Shown here one piece after another: positions 1 through 64,000 of a DNA stretch of 64,000 nucleotides (the first letter of the stretch is position 1; each line of letters starts with the position of its first letter). The DNA is from Vagococcus fluvialis bH819 (GTDB lineage Bacteria > Bacillota > Bacilli > Lactobacillales > Vagococcaceae). The notes beneath the pieces were generated by a model. The model did not search any database, had not been told where the DNA came from, and was given only the letters and a program-made list of their open reading frames with translations. The DNA lies in assembly GCF_900163795.1 (NCBI RefSeq), contig NZ_FWFD01000002.1, positions 1 to 64,000 of the forward strand, read 5' to 3'. The position numbers were made by a program, and so were the translations under genes.

Positions 1-143
1 AACGCCTTTTTCATCACTCTATGTAGTCTGGATTCAAAAGGCAGCTCCTGCGGCAGTTTCAGAAATAAAAATCAATTCAAAGGGCGCGAATTATTTTTTG
101 TTTCTTCCAACTGCTTGGAACTAAACGCCTTTTTCATCACTCT
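1..143 (-). repeat. Structured repeat R1 (full) plus start of a second copy
   Basis: Read on the minus strand, a full unit runs from about 143 to 26 and the left end of another unit (again AGAGTGATGAAAAAGGCG) starts at 20 and leaves the window. The unit has the family's nested arms: AGTTCC pairs with GGAGCT, GCAGTT with AACTGC, and an A/T-rich apical arm pairs around CGCGCCCTTTG. Its left end overlaps the galM stop codon (GAG TGA TGA), so the repeat supplies the end of the gene. Confidence 0.8.
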
Positions 144-1114
144 ACTTCATACACAGTCTTAAACACCTTAGTATGTCCTGGGTTTAGTTCAATCGAACCC
201 CATTTTGGGTGATTGACAATATCAGGTAGTTCTTGGGTTTCTATCGCAATGCCGATTTCAGAGTGCATGCTTTGTCCGTTCACTTTAAAGTCGTCATTAA
301 ATCCAGTTGTGGAGAAGATAACTGCTGCTTCTCGGTTAGAAGAGATGTTTAACTTACGACCACTTTTTGTTTCAGTTAAACAAATCTGTGGATGACTTGA
401 TTCTAAAATGAAGGCATCGTCAATTCCACCTGTTAATTTAGCTAAGTTATCAGCTAAAGAGGTTGGTTCTCTAAAATCATAACCTGTGTTATCAACAGTT
501 AGGATTTTTCCTGTGGGTAAGTTAATGCTATCTGTTTCAAGAATACCGTTACTTTTAACGAGTAAATCATGACTTGTAATGTCTCGTTTAGCGTTCCCTG
601 AAAGGTTAAAGTAAACATGATTGGTTGGGTTCACAATGGTTTGACTTTCTGAAGTCACCTTTGTGGTCATGACAACAGCTGTTGTTGTTAATTCATAAGT
701 ATTAACAACAGTGATTGGACCTGGGAAACCTGAAGCAGTATCCACTAAAGTAAACGCAACTTTTGTGTCACTGATCATCTCGTAGTCCCAAAATTGACAC
801 CACCAACCTTGACTGCCACCATGAATATGATGCTCGTCATGAAAGTTTTTTTCTAGAGTGATACCGTTCCACTCTGCATTTTTAATCCGACCGGCAACAG
901 GTCCCACTAAAGCACCAAACTGAGCATTGTCAGCTAAAATACTTTCAGGTGTATCTAAAGAAAGTAAGATATTTTCTTTGTTGCTATCTTTATCAGGGGT
1001 TACAAAGTTATGCCATCTTGCACCAAAGTTTAAGAAAGTTGCAGATAAATCACCATTTACTAAGGTAATATAAGCAATCCCTGTTTTTTCATCGATCTTA
1101 ATTTGATGAGACAT
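137..1114 (-). CDS. galM: Aldose 1-epimerase (maltose operon mutarotase)
   Basis: A 325-residue aldose 1-epimerase of normal length. It interconverts alpha and beta anomers of glucose/maltose in the cytoplasm. Visible family motifs are GRIKNA near residue 75, the HHIHGG segment near 95 with the conserved His, the NPTNHVYFNLSG segment around 162-173 with the second catalytic His, and the late acidic ETQELPD stretch carrying the catalytic Glu. It begins one base after the pgmB stop (TAAGATG), so translation is probably coupled to pgmB; it is the last gene of malP-pgmB-galM. In this pathway it supplies the anomer needed after inverting phosphorolysis of maltose (established for maltose operons). 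Its stop codon lies inside a structured repeat. Confidence 0.93.
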   Translation of the reverse strand: MSHQIKIDEKTGIAYITLVNGDLSATFLNFGARWHNFVTPDKDSNKENILLSLDTPESILADNAQFGALVGPVAGRIKNAEWNGITLEKNFHDEHHIHGGSQGWWCQFWDYEMISDTKVAFTLVDTASGFPGPITVVNTYELTTTAVVMTTKVTSESQTIVNPTNHVYFNLSGNAKRDITSHDLLVKSNGILETDSINLPTGKILTVDNTGYDFREPTSLADNLAKLTGGIDDAFILESSHPQICLTETKSGRKLNISSNREAAVIFSTTGFNDDFKVNGQSMHSEIGIAIETQELPDIVNHPKWGSIELNPGHTKVFKTVYEVE

Positions 1115-1115
1115 C

Positions 1116-1778
1116 TTATTTACTATTCCAAACAGTTTCTAAATAAGCTAAAGAAAGTTTGCTTGTATCTGGAACAATTGCAATATCGTCTCCTAAGTCT
1201 TTAGGTGATCCAACACCGACTGGTAGAGAACCACTTGCTTTAATGGCAGTAATACCAGCTTGAGAATCTTCAATCCCAACAGCTTCTTTAATTGAAACGT
1301 TCACTGCTTCAGCAGCCGCAACAAAAATATCTGGCGCTGGTTTTCCAGCAGCCACTGATCCTGGATCAACAATCGCATCGAAGAAATGGCTGATTTCCAT
1401 TTTATCTAATAAAAGAGGACCGTTTTTACTTGCAGAAGCTAAAGCAATTTTGATGTCAGCCGCTTTTAATTCTTCTAATAATTCTAAAATACCAGGGTAG
1501 ATATCTTTAGGTGAAATAGCTTGAATCATTTCAACATAGTTGTCATTTTTTACTTTAGCTAATTCAGCAAATTTTTCAGAACTGATTTCGCCAGCTTTAT
1601 TGCCATGTTCTAAAATTAAAGTTAGTGAATCTTCACGAGACACACCTTTTAATTTTTCGTTGAACGCACGATCAATTGAAATACCTAAATCATCCGCTAA
1701 TTTTTTCCAAGCTAAGAAATGGTACTCAGCTGTATCAGTAATAACACCATCTAAATCAAATAAAACACCTTTAAACAT
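1116..1778 (-). CDS. pgmB: Beta-phosphoglucomutase
   Basis: HAD-superfamily phosphatase/mutase that converts beta-glucose 1-phosphate, released by maltose phosphorylase, into glucose 6-phosphate. Motif I is FDLDGVITD with the nucleophile and acid/base aspartates, followed by the cap residues GVSREDS, motif II ASAS, the GKPAPDIF lysine motif and motif IV EDSQAGI. With ATG at 1778 the protein has 220 residues, the length of the lactococcal enzyme; the AAAGGA ribosome site lies 9 bases before it. An upstream ATG at 1796 would add six residues and overlaps that site, so I reject it. It is second in malP-pgmB-galM; the 250-base gap to malP holds a repeat and a hairpin pointing the other way. Confidence 0.95.
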
Positions 1779-1809
1779 AAAAAAACATCCTTTCATTTTT
1801 AAAAAGCAA

Positions 1810-1926
1810 GGTGGGTCAAAAGGCGTTTTGCTCCGAGCAACTGGAGGGAAAAGTGAACAATCGCTCTTTTTGATTGATCACTTTTCGTGAAGTTGCCGTG
1901 GGAGCTGCCTTTTTATCCCCCGACTA
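1810..1926 (+). repeat. Structured repeat R2 (full)
   Basis: Plus-oriented unit in the gap between malP and pgmB, antisense to that operon. Core is TTGCTCCGAGCAACTGGA ... GTGAAGTTGCCGTGGGAGC; the apical arm AAAAGTGA-ACAATC pairs with GATTGATCACTTTT; the outer arm AAAGGC pairs with GCCTTT. The unit ends in CCCCCGACTAAAAA and is followed by the ATTATTCATATAA spacer and terminator hairpin also seen at two other loci. Confidence 0.85.
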
Positions 1927-1949
1927 AAAAATTATTCATATAACAAGAC

Positions 1950-1983
1950 AGAGGCTAACGGTAGGGTCAGCCTCTATTTTTAT
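1950..1983 (+). terminator. Hairpin with T-run attached to repeat R2
   Basis: AGAGGCT (1950) pairs with AGCCTCT (1969-1975) and is followed by ATTTTTAT on the plus strand. No plus-strand gene precedes it, so it would stop antisense transcription. Read along the malP operon the hairpin lacks a U-tract and should not terminate. It belongs to the module shared with 38624 and 52131. Confidence 0.6.
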
Positions 1984-2029
1984 AGCTATCTTTATTTTAA
2001 TGTATTTTAAATCAGTTGTCTATACAAGT

Positions 2030-4294
2030 TTATTTTTTGACTGGGGTAGTCATTGTTCCTTCAACGTGATGAACGTCACCATAAACGTCAATATCAAGAG
2101 CGTCGCCACTTAATAAAGTGATCGTCACATTAGTATCAATTAAGACATGTAGTAAACGGCCGCGGTAGTTAATGTGGAACGCATATTTACTCCATTTTTC
2201 GGGTAAGAATGGGGCAAAGCTTAATTTTTCGTTGTAAGTCTTCATTTGAGCGAATCCTTGAACGATTCCTAACCAGCTACCTGTCATTGAAGTGATGTGT
2301 AATCCGTCATCTGTGTCGTTGTTGTAGTTATCAAGGTCTAGTCGGGCTGTCCGTTGATACATTTCAACTGCTTTTTCTTCCATGCCTAATTCAGCAGCTA
2401 AGATCGAGTGAATACATGGTGAAAGTGATGATTCATGGACTGTCATTGGTTCATAGAATTCAAAGTTTTTACGTTTTTCTTCCATAGTAAATTCATCGTT
2501 AAAGAAGTAAATTCCTTGAAGAACATCTGCTTGTTTGATGAAACATGAACGTAAGATGTGATCCCATGACCAATTTTGGTTTAAAGGTACATCAGTTGCT
2601 GCTAAATCAGAAACTGGCATTAATTCTTTATCTAAGAATGTATCGTGTTGAACGTAAACACCTAATTCATCATCTTTAGGGAAGTACATGTTTGCAATAA
2701 TATCTTCCCAATGGCTGATTTCTTCAGTCGTTAATTTAACCGTTGTTTCAGCTTGGTATTTTTTGTAGTTTTCTAACGTATATTTAAGAACCCAAACAGC
2801 GATGTAGTTAGTGTACCAGTTGTTATTAACGTTGTTTTCATATTCGTTAGGACCAGTCACGCCGTGCATCATGTATTGTTTGTTGCGTTTAGAATAGTGA
2901 ATACGGTCAGCCCAGAAACGAGCGATTTCAGAAAGGACTTCTAAACCTTCTGTTTTAATGTATTCAGTGTCGCCTGTGTAGTTTGTATAGTTATAAACCG
3001 CATAAGCAATGGCACCATTACGGTGAATTTCTTCAAAAGTAATTTCCCACTCATTATGACACTCCACACCAGTAAAAGTAACCATTGGGTATAAAGCACC
3101 TTTAAGTCCTTGTTGACGGGCATTGTGTTGTGCTTGTGGTAATTGATTGTGACGGTATTTTAATAAGTTTTTAGTTACACTTGGATCAGCTAAGGCTAAG
3201 TATAAAGGAACTGCGTAAGCTTCAGTATCCCAATAAGTTGCACCGCCGTATTTTTCACCAGTGAAGCCTTTTGGTCCAATGTTTAAGCGATCATCTTCGC
3301 CGTAGTAAGTAGAGAATAATTGGAATAAGTTAAAACGAATGCCTTGTTGTGCTTCGTCATCACCTTCGATAACCACATCAGCTAATTCCCAACGTTTTTC
3401 CCATGCAGTAGCGTGAGCTTGTTTTAATTCTTCAATAGAAGAAGCATTAACTTCTGTCATGATTGTTTGAGCCGCTGTTAATTGTTTCCCTTCTTCGATG
3501 TCACGACTTGTTGTAATGACTACTTTTTTATCTAGAGAAACCACGTCACCAGATTTAACGTCAAAAGTGAAGCTTTCAGTTGCTAAGAAGGCAGCTGTTT
3601 CTTTTTGACTTGTGTGAGTTCCAGTTGCTGTATTTTCCATTAAAGCAGTGATAGTAAATTGTTCAATACCAAAATTATTTGGAACCGTACGAGCAGTCAC
3701 AACATTTTCAGAAACTTGACGTTCTTCCCAGAACATTTCTTCGTAGTTGCTATCTTCGTTATGCACATTATTATCTAATTTAGAAACAACTTTGATTGTG
3801 CCATTTCCTTCTAATACTTCAGCTTTAAGTGAAACCACACCTAATTCTTTCGTCGTAATACTTAAGAAACGCTCAAAAGAGAATTTAACTTTCATGTCAC
3901 TCATTTCAATCGTGAAGTGACGAGATAAAACGCCATGTTCCATATCTAATTCTTGGTAGAAATCTGAAACAGTTTGTGTTGCTAAGTCAATTTTTGTATC
4001 GTTGATGTATAAGTCCATTGCGATGAAGTTAATAGCATTGATTACTTTACCAAAGTATTCTGGGTAACCATTTTTCCACCAACCCACACGTGTTTTGTCT
4101 GGATACCAAACACCTGCAATATAAGTTCCTTGATGATTGTCACCACTAAAACCTTCTTCAAAGTTTCCGCGCATTCCCATATAACCATTACCAGTACTTG
4201 TTAATGATTCTTGTAAGCGAATGTCTGAGTTATGTAATTCATTCGTTGTTAGTTTCCATGGATCGATATTAAATAATCTTTTTAAATGTTCCAC
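2030..4294 (-). CDS. malP: Maltose phosphorylase (GH65)
   Basis: A 754-residue glycoside hydrolase family 65 phosphorylase. It splits cytoplasmic maltose with phosphate into glucose and beta-glucose 1-phosphate. Evidence: N-terminal [19 protein letters not shown] signature of the family near residue 30-48, the catalytic general acid in GPNEYENN (Glu about residue 484, close to its place in characterised maltose phosphorylases), and the [12 protein letters not shown] region typical of GH65. Trehalose and kojibiose phosphorylases are related; the flanking maltose PTS, phosphatase and beta-phosphoglucomutase favour maltose. The start is a GTG at 4294 with GGGGGA nine bases upstream. First gene of malP-pgmB-galM, divergent from malT. 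Confidence 0.9.
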
Positions 4295-4328
4295 TTATAA
4301 TTTCCCCCTTAGATTAATGTATAAATCC

Positions 4329-4357
4329 ATGATAAACGCAAACGATTGCGAAATCAA
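4329..4357 (-). promoter_or_regulatory. malP promoter with LacI-type operator inside the spacer
   Basis: On the minus strand TTGATT (4357-4352), a 17-base spacer and TATCAT (4334-4329). The spacer is filled by CGCAAACGATTGCG (4337-4350), a near-palindrome centred on CG, the usual shape of LacI/MalR operators. A repressor bound here would block RNA polymerase. The likely ligand protein is the LacI gene at 7787. Confidence 0.75.
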
Positions 4358-4383
4358 CAATAAATAATTAGATAATGAATCTT

Positions 4384-4395
4384 GTTACCGGTAAC
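4384..4395. promoter_or_regulatory. Perfect palindrome GTTACCGGTAAC in malP/malT gap
   Basis: A 12-base perfect palindrome centred on CCGG between the two divergent promoters. Its half-site differs from the CGCAA/TTGCG sites on either side, so it could bind a second regulator or be a weaker LacI-family site. Function inferred only from position and symmetry. Confidence 0.45.
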
Positions 4396-4422
4396 GATTT
4401 GTTTTGTTTCTATTAATACATC

Positions 4423-4472
4423 TTTACAAAAAAAGTCTGGAGAGATATAATTTAATTACGAAACCGATTGCG
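4423..4472 (+). promoter_or_regulatory. malT promoter and downstream operator
   Basis: TTTACA (4423-4428), 17 bases, TATAAT (4446-4451). Just after it, where transcription would start, lies CGAAACCGATTGCG (4459-4472), closely similar to the operator in the malP promoter. Both divergent promoters therefore carry one copy, consistent with joint control by a MalR-type repressor. Confidence 0.75.
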
Positions 4473-4515
4473 TTAAGATGTGTTTGGCGCAATTGAATTA
4501 AGAAAGGTGAATAAA

Positions 4516-6690
4516 ATGAAAAAATTATTGAGTTTTGAGTTTTGGCAAAAGTTTGGTAAAGCCTTAATGGTTGTTATCGCAGTTATGCCAGCAGCAGGAT
4601 TGATGATTAGTATTGGTAAATCCATTCCACTAATCAATCCAGACATGCATATGTTAGTGACGACTGGTGGTGTTGTTGAGAACATTGGTTGGGCAATTAT
4701 TGGAAATCTTCATTTATTATTTGCATTAGCTATCGGTGGTAGTTGGGCGAAAGAAAAAGCCGGTGGAGCCTTTGCAGCTGGTATTGCTTTTGTGTTAATT
4801 AACCGTATTACAGGGTCAATTTTTGGTGTGACAAGTGACATGTTAAGTAACCCTGACGCTTACACACATACTTTATTTGGTACTAAAATTATGGTTAAAG
4901 GTTTCTTTACAAGTGTTTTAGAAGCACCAGCTTTAAATATGGGTGTTTTCGTTGGTATTATTGCCGGTTTTGTTGGGGCAATGGCCTTCAATAAATATTA
5001 CAATTATCGTAAATTACCAGATGCGTTATCATTCTTTAATGGTAAACGTTTCGTTCCTTTCGTGGTTATTCTTTGGTCAGTTCTTGTTTCATTAGCGTTA
5101 GCTATTATTTGGCCATTTATCCAATCAGGAATTAACAACTTTGGTTTATGGATTGCGACAAGTCAAGACACAGCACCAATACTAGCACCATTCCTTTATG
5201 GAACATTAGAACGTTTATTATTACCATTTGGTTTACACCATATGTTAACTATTCCAATTAACTATACACAACTTGGTGGTACTTACGAAATTCTTTCAGG
5301 TGCACAAGCAGGAACAATGGTTTATGGACAAGATCCATTATGGCTAGCATGGGCAACTGATTTATTAAACTTGAAGCAATCGGGTGATATGAGTCAATAC
5401 AATCATGTTTTGACAAACTGGACACCAGCACGTTTCAAAGTAGGTCAAATGATCGGTTCTTCAGGTATTTTAATGGGTATGGCTTTTGCAATGTATAAAA
5501 ACGTTGATGCTGATAAAAAATCTCAATATAAATCAATGTATTTTTCAGCAGCACTTGCAGTATTCTTAACAGGTGTTACAGAGCCTTTAGAATTTATGTT
5601 TATGTTTGTGGCAATGCCGTTGTACGGAGTGTACGCAGTGATTCAAGGGTTAGCATTTGCTATGGCAGATATCATCAACTTACGTGTCCATTCATTCGGT
5701 AACATTGAGTTATTAACAAGACTGCCAATTTCAATCAAAGCAGGATTGGGTATGGATATTGTTAATTTTGTGATTTGTACGATTGTCTTTGGTGTTGGAA
5801 CATATTTCTTAGCTAACTTCTTAATTAAGAAATTTAACTTTGGAACACCAGGACGTAATGGTAACTATGAAGTAGATGGTGCGACAGATACAACAGCAAC
5901 CAATACAGATGCTTCTGGACTTAACCAACAAGTGATTGATGTAATTAATTTATTAGGTGGTAAAGAAAATATTGCTGATGTGGATGCGTGTATGACTCGG
6001 TTACGTGTTTCTGTGAAGGATCGTGGTTTAGTTGGTTCCGAAGAAGCATGGAAAAAATGTGGTGCTATGGGCTTAATTATTAAAGATAATGGCGTTCAAG
6101 CAGTTTACGGACCTAAAGCGGACATCTTAAAATCAGATATTCAAGACGCATTAGATGCAAATATTGAGATTCCAAAATCAAATTTTAATGATACATCAGT
6201 TGAAAAACAAGCTGAAAGTAAACAAGCAATAAATAAAGAAGTCGCATTACTTGCAGTAGCAGCAGGAGAAGTTATCCCAATTGAAGAAGTGAAAGATGAA
6301 GTCTTTTCACAAAAAATGATGGGTGACGGATTTGGTGTGAACCCAATGAGTGGTGAAGTTGTTTCACCAGTAGCAGCTGAAATTATGACAGTCTTTCCTT
6401 CAAAACATGCGATTGGTTTAGTGACAGAAGATGGCTTAGAAATCTTAGTTCACATGGGACTAGATACAGTAGAGATGGAAAACTCAGCCTTTGATGTAGT
6501 TGTTAAAGAAGGCGACAAAGTAGAAGCAGGTCAATTATTAGCAAAAGCTGATTGGAATGCAGTAAAAAAAGCAGGAAAAGGCACAACAATTGTGGTAGTA
6601 TTTACCAATAGTGATAAATTACAAGCATTAACATTAGACCAAGTCGGACAACAAACAAAAGCTAGCGTGATAGGAAAAGTTAGTTTGTAA
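4516..6690 (+). CDS. malT: Maltose-specific PTS transporter EIICBA
   Basis: A 724-residue three-domain PTS permease. EIIC (about 1-440, hydrophobic, several membrane segments) resembles the glucose/maltose branch; EIIB has its phosphorylated Cys in DACMTRLRV at about residue 492; the C-terminal EIIA has KHAIGLV and the phosphohistidine in LVHMGLDTVEM at about 646. It imports maltose as maltose 6'-phosphate (established for MalT of E. faecalis). ATG at 4516 follows GAAAGGTG; an upstream in-frame ATG at 4480 lies in the operator-proximal leader and lacks a ribosome site. Divergent from malP, followed by mapP and the LacI regulator. Confidence 0.9.
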   Translation: MKKLLSFEFWQKFGKALMVVIAVMPAAGLMISIGKSIPLINPDMHMLVTTGGVVENIGWAIIGNLHLLFALAIGGSWAKEKAGGAFAAGIAFVLINRITGSIFGVTSDMLSNPDAYTHTLFGTKIMVKGFFTSVLEAPALNMGVFVGIIAGFVGAMAFNKYYNYRKLPDALSFFNGKRFVPFVVILWSVLVSLALAIIWPFIQSGINNFGLWIATSQDTAPILAPFLYGTLERLLLPFGLHHMLTIPINYTQLGGTYEILSGAQAGTMVYGQDPLWLAWATDLLNLKQSGDMSQYNHVLTNWTPARFKVGQMIGSSGILMGMAFAMYKNVDADKKSQYKSMYFSAALAVFLTGVTEPLEFMFMFVAMPLYGVYAVIQGLAFAMADIINLRVHSFGNIELLTRLPISIKAGLGMDIVNFVICTIVFGVGTYFLANFLIKKFNFGTPGRNGNYEVDGATDTTATNTDASGLNQQVIDVINLLGGKENIADVDACMTRLRVSVKDRGLVGSEEAWKKCGAMGLIIKDNGVQAVYGPKADILKSDIQDALDANIEIPKSNFNDTSVEKQAESKQAINKEVALLAVAAGEVIPIEEVKDEVFSQKMMGDGFGVNPMSGEVVSPVAAEIMTVFPSKHAIGLVTEDGLEILVHMGLDTVEMENSAFDVVVKEGDKVEAGQLLAKADWNAVKKAGKGTTIVVVFTNSDKLQALTLDQVGQQTKASVIGKVSL

Positions 6691-6693
6691 ATA

Positions 6694-6856
6694 AGGGTGG
6701 CATAAAAATCGCTTTGCTCCGAGCAACTGGAAGAAGTGAAAAACAATCCGCACCTTTGGGATTGTTTTTCACTTGTGAAGTTGCCGAAGGAGCAGATTTT
6801 TATGCCCCGACTAAATAAGGATGGTGGAAATGACGTTTTGCTCCAAGCAACTGGGG
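6694..6856 (+). repeat. Structured repeat R3 (full) plus left-half copy
   Basis: Full unit 6694-6812 starts four bases after the malT stop. This is the clearest copy: GGCATAAAAATC pairs with GATTTTTATGCC over 12 bases, TGCTCC with GGAGCA, GCAACT with AGTTGC, and AAGTGAAAAACAATCC with GGATTGTTTTTCACTT over 16 bases around GCACCTTTG. At 6819-6856 the left half repeats (GGTGGAAATGACGTTTTGC, CTCCAAGCAACTGGGG) and stops without its right arm. Confidence 0.9.
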
Positions 6857-6897
6857 TAATTGCAGACTTTACATCCAAAATGATTAAAACCAAGTAT

Positions 6898-6936
6898 AAG
6901 AAAAGGCTATGGCACGATGCCTGGCCTTTTTCTTTT
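6898..6936 (+). terminator. Terminator between malT and mapP
   Basis: AAGAAAAGGC pairs with GCCTTTTTCTT around a loop with inner GGCA/TGCC pairing. It may end part of the malT transcripts before mapP, whose ribosome site begins only a few bases downstream. Confidence 0.6.
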
Positions 6937-6954
6937 GAATAGGAAGGATATAAA

Positions 6955-7773
6955 ATGAAAGTTATTAGTTTAAACACCCATAGTTGGATTGAAGAAAAAC
7001 CTTTGGAAAAATTAGTTCAAATAGGGGATTTTATTTTAAAAGAAGGAGCAGAAGTGATTGCTCTTCAAGAAGTAAATCAAAGAATTTCGGCAGACGTGAT
7101 TAACCCAGATGGATTTTATTGTTCATATGAAGGAGCAGAAGTTGAAATTAAAGCAGATAATTTTGCTAAATTGTTAGTTGATTATTTAAAAGAAAAAGGG
7201 CAAAATTTTTATTGGGGTTGGACATGCAGTCATATCGGTTATGATATTTATGATGAAGGTTCTGCTATTCTTTCAAAATATCCTTTTGAAGCCGAAAGCT
7301 TACTTGTGTCACCAACTGAGGATAGAGCAGATTACCATACAAGACGTATTTTACTAGCACATTTAAATGAAGAGAAGCTGACAGTCGGAAGTTGTCATTA
7401 CTCTTGGTATTCAGAAAATCCAGAAGAAGGCTTTATTTATGAATGGAGTAAATTATTAGTAAACACTGAAAAAATAGGTCATCAAATTTTACTACTAGGT
7501 GATTTTAATGCGCCGGCTCACATTGAAGGGGCAGGGTATTCTTTAGTTAGTCAAACTTATACAGATGTGTATCATTTAGCAAAAGAAAAGAAAGGCCAAT
7601 TTACAGTAGAAAGTAACATTGATGGCTGGGCAGATAATAAAGAAAGGTTGCGAATTGATTTTGGTTTTGTTTTAAACCCAGTTGAAGTCGCAACCTACCA
7701 AGTTATTTTTAATGGTGTAGATGGTCCTATCGTTAGTGATCATTTTGGTATTTTATTAGATATGAAATTTTAA
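6955..7773 (+). CDS. mapP: Maltose 6'-phosphate phosphatase (EEP family)
   Basis: A 272-residue endonuclease/exonuclease/phosphatase-fold protein. Metal and catalytic motifs are visible: SLNTH near the start, ALQEVNQR (Glu ligand) around 38, DEGSAILSK near 98, LLGDFNAP around 178 and VSDHFGI near the C-terminus. In E. faecalis a protein of this family next to malT dephosphorylates maltose 6'-phosphate so that maltose phosphorylase can act; position and family fit that role. The family also contains nucleases and sphingomyelinases, so context carries the assignment. Start ATG follows AGGAAGGA. The LacI gene follows after 13 bases. Confidence 0.85.
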   Translation: MKVISLNTHSWIEEKPLEKLVQIGDFILKEGAEVIALQEVNQRISADVINPDGFYCSYEGAEVEIKADNFAKLLVDYLKEKGQNFYWGWTCSHIGYDIYDEGSAILSKYPFEAESLLVSPTEDRADYHTRRILLAHLNEEKLTVGSCHYSWYSENPEEGFIYEWSKLLVNTEKIGHQILLLGDFNAPAHIEGAGYSLVSQTYTDVYHLAKEKKGQFTVESNIDGWADNKERLRIDFGFVLNPVEVATYQVIFNGVDGPIVSDHFGILLDMKF

Positions 7774-7786
7774 GAGGAGAGATCAT

Positions 7787-8797
7787 ATGAGTGTTACGAT
7801 TAAAGATGTTGCTAAAGAAGTTGGTGTGGCACCTTCAACTGTTTCAAGAACCTTAAAAGATCATCCAAGTATTTCACAAGAAACAAAAGAAAAAGTCCGA
7901 AAAGCAATGGATAAACTAGGCTATGTGCCTAATGTCTCAGCTCAAAATCTTGCTAACAAATATGTGGATACAATCGGTATTATTTTACCAGTCATTGGTT
8001 CAAAAGAAAGAAAAAGTAACCCTTTTTACCTAGAAATTATGACTGCGATGAATGAAGAGGCGAGTAAACAAAAAGTGACGATTTCTGTTGCTTCAGCACC
8101 AACACAAGAAGAATTATTAGCTAATGTCGAACTGATGTATCGCCAAAAACGAGTGGATGGTTTTATCTTACTTTACGTAGAAGAAGATGACATGGTTCTG
8201 GATTATTTGGTTAAACAAAAAGTGCCATTTACCATGATAGGGCAGCCTTATAAATATTTTAATGAAACAAGTTGTGTGGATAATGATAATCAGCTGCTAG
8301 GCTACACAGCAACACAACATTTACTTGATAAAGGCCACAAAAAAATTATTTTTGTAACCAATAATCAAAAAGAGAATTTCTTTAAAGAACGTTATTTCGG
8401 TTACCAAAAATGTTTAATGGAAAAAGAAATGACTAGTTTACCTGTTATGTCGTTGATTGATCCACAAAGTTATTTAACGTTTGAAACATGTTTAAAAGAA
8501 GAACAACCTACCGCGTGTATTGCCATTGATGATATGTTTGCTTTAAGATTGATTCAAATGCTTAATTTATCTGGTTACAAAGTACCCGATGATATATCTG
8601 TGATTAGCTTTAATAATTCAATATTTACTACATTATTACATCCTTATATCACATCAATTGATGTGAACGCAGCGCAATTAGGAAAAACAGCCGTGGAAGA
8701 ATTTTTAACTCAATTAAAAGAACCAACTGAATTAAAAAAACGAGTGATTATTCCTCATAAATTAATTGAAAATGAAACGGTGATGAAGTTAAAGTAA
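7787..8797 (+). CDS. malR: LacI-family repressor, probable maltose regulator
   Basis: A 336-residue LacI/GalR regulator. N-terminal helix-turn-helix TIKDVAKEVGVAPSTVSRTL (residues 3-22) and the hinge helix VSAQNLANK (about 52-60) are intact, followed by a periplasmic-binding-protein-like sensor domain ending in SIDVNAAQLGKTAVE. GAGGAG precedes the ATG. It follows mapP within 13 bases and is the obvious candidate to bind the CG-centred operators in the malP/malT gap. The inducer (maltose or a derivative) is inferred from context. Confidence 0.85.
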   Translation: MSVTIKDVAKEVGVAPSTVSRTLKDHPSISQETKEKVRKAMDKLGYVPNVSAQNLANKYVDTIGIILPVIGSKERKSNPFYLEIMTAMNEEASKQKVTISVASAPTQEELLANVELMYRQKRVDGFILLYVEEDDMVLDYLVKQKVPFTMIGQPYKYFNETSCVDNDNQLLGYTATQHLLDKGHKKIIFVTNNQKENFFKERYFGYQKCLMEKEMTSLPVMSLIDPQSYLTFETCLKEEQPTACIAIDDMFALRLIQMLNLSGYKVPDDISVISFNNSIFTTLLHPYITSIDVNAAQLGKTAVEEFLTQLKEPTELKKRVIIPHKLIENETVMKLK

Positions 8798-8850
8798 ATT
8801 ATCATTAAAATGGTATAATATATATAAAGAAGTGTAGCATATCAATGCCA

Positions 8851-8886
8851 AAGAGGACTAGCATGCAGACTAATCCTCTTTTTTGT
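8851..8886 (+). terminator. Terminator after malR
   Basis: AGAGGA pairs with TCCTCT, extended by TAG/CTA across a short mismatch, followed by TTTTTT. A TATAAT box at 8814-8819 lies only about 35 bases upstream, but its -35 is poor, so I do not call a separate small RNA. Confidence 0.7.
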
Positions 8887-8948
8887 CGTCCGGGTTCAAA
8901 AGGCAACTTCTCCAGTTGCTTAGAGCTACGTGCCATTTTCACTACTTT
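8884..8948 (-). repeat. Structured repeat R4 (compact form)
   Basis: Minus-oriented unit about 64 bases long. Left end AGTAGTGAAAATGGCACG, TAGCTCTAAGCAACT, then directly AGTTGCC and TTTTGAACCCGGAC. The whole apical arm is missing, leaving GCAACT-GGAGA-AGTTGC. It lies downstream of hicB in the sense direction. Confidence 0.75.
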
Positions 8949-8980
8949 GGTTTATGTAATTAAAACTATGTTTAACTGAA

Positions 8981-9427
8981 CTAATGATTTAACTTCTCTT
9001 TAATAATCGCTTCAGTTAATGTTTTTGAAAAGTTTAAATGTAATTCTTTACCAAGTTTATCTGCCCACTTTGGAATAGCTAAGGTTTTTTTTATAGGTTC
9101 TTCTAATCCTAAGTATTCTATTAAATTAACATTAACCATGGAGATAAATGATTTTTCTGGGTCAAACATAAAATTAAAATCATCATCATCTTGAAACGGG
9201 GCATTATGTGTTAAGGACAACTCGTTAATATTGGAAGGTTTTGGAAGCTCTCTCTTATTTTCAAAATCATCGGCTAAACGAATACCCAAATATTCTGAGC
9301 CCATTGCGATAGCATCTGGTATATTTATCCCTTGTGTTAGACCATCTAAATCAGGAAAGTAAATTTGAAATGGAACGGACGAACTATTGTCTTCATAATA
9401 AAAAATAGCTGGATAACTTATCAACAT
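8981..9427 (-). CDS. hicB: HicB-family antitoxin
   Basis: A 148-residue antitoxin. The N-terminal half YPAIFYYEDNSSSVPFQ...FPDLDG with downstream EYLGIRL is the HicB partial RNase-H-like fold that caps the toxin. The C-terminal part (about 108-145, MVNVNLIEYL..., KKTLAIPKWADKL) looks like the DNA-binding ribbon-helix-helix module of Gram-positive HicB proteins. It follows hicA after about 30 bases on the same strand with GGAGG before its ATG. By family it neutralises HicA and represses the hicAB promoter. Confidence 0.88.
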   Translation of the reverse strand: MLISYPAIFYYEDNSSSVPFQIYFPDLDGLTQGINIPDAIAMGSEYLGIRLADDFENKRELPKPSNINELSLTHNAPFQDDDDFNFMFDPEKSFISMVNVNLIEYLGLEEPIKKTLAIPKWADKLGKELHLNFSKTLTEAIIKEKLNH

Positions 9428-9458
9428 AATAAAATCCTCCTTATTCAGTAGGAGCTGA

Positions 9459-9644
9459 CTATAATAAGTCAGCGTCCTTCAATATACTCCGTTCAGTTCC
9501 CTTTTTTAGTTCACCTTGAGGAATAATGATAGGCCTCGTTAGTCCAGGTTTTGTCATTTTTATATGAGAACCCTTACCACCATTAACTTTTGTAAAGCCA
9601 TGATTTTTTAAAAACGCGACCATTTCTTTTTGTGTCATCGGCAT
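9459..9644 (-). CDS. hicA: HicA-family toxin (mRNA interferase)
   Basis: A 61-residue double-stranded-RNA-binding-fold toxin. The sequence MTQKEMVAFLKNHGF, then GGKGSHIKM with the catalytic His, then PGLTRPIIIPQ and the C-terminal lysine-rich segment match HicA. I place the start at ATG 9644, ten bases after AGGAGG; a second ATG at 9638 is possible, and longer upstream starts run back into the promoter. First gene of hicAB. It should cleave mRNA when HicB is lost (family knowledge). Confidence 0.88.
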   Translation of the reverse strand: MPMTQKEMVAFLKNHGFTKVNGGKGSHIKMTKPGLTRPIIIPQGELKKGTERSILKDADLL

Positions 9645-9669
9645 GTGCACGATACCTCCTGACATGATT

Positions 9670-9698
9670 ATTATAGCACGTGTTACACGTGTAATCAA
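9670..9698 (-). promoter_or_regulatory. hicAB promoter with double CACGTG operator
   Basis: Minus strand: TTGATT (9698-9693), exact 17-base spacer, TATAAT (9675-9670). The spacer holds two palindromic CACGTG hexamers (9677-9682 and 9686-9691) three bases apart. This arrangement suits autorepression by the HicB dimer or HicAB complex. Confidence 0.8.
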
Positions 9699-9727
9699 AA
9701 ATTAGAGAATAAATGTTTACTTTGTTT

Positions 9728-9766
9728 AATCCGGATTCAAAAGACAGCGCCTTTTTCACCACTCTA
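9728..9766 (-). repeat. Structured repeat R5 (minimal remnant)
   Basis: Minus strand: left end AGAGTGGTGAAAAAGGCG joined directly to the right end CTGTCTTTTGAATCCGGA. All inner arms are gone, leaving only the outer ends of the family unit. Confidence 0.6.
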
Positions 9767-9853
9767 GTGTGTAACACAGTATAATTAGTGTGCAATAGGT
9801 AAAGGACTATGCCAATTGTAGAAAGCGTTTCAGAAGTTGGCACGGCTATTGCA
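9765..9853 (+). promoter_or_regulatory. Sigma-54 promoter with two upstream direct repeats
   Basis: TGGCACGGCTATTGCA at 9838-9853 has GG and GC separated by exactly ten bases, the sigma-54 -24/-12 signature. Upstream, TAGTGTGTAACA (9765) and TAGTGTGCAATA (9786) are direct repeats 21 bases, two helical turns, apart, a plausible enhancer for an activator. These repeats differ from the GATACACT motif near mptR, so another activator is likely. Confidence 0.8.
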
Positions 9854-9912
9854 TATAGTAAGGTGTCAGATAACTTATTGATAATAACAAAAAATTTTAG
9901 GGGGAGTTTTTA

Positions 9913-11163
9913 ATGGATGGATTTGTAAAATTCATGGAAGCAAAGTTTATACCTGTTGCTTCAAAAATTGGGGCACAGCGTCATTTGGTAGCGATTCGTG
10001 ATTCGTTTATGGTGACGATGCCGCTGATGATTTTAGGTGCGTTAGCAGTAATGATCAATAACTTACCAATTCCAATTTTCCAAGATTTCATGAACAATAT
10101 TTTCGGAGGTGAAGCTTGGAAGGGCTTTGGTGGAAGTGTTTGGAATGGAACTTTTGCAATTATTTCAGTGGCAATTGCCTTTTTAGTAGCATATAACTTA
10201 ACAAAAGGATACGGAAAAGATGGTGTCGCAGCCGGAATTGTCTCATTAGGTTCATTCTTTGCCTTAGGTGGCGCAACTGGTATGGCTTCAACTGGTCTTT
10301 TTATCGCTTTAATTGTCGGAATGGTTTCAGCTGAATTATTCGTTCGTTTAATCGGGAATGAAAAATTAGTGATTAAAATGCCAGATGGTGTTCCACCAGC
10401 AGTGGCGAAATCATTTGCTTCTTTACTACCAGCTATGATTATTATCAGTTTATTCGGTTTAGTAGCTGCTGTTTTTGCTGCTGTTGGAGTAACAGATATT
10501 GTTGCATCATTCTACAAAGCAGTTCAAGAGCCATTTATGGGATTAGCTAATACTTACCCATCAGCACTTTTAATAGCCTTCATTACACCGTTCTTATGGT
10601 TCTTTGGTTTACATGGTGCTAATATGATTGATCCGTTTCTACAATCAATCAATATTCCAGCGATTGATGCGAATGCTTTAGCTGTGTCTGCAGGAGAAAA
10701 GGCACCTTACATTGTCAACAAACCTTTTATTGATTCATTTGTTAACTTAGGTGGAACAGGTGCAACATTAGGGCTGATTATCGCCATCTTTTTAGTCGGA
10801 AGAAAGCATAAATCTTTCATGATGGTTAACAAATTAAGTGCAGGACCAGGATTGTTTAATATTAATGAGCCAATGTTATTTGGTTTACCAATTGTGTTAA
10901 ACCCAATCATGTTTATTCCATTTATTTTAGTACCAATGGTTTTAGTAACAACGGCGTACTTCTCAACTAAAATGGGTATTGTGCCAGTTGCGACGGTTAT
11001 CCCACCTTGGGTAACACCACCAATTTTAGGTGGCTTAATTGCCACAGCAAGCTTCAAAGGTGCCATCTTAGCAGCCGTTAACTTATTAATTTCAATTGTA
11101 ATCTACATTCCTTTTGTAAAAATCAGTGTTATTCAAGAATTGAAAAAAGAAGCTAATATTTAA
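9913..11163 (+). CDS. PTS EIIC, lactose/cellobiose family (orphan)
   Basis: A 416-residue membrane component of a lactose/cellobiose-type PTS (CelB-like), with about ten hydrophobic segments, the family segments KMPDGVPPAVAKSFASLLPA (about 156-175) and FNINEPMLFGLPIVLNP (about 315-331). No EIIA or EIIB lies nearby, so it must borrow them from another locus. It stands alone between the hicAB promoter region and a terminator, behind a sigma-54 promoter. Gram-positive sigma-54 promoters typically drive PTS genes through PRD-containing activators; none is adjacent. The sugar cannot be told from sequence; beta-glucosides or chito-oligosaccharides are typical for the family. Confidence 0.88.
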   Translation: MDGFVKFMEAKFIPVASKIGAQRHLVAIRDSFMVTMPLMILGALAVMINNLPIPIFQDFMNNIFGGEAWKGFGGSVWNGTFAIISVAIAFLVAYNLTKGYGKDGVAAGIVSLGSFFALGGATGMASTGLFIALIVGMVSAELFVRLIGNEKLVIKMPDGVPPAVAKSFASLLPAMIIISLFGLVAAVFAAVGVTDIVASFYKAVQEPFMGLANTYPSALLIAFITPFLWFFGLHGANMIDPFLQSINIPAIDANALAVSAGEKAPYIVNKPFIDSFVNLGGTGATLGLIIAIFLVGRKHKSFMMVNKLSAGPGLFNINEPMLFGLPIVLNPIMFIPFILVPMVLVTTAYFSTKMGIVPVATVIPPWVTPPILGGLIATASFKGAILAAVNLLISIVIYIPFVKISVIQELKKEANI

Positions 11164-11170
11164 AAGAATC

Positions 11171-11208
11171 ATCTCACTCGACAGTTAAAATTCGGGTGAG
11201 ATTTTTTA
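11171..11208 (+). terminator. Terminator after the orphan EIIC
   Basis: ATCTCACTCG pairs with CGGGTGAGAT (one G-U) and is followed by TTTTTTATTTT. It reaches the stop codon of the convergent DUF1722 gene. Confidence 0.8.
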
Positions 11209-11574
11209 TTTTGGAAATAAAATTCGGGATTGTAAGAGATATTTTTTATCATATTTGATACTCAAATTTTGACAAAAACTTCGAATGTCTTCTTCATCAA
11301 GGGGCAGACTATTTAACAATGCTTGAAACTTTTCTTTTTCTTCTGATGTGGCACATTTTTTGAAGTAGCCCCAAACATGTTGGTAGGCATTGGTTAGGGA
11401 ACCTTTTGTAGGTGGCGTTTGTTCTGCATGTAAGATAGCTTCTTTAAATTCTTCTTCTAAATTCTCATTTGTAGTAGAAAATAATTGTCTAATATATAAG
11501 TACTCTTTTTGGGAATGAGCCATGACAAAGTATTTTTGATACGCCCATTCATTTTCAAGAATTTTAGTCATCAT
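11206..11574 (-). CDS. DUF1722 (YbgA-like) protein
   Basis: A roughly 122-residue protein whose start (ENEWAYQKYFVMAHSQKEYLYIRQL) matches the DUF1722/YbgA family, in which this His-Ser-Gln segment is conserved. Molecular function is unknown. ATG codons at 11574 and 11571 both follow GGAGG at acceptable distance; I use the first. It begins 15 bases after the ABC permease stop, so it is probably the last gene of a peptide/ABC operon. Its role there is not evident. Confidence 0.75.
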   Translation of the reverse strand: MMTKILENEWAYQKYFVMAHSQKEYLYIRQLFSTTNENLEEEFKEAILHAEQTPPTKGSLTNAYQHVWGYFKKCATSEEKEKFQALLNSLPLDEEDIRSFCQNLSIKYDKKYLLQSRILFPK

Positions 11575-11589
11575 CAAAGACCTCCAAGC

Positions 11590-12747
11590 TTATTTAACAC
11601 GTTTTTTTCTATTTCTAGGATAGAAGATAAAACATAGCATCATAGTAATATAAAATAGTAATACTTTGATTCCCATGATAAAGGAGATGTTAAAATTGTC
11701 AATGTTATATTGATAGACACCGGTGGTAATGTCATAGCAGTAAATATAAGTCATTGGTAGATATTGGGCATTTTCTTGAATGGGTTGAATAAAGTTAACT
11801 AAAAACATGCTTCCAAATAAAATTATACTTGAAAGCAAGAGGGTGGTTAATTTATTTTTAGAAACAAGTGCAAGCAGATAAGTTAGACAAACTAAAAAAA
11901 TAATCATTAACAGTTGTAAACAGAGGGTTGGTAAAATCGTTTTTTTTACTTCTGCGAAATATATAGTATGAGATGTAAGATTATAGTGTAAAACAGGATA
12001 ATTGAAACTTCCCATTTTAAAAGGAATCGTTGTGATTAAGAAAGCGACTAATAAAGAACATACTAGAAATGAACAGGCGATAACAAGTCCACTGATTAAA
12101 TTTTTGGAATGAGTGATTGCTTTTTTTTGTGGTAATAAGTCCATTTTATTAATATCTTCATGAAAGAACGAACCATATAAATTAGATAAAATAAACAAAA
12201 TAGAGATACTTAAAAGGACAGGGAAAATATAGATAAAAAGGGATAGCGTGTATTGAATGCCAGTATAAGGGTAATTAACGTCTTCGAAAGGAATTGTTTT
12301 CTTAGCTAATGTTTCGTATAGTTTTAAGTCTCTATCTAAAGCGTTGATTAGATCTTTACTGGGTTCAGCATAGCTAGTGCTTTTTTGCGATCTTTTTATG
12401 TTATCAATCTGTTTTAAATAGACATTTTTCCATTCTTCATTATTAAATTCATTTAGAAAAATTTTATCCTGTTCTATTTGTTTTTTTGAATCCACAAGAT
12501 TTTTTTCTAAATAGCTTGCCTTTTCAGAGTTGGAATCTTGTTGTGTGGTAATTTCTTGTTCTAAAGTATAAATATTTTCAGCATTTTGTTGGATATTATT
12601 TCTAATTTGAGTACCTAAACTTCTTTCTAGACTAGCACTATGGTTTAAAAAAGGAGGAATACTAATAGCTAAAAATAATAAACATAAAGGAATCCATGTT
12701 GTTTTTTGTTTAATAACTTGTTTTACTAGAAAAATAAAATGACTCAT
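11590..12747 (-). CDS. ABC transporter permease with large external loop
   Basis: A 385-residue membrane protein. One N-terminal membrane segment (about 15-33) is followed by a roughly 130-residue hydrophilic, Gln/Glu/Lys-rich, coiled-coil-like extracytoplasmic region (about 40-165), then about five membrane segments and a basic tail (PRNRKKRVK). This is the ABC-2 export/immunity topology rather than an importer. Its start overlaps the ATPase stop by four bases (ATGA), so the two form one transporter. The small secreted peptide upstream suggests export of, or resistance to, a peptide; this is inference. Confidence 0.75.
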   Translation of the reverse strand: MSHFIFLVKQVIKQKTTWIPLCLLFLAISIPPFLNHSASLERSLGTQIRNNIQQNAENIYTLEQEITTQQDSNSEKASYLEKNLVDSKKQIEQDKIFLNEFNNEEWKNVYLKQIDNIKRSQKSTSYAEPSKDLINALDRDLKLYETLAKKTIPFEDVNYPYTGIQYTLSLFIYIFPVLLSISILFILSNLYGSFFHEDINKMDLLPQKKAITHSKNLISGLVIACSFLVCSLLVAFLITTIPFKMGSFNYPVLHYNLTSHTIYFAEVKKTILPTLCLQLLMIIFLVCLTYLLALVSKNKLTTLLLSSIILFGSMFLVNFIQPIQENAQYLPMTYIYCYDITTGVYQYNIDNFNISFIMGIKVLLFYITMMLCFIFYPRNRKKRVK

Positions 12748-13370
12748 AGCTTGGAAACCTCCATTGTTTGATTTTTTAGAAGTAATAAATAATCACAAAA
12801 TTCTTCGATATCTTCTTTATAGTGTGACGATAAAATAATCGTTTTACCTTGTTGCTTTAATTGGGATAAAGTCGTGTACAATATTTTTCTGCTTTCTTCA
12901 TCTAAGCCATTGGTGATTTCATCCATTAACAAGTAATTGGCATCACTGACTAAATATAATGAAATGAGTAATTTTTGTTTCATTCCTAAAGAATATTTTT
13001 TTATAGGTAATCGAATATAATCTTCCATTTGCCATAAAGTAATGATATCTGAAATCTCTTTTGATGAATGCCATTGTTTTTTTATAAAAGTTAAATAATC
13101 AAGCCCTGATAAATTAAGATCGAACCATTCATTAGATTCGAAGTAAAAGCAGTGTTTGTTGATTAAAAAATCTGACTTATCTTGAACTTCTTGAATAGAA
13201 AAAGAACCAGAATCTATAGGAGTTAGCCCCATAATTGCTCTGAAAAAAGTTGTTTTACCAGATCCGTTAACGGCAACAATGCCATATAAGTGTCCTTTTT
13301 CAAAAGTAAATGAAAAACCTGTTAAAATAGGGATCCTTTTTTTTATAGTCAAATGATCAATAAGTAGCAT
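12744..13370 (-). CDS. ABC transporter ATP-binding protein
   Basis: A 208-residue single nucleotide-binding domain: Walker A AVNGSGKTT, a YSLGMKQK signature in place of the usual LSGGQ, Walker B YLLMDEITNGLD and a switch histidine in LSSHYKED. The variant signature and short length are usual for ABC-2 exporters and bacteriocin-immunity transporters. Start ATG at 13370 lies five bases after GGAGG; an upstream TTG in frame is part of that ribosome site. A hairpin terminator ends directly before the ribosome site. Partner is the overlapping permease gene. Confidence 0.85.
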   Translation of the reverse strand: MLLIDHLTIKKRIPILTGFSFTFEKGHLYGIVAVNGSGKTTFFRAIMGLTPIDSGSFSIQEVQDKSDFLINKHCFYFESNEWFDLNLSGLDYLTFIKKQWHSSKEISDIITLWQMEDYIRLPIKKYSLGMKQKLLISLYLVSDANYLLMDEITNGLDEESRKILYTTLSQLKQQGKTIILSSHYKEDIEEFCDYLLLLKNQTMEVSKL

Positions 13371-13383
13371 AGTTTCCTCCAAA

Positions 13384-13412
13384 GATAAAAAGACTGATTA
13401 AAAAATCAGTCT
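13384..13412 (-). terminator. Terminator/attenuator between peptide gene and ABC genes
   Basis: On the minus strand AGACTGATT pairs with AATCAGTCT over nine bases, followed by TTTTTATC and then the GGAGG of the ABC ATPase gene. The ABC genes have no obvious promoter of their own here, so they are probably reached by read-through, keeping the peptide in excess. Confidence 0.75.
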
Positions 13413-13455
13413 CTATTTATTTTACAGTGCTGAATGGATAAGAATTTTTTTTCGT

Positions 13456-13713
13456 TTAATAACCACCAGAATAGTAGTTCACATGCTCGTATCTGTTGTA
13501 GTTCCATCCTCCTCCAACCTGATATTCACTAAAACCTGTATAGCGAGATGAATTTGGTATATTAATATACTGATAAGCATGATAATTCATAGTAGTATTA
13601 TAATAAGTGTTATAGTCATATCGATATTTTTTTGTAACGCTAACTGCTGAAGCACTAACTCCGCTAAAAGTAGTTATTCCAAGTATTGATAATAAAAATA
13701 TTTTTTTCTTCAT
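13456..13713 (-). CDS. Small secreted tyrosine-rich peptide (possible bacteriocin-like)
   Basis: An 85-residue protein with a clear signal peptide: MKKK, a hydrophobic core to about residue 20, and an SASA-type cleavage site. The mature part of about 62 residues is unusual: some fifteen tyrosines, many Asn/Thr/Gly, no Cys, ending in VGGGWNYNRYEHVNYYSGGY. The GGxWxY segment recalls lactococcin-972-type bacteriocins, but there it lies near the mature N-terminus while here it is at the C-terminus, so I do not assign the family. AAAAGGATG precedes the ATG. Downstream on the same strand are an attenuator-like hairpin, an ABC-2 transporter and a DUF1722 gene. Confidence 0.65.
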   Translation of the reverse strand: MKKKIFLLSILGITTFSGVSASAVSVTKKYRYDYNTYYNTTMNYHAYQYINIPNSSRYTGFSEYQVGGGWNYNRYEHVNYYSGGY

Positions 13714-14075
13714 TTTGTATCATCCTTTTCTTTTTAATTTGCTAATCGATTAACTTAAATCTAGTATACTTATTTTTAACGAAGGATAAATAAATATTCG
13801 TTATTTTTTAATCATAATATTATTTTTGGATAAATAGAGTGACGTTAATATTTGTTTTTGTGAATATAAGTCTATTATTTTAATATAAAACATCCTTTTA
13901 AAAAATAAACGGTTTTTTTATTTAATTGATTTGATAGTAGTTTTAAATTGCTTTAATTTCATTATGTCTATCTTTAATAAAAATAAATTAAACTGAATTA
14001 GCACAAAGTACTTAAATTAAAAAAATTTAATGATAAAATAGAAACAGTGACTGTAGAAAATAAGGAGGTAAAAAA
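13714..14075. other. AT-rich intergenic region with two promoters
   Basis: 362 bases, strongly A/T. For the peptide gene (minus) a TATACT -10 is at about 13764-13769; just upstream lies the inverted repeat TAACGAA (13777-13783) N13 TTCGTTA (13797-13803), a candidate operator. For the DUF924 gene (plus) TAAAAT at 14034 with a poor TTAAAT -35 is the best promoter. No open reading frame or repeat family member seen in the rest. Confidence 0.5.
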
Positions 14076-14615
14076 ATGAATTACCAAGATATACTAGACT
14101 TCTGGTTCAAAGAAGCAACACCAGAACAACATTTTAAAAAAGATGATGCGTTTGATGCGTTGATTAAAGAACGTTTTTTAGAGTTACACACTAAAGTAGC
14201 ACAAGGTGAGTATGCTAAATGGCGTCAAACAATTCATGGACGTTTGGCTGAAGTTATTGTTTTGGATCAATTTTCAAGAAATTTATTTAGAGGAGAAAAA
14301 GAATCTTTTGCCTTTGATGGGATGGCGCTTGTTTTAGCCCAAGAAGCGATTGCAACAGGTAAGTTAGATCAATTAACAGTGAATGAAAGAGGCTTTTTGT
14401 ATATGCCTTTTATGCACTCAGAGTCTGTTAAAATTCATGAAGAGGCACTTAGTTTATTTTCAGAGGAAGGGTTAGAAAACCAACTTGATTTTGAAGAGCG
14501 TCATTTTGAGATTATCAAACGATTTTCAAGATACCCTCATCGCAATGAGAGTTTACAAAGAGTGTCAACATTAGAAGAAATCGCATTTTTAAAGGAACCA
14601 GGTTCATCGTTTTAA
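14076..14615 (+). CDS. DUF924 family protein
   Basis: A 179-residue soluble protein matching DUF924: start YQDILDFWFKEATPEQHFKK, the central RLAEVIVLDQFSRNLFRG segment (about 57-73), the FLYMPFMHSES segment (about 108-118) and RYPHRNESLQR near the end. The fold is all-helical, TPR-like; biochemical function is unknown. AAGGAGG precedes the ATG. The glycerophosphodiesterase gene follows after 29 bases, suggesting a three-gene operon with it and the HAD gene. Confidence 0.85.
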   Translation: MNYQDILDFWFKEATPEQHFKKDDAFDALIKERFLELHTKVAQGEYAKWRQTIHGRLAEVIVLDQFSRNLFRGEKESFAFDGMALVLAQEAIATGKLDQLTVNERGFLYMPFMHSESVKIHEEALSLFSEEGLENQLDFEERHFEIIKRFSRYPHRNESLQRVSTLEEIAFLKEPGSSF

Positions 14616-14644
14616 AAGAGTAAAAAGGATTTAGTTAGGAGTTT

Positions 14645-16453
14645 ATGATGAAGTATATTAGAGAGAATTTTGTTAAGACATGGGGATTTATTGGAGAGGC
14701 TAAATCTTATTTTCGAGATGTTTTACTGATGCACGGATTTTTGATGTTTTTCTTGAATCCATTTTTAGTAAGTATGACTCGATTTATTTTAAGACAAGGA
14801 AATGTCGCATATCTTTCTTATGATAATATCGGCATGATTTTAAAAGAACATCCTTTTGTTTTTCTAGGATTGATAGGTATGATGTTAATTTTAGTGGTGG
14901 CTGTATTCTTTGAATTCACTTTCTTACTTTTGAGTATTTATTTTATTCAAATAAGACAGCCGATTTCACTGAAACAGTTAATTAAGGGAACGTTTCTACA
15001 ATTAAAGAAAATACGAGTAGGGACGCTACTATTTTTCTTGTTTTATTTTTTCTTGATCTTACCAATTAGTGGGATTAAATTTAATTCGGAATTATTGACT
15101 AAGTTTAAAATACCTGTTTTTCTGTTAGATTTTATTTTTGAAAATAGAATCATTTTTGTAGCGCTATTTATTTTAGCGTATATCTTTTTAATTTATCTAG
15201 CTATTCGCTATATTTTTGCGTTACCCGAGATGATTTTAAAAGATCGTAAATTCAAGGATTCAGTTAAGTTTAGTTGGAATAAAACAAAAGGGAATTTTAT
15301 AAAAATTTTAAGTCAATTTTTAGTGGTGATGGGAACTTTTGTTGGTATCACAGGTGTATCCTATGCTGTGATTATCTTTATCCAACACTTAGTTGAAGAG
15401 TACTTACCTCAGTATGCACTAGGAACAGCAATTGTCTTAATGACAACTCTACAAATAGTTTGGTTATTAAATTTAGTGCTTTCAACTGTGGGAATTTTCT
15501 TTGTAACGATTGATTATATGAACCAAGGTAACTTTTTACCATCACGTCCTTCTTGGTTTGAAGAAGAGGAAAAAAGAGAGACAACTAAATGGGTAAAAAG
15601 ATTAAAATATGCTGGGACAGCTGTTTTAATTATTGGTGTTGTAATTGTTGTGGGAACCTTTAATGAGGATTTTTTAAGCAATCCATCAACCACCAGACCA
15701 ATTACCGTTTCCCATCGTGGTGTAGATAATGCTAATGGGGTTCAAAATTCAATTACTGCTCTAAAGAAAACCAGTCAAGATACACATCCAGATTATATTG
15801 AAATGGACATTCAAGAAACCAAAGACCAGCAATTTGTGGTGTATCATGATTTTAATTTAAAAAGTTTAACAGATGTTAAAAAGAAACCGTATGAATTAAA
15901 CTTGAAAGAGTTAACAGAAATCACAGTTCATGAAAATGGAATGGAAGAAAAAATTGCCTCTTTTGATGATTATTTAGCAGAGGCCAATCGTCAGAATCAA
16001 AAATTAATGATTGAAATTAAACCGACAAAAAATGATAGTCCTGAAATGATTGATAATTTCTTAGCCAAGTATAAAGCAAATATTCTAGAGAATGGTCATA
16101 TTATTCAATCACTCTCTTTTGATATTGTGGAAGAAATCAAGAAAAAAGAGCCGAAGATTGTGGTGGGTTACATTATGCCATTTAGTGTGGCAGGACCACC
16201 TGAGGGCGAGATGGATTTCTTCACATTAGAGTATACAACCTTAAATTCTAACTTCATTAATACAGCTAATGCTGAAGGTAAAGATGTTTATGCTTGGACA
16301 CCTAATGATGAAGAGACCATGACACGGATGATGTTCTACGGAATTGATGGCATCATTACAGATCAAATGGACATGTTAAACAGTACATTGGTGGATGAGT
16401 CAAAAATTACTTATTCGGATAAATTACTTTATTTTGTAATTGGGATGGGTTAA
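14645..16453 (+). CDS. Membrane-anchored glycerophosphodiester phosphodiesterase
   Basis: A 602-residue fusion. Residues 1 to about 345 form a membrane domain with about eight hydrophobic segments (the membrane domain found in Gram-positive GDPD proteins). Residues about 350-585 are a GDPD catalytic domain: VSHRGVDN with the first catalytic His near 357, EMDIQ, VVYHDFNL with the second His, and MIEIKPT with the metal-binding Glu. The catalytic part should face outside and cleave glycerophosphodiesters, possibly lipoteichoic-acid-derived or phospholipid headgroups (inference). Start ATG 14645 follows TAGGAG; a second ATG is adjacent. The HAD gene starts within 20 bases of its stop. Confidence 0.88.
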   Translation: MMKYIRENFVKTWGFIGEAKSYFRDVLLMHGFLMFFLNPFLVSMTRFILRQGNVAYLSYDNIGMILKEHPFVFLGLIGMMLILVVAVFFEFTFLLLSIYFIQIRQPISLKQLIKGTFLQLKKIRVGTLLFFLFYFFLILPISGIKFNSELLTKFKIPVFLLDFIFENRIIFVALFILAYIFLIYLAIRYIFALPEMILKDRKFKDSVKFSWNKTKGNFIKILSQFLVVMGTFVGITGVSYAVIIFIQHLVEEYLPQYALGTAIVLMTTLQIVWLLNLVLSTVGIFFVTIDYMNQGNFLPSRPSWFEEEEKRETTKWVKRLKYAGTAVLIIGVVIVVGTFNEDFLSNPSTTRPITVSHRGVDNANGVQNSITALKKTSQDTHPDYIEMDIQETKDQQFVVYHDFNLKSLTDVKKKPYELNLKELTEITVHENGMEEKIASFDDYLAEANRQNQKLMIEIKPTKNDSPEMIDNFLAKYKANILENGHIIQSLSFDIVEEIKKKEPKIVVGYIMPFSVAGPPEGEMDFFTLEYTTLNSNFINTANAEGKDVYAWTPNDEETMTRMMFYGIDGIITDQMDMLNSTLVDESKITYSDKLLYFVIGMG

Positions 16454-16469
16454 AGAGATGGAGAAAAAA

Positions 16470-17183
16470 ATGAAAGTCGTTATTTTTGATGTGGATGATA
16501 CCCTTTATGATCAGATTGTTCCTTTTGAAGAGGCATTAAAAGCAAGTTTGCCTCATGCAAGTCAAGAGCTTAAAAAAGAATTAAAAGCCTTATATATTCG
16601 CTTTCGCTATTACAGTGATCAGGTATTTCACTTAACAGAAGAGGGAACTCTTTCTTTAGAAGAGATGCGGGTTTACCGAATCCAGGAAGCATTAAAGGAT
16701 TTTGAAGTGAGTATTACCAAAAAAGAGGCAGAAAAATTTCAACAAGCCTATCGAGACAACCAAGGGAAACTAGAAATGAAACCTGAGATGGCTAGCCTAA
16801 TCAAGGAGTTATTGGCTGTGGACATGATGCTAGGTATTTTAACTAATGGACCAACTGAGCATCAAAAAGCTAAGTTAGATCAATTAGGGCTAACTAATCT
16901 AATCTCAAAAGAAACTATTTTTATTTCAGGTGAAGTTGGATTAGCCAAACCCAGTCAAGCGATTTTTCAACATATTGAGACAAAACTAGATAAAACGAGT
17001 GAGCAATTTGTCTATATAGGTGATTCGTATGAAAATGATGTGATTGGTGCTAAATCATCTGGTTGGACGTGTATCTGGTTAAACAAATACGAAAAAGATA
17101 TCAGAGAAGAATCGTTTCAACCAGACATTGAATTAGTAGATTACACACAAATTCGCCAGATGGTTATGGGACTTATCAAATAA
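16470..17183 (+). CDS. HAD-family hydrolase
   Basis: A 237-residue HAD phosphatase with a helical cap. Motif I FDVDDTLYD, motif II LTNGP, motif III lysine in LAKPSQAIF, motif IV GDSYENDVIGA are all present. Substrate unknown; relatives act on small phosphorylated metabolites such as nucleotides or sugar phosphates. I choose ATG 16470 because GGAG lies six bases before it; an ATG at 16458 in frame would add four residues and lacks a proper site. Close behind the glycerophosphodiesterase gene, hence probably cotranscribed. Confidence 0.85.
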   Translation: MKVVIFDVDDTLYDQIVPFEEALKASLPHASQELKKELKALYIRFRYYSDQVFHLTEEGTLSLEEMRVYRIQEALKDFEVSITKKEAEKFQQAYRDNQGKLEMKPEMASLIKELLAVDMMLGILTNGPTEHQKAKLDQLGLTNLISKETIFISGEVGLAKPSQAIFQHIETKLDKTSEQFVYIGDSYENDVIGAKSSGWTCIWLNKYEKDIREESFQPDIELVDYTQIRQMVMGLIK

Positions 17184-17237
17184 AAAAACGCCAACAGATG
17201 TTAAGGAAACAAGTTCCTTCATTTGTTGGCGTTTTTA
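17184..17237. terminator. Bidirectional terminator
   Basis: AAAACGCCAACA pairs with TGTTGGCGTTTT around a loop with inner GGAA/TTCC pairing; A-run before and T-run after serve the convergent HAD (plus) and opuAB (minus) genes. Confidence 0.9.
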
Positions 17238-17242
17238 TCTGG

Positions 17243-18979
17243 TTATTTGGTCCATTCAGCTACTTTGTCTGGATTAGCATCAATCCATTCTTTAGCAGCC
17301 TCTTCTGGAGATGTTCCATTGTTGACTTTTAACATCACTTCTTCAATATCTTTAGTTTCCCAATTGAATTTTTCTAAGATTTTATAGGCTTCTGGTTGGT
17401 CGTCTTTTAAACCTTTACGAGCTATGGTATTAATTGTTTCTGCATCCCCCATAGATTTCTTAGGATCTTCTAGATATTTTAAATCATATTTAGAGAACAT
17501 CCAATGTGGAGACCAACCTGTAATAACGATTGGTTCTTTATTTTTGATTGCTTGGTCAAGTGTAACAACCATCGCACCAGAGGATGATGTTTCTAATTTC
17601 CAATCACTTAAATTAGAATACTCAGACATAGTTCTTTCTGCAGCAGCAACGACACCTGCACCAGGTTCGATTCCGGTAATAACTTTACCCGCTTCATCTT
17701 TCAAGTCATCAATGCTATCTACATCCATATAACTTGGAACAACTATACCGACTTTTGCACCTTCAAGGTTGGTCCCTAAAAGGTCAACAGAGTCTTTATA
17801 TTGCTTAAATTGTGCGTCGTGAGTACTTGGTAACCATGCAGATACCATAGCATCCGACTCGCCTTTAGCAACTGATTCCCACATAATCGCATTATCAAGA
17901 GGTGTTGTATTAACTTTGAAACCTTGTTGTTTTAAAACTTCACCTAAAACATGAGTAGAAGCGACTTCTGAATCCCATTCAACATAAGTTAGATTAATTG
18001 TTTTGTTTTTATCGTTTTTATTAGCAAAAATTGAATTAACTAGTGAACCACCAATTAATAAGATGACAGCACCAGAGGCAATTAAAATTTTTCTCTTTTT
18101 AGCTCCCTTTGAGGCAACTTTTTTTTCAGCTAATTGTTTTGGTTTGTTTAAATGTTGCGTAAAACGGTCAATGATAATTGCTAAGATAACTAAAGCAACA
18201 CCATTTACAAAACCGTTACCGACTTGAGCACGTTGAAGTGCAGATAATACGCCACGTCCAAGTCCTGGAGCGCCAATCATTGAAGCAATAACAACCATTG
18301 AAAGTGAAAGCATTGTTGTTTGGTTAATACCTGCTAAAATTGTATTCTTAGCTAGAGGTAATTCCAGTTTGAATAATTTTTGTTTCCCTGTTCCACCGAA
18401 AGAATCACTGGCTTCAACGAGTTCTTTTGGAACTTGACGAATACCTAAGTTAGTAAAACGAACAGTAGGAGGTAGGGCAAAAATAACAGAAGCAAACACC
18501 CCAGGAACCATCCCAATTCCGAAGAATGCGACTGCAGGAATTAGGTAAACAAATCCTGGCATTGTTTGCATGAAATCAAGAATCGGTGTAATAATTTTTT
18601 GAGCTGTTTCATTCTTAGCCATTAAAATACCTAAAGGAACCCCGATTATAATCGAAATCACACTAGAAATTAAAACGAGCGTTAATGTATTCATTAAATC
18701 TGTCCATAAACCTTGATTTAAAATAAAAGCTAAACCAAAGAATGTAAAGGAGGTTAGGCCCCATTTCTTGTTAGAAATAAAGAAGGCTAAGACTGTTAGT
18801 AGCAAAATAAATACGATCGGTGGGACAAATAATAGACCATTTGTAATCCCGTCCATAATATTTTGTCCTAGTACTTGAATAAAAGAAAAGAGACCTGAGA
18901 AAGTATCTGTCATCCAAGAGGTTATAGCTTCTACCCAATCTGCTACAGGAATTTTTGAAACTAATAGTATGTTATTCAT
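17243..18979 (-). CDS. opuAB: Glycine betaine ABC transporter, permease fused to substrate-binding domain
   Basis: A 578-residue fusion typical of lactococcal BusAB/OpuABC. An N-terminal amphipathic and membrane part (about 1-290) carries the permease coupling segment ([20 protein letters not shown], about 187-206). A further membrane segment (about 300-318) tethers the C-terminal betaine-binding domain (about 325-575), which shows tryptophans expected for the aromatic cage ([28 protein letters not shown]). It imports glycine betaine, perhaps also proline, under osmotic stress. The start overlaps the end of opuAA by eight bases. Convergent terminator behind it. Confidence 0.93.
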
Positions 18980-20177
18980 TTAATTCACCTTCCTCTGATT
19001 GATCACTTGTTCCAGTCAGTGCTTCAATAACACGACCTCGAATGATAACACCAAGTAAACGATCATTTTCTACAACTGCAAGAGGCATGGGTGAATCGTA
19101 AATGATATTAAAAATATCGCTGACTAGCATGTCTTTTGGAACAGTGGTTACTTCTTCAGTCATCACTTCTTCTAAAGTTAGGCCTCTTTTTCTAGCACGA
19201 TGCGCGTTGTCAGCTGTAATGTAACCTTTTAGTTGACGTTTTTTGTTAACTGCCAGTAACATACTAACTTCTTCGTTACGCATTCTTTGAAGTGCAACGT
19301 TAGGACCGTCGAGTTCAATATTGGTTGTTATCGCAGGAACCATGATGTTGCTAGCTGTTAAGACTTTTGAACGATCGACATCCTCAACAAATTCACGAAC
19401 GTAGTCATTGGCTGGATTAGTTAAAATCTCTTCACCAGTTCCAATTTGCATAATCTGTCCATCTTTCATAAGAGCGATTCTATCCCCAATACGAAGGGCT
19501 TCGTTTAAATCATGAGTGATGAAGATGATTGTTTTTTGGACATTTGCCTGTAAATCAATCAATTCATCTTGCATTTCTCTTCTGATTAAAGGATCTAGAG
19601 CTGAAAAAGCTTCATCCATTAGTAGAATCTCAGGATCATTTGCTAAAGCGCGTGCTAGACCAACACGTTGTTGCATTCCTCCTGAAAGTTGGCTTGGATA
19701 TTGGTCTTTAAAAGAAATTAGACCAGAATTTTCTAAAGCTTTTTCTGCTCGTTTGGTTCTTTCTTCTTTAGGAACACCACGAACCTCTAAACCAAATTCA
19801 GTATTTTCTAAGATAGTTCTGTGAGGGAAGAGACCAAAATTTTGAAAAACCATACTCATTTTATGTCTTCTGACTTCACGTAGCTCATCTTTATCCATCT
19901 TTGCAATGTCTTTACCATCAATATAGATATCTCCAGAAGTGGGTTCTATTAAACGATTAATTAATCGGATGAGTGTTGATTTACCACTACCAGATAATCC
20001 CATAATAACGAAAATTTCGCCTTCGTTGATATCAAAGTTAGTATCGTAAACACCAACTGTAGCACCTGTTTTTTCAAGGATTTCAGTTTTAGGCCGTTGC
20101 TCTTGGATCATCTTTAGAGCTGCTTGACTTCTCTTACCAAAAACTTTAGTTAAATTTTTGACTTGAACTTTTACCAT
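18972..20177 (-). CDS. opuAA: Glycine betaine ABC transporter ATPase with tandem CBS domains
   Basis: A 401-residue ATPase of the OpuA/BusA/ProV type. Walker [10 protein letters not shown]-loop [11 protein letters not shown], signature LSGGMQQR, Walker [13 protein letters not shown] and switch FITHD are in order (about 60-240). Residues about 275-390 form two CBS domains, which in OpuA sense ionic strength and c-di-AMP. First gene of opuAA-opuAB. The ribosome site GGAG is rather far (12 bases) from the ATG. Its promoter is overlapped by a BusR-type operator and followed by a CodY-like palindrome. Confidence 0.94.
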
Positions 20178-20206
20178 ATGATTAATTAGCTCCTTTTATG
20201 TAAGTT

Positions 20207-20231
20207 CTTATTATTTTCAGAAAATAATAAG
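20207..20231. promoter_or_regulatory. Perfect palindrome in opuAA leader, CodY-box-like
   Basis: CTTATTATTTTC and GAAAATAATAAG are perfect 12-base arms around a single base. The centre TATTTTCAGAAAATA (20212-20226) matches the CodY consensus AATTTTCWGAAAATT at 13 of 15 positions. It lies between the opuAA -10 and start codon, where a bound repressor could act as a roadblock. Confidence 0.6.
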
Positions 20232-20270
20232 TGACCACATGATAATAACATCGTGTGGTCACTTTGTCAA
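20230..20270 (-). promoter_or_regulatory. opuAA promoter overlapped by BusR-type operator
   Basis: Minus strand: TTGACA (20270-20265), 17 bases, TATTAT (20247-20242). The promoter is overlaid by an inverted repeat AGTGACCACA ... TGTGGTCACT; the AGTGAC and GTCACT half-sites (20230-20235 and 20258-20263) are separated by exactly 22 bases, the spacing described for the tetrameric BusR repressor. Confidence 0.85.
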
Positions 20271-20354
20271 AGAAGTAATTTTAATTTTTAAGTAAGAAGA
20301 TGAAATTATAAGCACTTTGTCTCAAGGGATTGTAAAGTAAATTAGGATAGAAGA

Positions 20355-20418
20355 TATTTTTATTTCCTGACTATAAAAAAATAAGAGAGTGTGACAAACG
20401 TTGTAGTCACATTCTCTC
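20355..20418 (-). terminator. busR terminator
   Basis: Minus strand: GAGAGAATGTGAC pairs with GTCACACTCTC (20384-20418), followed by TTATTTTTTT. The adjoining plus-strand stretch ATTTTTATTTCCTGACTAT (20359-20377) looks like an eroded right end of the structured repeat family, which elsewhere is also followed by a terminator hairpin. Confidence 0.75.
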
Positions 20419-20429
20419 GTAGCAATCTT

Positions 20430-21059
20430 TTAATTTGGATAAAAAAAGTTAATCATTCTCTGTGTAGCAAACTCATCACCTACAAAGTAAAGGGTATCGT
20501 TTGGGTTTAAAACAGCGTAAGGACCAGGTGATAAGATTAATTCTTCTTTATGTAATATAGCAATAACAGTTGCGCCTGTTTCTTGCCATAAATTTAATTC
20601 AGAAATAGATATTTCTAAATGGGAAGCCTCTTTGTTTAAGACAAGTTCAGAGGGGAGTAAAGGATTAACTTGATTAATCTTTACAGTTTGAGAAACAAGT
20701 TGATTTACAAGGATAGTTACATTATTTAATTCTTCTTTTTGTTGTTTTAAACTATTCATTAAATTATTTTTAATTTCTTCAATCGATTGAACATCTCTAA
20801 ACTGTTCTAAAAAAGAAATTGCTCGTTGTTTAGAGGCAACAATCACACCACTACCATGTTTGACTTCTAAAATTTTTAGATCAACTAAAATATTAACTGC
20901 TTTTCTGGCTGTTTCAGGAGAAACACTAAAAGTTGAAGCGAGCGTTGAACGAGCATATAGTTTGTCTCCGACAACATAACGATTGTCGACAATTCTTTCA
21001 GCAATTTCAATGGCAACTTGCTGATACCTTGGTGACCTGGTTTCTTTTTGTTTTGTCAT
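20430..21059 (-). CDS. busR: BusR-type GntR/RCK_C regulator of betaine uptake
   Basis: A 209-residue regulator. N-terminal GntR winged helix (about 10-78; TFSVSPETARKAVNIL recognition region), a coiled linker (about 90-125), and a C-terminal RCK_C/TrkA_C domain (about 130-205; LNPNDTLYFVGDE). This architecture, next to opuA, is that of BusR, which binds c-di-AMP through RCK_C and represses busA/opuA in lactococci and streptococci. GGAGG precedes the ATG. It lies upstream of opuAA on the same strand, separated by its own terminator. A spaced AGTGAC/GTCACT operator sits in the opuAA promoter. Confidence 0.9.
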   Translation of the reverse strand: MTKQKETRSPRYQQVAIEIAERIVDNRYVVGDKLYARSTLASTFSVSPETARKAVNILVDLKILEVKHGSGVIVASKQRAISFLEQFRDVQSIEEIKNNLMNSLKQQKEELNNVTILVNQLVSQTVKINQVNPLLPSELVLNKEASHLEISISELNLWQETGATVIAILHKEELILSPGPYAVLNPNDTLYFVGDEFATQRMINFFYPN

Positions 21060-21211
21060 AATTTTAGGTGCCTCCTTAATAAATCAATTACATCGTACTA
21101 AAAAAAGTAAAAAAAAGCAAAAAAACAAAAAAATTAATTATTTACTATTATATTAAAGAAATAAAAAAGTAATGTCTATTGATAAATTAGATAGAAAATA
21201 AATGCTGTAAA

Positions 21212-21241
21212 TTGGTATATATTAATAACAAGTGGTATAAT
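21212..21241 (+). promoter_or_regulatory. Promoter of the cell-wall hydrolase gene
   Basis: TTGGTA (21212-21217), 18 bases, TATAAT (21236-21241). The first part of the 227-base gap holds the divergent busR start and an A-rich tract without further visible signal. Confidence 0.6.
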
Positions 21242-21286
21242 CTTTTAATAGTGTCATGTTACGACTAAAGTTAAGGAGTATAGAAA

Positions 21287-22897
21287 ATGAGAAATAAATT
21301 TTTAACTATTTTTATCATAGCAACTTTCACTAGTGGTTTAGTAGCACCAGTTATAGGCTACGCAGCTACTTCGTTAGATGATGAAATTAATGTAGAGAGC
21401 ATTCAAAAAGAAGAAACAAATGAATCGGAAGAAACAAGTGAAACGTCGTCAATAGAAGAAGTTGAAACAACAGAAACAACAGAAACAACAGAAACAACAG
21501 AAGAAAGCACTGAAGAAACGACAGTAGACTCATCTACAACAGAGCCGACAACTGCAGAATCAAGTACTGAATCTCAAACGACATCGGAATCAACAAGTGA
21601 ATCAAGTAAAACAGAAGAGTCTAAAAAACCTGAAACATCAACAACATCTAGCTCTAAAGAAAAGCCAAAAGAAAAACCAGCACCAAAAGAGAAAAAGGCG
21701 AAAGAATCGGCTCCAAAAGAAAGTGTTTTGATTACTGAAACGACTGATGTTGTCTTACCACAAGATGAGGAAGTAAGCAGCTTTGCATCAACTTCGGACA
21801 TCAAATTTATTAAAAATCAAACAACAGAAGATTTTATTGAGAGTATTGGCGATAAAGCAAGAGAAATTGGACAAGAGTATGATTTATACGCTTCTGTTAT
21901 GATTGCTCAAGCAATTCTTGAAACGGGTTCAGGCAACAGTGAGTTAAGCCAAGCACCAAACCATAATTTATTTGGTATAAAAGGAGCTTACAAAGGTCAA
22001 TCTGTTTCTTACAGTACAAGTGAAGACAATGGAAAAGGTAAACTTTATACAGTTCAAGCTGAATTCAGAAAATATCCAGGATATAAAGAGTCATTTGAAG
22101 ATTATGCCCAACTTTTAACAGATACAAAAAAAGGTAACGGGGATTTATACAAAGGTACTTGGAAGAAAAATGCTAAAACTCACCAAGAAGCAACGAAATC
22201 TCTAACAGGTAAGTATGCAACTGATACTAGTTATGACCAAAAATTAAATAAATTAATTGAAACATATGATCTAACTTTCTTTGATAAAAAATTAGACGGT
22301 GATGCTAAGATTCAAAATGTCTATTATGATGTTAAGTCAGGAGATACAATTGATTCAATTGTTGCTGAAAAAAATATTGATAAAAAAGATTTCTTAGAGT
22401 GGAATAAAAAAGTCCTAGATACTAAAAAGGATTTAACGGATAGTCAAAGAGTTATTGTGGGACAAAGAAAAATTTCAAGTTATAAAATCAAAAATTTAAA
22501 AACAAAAGAAGTTGGCGACTTTATTATTCCTCTAAAAGATGGTTATAGTATCTCAAGTCCATTTGGATCAAGAGGTGATGAGCATCATAACGGAACAGAT
22601 ATGGCAGTAGCTGAAAATACTTTGATTTATGCTAGTTCAGACGGAAAAGTTGCAGCTAAGGGATTCCATCCTTCTGCAGGAAATTATGTGATCTTACAAC
22701 ATGAAAATGGGTTATATACAAGTTATTTCCATATGAATCGTTCAGCTGTTGCTTTAGATGAAACAGTTAAAATGGGTGACATGATTGGTTACGTTGGTTC
22801 AACAGGGAATTCAACGGGAGCTCATTTACACTTTGCAATTAACACAGAACTTTGGTCAGGTTATATTAATCCAGCCAACTATATGAATTTTAATTAG
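21287..22897 (+). CDS. Secreted peptidoglycan hydrolase: glucosaminidase + LysM-like + M23 peptidase
   Basis: A 536-residue exported protein. Signal peptide (1 to about 27), a long Thr/Ser/Glu then Lys/Pro-rich disordered linker (about 30-165), a GH73-type glucosaminidase domain (about 180-335; AQAILETGSGNSEL with the catalytic Glu, NLFGIKG), a LysM-like segment (about 345-395; YDVKSGDTIDSIV), and a C-terminal M23 metallopeptidase (about 418-533; HHNGTD and HLHF metal ligands). It could cut both glycan strands and peptide bridges, an unusual pairing in one protein, with a role in daughter-cell separation or lysis (inference). Single gene with its own promoter and terminator; AAGGAG precedes the ATG. 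Confidence 0.88.
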   Translation: MRNKFLTIFIIATFTSGLVAPVIGYAATSLDDEINVESIQKEETNESEETSETSSIEEVETTETTETTETTEESTEETTVDSSTTEPTTAESSTESQTTSESTSESSKTEESKKPETSTTSSSKEKPKEKPAPKEKKAKESAPKESVLITETTDVVLPQDEEVSSFASTSDIKFIKNQTTEDFIESIGDKAREIGQEYDLYASVMIAQAILETGSGNSELSQAPNHNLFGIKGAYKGQSVSYSTSEDNGKGKLYTVQAEFRKYPGYKESFEDYAQLLTDTKKGNGDLYKGTWKKNAKTHQEATKSLTGKYATDTSYDQKLNKLIETYDLTFFDKKLDGDAKIQNVYYDVKSGDTIDSIVAEKNIDKKDFLEWNKKVLDTKKDLTDSQRVIVGQRKISSYKIKNLKTKEVGDFIIPLKDGYSISSPFGSRGDEHHNGTDMAVAENTLIYASSDGKVAAKGFHPSAGNYVILQHENGLYTSYFHMNRSAVALDETVKMGDMIGYVGSTGNSTGAHLHFAINTELWSGYINPANYMNFN

Positions 22898-22904
22898 AAT
22901 TTAT

Positions 22905-22947
22905 AAGAAGAAATGAAGCTAAAAGTATTCATTTCTTCTTTTTTTTG
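22905..22947 (+). terminator. Terminator after the cell-wall hydrolase
   Basis: AAGAAGAAATGA pairs with TCATTTCTTCTT over 12 bases followed by TTTTTT. Confidence 0.9.
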
Positions 22948-22986
22948 TTAAGATAGTAAGGAATAAAATAAGAAAGTGGCGATACT

Positions 22987-23568
22987 ATGAAAGTACATAA
23001 AGCAGAAATCGTGATTAGTGCGGTTCAGCCAGAACAATATCCAAAAACAAAATTACCAGAAATTGCCTTAGCAGGGCGTTCAAATGTGGGGAAATCATCA
23101 TTTATCAATACATTAATTAGTCGTAAAGGACTAGCCAGAACATCAGGGAAACCAGGGAAAACACAAACTTTAAATTTCTATTTAATTGAAGAAGCACTAC
23201 ATTTTGTAGATGTTCCAGGCTATGGCTATGCTAAAGTTTCTAAAACAGAACGTGTTAAATGGGGAAAAATGATTGAGACTTATATCACAGAAAGAGAACA
23301 ACTAAAAGCAGTCGTTTCTCTAGTTGATTTTCGCCATGATCCCTCTGAAGAAGATGTTCAAATGTATAATTTCTTAAAGTATTATCAAATTCCAGTTATT
23401 GTTGTAGCAACAAAAAGTGATAAAATAAAACGTAGCCAATGGAATAAGCATGAAGCAGCGATCAAAAGAAAATTAGTTTTTGATCCAACAGACGATTTTA
23501 TTATTTTTTCTTCTGAAACAAAAGAAGGTAAAGAGCAAGCTTGGGAAGCGATTGAAAGCTTTTTATAA
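22987..23568 (+). CDS. ysxC: Ribosome biogenesis GTP-binding protein YsxC/EngB
   Basis: A 193-residue GTPase needed for assembly of the large ribosomal subunit. G1 [10 protein letters not shown], switch region [14 protein letters not shown]3 [11 protein letters not shown]4 TKSDK and G5 SSET are all present. In many Firmicutes it follows clpX; here it stands alone after a wall-hydrolase gene. The ribosome site is weak (AAGTGGCG). A structured repeat begins right behind the stop codon. Confidence 0.95.
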
Positions 23569-23721
23569 AAGCATGTTGAAAAGGGCGTTTAGCTTTAAGC
23601 AATTGGAAGAACGTACCAACAATCCGTGGGTTTGGGATTGATGATACGTTTTGAAATTGTCGAAGAAGCTGCCATTTGAAGCTGAACAAAAAAAGCATGT
23701 TGAAAAGGGCGTTTAGCTTCA
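23569..23721 (+). repeat. Structured repeat R6 (full) plus left-half copy
   Basis: Full unit 23569-23690 directly follows ysxC. Its core has changed on both sides together: AGCTTTAAGCAATTGGA against TTGAAATTGTCGAAGAAGCT, so GCAACT/AGTTGC of other copies is GCAATT/AATTGT here. The CAATCC/GGATTG apical stem is kept around GTGGGTTTG. The left end GCATGTTGAAAAGGGCG recurs exactly 124 bases later (23695) as a left-half fragment. Confidence 0.85.
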
Positions 23722-23740
23722 ATTCATTAAGAGAATATAC

Positions 23741-23773
23741 GAAAAAAGATGCCTAAAACTAGGCATCTTTTTC
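23741..23773. terminator. Bidirectional terminator overlapping a stop codon
   Basis: GATGCCTA (23748-23755) pairs with TAGGCATC (23760-23767), flanked by A6 and T5. It serves ysxC (plus) and the 55-residue gene (minus), whose TAG stop is part of the stem. Confidence 0.85.
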
Positions 23774-23926
23774 ATTATTTTTCATAGTAATTGTAGTGTT
23801 TTTGATATCCACTGTGAATTGATTATTTTTATTAATCGCTTTTTCATTTTCTTTTTTATCAGGATCAATTGCAAATTCTTCGAACAATTTTTCTAAGCTG
23901 TCTTTTTTCTTAAATGTCATTCCCAT
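23759..23926 (-). CDS. Small conserved-looking protein, 55 residues
   Basis: An open frame starting MGMTFKKKDSLEKLFEEF and ending NNEKDA, lysine/glutamate-rich and soluble. AAAGGATG lies ten bases before the ATG at 23926; an alternative ATG at 23920 gives 53 residues. It fills the gap between a terminator and the FAD oxidase gene. From memory it resembles tiny proteins annotated near ysxC in other Lactobacillales (SPJ_0845-like), but I cannot verify that. No function can be given. Confidence 0.65.
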   Translation of the reverse strand: MGMTFKKKDSLEKLFEEFAIDPDKKENEKAINKNNQFTVDIKNTTITMKNNEKDA

Positions 23927-23979
23927 GTTAATAACACATCCTTTTCTTTTTCTAATTGTACCATGTTTTCTTAAAAGTG

Positions 23980-25101
23980 TTAATTAGGATAGATGTATTG
24001 ATTTGGTTTTAGACGATATTCTTCAAAATTTGTTTCTTTTTCTAAAGTCCAATCTGCCAATGTTTTTCCAATAATAGGCCCAGTAGTCAAACCAGAAGAA
24101 CCTAAGCCACTGGCAACAAACAGTTGTGGTAAAGTATCAATTTCACCAAAAAAAGGAGAAAAATCTGAAGTGTATGCTCTTGTTCCTACTCTACTACCAA
24201 CAACAGTTGCATTCTCATCAATGGTTGAAATAAAATTTTGAGCCTCTTTTTTTAGTGTTCCAAGTAATTTTTTATCTGGTGAAAGGTCATAATCTTTATC
24301 ATTTTCGTGGGTCGCACCAATTAATATTTTACCATCGTCAAAAGGAATGATGTCTGTTTCTCCAACCGGCATCAAAACAGGCCAGTTTTTCGTATCAGAG
24401 GTAATTTTTATTTCGATTAGTTGTCCTTTTTGAGGTCGAATATCCACATAATAATCAAGGGGACGAAGCAAGTCACCAATCCAAGCGCCACAAGCCAGGA
24501 TTAGTTGATCAAAAATAAAAGTATCCTGTTGTGTGATAACTTCCCACTGTTTATTCTTATAAGAAATAGACTGAACAACATCTGAAATACTTTGATTTCC
24601 GAGTCTCACGACTTCTTTTTTTAAAAGTTGTGTTAAAGCAGCCCCATCAATCTTAGCTCCTCCAGAAACAAAAAGGGCGTCATCGGTCATATTAATATCA
24701 GAAATTCTTTCTTTGATTTCAGAGTAAGATAAATGATTAACGTTTCCTATTTCTGGTGCGTCTATTTTTCTTGTTTCAGCTAATGTTTTTAATTTTTCAA
24801 GGAGAACAGGGGTATTTTTATAGAGTAATGTCCCGGTTTGTTGATAGACGTGATCTGTCTTTTGATGTTCACTTAGGTCATGAATCAATTTCTGATAGAA
24901 TTTAGCCCCTTCTTTAGCTAAAAAATACCACTCTTTATTTCGTCTTTGAGATAACCAAGGGGAGATGATACCAGCCGCAGCAGATGTTGCTTGACCAACT
25001 CCGCTATCAATTAAGGTAACGGTTTGATTTTCTTTTGTAAGGTAGTAAGCAGCAGTGCTACCAACAATTCCTCCACCAATGATTCCGATTGTTTTATTCA
25101 T
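23980..25101 (-). CDS. FAD-dependent oxidoreductase, D-amino acid/glycine oxidase family
   Basis: A 373-residue DAO-family flavoprotein. N-terminal Rossmann motif GIIGGGIVGSTAAYYL binds FAD; GQATSAAAGIISPW follows; the middle contains the substrate domain (PQKGQLIEIK near 250) and the end has the typical VASGLGSSGLTTGPIIGK FAD segment. Relatives oxidise glycine, sarcosine or D-amino acids; the substrate is not evident and there is no thiamine or proline pathway neighbour. AGAGAGG precedes the ATG. A strong hairpin separates it from the upstream cation exporter. Confidence 0.85.
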   Translation of the reverse strand: MNKTIGIIGGGIVGSTAAYYLTKENQTVTLIDSGVGQATSAAAGIISPWLSQRRNKEWYFLAKEGAKFYQKLIHDLSEHQKTDHVYQQTGTLLYKNTPVLLEKLKTLAETRKIDAPEIGNVNHLSYSEIKERISDINMTDDALFVSGGAKIDGAALTQLLKKEVVRLGNQSISDVVQSISYKNKQWEVITQQDTFIFDQLILACGAWIGDLLRPLDYYVDIRPQKGQLIEIKITSDTKNWPVLMPVGETDIIPFDDGKILIGATHENDKDYDLSPDKKLLGTLKKEAQNFISTIDENATVVGSRVGTRAYTSDFSPFFGEIDTLPQLFVASGLGSSGLTTGPIIGKTLADWTLEKETNFEEYRLKPNQYIYPN

Positions 25102-25146
25102 TTTGTGATTCCTCTCTATTAAATTTCATAAAATAAGTATAACAAA

Positions 25147-25194
25147 AATCACGAGGATATCATAAACATTGGTGCTTATGATATCCTCGTGATT
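25147..25194 (-). terminator. Strong terminator after the cation exporter
   Basis: AATCACGAGGATATCATAA and its exact complement form a perfect 19-base stem around a ten-base loop; on the minus strand it is followed by TTTTTGTT. Confidence 0.9.
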
Positions 25195-25198
25195 GATT

Positions 25199-26071
25199 TT
25201 AATCTTCAAATGGCTCAACATGAACATCAATATCGAATATATTAAATTTTCTTTTTAAATCTTCTTCCATTTTGTCAACAATTTGGTGGCTTTGTTTAAC
25301 GGTCCAATCAGGATCAACACGAACCGTCACATCTAAAAAGATATTAGCGCCTAAATTCCTAGCTCTCAACACAGGAACTTCTTTGATTCCTTCAACTTTT
25401 AATATTTCTAATTTATATATAATTAATTTCTCACGGTCAAAACCATCAGATAAATAAAAAGTACTTTCTTTAAAGATGCCCAAAGCTGTTTTTAAAATAA
25501 CAAAAGCAATCACTACAGCAGTTAATGTATCAAGCCATGGTAAGTGAAATGCGGCTGTAAAAACAGCAATTGCAGCACCTAAACTAGTCAACATGTCGCT
25601 GAAATTATCTTTGGATACAGCAATTAAAGAGCTGCTATTATATTTTTCACCAAGACTTTTATTGTAAAGATAAACAAAATACATAATAATTGCGGATCCG
25701 ATTCCGACAACCGCAGCGATTGGATCAGGTTGTTGAATATCATGATGAATTAAGGATTTGACGGCCGTCACTAAAACTTCAATTCCGACAGCAAACATAA
25801 TTAAAGAGGTTAAAAGACTAGCCATGTTCTCTGCTTTCCAATGTCCATAACGATGCTCATTATCAGCAGGTTTTCTAGATAAACGTAGTCCAATTAAAAT
25901 CGCAATTGAAGCGATAGTATCTGTAAAATTATTAAGCCCGTCAGCAGATAGAGCTTTTGAATTGGCGTAGCTACCTACACCTAATTTGAATGCAGCTAAG
26001 ACCACATAAGCTAAAATACTGATTAGAGCTCCTTTTTCAGCTTGTTTTAGTTCTGCACTTCTTTCTGTCAT
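25199..26071 (-). CDS. mntE: Cation diffusion facilitator, MntE-type
   Basis: A 290-residue CDF exporter with six membrane segments and a C-terminal cytoplasmic domain ending HVEPFED. The metal site in segment 2 reads N-x-x-x-D (LNNFTD) and in segment 5 D-x-x-x-D (KDNFSD), the Asn-Asp-Asp-Asp set described for the manganese exporter MntE, rather than the His/Asp set of zinc exporters. HRYGHWKAE follows segment 2. Manganese export is therefore the best guess. ATG 26071 has GGGAG 11 bases upstream; a GTG at 26083 is less likely. No manganese riboswitch is visible in the 110-base leader. Confidence 0.8.
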   Translation of the reverse strand: MTERSAELKQAEKGALISILAYVVLAAFKLGVGSYANSKALSADGLNNFTDTIASIAILIGLRLSRKPADNEHRYGHWKAENMASLLTSLIMFAVGIEVLVTAVKSLIHHDIQQPDPIAAVVGIGSAIIMYFVYLYNKSLGEKYNSSSLIAVSKDNFSDMLTSLGAAIAVFTAAFHLPWLDTLTAVVIAFVILKTALGIFKESTFYLSDGFDREKLIIYKLEILKVEGIKEVPVLRARNLGANIFLDVTVRVDPDWTVKQSHQIVDKMEEDLKRKFNIFDIDVHVEPFED

Positions 26072-26182
26072 GTTTTGACTCACTCCCTTTTTAGTAACTG
26101 AAATGAAAGTATATCAGATAGAGTACCTTTTAGAAAAGGTGGAAAAAAATAATTAAGTGCTCCTAAAAATTAGTCATGGGCA

Positions 26183-26212
26183 AACAAAAAAACTTTGCAC
26201 TAGGCAAAGTTT
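26183..26212 (-). terminator. Terminator after the 88-residue gene
   Basis: AAACTTTGC pairs with GCAAAGTTT and is followed on the minus strand by TTTTTGTTTG. Confidence 0.85.
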
Positions 26213-26214
26213 GA

Positions 26215-26481
26215 TTAATTAGAAGGATTAATTAAAATCCCATTAATATTATTAACTGTTGATAAATTAACACGTTCATTGTATGTATTTTCTGTCCCGA
26301 TTGTTGAAAAGTTTAAATAAAGATCTTCTCCGTTATAAACAAGTTCAAAGAAATCAACTTCTGGATAAACTTTTCTTTCAGTATTATTATAGATCACAAC
26401 AAGAGCTCCTTTTTCAACATAAAGCATTGAAGTTAAGATTTCATTTGTTGCATCAATAATAGATATTTTTTTTCTAGCCAT
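26215..26481 (-). CDS. Hypothetical protein, 88 residues
   Basis: No family recognised. The protein begins MARKKISIIDATNEILTSML and looks soluble, with several short beta-prone stretches (ALVVIYNN, DFFELVYNG, LYLNFSTIG). AAGGAAG precedes the ATG. It is a single gene with its own terminator. Upstream lies an inverted repeat AAACAGT (26501-26507) N17 ACTGTTT (26525-26531), a possible operator overlapping its promoter. Confidence 0.7.
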   Translation of the reverse strand: MARKKISIIDATNEILTSMLYVEKGALVVIYNNTERKVYPEVDFFELVYNGEDLYLNFSTIGTENTYNERVNLSTVNNINGILINPSN

Positions 26482-26500
26482 ATCTTTTCACTTCCTTCTA

Positions 26501-26531
26501 AAACAGTTTATCATACAAAAATAGACTGTTT
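26501..26531. promoter_or_regulatory. Inverted repeat upstream of the 88-residue gene
   Basis: AAACAGT and ACTGTTT arms separated by 17 bases, within 50 bases of the start codon. On the minus strand a TATGAT box lies between the arms. Operator function is inferred from position only. Confidence 0.4.
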
Positions 26532-26598
26532 CAACTAAAAATAATAAAAAATGGAAGTAAACGTATTTTAAAAAATAGTCTTCTTTTTAGATGGTTTT

Positions 26599-27750
26599 CT
26601 ATTGAAAAGATAATTCTGCGATTCGATTAAAGGCATCTTCCAAGATGGCCATATCTTGAGTTGCTGCAAGTCGAATATAATCATCACCGGATTCACCAAA
26701 TGCTTTTCCAGGAATAACTAAAACTTGTTTTTCTTGAAGGAGTTTCATAGAGAAATCAACAGAATTTAATCCTGTTTTAGAGATATTAATAAAAGCATAC
26801 ATACTACCTTTAACAGGGTGTAGAGTTATAAAAGGAATTTCAGCCACACGTTTCTCCACATATTCTAGGCGCTCCTGGAATACAGCCACAACTTTAGGGA
26901 CTAGCTCTTCTGCATGGTTCAATGCGTAAATACCAGCTCTTTGAGAGGGACTTGGTGCTGAAAAAGTGATGTCTTCATTCAGTAATTTACATGCTTTATT
27001 AATATATTCTGGTGCAATCATGTAACCTATTCTCCAACCGGTCATGGCAAAGGCTTTAGAAAAGCTGCTGAAAGTAATGGTATTATCGGGCGCAAAAGTT
27101 GCCATTGGCGTAAAGTCGTCATAAAAATTAAAAGCTTCATAAACTTCATCTGAAAGGATAAAGAAGTTATGTTCAATTGCTAAATCAGCAATTTGCTTGA
27201 AAGTTTCTTTTGAAAAAACAGCCCCAGTAGGATTATTAGGAGAATTAATAATAATTGCTTTAGTTTTTGGCGTGATAGCTTTTTTAAGAATCTCTAAATT
27301 AATCTGGAAACCATCTTCTTCATAAGTAGGAATGATGACTGGTGTTCCGCCAGCTTCAATAACTTGCGTTTTATAAGGTGAGAAGAAAGGTTCATGAATA
27401 ATGACTTCATCATCTTTGTCGAGTAAAACTTGTAAAGTTAAATACATTCCTTGTAGAGCGCCAACTGATGCTCTAACTTGTTCTGGTTTAAAGTCTAGAT
27501 TGTATTGGCGTTGATAAAAATGAATCACCGCCTGGATAAATTCTTGGCTACCATCAGATGCGGTATAGTGAGTATGACCTGCTTTAACATCTTTAAAGGC
27601 AGACTCAATAATAGCTGAGTCTGTAATTAAATCTGGATCACCAATCGATAGATTTAATAAATCAGTCATTTGACTTGCCATTGTTGTAAAATCCATTAAA
27701 AGATTTTCAACGGGTTTTTGGTAAAACTTTGATAAATAAGTTTGATTCAT
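26599..27750 (-). CDS. PLP-dependent class I/II aminotransferase
   Basis: A 383-residue fold-type I aminotransferase. Visible residues: SPNNPTGAVF (Asn contacting PLP, about 170), LSDEVYEAF (Asp), SSFSKAFAMTGWRIGYM with the Schiff-base lysine near 233 and the conserved Arg at the end. Substrate is not fixed by sequence; relatives act on aromatic amino acids, methionine, aspartate or acetyl-diaminopimelate (PatA). It lies behind an amino-acid ABC transporter on the same strand, separated by a small terminator, suggesting that it handles the imported amino acid. Confidence 0.88.
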   Translation of the reverse strand: MNQTYLSKFYQKPVENLLMDFTTMASQMTDLLNLSIGDPDLITDSAIIESAFKDVKAGHTHYTASDGSQEFIQAVIHFYQRQYNLDFKPEQVRASVGALQGMYLTLQVLLDKDDEVIIHEPFFSPYKTQVIEAGGTPVIIPTYEEDGFQINLEILKKAITPKTKAIIINSPNNPTGAVFSKETFKQIADLAIEHNFFILSDEVYEAFNFYDDFTPMATFAPDNTITFSSFSKAFAMTGWRIGYMIAPEYINKACKLLNEDITFSAPSPSQRAGIYALNHAEELVPKVVAVFQERLEYVEKRVAEIPFITLHPVKGSMYAFINISKTGLNSVDFSMKLLQEKQVLVIPGKAFGESGDDYIRLAATQDMAILEDAFNRIAELSFQ

Positions 27751-27779
27751 GAATACCCTCCTTAAAATTTAATAATAAA

Positions 27780-27803
27780 AAACAAAGGTGTTTTAAACCT
27801 TTG
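27780..27803 (-). terminator. Terminator between transporter ATPase and aminotransferase
   Basis: CAAAGGT pairs with ACCTTTG and is followed on the minus strand by TTTTTTATTATT. The aminotransferase may be expressed by partial read-through. Confidence 0.75.
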
Positions 27804-27812
27804 CTCATTATT

Positions 27813-28535
27813 CTATAATACTTTACCCAAAAAGTCTTGTGTTCTGCTATTTTGAGGAGAATTAAAAATAGTATCTGGTGTTCCTTCTTCTTGAATAACA
27901 CCATCTGCCATAAAAATGACACGATCAGCTACTTCTTTAGCAAATCCCATTTCATGGGTTACAACAACCATTGTCATTCCATTCTTCGCCAAATCTTTCA
28001 TAACAGTTAATACTTCACCAACCATTTCAGGATCAAGAGCAGACGTTGGCTCATCAAAAAGCATCACATCAGGATTCATGGCCAGAGCACGAGCGATTGC
28101 TACCCGTTGTTTTTGTCCACCAGACAGCTGAGAAGGAAAACTAGCTGCTTTATCTTCTAAACCAACTTGATCTAATAATGTCAAAGCATTTTTTTCAGCA
28201 ATATTTTTTGCTTCTCCTTTAACTTTAATTGGACTAATCGTTAAATTATCAAGAACTGATTTATGCGGAAACAGATTAAAACCTTGGAAAACCATTCCCA
28301 TTTTTTGACGAAGTTCGTTGATATTTGTTTTTTGATCTGTTAAATTGATACCTTCAAATTCGATTGTTCCACTTGTAGGTGCTTCTAATAAATTTAGACA
28401 TCTAAGAAAGGTACTTTTCCCACTGCCAGAAGGACCAATGACGACTACAACTTCACCTTGTTTGATTGTCACATCAAGTCCTTTTAATACTTCATTTTTA
28501 TCAAATGTTTTAGTTAAGTTTTTTATTTTAATCAT
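27813..28535 (-). CDS. Polar amino acid ABC transporter ATPase
   Basis: A 240-residue GlnQ-type ATPase: Walker [11 protein letters not shown]-loop [10 protein letters not shown], signature LSGGQKQR, Walker [13 protein letters not shown], switch VVTHE. ATG 28535 overlaps the permease end by eight bases (ATGATTAA); the AAAGGAG site lies inside the permease gene. An upstream start adding eight residues would swallow that site. Partner of the fused binding-protein/permease gene directly upstream. Substrate is a polar amino acid by family, not further defined. Confidence 0.93.
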
Positions 28536-29982
28536 TTGATGCCATTCTCCTTTCAGCAACGCCTAAAATTCTAGATAATGTAAATGTTAAGACAAAGTAA
28601 ATCATTGAAACAATCACAATTGGTAAGAAGGGTTTGAAACTAGCTCCTTGAACAACGCCACCTTGGAACATTAATTCAGAAACACCAATGACAGAAACCA
28701 CAGAAGATTCTTTAATAACTGTGACAAATTCATTACCTAATGCAGGTAAAATATTTTTAATTGCCTGAGGAAAAACAATATGTTTCATCGCTTGGAATTG
28801 ATTCATCCCAAGTGATCTAGCCGCTTCTGTTTGCCCATTATCGACGGCATTAATACCGGCACGGATAATTTCAGCAACATAAGCTCCGCTATTTAAAGAA
28901 AGAGCTAAACAACTAGCCGCAAGCGCACTAAGGTCAAGTCCAATCACATTTGAACCAAAGAATACTAAGAAAATTTGAACTAGAAGGGGTGTTCCACGAA
29001 CGTATTCAATGTAAACCACTGCAATAATTTTTAATAATTTATTTTTAGAAAGTTTCATTAATGCTAGAATAGCACCAATCACTGCACCGAATAGAACACC
29101 AACAAATGCTAAAAATACAGTATAAGCCGTTCCTTTTAAATAAAATGAACCATATTTTTTAAAGAATGACTCTTCGTTAAACATTAATTTGTAGGCTTCT
29201 TCTTTGTAGCCATCCATTAATTTTTGATCCTTTATATCTCTAATTGATTTATTAACGGAATCAGCAAAATCTGTTGAGTTTTTAGGTATAGCTACTGCAG
29301 TTTCTTTTGTTCCGTTCTTAAAAGATAAATCAGAAGCAATAGCAAATAAATCACTTTGAGCGACATAGGCTTCTGCAACAGGTCCTTCAATTACAGCACC
29401 ATCAATTTTTTTGTTTTGTAATTGTAAAATAATATCTGGTAAACGTTGTAATGAAACTGTATCTGCATGAAGTTCGTCATTTGATAATTCTTCTTGTGTT
29501 GATTGCTTTTGAGCCCCAACTTTCAATCCTTCAAAACTATTAATTGAATTAAATTTGTCTTTGTCATCTTTTCTGATAACAACCTTTTGATCAACTGTCA
29601 TATACGATTCTGAAAAATCAACTTCTTTAAGTCTTTCTGGTGTAGGGGACATACCAGAAATGATCATGTCAATTTTACCTGTTTTTAGAGCACCGATTAA
29701 AGCATCGAAGCCATATTCTTCAACTTTTAGCTTAACCCCCATATCATCAGCAATCTTCTGAGCGATATCAATATCAGTTCCCACAATTTTATCTTTACCA
29801 TCTACTGTAGCATGGAACTCGTAAGGTGCGTAATCAGCAGATAACCCAACTGTTAACACACCTTTATCTTGTACTTTTTTTAACGTAGGATCAGTATTTT
29901 CAGCGTGAACAGAAGAAAGACTTATTAAGCTGATTAAAAACATAATAATGATTACTAATTTTTTTTGCCATTTTTTTATCAT
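28528..29982 (-). CDS. Amino acid ABC transporter, substrate-binding protein fused to permease
   Basis: A 484-residue fusion. Signal/anchor segment (about 5-27, ending SSVHAEN), an SBP_bac_3 domain (about 35-260; [29 protein letters not shown]), then a HisM/GlnP permease domain (about 275-480; [13 protein letters not shown], and the [20 protein letters not shown] coupling loop). GlnP-type fusions of this kind are common in lactic acid bacteria. ATG 29982 follows AAGGAG by eight bases; a GTG three codons upstream lies in that site. First gene of the transporter operon, divergent from the dehydrogenase gene. Confidence 0.92.
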
Positions 29983-30024
29983 AAAGTGCACTCCTTTTTA
30001 TTTATCTTTTTTAATATAAAAAGA

Positions 30025-30119
30025 AGTATACATAAAAACAACTTGTTATGCAAGTTAAAAATGAATATTTGAATAAAAACTCGAATTTTATTGCATAAAA
30101 ATCTTGTTTTAATTATAAT
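30025..30119. promoter_or_regulatory. Divergent promoters with a shared operator-like repeat
   Basis: Minus strand: TTGCAT (30053-30048), 17 bases, TATACT (30030-30025) for the amino-acid transporter. Plus strand: TTGCAT (30091-30096), 17 bases, TATAAT (30114-30119) for the dehydrogenase. The minus -35 lies inside the perfect inverted repeat AACTTG-TTATG-CAAGTT (30040-30056), a candidate operator; both -35 boxes share TTGCATAA. No T-box or S-box leader is visible. Confidence 0.7.
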
Positions 30120-30142
30120 AATGAATAAAAGGAGAGATAACA

Positions 30143-31216
30143 ATGAACGAAACACTAATTGTTAGAGGAGCACCACAAGAATATATTTGTGAGTTAGGTG
30201 CTTGGGACAAACTAGAGAAACACTTAGAAAAAAGAGGAATTACAAAGATACTTATTTTACATGGAAGTGCTTCTTGGTCTGTGGGAGAAAAATTTTTCCC
30301 TAAACTAAAAAAAATAGAGCATTATTTTAAGCATTATAAAAATGAATGTAGCTTTGAAAATAAAGCATACTTTACTAATTTTATCCAAAAAAATGAAATA
30401 GATGGTGTAATTGCTTTAGGTGGTGGAAAAGTGTTAGATTTAGGTAAATTAGTGGCTAATGAGAGTCACTTACCTTGTGTTTGTTTACCAACATTAGCTT
30501 CTACATGTGCAGCTTACACCCCTTTAAGTGTTATCTATAATAAACAAGGTGAAATGGTAGATATGGTATTTTTTTCTCAGGGAATTAGTTTAACCTTGGT
30601 TGATCCGAGCGTTATTTTAAATTCACCAAAAGAATTATTAGTTGCAGGAATTGGAGATACATTAGCAAAATGGTATGAATCAGATCCTGTGATTTCACAA
30701 CATAAAAGTTATTCAGCAGAACTTGCTGTGGCAAAATTTGCTGCGAAAGAATGTTGTGATAATTTATTAATTAGTTCAAAAAAAGCTATCGATGACTTTG
30801 AAAATAAACAAGTAACAGAAGATTTCATTAAAATAGTGGAAACAAATATCTTACTTGCAGGGATGGTAGGTGGCTTTGGTGATAAATTTGGAAGAACATC
30901 AGGAGCACACAGTATTCATGATGCACTAACTCGTGTACCAGGAACTAAAAAATATTTACATGGAAAAAAGGTTGCTTATGGTATTTTGGTTCAGCTTGTA
31001 ATAGAAGAAAAGAATCAAGAAGTAGCTAAATTAATTCTTTTTTATAAAAAAATTGGCTTGCCTTATCGCTTTTCTTCATTAGGCGTAACAAGAAAAGATT
31101 TAGATTTGATAGCTGAAATAGCAAATAAAGATCCGTTGCTGCATTTACTACCACAGCACATAACACATGAAGTAATCAAATCTGCTATGATTGAATTGGA
31201 AGAAAGAGCCTACTGA
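30143..31216 (+). CDS. Iron-containing (GldA/HcxA-like) dehydrogenase
   Basis: A 357-residue polyol/hydroxyacid dehydrogenase of the glycerol-dehydrogenase family. Nucleotide binding at ALGGGKVLDLGK (about 94-105), metal ligands in GIGDTLAKWYE (Asp about 172), GAHSIHDA (His about 254) and YLHGKKVAYG (His about 273). Glycerol dehydrogenases and 2-hydroxycarboxylate dehydrogenases (YbdH/HcxA) both fit. The divergent neighbour is an amino-acid transporter with an aminotransferase, which favours reduction of a 2-keto acid over glycerol oxidation; no dihydroxyacetone kinase is present. AAAGGAGAG precedes the ATG. Confidence 0.8.
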   Translation: MNETLIVRGAPQEYICELGAWDKLEKHLEKRGITKILILHGSASWSVGEKFFPKLKKIEHYFKHYKNECSFENKAYFTNFIQKNEIDGVIALGGGKVLDLGKLVANESHLPCVCLPTLASTCAAYTPLSVIYNKQGEMVDMVFFSQGISLTLVDPSVILNSPKELLVAGIGDTLAKWYESDPVISQHKSYSAELAVAKFAAKECCDNLLISSKKAIDDFENKQVTEDFIKIVETNILLAGMVGGFGDKFGRTSGAHSIHDALTRVPGTKKYLHGKKVAYGILVQLVIEEKNQEVAKLILFYKKIGLPYRFSSLGVTRKDLDLIAEIANKDPLLHLLPQHITHEVIKSAMIELEERAY

Positions 31217-31226
31217 GGTTATTGTA

Positions 31227-31260
31227 GACAGATTCAAAAATAATTTTTTTTGAATCTGTC
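31227..31260 (+). terminator. Terminator after the dehydrogenase
   Basis: GACAGATTCAAAAA pairs with TTTTTGAATCTGTC; the T-run lies in the 3' arm and loop rather than after the stem, so efficiency is uncertain. Confidence 0.6.
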
Positions 31261-31282
31261 ATATTTAATAAAAATGATTTTT

Positions 31283-31319
31283 TGAAAACGTTGACAATTA
31301 AAAAATGATTTGTTATGAT
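31283..31319 (+). promoter_or_regulatory. Beta-glucoside operon promoter with perfect cre site
   Basis: TTGACA (31291-31296), 17 bases, TATGAT (31314-31319). TGAAAACGTTGACA (31283-31296) fits the cre consensus TGWAANCGNTNWCA at every fixed position and overlaps the -35 box, so CcpA should repress initiation when glucose is present. Confidence 0.88.
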
Positions 31320-31344
31320 TTACCTGTTAATCAAATAAATAGAT

Positions 31345-31432
31345 GGATAGTAACATTGAGTTGGCTAAACCTGATTTTTCTAAAGCAGACGCTTTTTTTG
31401 CGTATTTTTTAGAAAGGTTGGGTTTTTTTCTT
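31345..31432 (+). promoter_or_regulatory. RAT1 antiterminator and overlapping terminator
   Basis: GGATAGTAACATTGAG...GGCTAAACCT (31345-31372) fits the ribonucleic antiterminator bound by BglG/LicT proteins. Its last bases AAACCT start the left arm of a terminator (AACC...TTTCTAAA pairing with TTTAGAAAGGTT) followed by GGGTTTTTTTCTTTTT. Binding of the antiterminator protein should prevent the terminator and allow transcription of its own gene. Confidence 0.88.
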
Positions 31433-31459
31433 TTTAAAAAGGGGGAAGGAGATAACAAA

Positions 31460-34272
<2,813 letters not shown>

Positions 34273-34381
34273 TGTTGAGTGAGAGTGGGTGGTTAGGTTA
34301 TTTTTAGTGCAAGAAAGATTTATAGTTATTAGAGGGAACAAAAGTAATTAAATTTACTATTAATATATATGATGGAGGTAA

Positions 34382-35821
<1,440 letters not shown>

Positions 35822-35830
35822 GACAATTGA

Positions 35831-35864
35831 AAGAGGCTGAAATTAGAAAAACAGTCTCTTTTTC
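35831..35864 (+). terminator. Terminator of the beta-glucoside operon
   Basis: AAGAGGCTG pairs with CAGTCTCTT and is followed by TTTTC, a few bases behind the bglA stop. Confidence 0.85.
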
Positions 35865-35907
35865 TATGATAAAAAATAAAAATGTTTACATAAAAGGGGT
35901 AATAATT

Positions 35908-36714
35908 ATGAAAAAGTCAATTAAAATGTTAGGTATCACAGCGTTAACTTTAGCACTATTCACAGCTTGTACACCAGAGAAAAAAGCAGAAGAAAAGACC
36001 AAAGAAAAACCAAAAGAAGAGTTAACTCTGTATGTAGTCCGCCATGGTAAAACAATGTTAAATACCACAGATCGCGTTCAAGGTTGGTCAGATGCAGTCT
36101 TAACACCAGAGGGTGAAAAAGTTGTTAGTGCTGCTGGAAAAGGCATGAAAGATATTGAGTTTCAAAATGCTTACAGTAGTGACAGTGGACGTGCGATGCA
36201 AACGGCAAATTTAATTTTAAAAGAAAATAAAACATCTTCGAAATTAGATCTAGAAACAGATCCAGGTTTAAGAGAATTTAACTTTGGAACGTATGAAGGT
36301 GATCTAAACCATACAATGTGGAATGATATTGCTAAACATCAAGGTGTTACACCAGAAGAGTTTTTGAAAAATATGTCACCTGAATCTTTTGCTAATAGTG
36401 TGGCAGAAATAGACAAAGAAAAAAATAAAGATGGCAAAAATTGGCCGGCTGAAGATTTTAAAACAATTACAGATCGATTAACTAAATCTGTTGATAGTAT
36501 TGTCGAAAAAGAAATGAAAAATGATGGTAGTGGCAATGTTCTAGTAGTATCTCATGGATTAAGTATTTCTGCCCTATTAGATACTTTGTTTGATGACTTC
36601 AAATTACCAGAAGGCGGTCTAAAAAATGCTAGCGTTTCTGTGATTAAAGTGAAAAATGGCAAGTATACTTTAGAAAGTGTTAATGATACAAGCTATATTG
36701 AAAAAGGAAAATAA
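35908..36714 (+). CDS. Histidine phosphatase-superfamily lipoprotein
   Basis: A 268-residue exported phosphatase. Signal peptide with lipobox LFTAC, a Lys/Glu linker (about 23-38), then a phosphoglycerate-mutase-like domain with the phosphorylated His in VVRHGKT, arginine in YSSDSGRAMQTA, and the second His in VVSHGLSIS. Being surface-anchored, it probably removes phosphate from an external ester; substrate unknown. ATG 35908 follows AAAGGGG; an upstream in-frame ATG (35827) lies in the bglA terminator. Single gene. Confidence 0.85.
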   Translation: MKKSIKMLGITALTLALFTACTPEKKAEEKTKEKPKEELTLYVVRHGKTMLNTTDRVQGWSDAVLTPEGEKVVSAAGKGMKDIEFQNAYSSDSGRAMQTANLILKENKTSSKLDLETDPGLREFNFGTYEGDLNHTMWNDIAKHQGVTPEEFLKNMSPESFANSVAEIDKEKNKDGKNWPAEDFKTITDRLTKSVDSIVEKEMKNDGSGNVLVVSHGLSISALLDTLFDDFKLPEGGLKNASVSVIKVKNGKYTLESVNDTSYIEKGK

Positions 36715-36734
36715 TAATATATTTTAATGAAGAG

Positions 36735-36774
36735 TAGTGTGGGTCAAAGTAATTTTGATTCACACTATTTTTTT
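36735..36774 (+). terminator. Terminator after the phosphatase lipoprotein
   Basis: TAGTGTG pairs with CACACTA, with an inner TCAAA/TTTGA stem, followed by TTTTTTT. Confidence 0.85.
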
Positions 36775-36865
36775 ATTAAAATTAAAATTAGATTAAAAAA
36801 AGATTGCTTAATTCTCATTTATATAATAGACTTATTCTTATAGTTAATATTAGGGGGATGTTTTT

Positions 36866-38527
36866 ATGAGATATAAAAAATTAATTGGTTCAATAGTTAT
36901 CTTGAGTTCAGTTGTGCTCTTAGCTGGTTGCTCAAGTGGAGGAGAGAGTAAAAAAAATAAAACAAAGAAAAATGCTACCACAGAGCAAGTTGCAAAATTT
37001 GGTATTCCGCAAGAAGTAGCGAGTATTGATCCAGCTAAGGCAACAGATAAAGTCAGTTTTGGTGTATTGAATCAAATATACGAAGGTTTTTACCGTATGG
37101 ATAAAGATAATCGGCCAGAACCGGCAGGAGCTAAAGAACTAGCCAAAGTAAGTGATGATGGTTTGACTTATACATTAATATTACGTGAAGAAGCAAAATG
37201 GAGTAATGGAGAACCCGTTTTAGCTAAGGATTATGTCTATGCTTGGCAACGTGTAGTTAACCCAGAAACAGCTTCAGAGTATGCCTATTTAATTGAAAAT
37301 GTAAAAAATGCGAAAGCTATTTCAGCGGGAGATAAAAAACCAGAAGAATTAGGAATAGAAGCAGTTAGTGATCATGAAATTAAAATTACACTAGATAATG
37401 CGATTCCTTATTTTGATTCATTATTAGCTTTTCCAACTTTTTTCCCATTAAATCAAAAAGCAGTTGAAGAGTTTGATAAAGATTTTGCCAATTCAAGTGA
37501 AAAAACTATCTATAATGGTCCGTTTGTTTTATCTGAGTTTGATGGGCCTGGGTCAGATATTGAATGGAAATATTTAAAAAATAAGGACTATTGGGATAAA
37601 GAAAATGTGAAGATTAATGAAATTCAAGCGACCGTTGTTAAAGAAGGGTCGACAGCATTAAATTTATATGAAGATGGTCAATTAGACGATGTGATTGTAA
37701 CAGGTGAGTTAGCAAAACAATATCGTGAGGACCCAAACTTTAATGGAGAAAAAGATGGTCGTGTCATCTATATTGAGCCAAATCGTGAAAGCAAAAAAGC
37801 CCCATTTGATAATTTGAATTTCCGTAAAGCACTATACTATTCAGTAGATAATAAAGCTATTGTGGATACTATTTTAGGGGATGGTTCAGAACCAGTTACA
37901 GGAATTGTTCCAAAGACATTGGCAGTTAATCCAGAAACGAAAAAAGACTTTGTTGAAGAGTCTGGAGAATACAAAACTTATGATGAGAAAAAAGCAAAAG
38001 AATATTTAGAAAAAGCCAAAAAAGAATTAAATACAACAGAATTTAGTTTTGATATCTTAACGGATGATAACGAATCAACTAAAAAATTAGCCGAATATTT
38101 ACAAGGGGCATTTAAAGATAAATTAGGGGTTAAAACAACTGTTACACCAGTAACTAAACCAATCCGTTTAGAACGAACAACTAAAGGTGATTTTGATATG
38201 GTGGTAACAGGATGGGGAGCAGATTACAATGATGTGAGTTCATTCTTAGATTTATTTGAAACAGGAAATAGTTATAATAAAGGGAAATACTCTAATAAAA
38301 ACTATGACAAATTAATCCAAGATGCGAAGGTTGCTCATGCTACAGATGAAAAAGCGCGTTGGGCAGATTACTTAGCGGCTGAAAAAATTCTTTTAGAAGA
38401 AGATTCGGCAGTCATCCCGGTTTATCAAGTAGTAGAGGGACATTTAAGAAATCCTAATTTAACGGGGTACATTGCACATAGTGCGGGTGCTTCTTACGAG
38501 TACAAATATTTAGAGATGAAGGAATAA
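36866..38527 (+). CDS. Oligopeptide-binding lipoprotein (OppA-like), solitary
   Basis: A 553-residue SBP_bac_5 protein. Lipobox LLAGC (Cys about 22), a short Lys-rich linker, then the typical FGIPQEVASIDPAKA start, YEGFYRMDKDN, EWSNGEPVLAKDYVYAWQR-like region and the WGADYNDVSSFLDLF segment. It binds peptides outside the membrane for an Opp importer. No permease genes adjoin; it is similar along its length to the OppA at 50375 and probably uses the same oppBCDF. AGGGGGATG precedes the start. Confidence 0.9.
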   Translation: MRYKKLIGSIVILSSVVLLAGCSSGGESKKNKTKKNATTEQVAKFGIPQEVASIDPAKATDKVSFGVLNQIYEGFYRMDKDNRPEPAGAKELAKVSDDGLTYTLILREEAKWSNGEPVLAKDYVYAWQRVVNPETASEYAYLIENVKNAKAISAGDKKPEELGIEAVSDHEIKITLDNAIPYFDSLLAFPTFFPLNQKAVEEFDKDFANSSEKTIYNGPFVLSEFDGPGSDIEWKYLKNKDYWDKENVKINEIQATVVKEGSTALNLYEDGQLDDVIVTGELAKQYREDPNFNGEKDGRVIYIEPNRESKKAPFDNLNFRKALYYSVDNKAIVDTILGDGSEPVTGIVPKTLAVNPETKKDFVEESGEYKTYDEKKAKEYLEKAKKELNTTEFSFDILTDDNESTKKLAEYLQGAFKDKLGVKTTVTPVTKPIRLERTTKGDFDMVVTGWGADYNDVSSFLDLFETGNSYNKGKYSNKNYDKLIQDAKVAHATDEKARWADYLAAEKILLEEDSAVIPVYQVVEGHLRNPNLTGYIAHSAGASYEYKYLEMKE

Positions 38528-38530
38528 AAG

Positions 38531-38659
38531 AAGAAAAAGTCTAACTGATTAGTATTGGTGAAGTTGTCGTGAGAGTGGACTTTTTATTCCCTGACTATTA
38601 AAAATTATTCATATAAATAAAAATGAGGCTGACATTTGAGTCAGTCTCAACTTTTTTTT
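38531..38659 (+). repeat. Structured repeat R7 (eroded left arm) with terminator module
   Basis: Right half GTGAAGTTGTCGTGAGAGTG, GACTTTTTATTCCCTGACTA is clear; the left half is reduced to AAAAAGTC, which still pairs with GACTTTTT. It starts right behind the oppA-like stop. It is followed by AAAATTATTCATATAAATAA and the terminator GAGGCTGAC/GTCAGTCTC + TTTTTTTT (38625-38659), the same module as at 1926-1983 and 52131-52190. Confidence 0.75.
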
Positions 38660-38717
38660 CTTTTTTTTGATTATGAATTAAGTGTCTTAAAAATAACGGA
38701 ATAATAGGAGGAAAATT

Positions 38718-39941
38718 ATGAAAGAAAAAATGTTAGAGCGGTTTATCGCTTATGCAAAGTTAGATACGAGATCAGATGCCACAAGTCAAAGGATTCCTAC
38801 AACTAAATCTCAAGAAGAATTTGCATACATTTTGAAAGAAGAGTTAGAAAAAATTGGTTTATCAAAAATTAATTACAATAAAAAAAATGGATTCTTAACG
38901 GCTTATTTGCCTAAAAATTCAGAGAACTATCCAGCGATTGGTTTCATTGCTCACTTAGATACTGCTGATTTTAATGCAGAAAATATCTCACCTCAAATTC
39001 ACGAAAACTATAATGGTGAGGACGTTTTGCTAAATCAAGAACAAAACATTGTAATGAAGGTCAGTGAGTTTCCCAATTTAAAAGATTATGTGGGGGAAAC
39101 ATTAATCACCACAGATGGCACAACTTTACTTGGCGCTGATGATAAGGCTGGGATTGTGGAAATTTTAGCTGCTGTAGATTATTTTTTAGGTCATCCTTTA
39201 GAAGAGCATGGAGATATTTGGGTGGCTTTTGGACCAGATGAAGAAATAGGTCAAGGTGCAGATCACTTTGATGTTTCAGCTTTTCAAGCAGAGTATGCAT
39301 ACACGATAGATAGTGGTCGTATCGGCCACTTTGAATATGAAACCTTCAATGCTGCCCAAGCAATAATTCAAATAGATGGAACAAGTGTGCATCCTGGTAC
39401 TGCTTATGGAATGATGGTCAATGCGATTAAAGTGGGGAATTTGATTGATCAGCAATTACCTCAAAATGAAGTGCCTGAGAAAACAAGAGGTAAAGAAGGA
39501 TTTTATCTACTTCATGATTTTAATGGAACGATTAATCAAGCCAAAATGACTTATATTATTCGTGATCACGATAAGAAATTTTTTGAAAAACGAAAACAAA
39601 AAATCGTAAATATTGTAGATGAACTAAATCAAGAATTAGACCGTGAGCGAATTACAGTGACTTTGAAAGATCAGTACTACAATATGAAAGAAATTATCGA
39701 GAAGGATATGCGTTCAGTTGATATAGCGGTTAGAGCAATGGAGAATCTAAACATCAAACCAATTATTACTCCTTTTAGAGGGGGGACGGATGGCTCTAAA
39801 ATTTCATTTATGGGACTACCAACACCCAACCTTTTTACAGGTGGAGAAAATTTCCACGGACAATATGAGTTTATTACTTTAGAAGCGATGGAAATAGCTA
39901 CAAAGACGATCATTGAAGTAATAAAAGAAAGTCGTATATAG
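38718..39941 (+). CDS. pepT: Peptidase T (tripeptidase)
   Basis: A 407-residue M20 metallopeptidase that removes the N-terminal residue from tripeptides in the cytoplasm. Metal and catalytic residues: GFIAHLDTAD (His and Asp), TTLLGADDKAGI (bridging Asp), PDEEIGQG (catalytic and ligand Glu), TIDSG, and the C-terminal His in GGENFHGQYE. GGAGG precedes the ATG. It stands between peptide-binding protein genes and fits their peptide uptake role. Confidence 0.95.
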   Translation: MKEKMLERFIAYAKLDTRSDATSQRIPTTKSQEEFAYILKEELEKIGLSKINYNKKNGFLTAYLPKNSENYPAIGFIAHLDTADFNAENISPQIHENYNGEDVLLNQEQNIVMKVSEFPNLKDYVGETLITTDGTTLLGADDKAGIVEILAAVDYFLGHPLEEHGDIWVAFGPDEEIGQGADHFDVSAFQAEYAYTIDSGRIGHFEYETFNAAQAIIQIDGTSVHPGTAYGMMVNAIKVGNLIDQQLPQNEVPEKTRGKEGFYLLHDFNGTINQAKMTYIIRDHDKKFFEKRKQKIVNIVDELNQELDRERITVTLKDQYYNMKEIIEKDMRSVDIAVRAMENLNIKPIITPFRGGTDGSKISFMGLPTPNLFTGGENFHGQYEFITLEAMEIATKTIIEVIKESRI

Positions 39942-40035
39942 TTAGTAGAGTCTTTGACTAAAAGGGTAAATTAACTTACACTTTAACTAAGAAAGGAAAG
40001 TTCAACTGTGTTTCTAAACTTAGGAGGGATCGACT

Positions 40036-40818
40036 ATGTCAAAAATATTAAATGGTAAAAAAGCAATCATCACCGGAGCTGGTTCAGGGATTGGACGAGA
40101 GACAGCAATTAAATTTGCTAAAGAGGGTGCGAATGTAGGTTTATTAGATATTAATCCTGAAAGTTTATTAGAATTATCAACAGAACTGACTCAAATCGGT
40201 GTTAAAAACTATTTTCAAACAACAGATGTTTCAATTGAACAGGAACTACTAAATTCTATTCAAACTTTAGCTGAAAAGTTAGGTGGTGTAGATATTCTTG
40301 TAGTTAATGCTGGTATTAATGGCACGTGGGCACCAATCGAAAGTTTGTCAAATTCTGATTGGGACCGGACTATTCAAACTAATCTAACGAGTACTTTTGT
40401 ATCGGTTAAGACAGTCATTCCTTATATGAAGGAAACTGGCGGAAAAATTGTTATTACGAGCTCGATTAATGGAAATCGAATTTATAATAACTTTGGAGCG
40501 AGTGCATATAGTACGTCAAAAGCAGGACAAGTCGCATTTATGAAGATGGCAGCTTTGGAGCTTGCGAGATATAATATTCGTGTGAACGCTGTTTGTCCAG
40601 GGGCGATTGATACCGCAATTAATGCCAGTACGATTGTAACAGAAGAAACAGAAGAAGTCGCAATCAAAGTAGATTTTCCGGAAGGATCACGCCCGTTATC
40701 TGATGAAACAGGAAAACCAGACCAAGTTGCTAATGTGATTTGTTTCTTATCATCAGATGATTCGGCTAACGTTACTGGAACGGAAATTTATGTAGACGGA
40801 GCAGAATCATTATTATAA
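40036..40818 (+). CDS. Short-chain dehydrogenase/reductase
   Basis: A 260-residue classical SDR. Cofactor motif TGAGSGIG (about 12-19), Asp after the second strand (GLLDIN) favouring NAD(H), NAGING, active-site Ser in ITSSING, YSTSKAG with the catalytic Tyr/Lys (about 155-161), and a C-terminal NVTGTEIYVDGA. Substrate unknown; relatives reduce sugars, ketones or act on glucose. AGGAGG precedes the ATG. It follows pepT after 94 bases and is followed by an array of repeats. Confidence 0.85.
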   Translation: MSKILNGKKAIITGAGSGIGRETAIKFAKEGANVGLLDINPESLLELSTELTQIGVKNYFQTTDVSIEQELLNSIQTLAEKLGGVDILVVNAGINGTWAPIESLSNSDWDRTIQTNLTSTFVSVKTVIPYMKETGGKIVITSSINGNRIYNNFGASAYSTSKAGQVAFMKMAALELARYNIRVNAVCPGAIDTAINASTIVTEETEEVAIKVDFPEGSRPLSDETGKPDQVANVICFLSSDDSANVTGTEIYVDGAESLL

Positions 40819-40857
40819 TAGTAGAAAGAAGAGAAGAAAAACGTTCTCTTCTTTTTT

Positions 40858-41098
40858 TTCTCCAGTTACTCAGAGCAAAGCAATTTTCAAACCACCTTTA
40901 ACGGGATTTAAAAATCTGCTCCTTCGGTAACTTCAGCAATAGGGATCAATCGTGAAGAGATCGATTGTTCCCTATTGCTTCCAGTTACTCAGAGCAAAAC
41001 GATTTTCAAACCACCTTTGTGATTAACGGGGTTCAAAAGGCAGCTCTTACGACAACTTCAGCTACTTAGAGCTAAACACCTTTTTCACCACCTTTGTG
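40858..41098 (-). repeat. Structured repeat array R8 (compact, full, left-half)
   Basis: Three units on the minus strand fill most of the 372-base gap between the SDR gene and the fumarate-reductase-like gene. In unit order: compact copy (41098-41024; TAGCTCTAAGTAGCT, AGTTGTCGTAAGAGCTGCC), full copy (41021-40902; CTGAGTAACTGGA paired with GAAGTTACCG; apical arm AGCAATAGGGAACAATCG with CGATTGATCCCTATTGCT), and left-half fragment (40898-40860). Here GTAACT/AGTTAC replaces GCAACT/AGTTGC, a paired change. Nothing else is seen in the gap apart from the next gene's ribosome site. Confidence 0.85.
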
Positions 41099-41190
41099 AA
41101 TTAAATTACTTAAAAAAGGTTGATTTATAGATAAAAATATTGTAAGCTCTATTTAATTGTTCAAATAGTCACAAAAAAAGGAGAGTAACA

Positions 41191-42705
41191 ATGAAAAACA
41201 AAATGTTGAAATCAGTTACAACGAGTTTGGCGGTATTATTTCTACTAGCTGGTTGTGGTGGAGCTAAAGATACAGCTAAGAAAGAAGAAAAGAAAGATAC
41301 GAAAGCTTCTAGCACTGAAGTAACAACTGGAGCATCAGAAAAAGGTTATACTGATCCTAAAGAATTAAAAGATGAATATGATATCGTGATTGTCGGTGCT
41401 GGTGGAGCAGGTATGGCAGCAGCAATTGAAGCTAAAAATGATGGCAAAAATCCAGTTATTTTAGAAAAAATGCCGGTTGCTGGTGGAAATACACTGAAAT
41501 CTTCAAGTGGGATGAACGCTTCAGAAACTAAATTCCAAAAAGAACAAGGGATTAAAGACAGCAACGATAAATTCTATGAAGAAACACTTAAAGGTGGACA
41601 TGGAACAAACGATAAAGAATTATTGCGTTATTATGTAGATAATTCAGCAGATGCCATCGACTGGTTAGATTCAATGGGAATTAAATTAAACAACTTAACA
41701 ATCACAGGTGGGATGAGCGAAAAAAGAACTCACCGACCAGAAGATGGTTCAGCAGTTGGTGGTTATTTAGTTGATGGCTTACTTAAAAATGTTTACGAAA
41801 AAGAAATCCCAATTTTTGTTAATGCTGATGTGACTGAAATTACTGAAAAAGATGGTACAGTTGATGGTGTTAAAGTAAAAGTTGAGAAAAAAGAAAAAGA
41901 AATCAAAAGTAAAGCGGTAGTCGTAACAACTGGTGGATACGGTGCTAACCCTGAAATGCTAGAGAAAGAAAAACCTGAACTAAAAGGCTATGTTACTACT
42001 AACCAAGCCGGTAGTACAGGAGATGGTATCAAGATGATTGAAAAATTGGGTGGACAAACTGTGGATATGGATCAAATCCAAATTCACCCAACTGTTCAAC
42101 AAGATAAAGGTATCTTAATTGGTGAAGCAGTTCGTGGTGAAGGTGGTATCTTAGTTTCTCAAGAAGGTAAACGTTTTGTTAACGAAATGGATACACGTGA
42201 TAATGTGTCAGCTGCAGAAAATAAATTAAAAGAAAAATCTTCTTACTTAATTTTTGATGCTGGCGTAAAAGAACGTGTTAAAGCAATTGATTTCTACGAA
42301 AAACAAGGATTTGTTAAAAAATCAGATTCAATTGAAGGTTTAGCTAAAGAGTTAGACATGGACGAAAAAGCATTAAACGAAACAGTAACAACATGGAACA
42401 AAGCCGTTGCAGATAAAAAAGATACAGAATTTGGGCGTGCAACTGGTATGGACAAAGGCTTAGAAAAAGCAGACTACTATGCAATCAAAATCGCACCTGG
42501 TATTCACTATACAATGGGTGGCGTGAAAGTAAATACTAAAACTGAAGTCTTAGATAAAGACGGCAATGCAATCAAAGGTCTTTACGCATCAGGCGAATTA
42601 ACAGGCGGATTACACGGTGAAAACAGAATCGGTGGAAACTCAGTAGGAGATATCATCGTATTCGGACGCCAATCAGGAAAAGAATCAGCAGCCTTTGTAA
42701 AATAG
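41191..42705 (+). CDS. Fumarate-reductase-like flavoprotein, lipoprotein form
   Basis: A 504-residue FAD protein of the flavocytochrome c/fumarate reductase family. Lipobox LLAGC (Cys about 22), Lys/Ser/Thr linker to about 50, FAD motif DIVIVGAGGAGMAAAIEA, GGNTLKSSSGMNA, catalytic-type region IHPTVQQDKG...RGEGGILVS, TRDN and the closing HGENRIGGNSVGDIIVFGR. It is anchored outside the membrane. Unlike Listeria FrdA it lacks an N-terminal FMN-binding domain, so electrons must come from another protein. The acceptor could be fumarate, urocanate or similar. GGAGAG precedes the ATG. Its TAG stop overlaps a repeat. Confidence 0.85.
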   Translation: MKNKMLKSVTTSLAVLFLLAGCGGAKDTAKKEEKKDTKASSTEVTTGASEKGYTDPKELKDEYDIVIVGAGGAGMAAAIEAKNDGKNPVILEKMPVAGGNTLKSSSGMNASETKFQKEQGIKDSNDKFYEETLKGGHGTNDKELLRYYVDNSADAIDWLDSMGIKLNNLTITGGMSEKRTHRPEDGSAVGGYLVDGLLKNVYEKEIPIFVNADVTEITEKDGTVDGVKVKVEKKEKEIKSKAVVVTTGGYGANPEMLEKEKPELKGYVTTNQAGSTGDGIKMIEKLGGQTVDMDQIQIHPTVQQDKGILIGEAVRGEGGILVSQEGKRFVNEMDTRDNVSAAENKLKEKSSYLIFDAGVKERVKAIDFYEKQGFVKKSDSIEGLAKELDMDEKALNETVTTWNKAVADKKDTEFGRATGMDKGLEKADYYAIKIAPGIHYTMGGVKVNTKTEVLDKDGNAIKGLYASGELTGGLHGENRIGGNSVGDIIVFGRQSGKESAAFVK

Positions 42706-42812
42706 AGTGAATTTAAAATCGGTTTGCCCCAAGCAACTGGAGGAAATAATAAAGAAGTCCGTGCTCTTTGGATTTTTTATTATTTGTGAAGTTGCCGAAG
42801 GGGCTGCTTATA
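42704..42812 (+). repeat. Structured repeat R9 (full)
   Basis: Left end TAGAGTGAATTTAAAATCG overlaps the preceding TAG stop. Inner arms GCCCC and GGGGC replace GCTCC/GGAGC of other copies, a paired change; GCAACT/AGTTGC are kept, and AAATAATAAA pairs with TTTATTATTT. The right outer arm is eroded. Confidence 0.85.
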
Positions 42813-42817
42813 TTAAG

Positions 42818-42846
42818 AAGAGTCTATTAAATTAGGCTCTTTTTTT
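42818..42846 (+). terminator. Terminator after repeat R9
   Basis: AAGAGTCTA pairs with TAGGCTCTT (one G-U) followed by TTTTTTGG; it ends the fumarate-reductase-like transcript. TATACT at 42850 directly behind may be the -10 of the next gene. Confidence 0.8.
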
Positions 42847-42875
42847 GGTATACTCAAATAAAAAGGAGAAAATAT

Positions 42876-43178
42876 ATGACTCAAGAAGAGTACTTACTAG
42901 TGTGTCTAATGGAAGAATGTTCTGAAATATCTCAAGCAGCAGCAAAAGCATTAAGATTCGGCTTAGAGGATACACACCCAGAAAGAGTAGATAAAACAAA
43001 TGAGTTAGAATTATTAACAGAATTTTATCAGTTATTAACAGTCATGGATATGTTGCAAGAGAATGGTAAAATAAAAAAATTTTCTCCCACTGAAATTCAA
43101 GAAATAAAAGATAAAAAGAAATCAAAACTGATAGAATATATGAGTTATTCACAGGATAAAGGAAAGTTGATAGAATAA
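42876..43178 (+). CDS. MazG-like NTP pyrophosphohydrolase domain protein
   Basis: A 100-residue all-helical protein. The N-terminal MEECSEISQAAAKALRFG has the EExxE metal motif of MazG/dUTPase-like NTP pyrophosphohydrolases, followed by a second acidic helix (NELELLTEFYQLLTVMD). It may hydrolyse non-canonical or excess nucleoside triphosphates (family-level inference). AAAGGAG precedes the ATG. Lone gene between a terminator and mptR. Confidence 0.75.
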   Translation: MTQEEYLLVCLMEECSEISQAAAKALRFGLEDTHPERVDKTNELELLTEFYQLLTVMDMLQENGKIKKFSPTEIQEIKDKKKSKLIEYMSYSQDKGKLIE

Positions 43179-43202
43179 ATAAGTGCCTTTTACTAAACAA
43201 TT

Positions 43203-43236
43203 TGATACACTATAAATACAGTAATGGAGTGTATCA
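43203..43236 (+). promoter_or_regulatory. Inverted GATACACT motif upstream of mptR
   Basis: TGATACACT (43203-43211) and AGTGTATCA (43228-43236) form an inverted repeat with a 16-base spacer just before the mptR ribosome site. The same octamer recurs before the mpt operon, so it may be the binding site of MptR, here for autoregulation. Confidence 0.6.
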
Positions 43237-43252
43237 GTAAGGAAGGATCTAA

Positions 43253-46075
43253 ATGAAACGAATTGACAAAGTGTATGAATACATCAAAGAGCAAACTAAA
43301 GATTTAGATGGGGAAAGTTTGAGGGAGAATTCAGGTGTGACAACTAATCAATTGTCAGAAGCATTAGGTATTCAACGAAGTAATGCAAGTAAAGATTTAA
43401 ATTGTTTGGTACGAGAGGGATTAATCGATAAGATGGACGGTCGACCTGTTAGGTATGTCTGCAAATCTGTTTTTAGACACAAACCATTTTCAAAATATGT
43501 AGAGAGTTATAGAGAAGTCTCAGCACCGGTGCCTAAGTCACGTAAAAAAGAGGAAATTAAATCAAAGGATATTTTTAAACGTGTAGTTGGTTCTTATGGT
43601 AGTATGAAAAATTCGACGGAACAAGCTAAGGCAGCCATTCTTTATCCACCTAGAGGTTTAAATTCTTTAATCATTGGTCCGACAGGTTCAGGTAAAACGT
43701 TTTTTGCTCATACGATGTTTCAATTTGCCAAACAAAATAAAGTCGTTGGAAAAGATAAAGAAATGATTGTCTTTAATTGTGCGGATTATGCGAGTAATCC
43801 TGAACTTTTAATGAGCCATTTATTCGGTCATGTTAAGGGAGCGTTTACAGGTGCAGAACAAGAGAAGGATGGAATTATCAGTTTAGCTAACGATAGTTTT
43901 TTATTCTTAGATGAAATTCACCGCTTACCACCTGAAGGACAAGAGATGGTTTTTTATTTTATGGATACTGGAACGTTTGCTAAATTAGGTGAAACACAAA
44001 AAAATAATCGAGCTAATGTGCGTATCATCTGTGCCACAACAGAAGATCCGGCATCTTCTTTACTTAATACTTTTGTCAGAAGAATTCCAATTACAATCCA
44101 ACTTCCTAGTTTTAAAGATCGAACTGCCAGAGAAAAGATTGATTTGGTTAAAATGATGATGACGATGGAAGCCAAGCGAATTCAGCGCAAAATCATTTTA
44201 AGTGAAGATGTAGTGAAAGCTTTAGTTGGTAGTGTTTCTTATGGGAATGTAGGGCAGTTAAAATCTAATGTTCAGTTAGTGAGTGCTCAATCCTTTTTAA
44301 ATCAAATGGATCGAGAAGAGCTCCATATTAGCTTGGATGAATTGAACGAAGGAATAAAAGAAGGGTTAATAAGCCTAGCACATGATCGAAGAGCAATGGC
44401 AGAAATCACACCATTACTTTCGCCACAAATGGTGATTTCACCTAATGAGCCTTTAGAAATGTTTGCTGAAGACTCATATGAGTTACCTTATAATTTATAT
44501 GAAATTATCGGTGATAAAGCGGCTGTCTTAAAAGAAGATGGCTTAAGTCAAGATGCAATCAATCATTTTATTTCAACAGATATTAATGTACATTTAAAAT
44601 CATTTTATCGTAATCATGGTTTCACATTTGATACAGAAAGTAAGTTAACAGAGATTATTGATCAACGGATTATTAATACGACAAGAAAAATATATGAATA
44701 TGCCAGAGAAGCTCTGAATTATGATTTTCAGACAAATTTTCTTTATGCTATGGGATTTCATATCAGTTCATTTCTGAACCGTCTTCAAAATAAAGCTGAC
44801 AGTTTGACGCATGATAATGAGAATATTAAGAATATGGTTGCACATTATCCAGAAGAAATGGAAGTGGCAAATGTTCTAAAGAAAATAATCGAAGAGGATT
44901 ATCAAGTAGAAGTCCCAACATCAGAAGTTCACTATTTAACGGTTTTATTGGTCTCTTTAAGGGAGAATAAAGAAGAAGGTCGAATCGGAGTTGTTGTTGC
45001 TGCTCATGGAAATAGTACAGCGACAAGCATGGTTCAAGTAGTGACACAATTATTAAAGGTTGATAATCTACGAGCTGTAGATATGCCTCTTGATATGAAG
45101 CCTAAGGAAGCTTACGAAAAAATCGTAGACGAAGTAGTTTCTGTTAATGAAGGAAGTGGGGTGATGTTACTTGTTGACATGGGGTCACTAGGCACATTTT
45201 CTGATGATATTAAACAAGAAACAGGCATCGAAATCAAAGTGATTGACATGGTAACCACAGCAATTGTTTTAGAAGCAGCAAGGAAATCAAGTTTACTGGA
45301 TACATCATTAGATGATTTATTTGAATCTTTATCTCATTTTTATGGATACACTATGCAAAACGTTTCTAATACAACAGAGATAACTGGCACACAATACAAA
45401 GAAAAAGCAATTGTTGCCATTTGTGCTTCTGGAAAAGGAACAGCTCAGAGGATGAAGGAGTTAATTGATCGTTACTTAGTTTCAAAATTACAAACGGAGA
45501 TAGTTGTTTTTCCTGTATCCGTTGTGACGCTAAATAAAGACATTCAAAAAATTAGAGAGAACTATCAAATTATCGCAACTACAGGAATTAAGGATCCTAA
45601 AATTGAAGTGCCATTTATTTCAATGGATCATCTATTTTCTGATTCAGGTGCGTTGATTTTAGAGGAAGTCTTAAATAATAATTATGAACCCAGTACATTA
45701 GAACTTTCAGAGGATGAGGGTCAAAAAATGTGTTATGAGTATATGCAAGAAAGTTTTACATTTATTAACCCTGAAAAATTAGTCCAGCCATTATGGGATT
45801 TTACAGATAACATTTGCCAGATTAAACAGTTAGAGGCGGAAATTCCTTTCTATATTAATTTATGTATGCACACTGCTGGAGCAATTGAAAGAGAGTTAAG
45901 AGATGATAGACTGACAGCTTCTCAGGAAGAATTAAATAATTTGGGTCAATCTTCACTATATCAAGATATATTACCAGCTTTTAATCTAATAGAAAATTTA
46001 TTACAATTAAAAATATCGGAGGCTGAGCGCTACTTTATTATTAAAATAATAGAAAATGAAATTGAAAAAAAATAA
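43253..46075 (+). CDS. mptR: LevR/MptR-type sigma-54 activator with PTS regulation domains
   Basis: A 940-residue activator. Winged-helix DNA-binding domain (about 1-75; TTNQLSEALGIQRSNASKDL), AAA+ domain (about 110-350) with Walker A GPTGSGKT near 142, the sigma-54-contacting GAFTGA near 196 and Walker B FLFLDEIH near 220; PRD1 (about 440-560); an EIIA-Man-like domain with His in AAHGNS near 584; an EIIB-like segment (CASGKGTAQR near 722); and PRD2 with His in CMHTAGAIERE near 872. PTS phosphorylation tunes it. The next genes form a mannose PTS behind a sigma-54 promoter. Confidence 0.94.
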   Translation: MKRIDKVYEYIKEQTKDLDGESLRENSGVTTNQLSEALGIQRSNASKDLNCLVREGLIDKMDGRPVRYVCKSVFRHKPFSKYVESYREVSAPVPKSRKKEEIKSKDIFKRVVGSYGSMKNSTEQAKAAILYPPRGLNSLIIGPTGSGKTFFAHTMFQFAKQNKVVGKDKEMIVFNCADYASNPELLMSHLFGHVKGAFTGAEQEKDGIISLANDSFLFLDEIHRLPPEGQEMVFYFMDTGTFAKLGETQKNNRANVRIICATTEDPASSLLNTFVRRIPITIQLPSFKDRTAREKIDLVKMMMTMEAKRIQRKIILSEDVVKALVGSVSYGNVGQLKSNVQLVSAQSFLNQMDREELHISLDELNEGIKEGLISLAHDRRAMAEITPLLSPQMVISPNEPLEMFAEDSYELPYNLYEIIGDKAAVLKEDGLSQDAINHFISTDINVHLKSFYRNHGFTFDTESKLTEIIDQRIINTTRKIYEYAREALNYDFQTNFLYAMGFHISSFLNRLQNKADSLTHDNENIKNMVAHYPEEMEVANVLKKIIEEDYQVEVPTSEVHYLTVLLVSLRENKEEGRIGVVVAAHGNSTATSMVQVVTQLLKVDNLRAVDMPLDMKPKEAYEKIVDEVVSVNEGSGVMLLVDMGSLGTFSDDIKQETGIEIKVIDMVTTAIVLEAARKSSLLDTSLDDLFESLSHFYGYTMQNVSNTTEITGTQYKEKAIVAICASGKGTAQRMKELIDRYLVSKLQTEIVVFPVSVVTLNKDIQKIRENYQIIATTGIKDPKIEVPFISMDHLFSDSGALILEEVLNNNYEPSTLELSEDEGQKMCYEYMQESFTFINPEKLVQPLWDFTDNICQIKQLEAEIPFYINLCMHTAGAIERELRDDRLTASQEELNNLGQSSLYQDILPAFNLIENLLQLKISEAERYFIIKIIENEIEKK

Positions 46076-46080
46076 AAAGA

Positions 46081-46169
46081 CACAGTAAAGATACACTGAC
46101 TCCTATTAGTAAGTGTATCTTTATTGTGTTTTTAGTGTATCTAAATAGTGCTGAATGTTGATGTATCAG
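46081..46169 (+). promoter_or_regulatory. mptR terminator and putative activator-binding array
   Basis: CACAGTAAAGATACACT pairs with AGTGTATCTTTATTGTG and is followed by TTTTT (46081-46133), a terminator for mptR. The same sequence contains GATACACT (46090) and AGTGTATC (46112), with another AGTGTATC at 46134, 22 bases later, and a TGTATCA at 46163. They lie about 35-115 bases before the -24 box, where enhancer sites for LevR-type activators are expected. Confidence 0.65.
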
Positions 46170-46202
46170 TCGTTTGTTAGACTTAATTTAGGGTTGAAAA
46201 GT

Positions 46203-46218
46203 TGGCACAGTTATTGCA
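46203..46218 (+). promoter_or_regulatory. Sigma-54 promoter of the mpt operon
   Basis: TTGGCACAGTTATTGCATA: GG at 46204-46205 and GC at 46216-46217 with exactly ten bases between them, the -24/-12 signature. The coordinate span shows the core. Confidence 0.93.
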
Positions 46219-46277
46219 TAATATAATATCGTAAGAGGAAAAGTTAATTTAGTGTTTTTTACATGGGAGGTTTTTTT

Positions 46278-46775
46278 ATGAGCGTTGATGTTCGCTTAGT
46301 TCGGATTGATGATCGTTTAATTCATGGTCAAGTAGCGACTACTTGGTCAAAGCAAATGGGAATTGATCGGATTTTAGTTATTAGTGATGTAGCGGCGAAT
46401 AATCAATTAAGAAAACTTTTGCTAAAGCAAGCAGCTCCAGCGGGTATCAGGGTGAATGTAATTAGTGTTGCCAGAATGATTGAAGTTTATCAAAGTGATA
46501 TTCTCCAATATGAAAAAGTGGCCCTTTTGTTTACCTCACCTCATGATGTAGAAATACTCGTGAGAAAAGGAATGATTCTTTCTTCTATTAATATAGGAGG
46601 CATGAGTTTTTCAAGTGGTAAACGGATGCTAACTAATTTCGTATCACTAGATGAACAGGATATAAAATCCTTTGTTTACTTAGCTGAAAAAGGAATTGAG
46701 CTTGAGATTAGAAAAGTTCCTGCTGATCATAAAATCGACTTAATAGAAGCATTAAAAAAACAAAACTTCTTGTAA
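46278..46775 (+). CDS. mptB: Mannose-family PTS EIIB (separate)
   Basis: A 165-residue EIIB of the mannose/fructose/sorbose family: VDVRLVRIDDRLIHGQVAT with the phosphohistidine at about residue 16, then the fold through ILVISDVAANNQLRK and AAPAGIRVNV. It duplicates the EIIB domain of the next gene; E. faecalis has the same extra gene, and its own role is unclear, perhaps regulatory through MptR. ATG 46278 follows GGGAGG; an ATG at 46263 is inside that site. Confidence 0.9.
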   Translation: MSVDVRLVRIDDRLIHGQVATTWSKQMGIDRILVISDVAANNQLRKLLLKQAAPAGIRVNVISVARMIEVYQSDILQYEKVALLFTSPHDVEILVRKGMILSSINIGGMSFSSGKRMLTNFVSLDEQDIKSFVYLAEKGIELEIRKVPADHKIDLIEALKKQNFL

Positions 46776-46788
46776 ACGTTAAAGTAAA

Positions 46789-46815
46789 TTTAGATGGCAT
46801 CATCTGAATTTCTTT
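46789..46815 (+). other. Hairpin between mptB and mptA
   Basis: AAATTTAGATG pairs with CATCTGAATTT (one mismatch) around GCAT. Without a T-run it is more likely a processing or stability element than a terminator; it may set the ratio of mptB to mptACD. Confidence 0.5.
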
Positions 46816-46847
46816 GATAGATAAAAATAAAAGTAGGAGGTAAAGGA

Positions 46848-47822
46848 ATGGTAGGGATTATCCTAGCAAGTCATGGCGAATTTGCGTCTGGTATTTTACA
46901 ATCTGGATCAATGATTTTTGGAGAGCAAGAAAATGTAGCAGCAGTTACTTTAATGCCTTCAGAAGGACCAGAAGATGTTAAGAAAAAAATGCAAGATGCA
47001 ATTGCAAGCTTTGACAATCAAGATGAAGTGTTATTCTTAGTTGATTTATGGGGTGGAACACCTTTTAATCAAGCAAGTAGTCTACTTGAAGAACACAAAG
47101 AAAAATGGGCAATTGTAGCAGGTATGAGTTTACCAATGGTTATTGAAGCATATTCATCACGTTTTTCTATGGAAAGTGCGCATGAAATTGCCTCACATAT
47201 TATTGGAACTGCCAAAGAAGGCGTAAAAGTTAAACCAGAGGAACTTGAACCAGAAGTAGAGGTTGCCTCAGCAAATGTACCAGAAGCAGCAGCTGGAAAA
47301 CCAGGTAAGTTAGACTACGTATTAGCACGTATTGATACTCGTTTATTACATGGTCAAGTAGCAACAGTTTGGACTAAAACAACTGGACCAACACGTATTA
47401 TTGTGGTTTCTGATGTGGTAGCACAAGATGATTTACGTAAAAAATTGATTCAACAAGCAGCTCCTCCTGGAGTAAAAGCACACGTTGTACCAATCGACCA
47501 AATGATTAAAATTTCTAAAGATGACCAACATTTTGGTGGTCAAAAGGCATTATTATTATTCGAAACACCACAAGATGTATTAAGAGCAGTTGAAGGTGGC
47601 GTACCAATTGCAACGGTTAACGTTGGATCTATGGCTCACTCACCTGGAAAAGTACAACCGAATAAAGTTTTAGCTTTCAGTCAAGATGATATTGATACAT
47701 TTAATCAATTAAAATCAGCTGGCGTTTCATTTGATGTACGTAAAGTACCAAGTGACTCAAAAGGTAACATGGAAGAGATTATTAAAAAAGCACAAGAAGA
47801 AATCAATAAAAAAAATAGTTAA
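46848..47822 (+). CDS. mptA: Mannose/glucose PTS EIIAB
   Basis: A 324-residue fusion. EIIA (about 1-130) has its phosphohistidine in LASHGEFASG at residue 9; a Glu/Pro/Ala linker (about 130-150) leads to EIIB (about 155-320) with His in RIDTRLLHGQVA at about 168. It relays phosphate from HPr to the incoming sugar at the EIIC/EIID pair. GGAGG precedes the ATG. Mannose PTS systems carry mannose, glucose, glucosamine and other hexoses and are docking sites for class IIa bacteriocins. Confidence 0.95.
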   Translation: MVGIILASHGEFASGILQSGSMIFGEQENVAAVTLMPSEGPEDVKKKMQDAIASFDNQDEVLFLVDLWGGTPFNQASSLLEEHKEKWAIVAGMSLPMVIEAYSSRFSMESAHEIASHIIGTAKEGVKVKPEELEPEVEVASANVPEAAAGKPGKLDYVLARIDTRLLHGQVATVWTKTTGPTRIIVVSDVVAQDDLRKKLIQQAAPPGVKAHVVPIDQMIKISKDDQHFGGQKALLLFETPQDVLRAVEGGVPIATVNVGSMAHSPGKVQPNKVLAFSQDDIDTFNQLKSAGVSFDVRKVPSDSKGNMEEIIKKAQEEINKKNS

Positions 47823-47849
47823 TATTAAGAAAATGGAGGATTAATACTC

Positions 47850-48659
47850 ATGGAATTAAACATTATTCAAATGATATTAGTCGTTTTTGTAGCGTTTTTA
47901 GCTGGTGTTGAGGGGATTTTAGATGAATTTCATTTCCATCAACCAGTTATCGCATGTACATTAATCGGCTTAGTTACAGGGCAACTTGTTCCTTGTCTTA
48001 TTTTAGGTGGAACACTACAATTATTAGCGCTTGGTTGGGCAAATATTGGGGCAGCTGTTGCACCTGATGCTGCACTAGCTTCAGTAGCATCTGCAATTAT
48101 TTTAGTTTTAGGTGGACAAGGTAAAGCCGGAGTAGATTCAGCAATTGCATTAGCAATTCCTTTAGCTGTAGCGGGTCTTTTACTAACAATTTTAGGACGT
48201 ACTTTAGCAACTGCATTTGTACATTTAATGGATGCTGCAGCTAAAGAAGGAGACTTCAGAAAAATCGAATTCTGGCACATCATGGCTATTTGTATGCAAG
48301 GTATCCGTATTGCGATTCCAGCTGCACTTATTTTAGCAATTGGTGAAGGTCCAGTGCGTGCATTATTAGAATCTATGCCAGAATGGTTAACAGCTGGTTT
48401 AGCAATTGGTGGTGGAATGGTAGTAGCTGTTGGTTTTGCAATGGTTATCAACATGATGGCAACAAAAGAAGTATGGCCATTCTTCGCATTAGGCTTCGTT
48501 ATTGCAACTGTTTCAGAAATTACTCTTATCGGACTTGGTGCAATCGGCATGTCACTAGCTCTTATCTATCTAGCCCTTTCTAAACAAGGTGGCGGATCAG
48601 GTGGAAATGGTGGATCAAATACTGGTGACCCTGTTGGCGATATCATCGATAACTACTAA
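47850..48659 (+). CDS. mptC: Mannose/glucose PTS EIIC
   Basis: A 269-residue membrane protein of the ManY/EIIC-sorbose family. Start MELNIIQMILVVFVAFLAGVEG and the GILDEFHFHQPVIACTLIGL segment are typical, followed by glycine-rich membrane helices and a Gly/Asn-rich C-terminal tail. It forms the sugar channel with EIID. GGAGG precedes the ATG, 27 bases behind mptA. Confidence 0.95.
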   Translation: MELNIIQMILVVFVAFLAGVEGILDEFHFHQPVIACTLIGLVTGQLVPCLILGGTLQLLALGWANIGAAVAPDAALASVASAIILVLGGQGKAGVDSAIALAIPLAVAGLLLTILGRTLATAFVHLMDAAAKEGDFRKIEFWHIMAICMQGIRIAIPAALILAIGEGPVRALLESMPEWLTAGLAIGGGMVVAVGFAMVINMMATKEVWPFFALGFVIATVSEITLIGLGAIGMSLALIYLALSKQGGGSGGNGGSNTGDPVGDIIDNY

Positions 48660-48677
48660 AAGGAGGCGGACATTAAA

Positions 48678-49595
48678 ATGACAGAACAACAAAGAATTGA
48701 ATTAAGTAAAAAAGATCGTAAATCTGTTTTCTGGCGTTCAACGTTTTTACAAGGTTCTTGGAACTATGAACGTATGCAAAATGGTGGTTGGGCATTCTCA
48801 ATGATCCCAGCGATTAAAAAATTATATACAACTAAAGAAGATAGAGCGGCTGCTTTAGAGCGTCACTTAGAATTCTTTAATACACATCCATATGTGGCTT
48901 CACCTATTTTAGGAGTAACACTAGCTCTTGAAGAAGAACGTGCTAATGGCGCTCCTGTTGATGATGCAGCGATTCAAGGGGTTAAAGTTGGTATGATGGG
49001 ACCTTTAGCTGGTATCGGCGATCCTGTTTTCTGGTTTACAGTTAAGCCAATCTTAGGCGCTTTAGCAGCAACTTTAGCCATTAGTGGAAATATCTTAGGA
49101 CCAATCATCTATTTCGTTGGTTGGAACTTAATTCGTATGGCATTTATGTGGTACACACAAGAATTTGGCTACAAAGCTGGTTCTAAAATCACAGAAGATT
49201 TATCAGGTGGTATCTTACAAGACATTACCAAAGGTGCCTCAATTTTAGGGATGTTTATCTTAGGATCCTTAGTAAACCGCTGGGTATCGATTAACTTTAC
49301 GCCAGTTGTTTCTAAGGTGAAATTAGACAATGGTGCCTTTATTGATTGGGATAGCTTACCAAAAGGTATCGAAGGTGTGAAAGTTGCGTTAGAGCAACAA
49401 GCTGCTGGATTATCTTTAAGTGAGTACAAAATTACGTCATTACAAGATAACTTAGATAGCTTAATCACTGGATTAGTTGGGTTATTATTAACTCTATTCT
49501 GTATGTGGTTACTTAAGAAAAAAGTATCGCCAATCGTTATCATTTTAGGTTTATTCGTTTCAGGTGTTGCATTACACTTAGTAGGTTTAATGTAA
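48678..49595 (+). CDS. mptD: Mannose/glucose PTS EIID
   Basis: A 305-residue EIID-Man protein: KSVFWRSTFLQGSWNYERMQ near the start, GWAFSMIPAIKKLY, the VKVGMMGPLAGIGDPVFWFT segment (about 107-126), and membrane helices at the C-terminus. It pairs with EIIC. AGGAGG precedes the ATG, 18 bases behind mptC. Confidence 0.95.
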   Translation: MTEQQRIELSKKDRKSVFWRSTFLQGSWNYERMQNGGWAFSMIPAIKKLYTTKEDRAAALERHLEFFNTHPYVASPILGVTLALEEERANGAPVDDAAIQGVKVGMMGPLAGIGDPVFWFTVKPILGALAATLAISGNILGPIIYFVGWNLIRMAFMWYTQEFGYKAGSKITEDLSGGILQDITKGASILGMFILGSLVNRWVSINFTPVVSKVKLDNGAFIDWDSLPKGIEGVKVALEQQAAGLSLSEYKITSLQDNLDSLITGLVGLLLTLFCMWLLKKKVSPIVIILGLFVSGVALHLVGLM

Positions 49596-49604
49596 GAAAA
49601 TCTT

Positions 49605-49640
49605 AGTCTGGGCTAATCAACTGGCTCAGACTATTTTTTT
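49605..49640 (+). terminator. Terminator between mptD and manO
   Basis: AGTCTGGGC pairs with GCTCAGACT (one mismatch) followed by ATTTTTTT. manO is probably reached by partial read-through. Confidence 0.8.
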
Positions 49641-49687
49641 ATGAATATGATATAATAATATAAAAAAGAAACGGAGAGATCAAACAA

Positions 49688-50071
49688 ATGGTTGAATCAA
49701 TCAATACCAAGGTCGATTTGGTAGAAAGTGCAACTTCTTTTTTAGGTTTTACAGATTACGGTAAAATCATGATTGGTGACAAAGGTTTTGAATTCTTTAA
49801 TGAACGCGATGCGAAGAAATTCATTCAAATTCCTTGGGAAGAAATCGATACTGTCATTGTTTCAGTTATGTTAAAAGGTAAATGGATTCCAAGGTTTGCT
49901 GTTAAAACAAAGAAAAATGGAACCTTTACTTTTTCAGCCAAAGATCCTAAAAAACTTCTCCGAGGTATTAGAGAATATGTTGACGCCAATAAAATTGTTA
50001 AATCGCTTAGTTTTTTTCAGGTAATTAAACGCTCAACAACACAACTTTTTTCATCTAAAAAAAGTAAATGA
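49688..50071 (+). CDS. manO: DUF956 family protein ManO
   Basis: A 127-residue DUF956 protein, the small accessory usually found after mannose PTS genes and named ManO. TSFLGFTDYGKIMIGDKGFEF and IQIPWEEIDTVIVSV are visible, with an alkaline tail. In some species it modulates man operon expression; the mechanism is not settled. GGAGAG precedes the ATG. Confidence 0.88.
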   Translation: MVESINTKVDLVESATSFLGFTDYGKIMIGDKGFEFFNERDAKKFIQIPWEEIDTVIVSVMLKGKWIPRFAVKTKKNGTFTFSAKDPKKLLRGIREYVDANKIVKSLSFFQVIKRSTTQLFSSKKSK

Positions 50072-50374
50072 GAAATGTTAACTAAATAAACCAATAATCA
50101 TGGGAATTTTTTTAATTTTTATGATTATTGGTTTATTTTTTATTATTTACTAATTTTTAAAGAAAAGTTTTCAAATTAATAAAAAAGTGAATACTTAGTG
50201 GATAAATAAAGAATAATTAGATAGAAAAAAGCACTTTCAAATGATTAATTGTCAGAATATTCGGTTTTTCTAATAAAATAGTAAGTATCTTCTTGCAAAA
50301 TGATGAGAATTAATATAATATTATTATTATATTTTAATTGAATTTTAATTTTAAGGTAATAGGGGGAAGTAATA
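50072..50374 (+). other. Gap with strong terminator and CodY-like box before oppA
   Basis: A perfect 18-base stem AAATAAACCAATAATCAT (50084-50101) with its complement at 50121-50138 and TTTTTATT ends the mpt operon. Farther on, AATTGTCAGAATATT (50247-50261) matches the CodY consensus AATTTTCWGAAAATT at 13 of 15 positions, consistent with nutritional control of opp. The rest is A/T-rich without a reading frame. Confidence 0.7.
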
Positions 50375-52054
50375 ATGAAAAAAAGAAAAATTATGTATGT
50401 TGGTTTATTATCAACAATGATCTTAACTCTAGCAGCTTGTGGGGGCGGAGCGAGTAAAAATGACTCGAAAGATAAAAGTGCTTCAAAAGGTGAAGAGCAG
50501 GTAGCTGCTAAGCAGGAATTTACCGTGAATGTTACACAAGAAATGCCATCTGCAGATTTATCACTTAATACAGATGTAATTGGTTCTGTGGCGCTTAACA
50601 ATGTTTATGAGGGTATCTATCGTATTAGTAAAGATCAAAAGCCGGAACCAGCTGGAGCAACCGAAAAGGCTGAAGTCAGTGAAGATGGTTTGACCTACAA
50701 AATTAAGTTACGTGAAGATGCAAAGTGGTCGGATGGCAAACCAGTAACTGCTAAAGATTACGTTTACGGTTGGCAACGAACAGTTGATCCTAAAACACAA
50801 TCTGAATATGCTTATTTACACGAACCAGTAAAAAATGCAGCTGAAATTACAGCAGGTAAGAAAGATAAAAGTGAGTTAGGGATCAAAGCAGTTAGCGATT
50901 ATGAGTTAGAAATCCAATTAGAGAAAGCAACACCATACTTTGATTATTTATTAGCCTTTACAACTTATATGCCACAACGTGAAGATATTGTTGAGAAATA
51001 TGGTAAAGAGTACACAACAACAAGTGAAAAAGCTGTTTATAATGGACCGTTTAAATTAGCTGATTTTGATGGACCAGGAACTGATACAGAATGGACATAC
51101 GTTAAAAATGACCAATACTGGGATAAAGAGACAGTTAAATTAGATAAAATTAATGTCAGTGTTGTAAAAGAAGCATCAACAAGCTTGAACTTATTTGAAA
51201 GTGGAAAAGCAGAAGATGTTATTTTAACAGGTGAATTAGCACAACAAAAAGCTGATGATCCAGAATTTGTAAGTGAAATGAAGGCATCATCTCGTTATAT
51301 TGAGTTGAATCAACGTGATGATAAGTCAGAATTTAAGAATGAGGATTTAAGAAAAGCTATTTCATATGCAATTGATCGTGAATCATTAGCTAATCAAATT
51401 TTAGCTGACGGTTCAGTAGCTTCAAAAGGATTAGTACCAAAAGATGTTGCAAAATCTCCTAAAGGTGGCAAAGACTTTACTGAAGAAGCCGGTAGTGAGT
51501 TAGGTTATGATAGCAAAAAAGCCAAAAAACATTGGGAAAAAGCTAAAAAAGATTTAGGTAAAGAAACAATTAAAGTTGATTTACTAGCTTCAGATACAGA
51601 TTCATCTAAAAAAGCAATTGAGTTCCTGAAAGGTTCTCTGGAAGAAGAATTACCAGGTCTTAAAGTTAATTTAAGTCCAGTACCATTTAGCGTTCGTCTA
51701 GATCGTTCTAATAAAGGTGATTTCAGTATGGTTTATGGTGGTTGGATTGCCGATTACCCAGATCCAAGTAGCTTCTTAGATTTATTTACTGCAGATAATT
51801 CATATAACCGTGGACGTTACAGTAATCCAGAATATGATAAATTAATCAAAGATGCAGGTACAACGAATGTTAATGATCCTGAAAAACGTTGGGAAGATAT
51901 GATAAATGCTGAAAAATTAATCACTAAAGAAGTTGGAGTTGTTCCATTAATTCAAGAAGCAGAAGCGCATTTACGTTCTGATAAAGTTAAAGGTGTGGTA
52001 TCACATCCATCAGGGGCAATGTTTGATTACAAATGGGCATACAAAGTAGATTAA
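50375..52054 (+). CDS. oppA: Oligopeptide-binding lipoprotein OppA
   Basis: A 559-residue SBP_bac_5 protein. Lipobox LAACGGG (Cys about 22), Lys/Ser-rich linker, VYEGIYRISKDQKPEPAGA, KWSDGKPVTAKDYVYGWQR and the GWIADYPDPSSFLDLFTA segment. It delivers peptides to OppBCDF encoded downstream. AGGGGGAAG precedes the ATG. A terminator, a repeat and an opposing gene lie between it and oppB, so the two are transcribed separately. Strong similarity to the protein at 36866. Confidence 0.92.
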   Translation: MKKRKIMYVGLLSTMILTLAACGGGASKNDSKDKSASKGEEQVAAKQEFTVNVTQEMPSADLSLNTDVIGSVALNNVYEGIYRISKDQKPEPAGATEKAEVSEDGLTYKIKLREDAKWSDGKPVTAKDYVYGWQRTVDPKTQSEYAYLHEPVKNAAEITAGKKDKSELGIKAVSDYELEIQLEKATPYFDYLLAFTTYMPQREDIVEKYGKEYTTTSEKAVYNGPFKLADFDGPGTDTEWTYVKNDQYWDKETVKLDKINVSVVKEASTSLNLFESGKAEDVILTGELAQQKADDPEFVSEMKASSRYIELNQRDDKSEFKNEDLRKAISYAIDRESLANQILADGSVASKGLVPKDVAKSPKGGKDFTEEAGSELGYDSKKAKKHWEKAKKDLGKETIKVDLLASDTDSSKKAIEFLKGSLEEELPGLKVNLSPVPFSVRLDRSNKGDFSMVYGGWIADYPDPSSFLDLFTADNSYNRGRYSNPEYDKLIKDAGTTNVNDPEKRWEDMINAEKLITKEVGVVPLIQEAEAHLRSDKVKGVVSHPSGAMFDYKWAYKVD

Positions 52055-52130
52055 AATTTGCCTATTTATTTTCAATAGAAAATTTATCAAGTAGTTGGTA
52101 AGGAGAATTATTATCTTTGACAAGTTAATA

Positions 52131-52165
52131 AAAAGAGACTGACCCAAATGTCAGTCTCGTTTTTA
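52131..52165. terminator. Bidirectional terminator of oppA and the DUF3899 gene
   Basis: AGAGACTGAC pairs with GTCAGTCTC; A-run on the left and TTTTTATTT on the right make it work both ways. Read on the minus strand it is the terminator part of the repeat-plus-terminator module (spacer ATTATTCGTATAAATAA). Confidence 0.88.
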
Positions 52166-52192
52166 TTTATACGAATAATTTTAAAAGTCAGC

Positions 52193-52275
52193 GGATAAAA
52201 AAAGTCTACTCCCATGACAACTTCATCATTTGATTTCTAGTTGCTTGGAGCAAAATGACTTTTAACCACCTAATT
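52193..52275 (-). repeat. Structured repeat R10 (shortened apical arm)
   Basis: Minus strand, just behind the DUF3899 stop: TTAGGTGGTTAAAAGTC, TTTTGCTCCAAGCAACT, a short AT-rich tip, TGAAGTTGTCATGGGAGTA and GACTTTTTTTATCC. Outer arms AAAAGTC/GACTTTT pair. It continues into the shared spacer and terminator. Confidence 0.8.
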
Positions 52276-52284
52276 TCTTAGTCC

Positions 52285-52629
52285 TTATGATAGAAAATTA
52301 AAGAATAGGCTAATAATTAAAAGTGTTCCACCTACACTTAACCAGTATATTGGTTTTTTCTCAAATATTTGAGAAAGTGGGACATAATCTTTTGGTTCAT
52401 TTTTTTTACGGCGCCACATTAGTTGTTTCATGTTTTTTTGAAAGAAATCAAAAAAACCAGATGAAAGAACTAAGATTGTAGCACCGATAATTATAAAGAA
52501 GAGAGAGACTAGAAAGAAGTTATCAGAAAGATAAGTCGTTGTTATTTCTTTTTTTGTCATCAATGTTACTAATGGAATAATTAATGCTAAACTAATAATA
52601 CTTAAAATTATTTTTTTCTTATTTGTCAT
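52285..52629 (-). CDS. DUF3899 family membrane protein
   Basis: A 114-residue protein with three hydrophobic segments (about 7-24, 35-60, 95-112) and a basic cytoplasmic loop (MKQLMWRRKKNEPKD). The SDNFFLVSLFFIIIGATILV and SSGFFDFFQKN segments fit DUF3899; function unknown. It lies on the opposite strand between oppA and oppB and has its own terminator. The start is ATG 52629, with a weak ribosome site (AAGAAGG). Confidence 0.75.
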   Translation of the reverse strand: MTNKKKIILSIISLALIIPLVTLMTKKEITTTYLSDNFFLVSLFFIIIGATILVLSSGFFDFFQKNMKQLMWRRKKNEPKDYVPLSQIFEKKPIYWLSVGGTLLIISLFFNFLS

Positions 52630-52715
52630 AAATAAATACCTTCTTACAAACGTGATAAATTAACTCTAATTCATTTATTAATCATTGTCAAAATATTTTA
52701 AAGGGGGAAAAGTAA

Positions 52716-53660
52716 ATGAAGAATTTTGCCAAGTTTTTTCTAAAACGTGTGATGTTCATGTTAATTACTCTATGGTTGATTACAACAATCACATTCTTTT
52801 TAATGAAATTACTTCCTGGTTCGCCATATGCTAATCAAGAAAAACTATCACCAGAACAAATTGAGATGTTAAATGAGCAGTCTGGGTTGGATAAACCAGT
52901 GATTCAACAATATGGTATCTATATGGGAAACATCGTTCAAGGTGATTTTGGAACAAGTTTCCAATTTAAAAACCAACCTGTTTCTAAATTATTGAAAGAA
53001 AGAATTGGGCCTTCCGTCCAGTTAGGAGTACAAGCTATTATTTTTGGAACAATTGTGGGGATTATTTTAGGCGCTATTGCAGCCATGAAGCAAAATACAT
53101 GGGTTGATACGATAGCAACACTTATTGCCATACTAGGAAGGTCAATTCCTAACTTTGTTTTCGCTGTATTACTACAATATGTCTTTGCTATTAAATTAGG
53201 AATCTTGCCTATTGCAAAATGGGATCAAGGATTTATCTCAACCATTTTACCGACTCTAGCACTTTCTATGTCACCTTTAGCTGATTCAGCAAGGTTCATT
53301 AGAACAGAAATGGTAGAAGTTTTGGGTAGTGACTACATTGAATTAGCAAGAGCTAAAGGGTTGAGCCGAACGCAGGTTGTCTTTAGACATGGACTTAGAA
53401 ATAGTTTGATTCCATTAATTACCTTACTTGGGCCACTTGCAGTCGCTTTAATGACTGGTTCATTGGTGGTAGAAAATATTTTTGCAATCCCAGGAATTGG
53501 TGAGCAATTCGTAAAATCAATTATGACAAATGATTATCCAACAATCATGGCTGTAACAATTATGTTCTCAGCAATGTTAGTTTTTGTTATCCTTATCGTT
53601 GATTTATTATATGGTATTGTAGATCCAAGAATTCGTGTTTCAGGAGGTGGCAAAGAATAA
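52716..53660 (+). CDS. oppB: Oligopeptide ABC transporter permease OppB
   Basis: A 314-residue permease with six membrane segments. N-terminal FFLKRVMFMLITLWLITT, PGSPYANQ, and the coupling loop DYIELARAKGLSRTQVVFRH near 205-224. First gene of oppBCDF; AAGGGGG precedes the ATG. A weak CodY-like stretch (ATTGTCAAAATATT) lies before it. The stop overlaps the oppC start by one base. Confidence 0.95.
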   Translation: MKNFAKFFLKRVMFMLITLWLITTITFFLMKLLPGSPYANQEKLSPEQIEMLNEQSGLDKPVIQQYGIYMGNIVQGDFGTSFQFKNQPVSKLLKERIGPSVQLGVQAIIFGTIVGIILGAIAAMKQNTWVDTIATLIAILGRSIPNFVFAVLLQYVFAIKLGILPIAKWDQGFISTILPTLALSMSPLADSARFIRTEMVEVLGSDYIELARAKGLSRTQVVFRHGLRNSLIPLITLLGPLAVALMTGSLVVENIFAIPGIGEQFVKSIMTNDYPTIMAVTIMFSAMLVFVILIVDLLYGIVDPRIRVSGGGKE

Positions 53661-54688
53661 TGGAAAAATTAGATATTAAAAATATTCCACAAGAAAAATT
53701 TGAGAGAATTTCGATTGAAAATAATTTAGATCGTGAAAAAATTAGTGCTCCTTCTTTGAATTTTATACAGGATTCATGGCGTCGACTCAAAAAAAATAAG
53801 GGAGCTGTTATTTCTCTTATTATTTTAGGAATTGTAACCTTGTTAGCTTTTGGCTCTATCTGGGTATCACCACATGATCCAACGAAACAAAATCCTAAAT
53901 ATATTAATTTACCACCAAAAATTCCAGGTATTGGAATAGATGGATTTAATGGAACTGCTGTTGTCGGTGGAAAACGTATTGATAAATATGAACAAGCCAA
54001 AGTTCCAGAAGGTGAACATTTTTACTTAGGAACAGATGGTCTGGGTCGTGATGAGTTATCTCGTTTATTAATGGGAACTAGAATGTCATTAATTATTGCT
54101 TTTGTAGCAGCATTTCTTGATTTAACGATAGGTGTTATTTATGGGTTATACTCAGGCATGAAGGGCGGTCGAACGGATAATGTCATGCAGCGGATTCTAG
54201 AGGTTCTATCTGGTGTCCCTAACTTAGTGGTAATGATCTTAATGTTAATGGTGTTCAAACCAGGTCTTATGTCAATTATTTTAGCAATGATCGTGACTGG
54301 ATGGATTACTATGGCTCGGATTGTTCGTGCCCAATCATTGAAAATAAAGGACCAAGAATATGTTTTAGCCGCAACTACTTTAGGTGAATCTCAATCTAAA
54401 ATTGCGATTAAACATATCTTACCAAATATTTCAGGTGTTATTATCGTGCAGATGATGTTTAGTATTCCTTCAGCGATTTTCTTTGAAGCTTTCTTAAGTT
54501 TTATTGGATTAGGACTAACGCCACCAACAGCTTCACTAGGTACTTTGTTAAACGAAGGGTACAAGACGTTTAGATTTTTACCTCACTTAATGTGGGCGCC
54601 AGCGATTACGCTATCAGTTATTATGATTTGTTTCAATTTACTTGCTGATGGTTTACGTGATGCTTTTGACCCGAAAATGAATGATTAG
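53660..54688 (+). CDS. oppC: Oligopeptide ABC transporter permease OppC
   Basis: A 342-residue permease: a hydrophilic N-terminal tail, first membrane segment near 50-70, DPTKQNPKY and GTDGLGRDELSRLL motifs, coupling loop DQEYVLAATTLGESQSKIAI near 231-250, and five more membrane segments. TAATG overlap with oppB implies translational coupling. Confidence 0.95.
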   Translation: MEKLDIKNIPQEKFERISIENNLDREKISAPSLNFIQDSWRRLKKNKGAVISLIILGIVTLLAFGSIWVSPHDPTKQNPKYINLPPKIPGIGIDGFNGTAVVGGKRIDKYEQAKVPEGEHFYLGTDGLGRDELSRLLMGTRMSLIIAFVAAFLDLTIGVIYGLYSGMKGGRTDNVMQRILEVLSGVPNLVVMILMLMVFKPGLMSIILAMIVTGWITMARIVRAQSLKIKDQEYVLAATTLGESQSKIAIKHILPNISGVIIVQMMFSIPSAIFFEAFLSFIGLGLTPPTASLGTLLNEGYKTFRFLPHLMWAPAITLSVIMICFNLLADGLRDAFDPKMND

Positions 54689-54702
54689 GATGGTGATGAA
54701 AA

Positions 54703-55740
54703 ATGGAAAAAGTATTAGAAGTTAAAGACTTAAATATCTCATTTGATACTTTTGCTGGTAAGGTTCACGCCATTCGTGGGGTCAACTTTGATTTGCATAA
54801 AGGTGAAACACTAGCAATTGTAGGAGAATCAGGTTCAGGAAAATCAGTAACAACAAGAACAATCATGCGTTTATTAGCCAATAATGCCAATATAGATGAG
54901 GGTAAGATTCTATTTAAAGGGGAAGATTTGGTTCATAAAACAGAGAAAGAGATGCAATCGATTCGTGGGAAAGACATTGCCATGATTTTCCAAGACCCGA
55001 TGACATCTCTAGATCCAACTATGAACATAGGGAATCAAGTCGCTGAATCTTTAAGGAAACATCGTAAAATTTCAAAAAAAGATGCGTTAGATCGTGCCTT
55101 AGATTTATTAAATTTAGTAGGAATTCCAAATGCTGAAAAACGGTTAAAAAATTATCCCCATCAATTTTCAGGTGGGCAGCGTCAACGGATTGTGATTGCT
55201 ATTGCTTTGATTTGTTATCCAGAAGTTTTGATTGCTGATGAGCCAACCACAGCGCTTGATGTAACAATCCAAGCACAAATTATTGATTTAATGAAAGATA
55301 TTCAGAAAAAAATTCAAACATCGATTATCTTTATTACCCATGATTTAGGGGTAGTAGCTAACGTGGCTGATCGTGTAGCGGTTATGTACGGTGGTCGAAT
55401 TATTGAAATTGGAACAGCGGATGAAATTTTTTATAACCCACAACATCCATATACGTGGGGCTTATTAAGCTCAATGCCTACTTTAGATAGCAGAGGTCAA
55501 GAGCTATATGCAATTCCAGGTTCGCCACCAGATTTACTGGATCCACCAACAGGAGATGCTTTTTATCCACGTAATGAATATGCGATGCAGATTGATACAG
55601 AAGAGGCACCACCATTCTTTGATGTTTCCCCGACGCATAAAGCTGCTACTTGGTTATTAGCACCTAACGCACCAAAAGTAACGCCACCAGATGAGATTGT
55701 TCGTCGTCGTGAGAAATACAAAGGACGCTTTGGTGCGTAG
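54703..55740 (+). CDS. oppD: Oligopeptide ABC transporter ATPase OppD
   Basis: A 345-residue ATPase: Walker A GESGSGKSV, Q-loop FQDPMTSLDP, signature FSGGQRQR, Walker B VLIADEPTTALD, switch FITHD, and the C-terminal oligopeptide-transporter extension (HPYTWGLLSSMP, GSPPDLLDPPTGDAF). Relatives carry an iron-sulfur cysteine cluster there; none is seen here. 14 bases behind oppC. Confidence 0.95.
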   Translation: MEKVLEVKDLNISFDTFAGKVHAIRGVNFDLHKGETLAIVGESGSGKSVTTRTIMRLLANNANIDEGKILFKGEDLVHKTEKEMQSIRGKDIAMIFQDPMTSLDPTMNIGNQVAESLRKHRKISKKDALDRALDLLNLVGIPNAEKRLKNYPHQFSGGQRQRIVIAIALICYPEVLIADEPTTALDVTIQAQIIDLMKDIQKKIQTSIIFITHDLGVVANVADRVAVMYGGRIIEIGTADEIFYNPQHPYTWGLLSSMPTLDSRGQELYAIPGSPPDLLDPPTGDAFYPRNEYAMQIDTEEAPPFFDVSPTHKAATWLLAPNAPKVTPPDEIVRRREKYKGRFGA

Positions 55741-55755
55741 AAAGGGGGAAATCTG

Positions 55756-56709
55756 ATGGAATCTATAAAAGATAAAAAATTATTGTTAGAAGTAAATAAT
55801 TTGAAACAATATTTTAATGTTGGCCGTCATGATGAAGTGAAAGCAGTGGATGATATTAGCTTTTCGATTTATGAAGGTGAAACATTTGGTTTAGTAGGAG
55901 AATCTGGTTGTGGAAAATCAACAACAGGACGAAGTGTTATTCGTTTGTATCATCCAACAAGTGGTGAGATTAAATTTAACGGGGAAGACGTTTCAAAAAT
56001 TAAAGGACGTAAAAACCTCAATCAATTTAGACGAGATGTTCAAATGATTTATCAAGATCCCTACGCCTCTTTAAACCCAAGGATGAAAGTGAAAGATATT
56101 ATTGCTGAGGGAATTGATGTTCATGGTTTAGCTAAAACGGATGCAGATCGAACAAATCGAGTCAATGAGTTATTAAAAACTGTAGGACTTGATCCAAGTC
56201 ACGGGACACGTTATCCTCATGAATTCTCAGGTGGCCAGCGTCAACGTATTGGTATTGCTCGTGCTTTAGCAGTAGAGCCTAAGTTTATTATTTGTGATGA
56301 ACCAATCTCGGCATTAGATGTTTCGATTCAAGCACAAGTAGTTAACTTATTGCAAGAACTTCAAGAAAAAGAGAATTTGACTTATCTTTTTATCGCCCAT
56401 GATTTATCTATGGTGAAATATATTAGTGATCGAATCGGTGTCATGTATTATGGTAAATTAGTTGAAGTTGGATCTGCAGAAGAGATTTATAATCATGGAC
56501 TACATCCTTATACAGAAAGCTTATTATCCGCTATTCCGTTGCCAGATCCTGATTATGAACGAACACGTCAACGTATCACTTACACACCACAAGTGGATGA
56601 TGGAAAGATTCGTTCGTTACGAGAAGTAGCACCAGAACATTTTGTTTATTGTAGTGATGATGAAGTTGAAATGTATCGCAATAAACTCCAAGCAAAGAAA
56701 GATCAGTAG
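55756..56709 (+). CDS. oppF: Oligopeptide ABC transporter ATPase OppF
   Basis: A 317-residue ATPase: Walker [22 protein letters not shown], signature FSGGQRQR, Walker [13 protein letters not shown], switch FIAHD, then [12 protein letters not shown] extension. Works as heterodimer with OppD. AAAGGGGG precedes the ATG; last gene of oppBCDF. Confidence 0.95.
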
Positions 56710-56741
56710 TTATTTTCCCCCGCTACTGTTTCTTATAAATA

Positions 56742-56789
56742 CTAAAGAGAGGATGACAGTTTTAAAGTCATCCTCTCTTTAGTTTTTTT
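56742..56789 (+). terminator. Terminator of the opp operon
   Basis: CTAAAGAGAGGATGAC and its exact complement form a 16-base stem around a nine-base loop, followed by TTTTTTT. Confidence 0.95.
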
Positions 56790-56794
56790 GCGTG

Positions 56795-57079
56795 TCCTAG
56801 TAGTATGGAGCAGAACGATTGTTTATCCACTATGTTTTAGTTAGGGATAAAAAATCTACTCCTTCGATAACTTCACTAATATCAAGCAATCCAAAGAACG
56901 TATTGTTTGATATTACCTCCAGTTACTTGGAGCAAAACGATTGTTTATCCACCCTGTTTTAGTTAGGGATAAAAAATCTACTCCTTCGATAACTTCACTA
57001 ATATCAAGCAATCCAAAGAGCGTATTGTTTGATATTACCTCCAGTTACTTGGAGCAAAACGATTGTTTATCCACCCTAT
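56795..57079 (-). repeat. Structured repeat array R11: two full copies in 122-bp tandem plus left-half
   Basis: Minus strand behind scrR: two nearly identical full units with a period of 122 bases (GTTTATCCAC at 56821, 56943 and 57065) and a third, left-half unit that loses its pairing after CTGCTCC. Arms: GGATAAACAATC with GATTTTTTATCC, TGCTCC with GGAGTA, AGTAACT with AGTTATC, TAATATCAA with TTGATATTA. It fills the gap between the opp terminator and scrR. Confidence 0.92.
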
Positions 57080-57081
57080 TT

Positions 57082-58059
57082 TTATACAGTATTTGATTTT
57101 ATGATTTTAACGGGTAATTCGAAATTTTTAATTTCTTTTTCTGGATTTTTAATTTTTTTTAATAATAATTCGACTAAAAGATTAGCATAATCAGGAATTG
57201 GTTGAGCAATTGTTGATAACTGAGGGTAATAATTTTGAATAAATTGAGTGCCATCATAACCAACAATTTTAACATCCTGAGGAACTTTCAATTCTAATTT
57301 ATCTAATTGTTGCATGGCTAAGATAGCAGTTAAATCATCTGTGCAAAAAATACCATCAAACTGATTTTCTTCTAAAATTTGTTTGATTTTAGTTGATTTA
57401 ATGATAGGAGAAACTGGCGTTGGAAAATGAAAAACATGCTCCGTTAATTTATTTTCAGAAATGGCAGATCGATAACCATCAACGCGTCGATTAGTTGGTG
57501 AAAGAGAGTCATTTTTACCAGAGAAGATAGCAATATTCTGACATTTTGCATCAATCAGAGTCTGGGTTGCTAGCTGTCCACCTAAAAAGTTATCACTACC
57601 GACAATCGGGATAGATTCTCCTAAGTGACGGTCAAAAGAAACAATAGGTAAAGAAACATTTTCATATTCTTTAATACCTAAGTTATGAGAACCAGTAATA
57701 ATCCCATCAACTTTATTACCAATTAACATTTTAAGATAACTTCTCTCTTTTTCTTTATCACGTGCGCTGTCACATAGAATAACTTTGTAGCCTTGATTAA
57801 ATAAATTTTCTTCAATTTTTTCAACTAATTCTCCGTAAAAAGGATTAGAAATAGAAGGAAATATTAATCCAATCAGCTGAGTTCCTTTCCCTTGAAGAGA
57901 CCTAGCTAAAGAATTAGGAATATAGTTTAATTCATCCATCGCTTGATGGACTTTATCAATTGTTTTTTGACTGAGTGATCCGTAATTGTTAATTACACGG
58001 GAAACTGTCGTTGGAGAAACGCCTGCTTTTTTAGCGACGTCCGTTAATTTAATGGTCAT
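57082..58059 (-). CDS. scrR: LacI-family sucrose operon repressor
   Basis: A 325-residue LacI regulator: helix-turn-helix KLTDVAKKAGVSPTTVSRVI at the start, hinge NSLARSLQGK, then effector domain with GLIFPSISNPFYGELV. It sits behind scrB and shares the scr intergenic operators (GTTAAACGTTTGAC type), which match the CG-centred palindromes of ScrR repressors. ATG 58059 follows AGGTG by six bases; a GTG three codons upstream overlaps that site. The scrB stop lies 14 bases upstream. Confidence 0.88.
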   Translation of the reverse strand: MTIKLTDVAKKAGVSPTTVSRVINNYGSLSQKTIDKVHQAMDELNYIPNSLARSLQGKGTQLIGLIFPSISNPFYGELVEKIEENLFNQGYKVILCDSARDKEKERSYLKMLIGNKVDGIITGSHNLGIKEYENVSLPIVSFDRHLGESIPIVGSDNFLGGQLATQTLIDAKCQNIAIFSGKNDSLSPTNRRVDGYRSAISENKLTEHVFHFPTPVSPIIKSTKIKQILEENQFDGIFCTDDLTAILAMQQLDKLELKVPQDVKIVGYDGTQFIQNYYPQLSTIAQPIPDYANLLVELLLKKIKNPEKEIKNFELPVKIIKSNTV

Positions 58060-58073
58060 GTTCTTCACCTAAC

Positions 58074-59573
58074 TTAATTTTTCATCTTGCGTAGTGAGTA
58101 TATTGTACCAAAAAAATCACCATTCTGTCCTTCTATCATTAAATTAGTTTGATGATCTTCTGGAAAAATACGGCTAGTCATGACATCTTCACCTTTATTT
58201 ATAAAAATTTCAATCGTGGATTGGTCCACAAAAATATCCAACTCTAATTTCTTGTTTTTAGGTACTATTAGAGAACGTGTAACACCAAATTCTTCTGCAA
58301 AAGAAACGCCAGCGTGCTGACGATCAATTTTTAATACTCCTTTTTTTGTATCAAAAAATAATTTAAATGATTCTTCTGCGGAATTATCAGAAAATAAATG
58401 TAAAACACCTGAAGAGTTAGAACTAAAAGATAGATTTAACTCATAAGAATTAGTAGTATTTTTTGCGATAGTTTTTAAGTCGGATGTTAGAGTTCCTTTT
58501 ATTGAAGTAGCATCTTCCCTTAATTCTGCTGTTTCAATAACAGGAAATTGGTATAATTTTCCCTCTTTAATAGTTAGTTCTTTAACCAAACTTAAACAAT
58601 GTGCCCAACCATCTTTAAAAGTAGGATAATCAATTTCTGGTAATCCAAGCCAACTAATACTTAAACATCTACCGTTTTCATCTGTAAAAGCTTGGGTAGC
58701 ATAAACGTCAAATCCATAATCAAGGTTTTTAATTTCTGAAGGGCTATTAATAGTTAAATGTTTTAAATCAAAAGAGTCTCCCAAAATATAAGTATTCGGA
58801 TAAATATTTTCATAAGACATAATAGACTTATCTAAACCTTGAGGACAGAATATTAAAAGTGGTTGCTCCTCAACAAATAATAGATTCGGACATTCTACCA
58901 TGAATCCTATTTTCTGATGAGTGTAGTTTAAATCACCTAATAAATCCCAATCAGTTAAATTAGTAGATTCAAAAATAATAATTTTTCCTTCTTCATCAGA
59001 GTTTTGAGCGCCAAGTATCATCAAATAATTACCTTTATAAGAAATAATTTGAGGATCACGAACATGATCAGTGTAGCCTTTGATTGGAAAATCAACCAAA
59101 GGGCTGTTGATTTTTTTGATAGTACTGTCTTTTTTCATCATGGCACCTAGTTGATAGGACTGTCTATGCCATTCTTCATCTCGCACATTGCCAGAATAGG
59201 AAAGAAATAATTCTTCTCCAATGGGGAAGGCAGTTCCTGAATAAACACCGTGACTATCAAAAGTATAACTAGGTTCTAGCGCAATTCCTTTTTGAGTCCA
59301 GTCAACCAAATTTTTGGAAGTCAAATGGTACCATGATTTTAAACCATGAACAGCGCCAAATGGATAAAATTGATAAAAGAGATGCCACTCATTATTGAAG
59401 TAAGAAAAACCATTAGGATCGTTTAAAAGTCCAGATTTAGGTTGTATATGATAGTTAAGTCTCCACGGAGCATCTTTAACATTTTTTTCTAAAAAGGATG
59501 TATAATCTTTACTCCAATTTTTATAGGATTGATAGCGTAATTCTCGTGACCATTCATTAATTACTCGCGTCAT
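58074..59573 (-). CDS. scrB: Sucrose-6-phosphate hydrolase (GH32)
   Basis: A 499-residue family 32 hydrolase that splits sucrose 6-phosphate into glucose 6-phosphate and fructose. Nucleophile Asp in LLNDPNGF near 53, RDPQ transition-state Asp in HVRDPQII near 173, and acid/base Glu in VECPNLL near 228; C-terminal beta-sandwich present. ATG 59573 follows AAGGAG by nine bases; a TTG three codons upstream is weaker. First gene of scrB-scrR, divergent from scrA. Confidence 0.93.
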   Translation of the reverse strand: MTRVINEWSRELRYQSYKNWSKDYTSFLEKNVKDAPWRLNYHIQPKSGLLNDPNGFSYFNNEWHLFYQFYPFGAVHGLKSWYHLTSKNLVDWTQKGIALEPSYTFDSHGVYSGTAFPIGEELFLSYSGNVRDEEWHRQSYQLGAMMKKDSTIKKINSPLVDFPIKGYTDHVRDPQIISYKGNYLMILGAQNSDEEGKIIIFESTNLTDWDLLGDLNYTHQKIGFMVECPNLLFVEEQPLLIFCPQGLDKSIMSYENIYPNTYILGDSFDLKHLTINSPSEIKNLDYGFDVYATQAFTDENGRCLSISWLGLPEIDYPTFKDGWAHCLSLVKELTIKEGKLYQFPVIETAELREDATSIKGTLTSDLKTIAKNTTNSYELNLSFSSNSSGVLHLFSDNSAEESFKLFFDTKKGVLKIDRQHAGVSFAEEFGVTRSLIVPKNKKLELDIFVDQSTIEIFINKGEDVMTSRIFPEDHQTNLMIEGQNGDFFGTIYSLRKMKN

Positions 59574-59750
59574 ATTATTCAACTCCTTTTTTATACGTTT
59601 ATCATAAATAATATAGCATCAAATGTCAAACGAACAACATTGATTTATTAATGTTAAAAAGTCTTTTTTATATTTTTTTGTTAAACGTTTGACAATTTCA
59701 GGAATCTAAGTATTATATTAAGTATAAAGATAAAAGAAGGGGAGAGAGAA
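59574..59750. promoter_or_regulatory. Divergent scrB/scrA promoters with ScrR-type operators
   Basis: scrB (minus): TTGACA (59629-59624), 17 bases, TATGAT (59606-59601). scrA (plus): TTGACA (59689-59694), 16 bases, TATTAT (59711-59716). Operators: GTTAAACGTTTGAC (59680-59693), nearly palindromic and covering the scrA -35, and GTCAAACGAACAAC (59625-59638) covering the scrB -35. A weaker TACGTTTATC lies at 59594. Both promoters can thus be blocked by one repressor. Confidence 0.85.
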
Positions 59751-61661
59751 ATGAATCATAAAAAAGTTGCTCAAGAGATTCAGAAAGCTTTAGGGGAAGA
59801 CAACTTGGTTGGTGCAGCGCACTGTGCGACACGTTTAAGATTAGTTGTTAGAGATAAAAAACTTATCAAGCAAAAAGAATTAGATGATAACGAAGACGTT
59901 AAAGGAACGTTTGAAGCCAATGGCCAGTATCAAATTATCATTGGTCCAGGGGATGTTGATAAAGTTTACAAAGAATTGGTTTCGCTTACAGGAGTGAAAG
60001 AGGCTTCTACAGATGATTTAAAAGAAATTGCTAATAGCTCGGGTAAAAAGCCGAATCCGTTTATGCAATTAATAAAAGTTCTTTCAGATATTTTTGTTCC
60101 AATTGTTCCTGCATTAGTTGCTGGTGGTTTATTAATGGCAATTAATAATGTACTAACGTCCCAAGGTTTATTTGGTCCACAATCAGTGGTTGAAATGTAT
60201 CCAGCTATTAAAGATTTAGCATCAATTATTAACTTGCTATCAGCTGCGCCATTTGCTTTCTTACCGATTTTAGTTGGTTTTTCAGCAACAAAGAGATTTG
60301 GTGGAAACCCTTATTTAGGAGCTGCAATGGGGATGGCAATGGTTATGCCAGATTTAGTTAATGGTTATGGGGTGGCTAATGCAATCTCAGAAGGTACTAT
60401 GCCTTATTGGAACGTATTTGGTTTGAATATTGCACAAGCCGGTTATCAAGGGTCAGTTTTACCAGTTCTTGCAGTGGCATTTATCTTAGCAAACTTAGAA
60501 AAATTCTTCCATAAACATATCAGTAAAGCATTGGATTTTACATTTACACCTATGTTGAGTTTGATTATTACAGGGTTTTTAACGTTTGCGATTGTTGGAC
60601 CATTTATGCGTGGTGTTTCTGATGGTTTAACGGATAGTTTGGTTTGGTTATATGAATCAACAGGAGCTTTTGGTATGGGGGTGTTTGGAACATTCTACTC
60701 AACGATTGTTATCACAGGACTTCACCAAAGTTTTCCAGCAATTGAAACGACATTGTTAGCAGATGTTGCTAAAACAGGTGGTTCATTCATCTTTCCAGTA
60801 GCTTCTATGGCAAATGTTGCACAAGGTGGGGCAGCGTTAGCGGTGTTTTTCTTAACTAAAAGTGAAAAGCAAAAAAGTTTAGCTTCATCAGCAAGTTTGT
60901 CGGCCATGCTAGGCATTACAGAGCCAGCAATTTTTGGTGTAAATTTAAAATTAAAATACCCATTTATCTGCGCCATGATAGCTTCAGGTATTGCTTCAGC
61001 TTTTATTGGCTTCTTTCACGTATTGGCAACAGCAATGGGACCAGCTAGTGTGATTGGCTTTATTTCAATAGCGACATCATCTATTCCAATGTTCATGATT
61101 GGGATCGTCATTAGTATTATCATTTCGTTTACATTAACATTTATGTATGGAAAGAAAAAAATGAAAAAAGATACTACGGAGGAAGAATTGATGAAGTCGG
61201 CAGTTGATAGAGAAACAGTATACGCTCCTGTTCCTGGTGAAATCATTGAGTTGAAAAATGTAGCGGATCCTGTTTTTTCTTCTGAAGCAATGGGAAAAGG
61301 GGTAGCAATTATACCTAGAAAAGGTGAGATTATAGCACCATTAAACGGAGTAATAACAGCGCTCTATGAAAGTAAACATGCTTATGGAATGGTGACAGAT
61401 AGTGGAATAGAACTACTAATTCATATTGGAATTGATACAGTATCTATGTCAGGAGATGGATTTGAAAGTTTTGTATCTAAAGGACAACATGTGGCTCAAG
61501 GGGAAAAAATAAGCACTTTTGATATTGAAAAAATTAAAAAGAATGATTTAGATCCAACAGTAATGTTGATTGTCACAAATACATCTGAGTATGAGACTAT
61601 CTCAGTTTTAAATCACGGAAATATTAATCAAAATCAAGCAGTATTGGCAGTGAGTAAATAA
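59751..61661 (+). CDS. scrA: Sucrose PTS transporter EIIBCA
   Basis: A 636-residue permease. EIIB Cys in [12 protein letters not shown] at about residue 25; EIIC about 105-460 with [12 protein letters not shown] and many membrane segments; EIIA with KHAYGMV and phosphohistidine in [12 protein letters not shown] at about 558. It imports sucrose as sucrose 6-phosphate. GGGGAG precedes the ATG. Divergent from scrB-scrR. Confidence 0.93.
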
Positions 61662-61702
61662 AAAAGAGACGAATGACTTTTGAAGTTATTCGTCTCTTTT
61701 CT
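61661..61702. terminator. Bidirectional terminator
   Basis: AAAAGAGACGAAT pairs with ATTCGTCTCTTTT; extends through ACTT/AGT. It serves scrA (plus) and the GrdB-like gene (minus). Confidence 0.92.
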
Positions 61703-62217
61703 TAAAATAGTAACTCAGAGTAATTAGTGATATCTTCTTTATGAGCTTTTCTAGAAGTGACTAAAGCCATATTTTTAAAAGAATCTTGCAAACCAATGCC
61801 ACCTTTTGAGGGCATTTTAACAATTGTAATTTCATTTTTAAACAATTCTGTAGCAGGATTTTCAATTGCCATGGAAGCAACTGATGAAATTCCGCTAGCT
61901 TCAAAAGCTTTGGCTAATCTAGCAGCCATCTCACCAAAATTAGGATATTGCATGGCTGGACCGCAAAGTACAGCATCAATTTCAAATTTTTGAGCAAATC
62001 CAATAAATTTTTTTTCTACTTCTTCTGCATGTGATAAATAGTATTGATCACCACAAAATAAAGTTGCAACAAGATCCACATCAAGAGATTGAAACATAGG
62101 TTTTAAAATTTCACCAGGACCAAGTGCAGATTTTTTACCGCTAGGAGGTAGCATAGCATTTTCATCACTGCCCATTCCAGCTTGAACATGGTTTAAAATT
62201 AGAGCTATTTTTTTCAT
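61702..62217 (-). CDS. GrdB-related protein in a PTS operon
   Basis: A 171-residue protein resembling part of the glycine/sarcosine/betaine reductase B subunit: LILNHVQAGMGSDENAML, VATLFCGDQYYLSH, VLCGPAMQYPNFGEMAARLAK, ASMAIENPATELFKNEI. In reductases the segment after GPA carries the active selenocysteine or cysteine; here it reads NFGEMAARL, so redox catalysis of that type is unlikely. It is the last gene after PTS EIIB and EIIC genes. The role is unknown; a sugar-pathway or regulatory role is possible. GGAGG precedes the ATG. Confidence 0.65.
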   Translation of the reverse strand: MKKIALILNHVQAGMGSDENAMLPPSGKKSALGPGEILKPMFQSLDVDLVATLFCGDQYYLSHAEEVEKKFIGFAQKFEIDAVLCGPAMQYPNFGEMAARLAKAFEASGISSVASMAIENPATELFKNEITIVKMPSKGGIGLQDSFKNMALVTSRKAHKEDITNYSELLF

Positions 62218-62235
62218 TATCTGTCATCCTCCGAG

Positions 62236-63594
62236 TTATAAGGCATCAAAATCAAAATCATCAAAACTAATGTCATCTTCTTCTTTTTGTTCTAAAGCGG
62301 CAGCTTCTTCTCTAAGGTACTGATTATCCATTACTTTTATAAATGGATAATAGATAAACATGCCTAGTATGAAAAGAATTCCCTGAAGAACGGCACCTTG
62401 CCAACCACTGACTAGTAATCCAGAAAAAATGATAGGTGTTGTCCACGGTAGCTGGATTCCATTAGTAAAAGGTACTAGCCCAAGATTCATAGCAAAGTAA
62501 GCGATGATAATATTCACTGTAGGAACTAGAACGAAAGGAATTAAAATAACTGGATTTAAAACGATAGGTAAACCAAAAATAATAGGTTCATTAATACCAA
62601 AAATTCCTGGTACTAAGGATAATTGTGATAATTTTTTGATTCGCTGACTTTTACAAACAATAATCATAACAACAATTAAAGAAAGCGTAGAACCTGCACC
62701 ACCAAAAGTTGCAAACATATCTTGAAATTGACCTGTAATAATGTTTGGAATCGGTAGACCGTCTTTATATGCTTCAAGATTTTCCATAGATAACGCACGT
62801 AAAACAGGATTGAAAACAGCTCCAACGACGCTACCACCATTAATTCCAAAAAACCAGAAAAAATGTAAGAATAAGTAAGCAATGACCATAGCACCTAAAG
62901 TATTACCAAGAGATAAGAGAGGTGCTTGAAGTAATTTAAAAATAACCTCTTGTAAGTTTCCATAAGGTGTTAAGGCTGAAAGCCAATTAATGATAAAAAA
63001 GAAAAAAACAACGACAAAACTAGGAATAAGTGCCTCAAAAGACTTCACAACTGTGGGAGGCACACCATCGGGCATTTTAATAGTCCATCCTTTTTTTAGA
63101 ACCCAAACAAAAAGTCTAGTAGCTACTAAAGCAGTGATCATTCCTAAAAATAAACCTCTAGAACCAACCCACTTTAAGGGCAAGCTACCTACTTCGTAAA
63201 CTATTTCTGTATCTACTGGGGTAAAAAAAGTAACATAAGGTGTAACAATGAAGAAGGATACCAAAGATACAACTGCTGCTTGCATCGCATCTTCATCAAA
63301 CTGCTTAGCTAAACTATAACCAATACCAGCTACAGCAAGAATTGTCATTACATCAAAGCTAGCATTTGCAGGGACGGACATATGTTGAGCCCATTCCGAA
63401 CCAAGAACAGCGGACATCCAACCGTCCCATTGCGATAAAGGAAAGTTTGCGATTAAAAGAAAAAGAGAGCCTACAATTAGTAAAGGGGTAGATAATAAGA
63501 ATCCATCTCTAATGGCAATTAAATACTTATTCTCACCAATCACTCGGGCCATTGGTGTTAACATTCTTTCTAACCAATCTAAAAATTTTTTCAA
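62236..63594 (-). CDS. PTS EIIC, lactose/cellobiose family
   Basis: A 452-residue EIIC: GENKYLIAIRDGFLLSTPLL near the start, KMPDGVPPTVVKSFEALIPS (about 180-199) and FGINEPIIFGLPIVLNPVIL (about 339-358), about ten membrane segments and an acidic tail rich in Asp/Glu/Phe. The start appears to be TTG at 63594, nine bases after GGGAGG; the next ATG is ten codons in and has no site. It pairs with the EIIB gene 15 bases upstream. Sugar unknown. Confidence 0.88.
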   Translation of the reverse strand: MKKFLDWLERMLTPMARVIGENKYLIAIRDGFLLSTPLLIVGSLFLLIANFPLSQWDGWMSAVLGSEWAQHMSVPANASFDVMTILAVAGIGYSLAKQFDEDAMQAAVVSLVSFFIVTPYVTFFTPVDTEIVYEVGSLPLKWVGSRGLFLGMITALVATRLFVWVLKKGWTIKMPDGVPPTVVKSFEALIPSFVVVFFFFIINWLSALTPYGNLQEVIFKLLQAPLLSLGNTLGAMVIAYLFLHFFWFFGINGGSVVGAVFNPVLRALSMENLEAYKDGLPIPNIITGQFQDMFATFGGAGSTLSLIVVMIIVCKSQRIKKLSQLSLVPGIFGINEPIIFGLPIVLNPVILIPFVLVPTVNIIIAYFAMNLGLVPFTNGIQLPWTTPIIFSGLLVSGWQGAVLQGILFILGMFIYYPFIKVMDNQYLREEAAALEQKEEDDISFDDFDFDAL

Positions 63595-63608
63595 TAAAAT
63601 CGACCTCC

Positions 63609-63941
63609 CTAGTCCTTCTTAAATGTTTTAATAACTTTTAAAACGTCTTTTAGAGCTTTTTCACCGTTCATCATTCCGTACGCTTCTGGATCGATAGAGC
63701 AAACGGGGATTCCTTGTGGTTCATACTCTATTTTTGTTTTTTCAAGGATGAATCTAACTTGAGGACCTAAAACAATCGCTATTGGTTTTTCTTTCTCGAC
63801 CATTTCTTTGGCTCTACCCACTGGATAAGCAGAAATTTCAAGCGGCATATCATGTGATTTGACAACCTCCATCATTTTATTAACCATAATACTTGTCGAC
63901 ATACCTGCATCACAAAATAAATAAATTTTCTTAATGTTCAT
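63609..63941 (-). CDS. PTS EIIB, lactose/cellobiose family
   Basis: A 110-residue EIIB: KKIYLFCDAGMSTSIMV with the phosphocysteine at about residue 10, then PLEISAYPVGRA and IVLGPQVRFILEK. It hands phosphate to the sugar at the EIIC encoded next. Its EIIA is not in the window. AAGGAGG precedes the ATG and overlaps the stop of the upstream frame. Confidence 0.92.
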   Translation of the reverse strand: MNIKKIYLFCDAGMSTSIMVNKMMEVVKSHDMPLEISAYPVGRAKEMVEKEKPIAIVLGPQVRFILEKTKIEYEPQGIPVCSIDPEAYGMMNGEKALKDVLKVIKTFKKD

Positions 63942-63954
63942 TATATTTTCCTCC

Positions 63955-64000
63955 TTAATTTATAGGTGCTTTTATTCTTTTCTCATATGCTGCTAACCAC
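63955..64000 (-). CDS. C-terminal end of a gene running off the window
   Basis: Open frame on the minus strand entering at the window edge and ending WLAAYEKRIKAPIN-stop, 13 bases before the EIIB start. The spacing suits an upstream gene in the same PTS operon, perhaps a glycosidase or EIIA, but the fragment is too short to identify. Confidence 0.4.
   Translation of the reverse strand, partial: WLAAYEKRIKAPIN

Follow-up and report, generated by a model that had tools for sequence, protein, structure and literature searches.

Tandem nested-hairpin repeats behind genes of Vagococcus fluvialis are kin to the double-hairpin repeats of Enterococcus faecalis

The first 64,000 nucleotides of contig NZ_FWFD01000002.1 of Vagococcus fluvialis bH819 (the window) carry a dispersed repeat whose unit, reading 5'-GTG ... 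GACT-3' over about 116 nt, forms nested hairpins and has no reading frame of its own. The repeat is related to the double-hairpin repeats of Enterococcus faecalis, and it most often lies in arrays just behind genes. With slightly better than even confidence, we take it to be a non-autonomous mobile element of the EFAR/Efa-1 type, defined by its structure and recognised as a folded single strand.

A sequence-only reading of the window had placed copies at eleven positions. All eleven hold copies, those at 8884, 9728, 38531 and 52193 being relics with internal deletions; the description was incomplete in that it missed these deletions, the tandem units with their terminal part-copies and the position between stop codon and terminator. 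A covariance-model scan with filters off found eight full units (~116 nt) and, in the same polarity, seven shortened ones. Model R1, built from this genome only, gave 21 matches up to E 1 in the window: full units score 79 to 124 bits, five weaker matches are the opposite strand of full units, i.e. the complement of the palindrome, and a match at 61633-61735 (E 0.18) was left out of the copy count. The copies and their attached parts are the following (bit scores from R1).

1..24, minus strand: part-copy of a unit's 5' end, truncated where the contig stops (ACATAGAGTGATGAAAAAGGCGTT after unit 25-140)
25..140, minus strand: full unit, 119.3 bits, beginning at the end of a galM-like gene, 137-1114(-)
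1811..1925, plus strand: full unit of the unit, tail and terminator type, 119.7 bits
1926..1975, plus strand: recurring AT-rich tail and terminator hairpin (AGAGGCTAACGGTAGGGTCAGCCTCT, then a T-run), part of this subfamily
6697..6812, plus strand: full unit, 124.4 bits, 6 nt past the stop codon of a PTS gene, 4480-6690(+)
6821..6881, plus strand: shortened copy, 5' arm with a remnant of the 3' arm (nhmmer E 2.6e-6; 12.5 bits, E 0.99)
8887..8945, minus strand: internally deleted unit, 24.7 bits
9728..9762, minus strand: internally deleted unit, outer arms only, 23.5 bits
23573..23688, plus strand: full unit, 107.9 bits, 5 nt past the stop codon of ysxC, 22987-23568(+)
23689..23746, plus strand: spacer and 5' part-copy ahead of a terminator (repeat D8)
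38528..38596, plus strand: deleted unit with subfamily tail and terminator, 19.8 bits, abutting the stop codon of gene 36866-38527(+)
~40839..40895, minus strand: 5' part-copy ahead of a terminator, 20.2 bits (nhmmer 40837-40895, E 1.6e-7)
40899..41014, minus strand: full unit, 115.7 bits
41024..41091, minus strand: unit with an internal deletion, 60.1 bits
42707..42821, plus strand: full unit, 79 bits, at the end of gene 41191-42705(+)
52186..52270, minus strand: unit with its apical arm deleted, 51.4 bits
56800..56838, minus strand: 5' part-copy ahead of a terminator hairpin, in the sequence past the last unit, read by eye
56839..56952, minus strand: full unit, second of a tandem pair, 112.6 bits
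56961..57074, minus strand: full unit, first of the pair, 112.4 bits, 7 nt past the stop codon of gene 57082-58068(-)

The tail at 1926..1975 recurs behind units L002-L008, and the tandem pair 56839-57074 is a 122-nt repeat with 97% identity.

We examined whether the paired arms change together. The arm changes that had been described as compensatory are present in the sequence. Among 35 units of this genome, double changes occur at 27 of the 38 pairs; in a wider alignment of 63 distinct rows, which is model-fitted and biased accordingly, they occur at 36 of 38. The model-fitted alignments, with this bias, are A2, A3 and A4; A1, which left out one internally deleted row and rows more than 95% identical, and a set of 166 units were aligned with MAFFT. 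With the 35 units aligned by MAFFT, paired cells amounted to 96.9%, compared with 80.9% when shuffled and 29.9-51.1% when the partners were slid, and the covariation score of 0.505 was likewise far above these controls (0.199 and at most 0.100). Between close copies (50 independent unit pairs) there were 36 double changes, 34 of them from one Watson-Crick pair to another, where 5.1 were expected if the two sides changed independently. In the 166 units G·T pairs outnumber A·C mismatches by 347 to 42, and by 192 to 42 (about 4.6 to 1) when two G·T-rich pairs are removed; therefore, one strand is the folding one. The variable stems accept almost any base pairs, and certain unpaired bases are conserved: a GNTN bulge, an invariant A, GGA facing GA and a CCGA loop. 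These results establish the fold, the compensation and the strand polarity, and strengthen the earlier proposal of a dispersed non-coding nested-hairpin family under constraint on a folded single strand. A host function would equally account for compensation among close copies at a single place.

Most arrays are in sense orientation and occupy the stretch from a gene's stop codon to an intrinsic terminator. A gene on the same strand is found upstream of 99 of the 121 fetched arrays (one array of the sister genome G005 being counted twice, as L106 and L166), at a median raw distance of 5 nt, and 88 of the 99 lie within -8 to +14 nt of the stop codon. Two of the 22 other arrays lack a gene call because they stand at contig ends; at least six contig ends fall inside arrays. 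A terminator follows the last full unit within 160 nt in 85 of 116 arrays, compared with 68 of 419 control windows, which were random rather than matched intergenic ones. Among 55 distant loci examined, a raw count gave 34 with a stop codon on the same strand no more than 60 nt upstream and 21 without. In the majority arrangement here, tandem units close with a 5' part-copy. In L163, L184, L186 and L146 the terminal part-copies have become perfect T-tailed hairpins, and the mini copies L163 and L184 are perfect palindromes, including the usual bulge.

Presence and absence at the same junctions, which the sequence-only reading had proposed to look for, were then compared between this genome (G000) and its sister G005, and both filled and empty places were found. 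At junction 1810 the element is present in G000, and G005 has the hairpin GAGAGTGGGACAATCGTGTCACACTCTC instead; near 27.8 kb a copy is present only in G005, and G000 carries a T-tailed hairpin there. This hairpin-for-element comparison comprises these two sites only, in diverged genomes. At the 6694 junction, with its full unit and shortened copy, G005 has only the shortened copy, and at the ysxC junction (23569) the part-copy stands alone in G005; no recognisable copy was found behind ysxC in 12 other congeners (12 of 14). Many sister-genome differences of this kind are a whole unit versus a part-copy, and deletion between direct repeats can produce them. Two plasmids with 99.4% identical flanks differ by one whole 126-bp unit. 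Whole-unit differences and filled or empty junctions between sister genomes are thus established. Orthologous arrays often hold different, unrelated units. Of the 55 arrays fetched from G000, 21 could be paired by position with an array fetched from G005, in several cases through a single flank; turnover is therefore partly exchange within old places. The host flank matches the next spacer over 5-8 nt, with at least 8 of 9 nt identical in 20 of 82 arrays; among mismatched pairings the figure is 1.8%. Local tandem duplication would account for this match as well.

The sequence-only reading had recognised no described family in these copies; they do match one. R1 gave nine matches in a 747-kb E. 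faecalis record (NZ_CP143580.1), with E-values between 1.9e-12 and 2.2e-7; another three, at E 0.66-0.88, were excluded. All seven copies measured there are 170 bp long and intergenic, with two adjacent hairpins. EFAR, reportedly described by Venditti and colleagues in 2007, is said to be mostly 170 bp long, with two stem-loops, and to land on stem-loop targets that are largely lost in the process. Efa-1 (Cozzuto et al. 2008, PMC2267715) is described as 163 bp long, intergenic and present in 65 copies, with two stem-loops side by side. The E. faecalis copies share this size of ~163-170 bp, the two hairpins and the intergenic place, and establish the kinship. Filing the family under EFAR/Efa-1 fits, the EFAR side being compared by description; site 1810, with a hairpin in G005 where G000 has the element, fits the stem-loop targeting reported for EFAR. 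The subfamily of unit, tail and terminator approximates the 163-170 bp double stem-loop, but the tandem arrays, which are the majority, do not. In contrast to EFAR/Efa-1, the copies here are mostly tandem with a terminal 5' part-copy rather than one unit plus terminator, their units differ greatly in sequence, and the family is traced far beyond Enterococcus.

Other small repeats are more distant. BOX and RUP of Streptococcus pneumoniae, compared by description, are likewise small structured intergenic repeats without a protein of their own. BOX is described as modular, with repeats of its middle box only, whereas whole units are repeated here. Judged by their descriptions, both are analogues only, as had been supposed. 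RUP is tied to IS630-Spn1 and TA targets, and YPAL/RU-2 of Yersinia is described as 168 bp long, with internal inverted repeats, targets at or beside dyad symmetry, duplications of variable size and recent mobility seen from empty and filled sites (PMC2229807). The present family resembles YPAL/RU-2 as described there, but occurs in other bacteria. As to classical MITE traits, the outer stem is base-paired but variable in sequence, inverted repeats at the ends are weak, and a flank/spacer match of 5-8 nt is present. Integron attC sites, where an integrase recombines a folded strand, were considered as a candidate parallel on account of the bulged hairpin behind genes. A CRISPR-like or riboswitch reading was rejected: there are no spacers, associated genes or Rfam match. 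No Rfam match reached the gathering score over the window, and the best permissive one over 1700-7000 was far below its cut-off.

The covariance model proposed earlier was built from the copies and searched through the genome and its relatives, and the family proved widespread. The 16-nt core GCTCCRAGCAACTGGA occurs 82 times in the genome with at most one mismatch, versus no occurrence of the pattern read backwards, and a single 116-nt unit used as query matches 50 places at E<=1e-3; the repeats are therefore not due to chance. This genome has 95 matches among 128 candidates scored, and the nearest sampled congener has at least 128. Among the 14 genomes of the genus, seven gave no match. Within the order, 34 of the 80 genera sampled have matches, as do three families outside it. 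No earlier report of the wider family was found in the literature covered, subscription papers being mostly outside it. The spread through the order and beyond, the tandem arrays ending in a part-copy and the strand-specific covariation are new here.

Could the host keep the repeats as a cis-acting RNA element of the 3'-UTR, which protects the transcript end, is cut by RNase or acts as a terminator, and spreads only rarely? The sense position behind stop codons with terminators downstream, the part-copies turned into T-tailed hairpins and the compensation between close copies all suit this explanation. However, units labelled antisense (n=30, three of them, at contig ends, only nominally so) pair as well as sense ones (standard pairs 97.8% versus 97.4%; 59 G·T to 8 A·C), which makes a purely 3'-UTR function less likely. 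The genomes of the genus that lack any match, the congeners with nothing recognisable behind ysxC and the unrelated units in orthologous arrays also speak against it, and we consider it unlikely. We regard as quite improbable an explanation that dispenses with mobility in trans, in which old copies expand and shrink through direct-repeat recombination and spread by ectopic conversion, and template switching inside the hairpin corrects their arms in a way that mimics selection. Whole-unit differences are bounded by direct repeats, the mini copies are perfect palindromes and units are exchanged at fixed places, as this would have it. Yet correcting the arms would be expected to remove bulges and internal loops that are in fact conserved throughout the order, and it leaves the excess of G·T over A·C without a reason; a junction filled in one sister and copy-free in the other, as at 1810 and, with the copy in G005, at 27.8 kb, requires either arrival or clean loss.

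Very improbable, in our judgement, is movement as REP/BIME-like repeats by an IS200/IS605-type (RAYT, Y1) transposase. Such enzymes use imperfect, bulged hairpins, with strand polarity and intergenic dispersal. The imperfect hairpin with its conserved bulges, the polarity and the dispersal found here would suit them, and REP/BIME share dispersed hairpins, arrays and a one-strand fold. Nevertheless, the present units are longer, no GTAG or CGTC tag was noted, and the Y1 transposase domain (PF01797) is absent from G000 and G005, the two richest genomes, which rejects it as the mover there; it occurs in 6 of 17 carrier genomes versus 9 of 12 non-carriers of the same family. A reverse transcriptase (RVT_1, PF00078) is present in 6 of 17 carriers and 5 of 12 others, with one or more in each of G000 and G005; it was rejected as mover, being unrelated to copy number across 29 genomes. 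The search for a parent insertion sequence, which covered PF01797 and PF00078, found no mobilising enzyme. As for an autonomous long version, the lone 3'-half and 5'-half matches examined (L244 and L245) are short deleted units and do not belong to an element with a gene.

We infer mobility in trans, recognition of the fold and terminators as landing sites for the EFAR/Efa-1-type element that we favour. Each unit would act as a folded single strand, RNA or DNA, of fixed polarity, with its variable stems held between the conserved unpaired bases, and a putative enzyme supplied in trans would recognise this fold. The landing sites would be intrinsic terminators behind genes, mostly just past the stop codon and in the sense orientation, as well as places next to older copies. 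Arrays of whole units would in this way come to end in a decayed part-copy and terminator; the arrays then gain, lose and exchange whole units. A bolder version is possible but doubtful: a class-wide mobile family that exists only as a fold, with EFAR as its one described member, copied and placed as a folded single strand of fixed polarity, with a mover outside the known hairpin-using systems (neither Y1 nor reverse transcriptase), terminators as landing pads and cassette-like exchange of units. If true, such exchange at terminators would also make new terminators for the host.

What had been filed as a peculiarity of a single Enterococcus species appears to be a family of the Bacilli that is both old and widespread, with hundreds of copies in two of the genomes studied. 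The covariance model would serve Rfam and genome annotation, where the family has none. Together with the junctions found empty or filled and the two plasmids that differ by one unit, it makes three questions testable: what moves small hairpins without genes, which of the strands is recognised, and how the terminators behind genes come into being and change.

Eight full and seven shortened units lie in the window, which belongs to contig C9 of a 2.95-Mb genome (G000); the shortened copy at 6821-6881 is supported by nhmmer. A full unit is about 116 nt long, begins with GTG and ends with GACT, and is built, from the outside inward, of the following elements:

Outermost: outer stem, letters variable
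Next inward: 4-base bulge GNTN
Next inward: stem TGCTCC/GGAGCA or AGCTCC/GGAGCT
Next inward: internal loop with an invariant A
Next inward: stem, for example GCAACT/AGTTGC
Next inward: GGA opposite GA
Next inward: stem with highly variable letters
Innermost: apical stem around CAATC/GATTG

In a relative (L039:1262-1613), a longer unit-containing segment is tandemly repeated, with a further conserved stretch between the copies.

When 35 units of G000 were aligned with MAFFT, 27 of the 38 pairs had changed on both sides, and 96.9% of cells were paired, versus 80.9% after shuffling and at most 51.1% when partners were slid. In a wide alignment, fitted to the model and made of 63 distinct rows that span many genera, 36 of 38 pairs had changed on both sides and 94.6% of cells were paired (controls: 62.5% and no more than 50.9%). 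All four Watson-Crick pairs occur in some variable-stem columns. We also compared closely similar units, differing by 0.5 to 12%, in 50 independent pairs. Double changes numbered 36, where independent change of the two sides would give 5.1; there were also 50 single changes after which a G·T remains and 34 by which a pair is lost. Read on the complementary strand, a G·T wobble becomes an A·C mismatch, so equal counts would be expected if both strands of double-stranded DNA folded. In 166 units, we found 347 G·T versus 42 A·C (192 versus 42 without two G·T-rich pairs), and in the wide alignment 121 versus 38. The excess persists in units labelled antisense to the neighbouring gene (59 versus 8), indicating that the direction of host transcription is not its cause. 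This bias marks one strand, be it RNA or single-stranded DNA, as the folded one.

A 16-nt core of the unit occurs 82 times in G000, 141 times in G005 (its nearest sampled congener; YsxC 96% identical), and five, three and one times in three congeners; it was absent from nine other congeners, and its reversed control had no occurrences. A covariance model built only from G000 units (R1) matched 17 of the family's 29 genomes at E<=1e-3, with 95 matches in G000 and at least 128 in G005 (all 128 scored candidates match), and had no match in seven of the genus's 14 genomes. Across the order, 119 of 395 genomes matched at E<=0.01 (34 of 80 genera, seven families); nine candidates were scored per genome, so that copy numbers there are lower bounds. 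Class-wide, at E<=1e-4, 10 of 299 genomes matched, eight of them from three families outside the order. One of these, locus L268 in a GC-rich genome that belongs to a different family of the class, far from the order, has the same unit together with a part-copy and another unit-like copy; the spacer AATAAAGAA is identical ahead of two successive copies. The named carriers among plasmid records (n=117) are Enterococcus (107), Lactiplantibacillus (6), Lactococcus (3) and Lacticaseibacillus (1); two further carriers are unannotated records labelled Listeria phage.

In the E. faecalis record NZ_CP143580.1, R1 found nine matches at E<=2.2e-7. This 747-kb record (W01), with nine repeat copies, is labelled a plasmid and carries the chromosomal-looking genes nhaC and pcp. 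All seven measured E. faecalis copies are 170 bp long, counted from a 5' GAG, which is AAG in one copy, to where a second hairpin ends on the 3' side. EFAR elements are reportedly mostly 170 bp, with two stem-loops, an L-shape and stem-loop targets. The E. faecalis double hairpins fit this description. A systematic survey gives one intergenic structured family for E. faecalis, Efa-1, with 65 copies of 163 bp forming paired adjacent stem-loops (PMC2267715); EFAR is cited in another paper as a MITE of Enterococci (PMC3733652). On the E. faecalis matches, the Efa-1 survey and the EFAR description, we therefore assign the copies in the window to the EFAR/Efa-1 kind, as a branch of it that has diverged, EFAR being compared by description only.

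We assessed placement in the arrays fetched from G000 and G005, 121 in all with one counted twice. A same-strand gene lies upstream in 99 (median gap 5 nt), and 88 of these sense arrays lie between -8 and +14 nt relative to the stop codon; the downstream gene is on the opposite strand in 87 of 121. A T-tailed hairpin follows the last full unit within 160 nt in 85 of 116 arrays, versus 68 of 419 random windows. At their end, arrays carry either a unit with an internal deletion or a 5' part-copy, which in most covers model positions 1 to about 29-54, and a few terminal copies have become perfect T-tailed hairpins (L163, L184, L186 and L146). The short stretch ahead of the first unit matches the spacer ahead of the second one in that array, agreeing at 8 or more of 9 nt in 20 of 82 arrays, versus 1.8% of mismatched pairings. 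One subfamily (L002-L009; window 1926-1975, 38597-38660 and 52150-52186) is always accompanied by an AT-rich tail that is conserved and by a GAGGCTGACATTTGGGTCAGCCTC-like terminator; a terminator therefore seems to move together with the unit. At least six G000 contig ends fall inside arrays (C9 start, C15 end, C5 start and end, C14 start, C1 end; loci: window position 1, L010, L013, L184, L258 and L260), and array lengths in G000 may therefore be understated.

Comparison with G005 revealed differences of whole units. At 1810, G000 has a unit, tail and terminator and G005 only another hairpin; at 6694 and 23569 (behind ysxC), the shortened copy is common to both genomes and the unit is confined to G000. 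Behind ysxC, the other 12 congeners have no recognisable copy. Near 27.8 kb, G000 has nothing but a T-tailed hairpin, and G005 holds a 66-bit Enterococcus-type unit at that place. Two such units were found:

L105:15339-15452: Enterococcus-type unit in G005, orthologous to window 27780-27796 (T-tailed hairpin only)
L138:1731-1844, minus strand: second Enterococcus-type unit

Thus, the genus carries more than one subfamily. Counterparts among the fetched G005 arrays exist for 21 of 55 G000 arrays; in some cases the match is through one flank, and contig ends split two of the loci. Units within counterparts are often unrelated and sometimes orthologous with paired changes. The difference between plasmids from Enterococcus and Lactococcus whose flanks are 99.4% identical is exactly one 126-bp unit.

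Two candidate movers were looked for in the family genomes. The Y1 transposase was found in 9 of 12 non-carriers versus 6 of 17 carriers, and is absent from G000 and G005, the two richest genomes; reverse transcriptase showed no association (6 of 17 carriers versus 5 of 12 non-carriers). A 3'-UTR role kept by the host is a possible explanation of the repeats, and so is recombination alone. Most likely, the unit is a mobile element that, we infer, is recognised as a folded single strand.

Follow-up and report, generated by a model that had tools for sequence, protein, structure and literature searches.

In Staphylococcus, the Pmt transporter exports PSM peptides and gives the producing cell immunity (PMC5354552), and LugGH offers a precedent for an ABC pair that serves in self-resistance (PMC7927808). 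In S. salivarius, ComR paralogues are established as direct drivers of bacteriocins (PMC6703854), and a ComR homologue is found alongside the streptococcin B locus (PMC11796350). The 64,000-nt stretch of Vagococcus fluvialis bH819 analyzed here (NZ_FWFD01000002.1, positions 1 to 64,000; the window) contains a gene for a Tyr-rich secreted peptide followed by genes for an ABC ATPase and an ABC permease. Most likely, they represent an undescribed family of peptide antibiotics of lactic-acid bacteria and their relatives and, in the ABC pair, its producer-protecting pump. A preliminary description of this DNA had reported an 85-residue exported peptide with about 15 tyrosines and no cysteine, followed by a hairpin and an ABC ATPase/permease pair, and this arrangement was confirmed by ORF, profile and terminator analyses. 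The features of the locus, in window coordinates, are as follows.

11206-11577, minus strand: DUF1722 gene (profile match to PF08349)
11590-12747, minus strand: ABC permease, 385 aa, predicted type V exporter fold (AlphaFold2 pLDDT 80, pTM 0.75; PmtCD Z 15.8)
11597-14074, minus strand: whole accessory cassette, comprising the promoter and the genes for peptide, ATPase and permease (missing in the sister species G006; blastn against L168/L178)
12268-12627, minus strand: helical insert spanning roughly residues 41-160 behind transmembrane helix 1, presumed to form an external domain (from the modelled secondary structure; not in the 247-aa PmtD match)
12744-13370, minus strand: ABC ATPase, ATG start with a GGAGG site (PF00005, E 6e-18; the ORF tool's TTG start is at 13382)
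13389-13414, minus strand: terminator-like hairpin AGAGACTGATTTTTTAATCAGTCTTT between the peptide and ATPase genes, probable attenuator (terminator scan, fold z; hairpins in six other peptide-first loci)
13456-13713, minus strand: Tyr-rich secreted peptide precursor, 85 aa (ORF; 20-member family alignment with a conserved D-x-N, P, GWNYxRY core)
13459-13644, minus strand: predicted mature peptide of 62 aa with 15 Tyr and no Cys, modelled at moderate confidence with four beta strands (AlphaFold2 pLDDT 66, pTM 0.48)
13645-13713, minus strand: predicted Sec signal peptide, residues 1-23, SASA end (sequence inspection; position and A-x-A pattern kept in relatives)
13777-13803, no strand: TAACGAA-N13-TTCGTTA inverted repeat of the peptide promoter, unproven and without statistical significance (shuffle test, genome search)

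The peptide ORF begins with an ATG preceded by the ribosome-binding site AAAGGATG. Its precursor reads MKKKIFLLSILGITTFSGVSASA up to the putative cleavage site and VSVTKKYRYDYNTYYNTTMNYHAYQYINIPNSSRYTGFSEYQVGGGWNYNRYEHVNYYSGGY beyond it. By inspection, the N-terminus has the basic n-region, hydrophobic core and SASA/V cleavage-like site of a Sec signal, and such a signal was likewise recognized in the relatives and is present in intact family members. From residue 24 onward, the predicted mature peptide carries a net charge of +2 and ends in VGGGWNYNRYEHVNYYSGGY; it is probably unmodified. Neither the window peptide nor the 19 relatives collected matched any Pfam or NCBIfam profile, those of wall and spore protein families included, and a profile of the family found no match among PDB sequences. 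A match to a known wall or spore family, which the preliminary description had named as evidence against its reading, was looked for and not found. Judged by sequence, the window peptide founds an unnamed family that is missing from both libraries (20 members scanned), and the existence of a conserved family shows that it is more than a chance ORF. The AlphaFold2 model of the peptide was all-beta, with four predicted antiparallel strands. A Foldseek search with this model, which is of only moderate confidence, returned no significant match, and no lactococcin 972 structure appeared; the best VIA match (Z 3.9) was a ribosomal protein and is uninformative.

Alignment of the 20 members gave the core V-x-(K/Y)-x-Y-x-(Y/F)-D-x-N-K-x-T-G ... 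P ... G-W-N-Y-x-R-Y ... Y-Y. One form of the family, ending in NYYSGGY, occurs in the window, S. suis, S. mitis, Ligilactobacillus apodemi and Lentilactobacillus hilgardii, and another, ending in TKKYY(H), in Listeria floridensis and one genus of family f8. The named relatives, which were retrieved in a single pass over 84,980 species genomes, also adjoin an ABC pair (S. mitis, S. suis, L. apodemi, L. hilgardii, Holdemanella biformis and L. floridensis). A wider, class-level survey detected the peptide in 5 of 399 genomes and added no members to those already found. Locus-tag and keyword searches of the literature yielded no description of the peptide.

When the peptide profile was run against 395 genomes of the order, 36 had matches at E ≤ 0.001. 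Two weak matches, lying inside 192-codon and 824-codon frames, were set aside; in all 34 that were kept, which carry the peptide or its relics, an ABC permease match lay within ~2.5 kb on the same contig. The outcome that the preliminary description had named as refuting its reading, homologues that never lie beside the ABC genes, was thus not encountered, and linkage to the candidate immunity gene is obligate in this set (34/34). The permease profile had many relatives in the 395 genomes, and the ABC family also occurs without the peptide in many genomes. Gene order varies. The peptide gene comes first in the window, S. suis and Holdemanella, last in the Listeria type, and is divergent in G013 and G114; the permease precedes the ATPase in L. 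apodemi and G059; and two permeases are present in L. hilgardii, G114 and G197. In G099 and G344 the module is present twice in tandem, and the peptides of the two copies have diverged. In G058 (L127 8206-8502), a more distant permease relative lies beside a different secreted Tyr-rich peptide of 98 aa that has no GWNY motif, which suggests that other peptide families pair with the same class of transporter.

The peptide and ABC pair form a transferable two-part module with a patchy distribution, an empty site and low GC. In blastn comparisons with the sister species G006 (L168/L178), homology ended at position 11596 and restarted at 14075. At the empty site of that species (L168), the flanking DUF1722 and DUF924 genes are 57 bp apart, and its DUF924 protein is 90% identical to that of the window; the 2.48-kb cassette is inserted between the divergent start regions of the two genes. 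Its GC content of 27.0%, against 33.8%, is the lowest among all 2478-bp stretches of the 64 kb. Searches of plasmids, phages and viral contigs with the peptide gave no match and hence no indication that a plasmid or phage carries it. In the permease tree, the window protein grouped with the S. suis permease (support 99/97, 36% identity) and not with its own genus. The DUF1722 gene, which the preliminary description had counted as part of the system, proved to be a bystander, because the sister species keeps it beside DUF924 without the cassette; 11 of the 14 genomes from the genus have genes of this type, and the cassette is missing from nearly all of those 11. A role as system component was rejected on both grounds. 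Elsewhere in the window (8981-9698, minus strand) lies a HicAB-like toxin-antitoxin pair, with a HicA toxin domain (PF07927, E 2e-15) and a 148-aa partner that is HicB-like by eye and had no Pfam match at E 0.001.

The hairpin at 13389-13414 is followed by a T-tract and has a fold z of -2.5. The terminator scan found four candidates in the 3-kb region, compared to 0.7 in shuffles. Hairpins with unrelated stem sequences (-11.8 to -18.0 kcal/mol) also follow the peptide gene in S. suis, L. apodemi, L. hilgardii, Holdemanella, G059 and G197, and are wanting in some peptide-first loci. Hairpins at the same place with unrelated stems are as expected for a selected attenuator, and the window hairpin is a probable one. 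The promoter repeat fared less well: it exists as originally noted, but two inverted repeats were seen where 1.0 per 150 bp was expected in this AT-rich promoter, 7% of shuffles had a repeat with at least two G/C per arm, and the sequence TAACGAA-N13-TTCGTTA was found only once in the genome. Since the repeat is unique and near chance level, we rejected it as the operator of a regulon.

The window ATPase scored highest against the NCBIfam profile for PmtC (NF047568), at 97 bits against a cut-off of 375, and was likewise under the cut-offs of TIGR03740 (lantibiotic protection, LanF-type; 89.9 bits, cut-off 309.75) and TIGR03608 (70 bits, cut-off 255). The nearest fold neighbours of the permease model were PmtCD (Z 15.8; rmsd 3.3 over 228 residues), ABCA1 (15.2) and NosFY (15.0), and the transmembrane domain is accordingly modelled as a type V ABC exporter fold. 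Beyond the type V core, the model has ~120 extra, mostly helical residues.

No regulator was found next to the window cassette. In S. suis, the peptide is preceded by a ComR-type regulator (PF18710, ComR-TPR, E 4e-56), by two GACA-N4-TGTC sites (three in the 17-kb locus, 0.27 expected) and by a WW micro-ORF ending in ...ISGWWIKRG or ...GDVWWTF. The GACA-N4-TGTC sites resemble ComR boxes. The ComS-like micro-ORFs MFGYFKILDISGWWIKRG and MLKYFFGKLGDVWWTF lie between the ComR-type gene and the peptide gene (L083 11503-11853 and L039 3563-3937), and in the second of these S. suis strains two tandem ComR-like genes are present. Rgg_C regulators adjoin the peptide copies of G197 and G316. Directly 3' of the S. 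suis module are a lactococcin 972 relic and then genes for a TIGR01654 protein and a TIGR03608 ATPase; the relic is N-truncated and directly follows the permease gene (L083, about 9230-9460). Directly downstream of the G059 module are relatives of TIGR01654 and TIGR03608 just under the curated cut-offs, plus a YxeA protein. The TIGR01654 and TIGR03608 proteins are absent from the window; they were confined to S. suis and G059, where they make up an additional module adjoining that of the Tyr-rich peptide. A HicA/HicB-like pair, recognized by eye, is near the G059 cassette (L085 11274-11927), probably by coincidence.

The ABC pair was present in 27 of 147 Streptococcus genomes, 23 of which belong to the mitis group, where it lies between comEC and infC, directly downstream of comEC. 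SP_0957 and SP_0958 are presumably this comEC-linked pair, going by the comEC-infC gene order; the only mention of SP_0957 found in the literature was as an ABC gene whose expression is altered along with that of coiA. A peptide pseudogene is located between comEC and the ABC pair in these streptococci (L037 4001-6061, L089-L111), with an A-tract just after the peptide start codon as a frequent site of frameshifts. The mitis-group peptide has stops, frameshifts or a lost start in all but two genomes: in G461 the peptide, its start and ribosome-binding site and the ABC genes are all intact, and G443 combines an intact peptide ORF and a poor ribosome-binding site with a frameshifted ATPase. Apart from G443 and from the G475 permease, which is interrupted by masked sequence, the mitis-group ABC genes are intact. 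Median pairwise dN/dS, which includes the history preceding peptide loss, was 0.11 for the ATPase (21 sequences), 0.28 for the permease (19 sequences) and 0.49 for the peptide relic. The mitis-group ABC genes are therefore under purifying selection, while nearly all species have only a pseudogene of the peptide. ABC pairs whose peptide is missing or broken were also found elsewhere (G006, G013, G086, G142, G180, G266 and G348), and the permease tree required seven changes of peptide label, at least five of them forced by well-supported branches. The reverse case, in which the peptide ORF is intact and the ABC genes are damaged, was seen at three loci: G443, G269 (ABC genes decayed) and G220 (frameshifted permease). 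In G220 an assembly error is likely, because the adjoining nagB-like gene is frameshifted as well. Uncoupling is thus mostly one-way, which favours immunity, although the asymmetry is not absolute.

The Sec signal, ABC genes that outlive the peptide, bacteriocin neighbours and bacteriocin-type regulation lead us to propose, with a probability of about 0.7, that the cassette encodes a Sec-secreted, beta-sheet-rich bacteriocin and a dedicated two-gene ABC pump for self-immunity. The precursor would exit through the Sec pathway with removal of its signal peptide, and the mature 62-residue peptide would attack related, transporter-free cells at their envelope. The hairpin would end most transcripts behind the peptide gene, giving far more peptide than transporter, and the ATPase/permease pair, as a PmtCD-like type V exporter with an extra helical external domain, would recognize the peptide and expel it at the producer membrane. 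The secreted peptide with a private ABC transporter, proposed initially as bacteriocin-type architecture, is strongly supported by the 34/34 linkage and by the regulators and lactococcin-972-type genes at several loci. Counting against a bacteriocin with immunity are the three loci with intact peptide and damaged ABC genes (G443, G269 and G220), as well as a peptide model of moderate confidence without a fold match, dN/dS values that reach back before peptide loss, and a window cassette with no adjoining regulator.

The transporter had been offered for production or immunity alike; a peptide with its own Sec signal needs no dedicated exporter, so that immunity is the more likely of the two roles. 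A role in PSM/Pmt-like release, the ABC pair exporting the peptide or extracting it from the producer membrane, with immunity secondary or absent, would agree with the strict peptide/ABC linkage and with the permease fold and top ATPase profile, both those of PmtCD, which exports and protects (PMC5354552). We nevertheless consider it unlikely, as PSMs lack a Sec signal such as this peptide has, and as purifying selection keeps the ABC genes where the peptide is dead. The richness in Tyr, Asn and Gly and the predicted antiparallel strands might instead befit a surface, matrix or amyloid-like structural protein, the ABC pair then handling another substrate. For such a protein, strict ABC linkage, an intergenic hairpin, regulators of the quorum-sensing type, diverged copies in tandem and a patchy distribution would be unusual, and it would belong to no matched wall or spore family, which makes this a distinctly improbable reading.

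Peptide sensing, also raised in the preliminary description, gained no specific support. A large external helical domain in the permease model and ComR/Rgg regulators near some copies could suit a peptide cue with the ABC pair as its sensor, but no two-component system lies beside the peptide/ABC module, the recognizable pheromone of S. suis is the separate WW micro-ORF and not the Tyr-rich peptide, and the same ABC family persists peptide-free in many genomes; we regard a sensor as very improbable. Least probable of all is a degenerate or rearranged bacteriocin of the lactococcin 972 family, despite a GGGWNY motif and the tandem arrangement with lactococcin 972-type genes in two lineages. PF09683 matched neither the window peptide at E up to 1 nor its 20 relatives at E up to 0.1, the permease is of a different class, and hhalign gave a probability of 0.7% over 6 columns, so that the faint resemblance noted earlier reduces to a six-residue coincidence. 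Homology was rejected since the profile scan, the PF09683 genome survey and hhalign were all negative.

The bacteriocin and self-immunity reading may be taken further, tentatively and at somewhat less than even odds: the peptides could form an undescribed class of Sec-secreted, Cys-free, Tyr-rich beta-sheet bacteriocins, the type V ABC immunity exporter could bind them by a helical ectodomain, and the comEC-linked orphan pump of mitis-group streptococci could act as a competence-linked shield against peptide-making relatives. If true, this would add a peptide family, unnamed in current annotation libraries, to the antimicrobials of lactic-acid bacteria, listeriae and streptococci, and would assign a concrete role to the uncharacterised comEC-adjacent ABC transporter of the mitis group. 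Close relatives carry the module either intact or orphaned, which makes the producing, immune and sensitive states directly testable.

The locus shares with LanFEG-type lantibiotic immunity transporters and LugGH (PMC7927808) a dedicated ABC pair beside an antimicrobial gene, the candidate in our case, and its ATPase scores 90 bits to TIGR03740, though under the cut-off (310). It differs in having one permease gene only and a cassette without LanB/C/M modification enzymes or NRPS genes. With PmtABCD, the PSM exporter of Staphylococcus (PMC5354552), it shares the core fold of the permease and the top NCBIfam profile of the ATPase, and the model proposed here for the ABC pair is that of PmtABCD, a peptide-linked exporter giving producer immunity (PMC5354552). 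However, the window system has one pair instead of two, an extra helical domain and an ATPase far under the PmtC cut-off, and its predicted substrate is a Sec-secreted beta peptide, whereas that of PmtABCD is a leaderless amphipathic helix. Lactococcin 972-type loci such as streptococcin B scbABC (PMC11796350) have the same succession of a Sec-signal peptide gene, an ABC ATPase and a membrane protein, a ComR-type regulator, and strains without the peptide that retain the other two genes (PMC11796350); in two genomes they stand in tandem with the Tyr-rich peptide module. In contrast, the Tyr-rich peptide is unrelated by sequence, the ATPase is far from TIGR03608, and the 385-aa type V permease takes the place of a 7-TM DUF1430/TIGR01654 protein. 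By analogy, the module would work like a lactococcin 972 locus, with predicted killing and protection, while standing outside the lactococcin 972 family.
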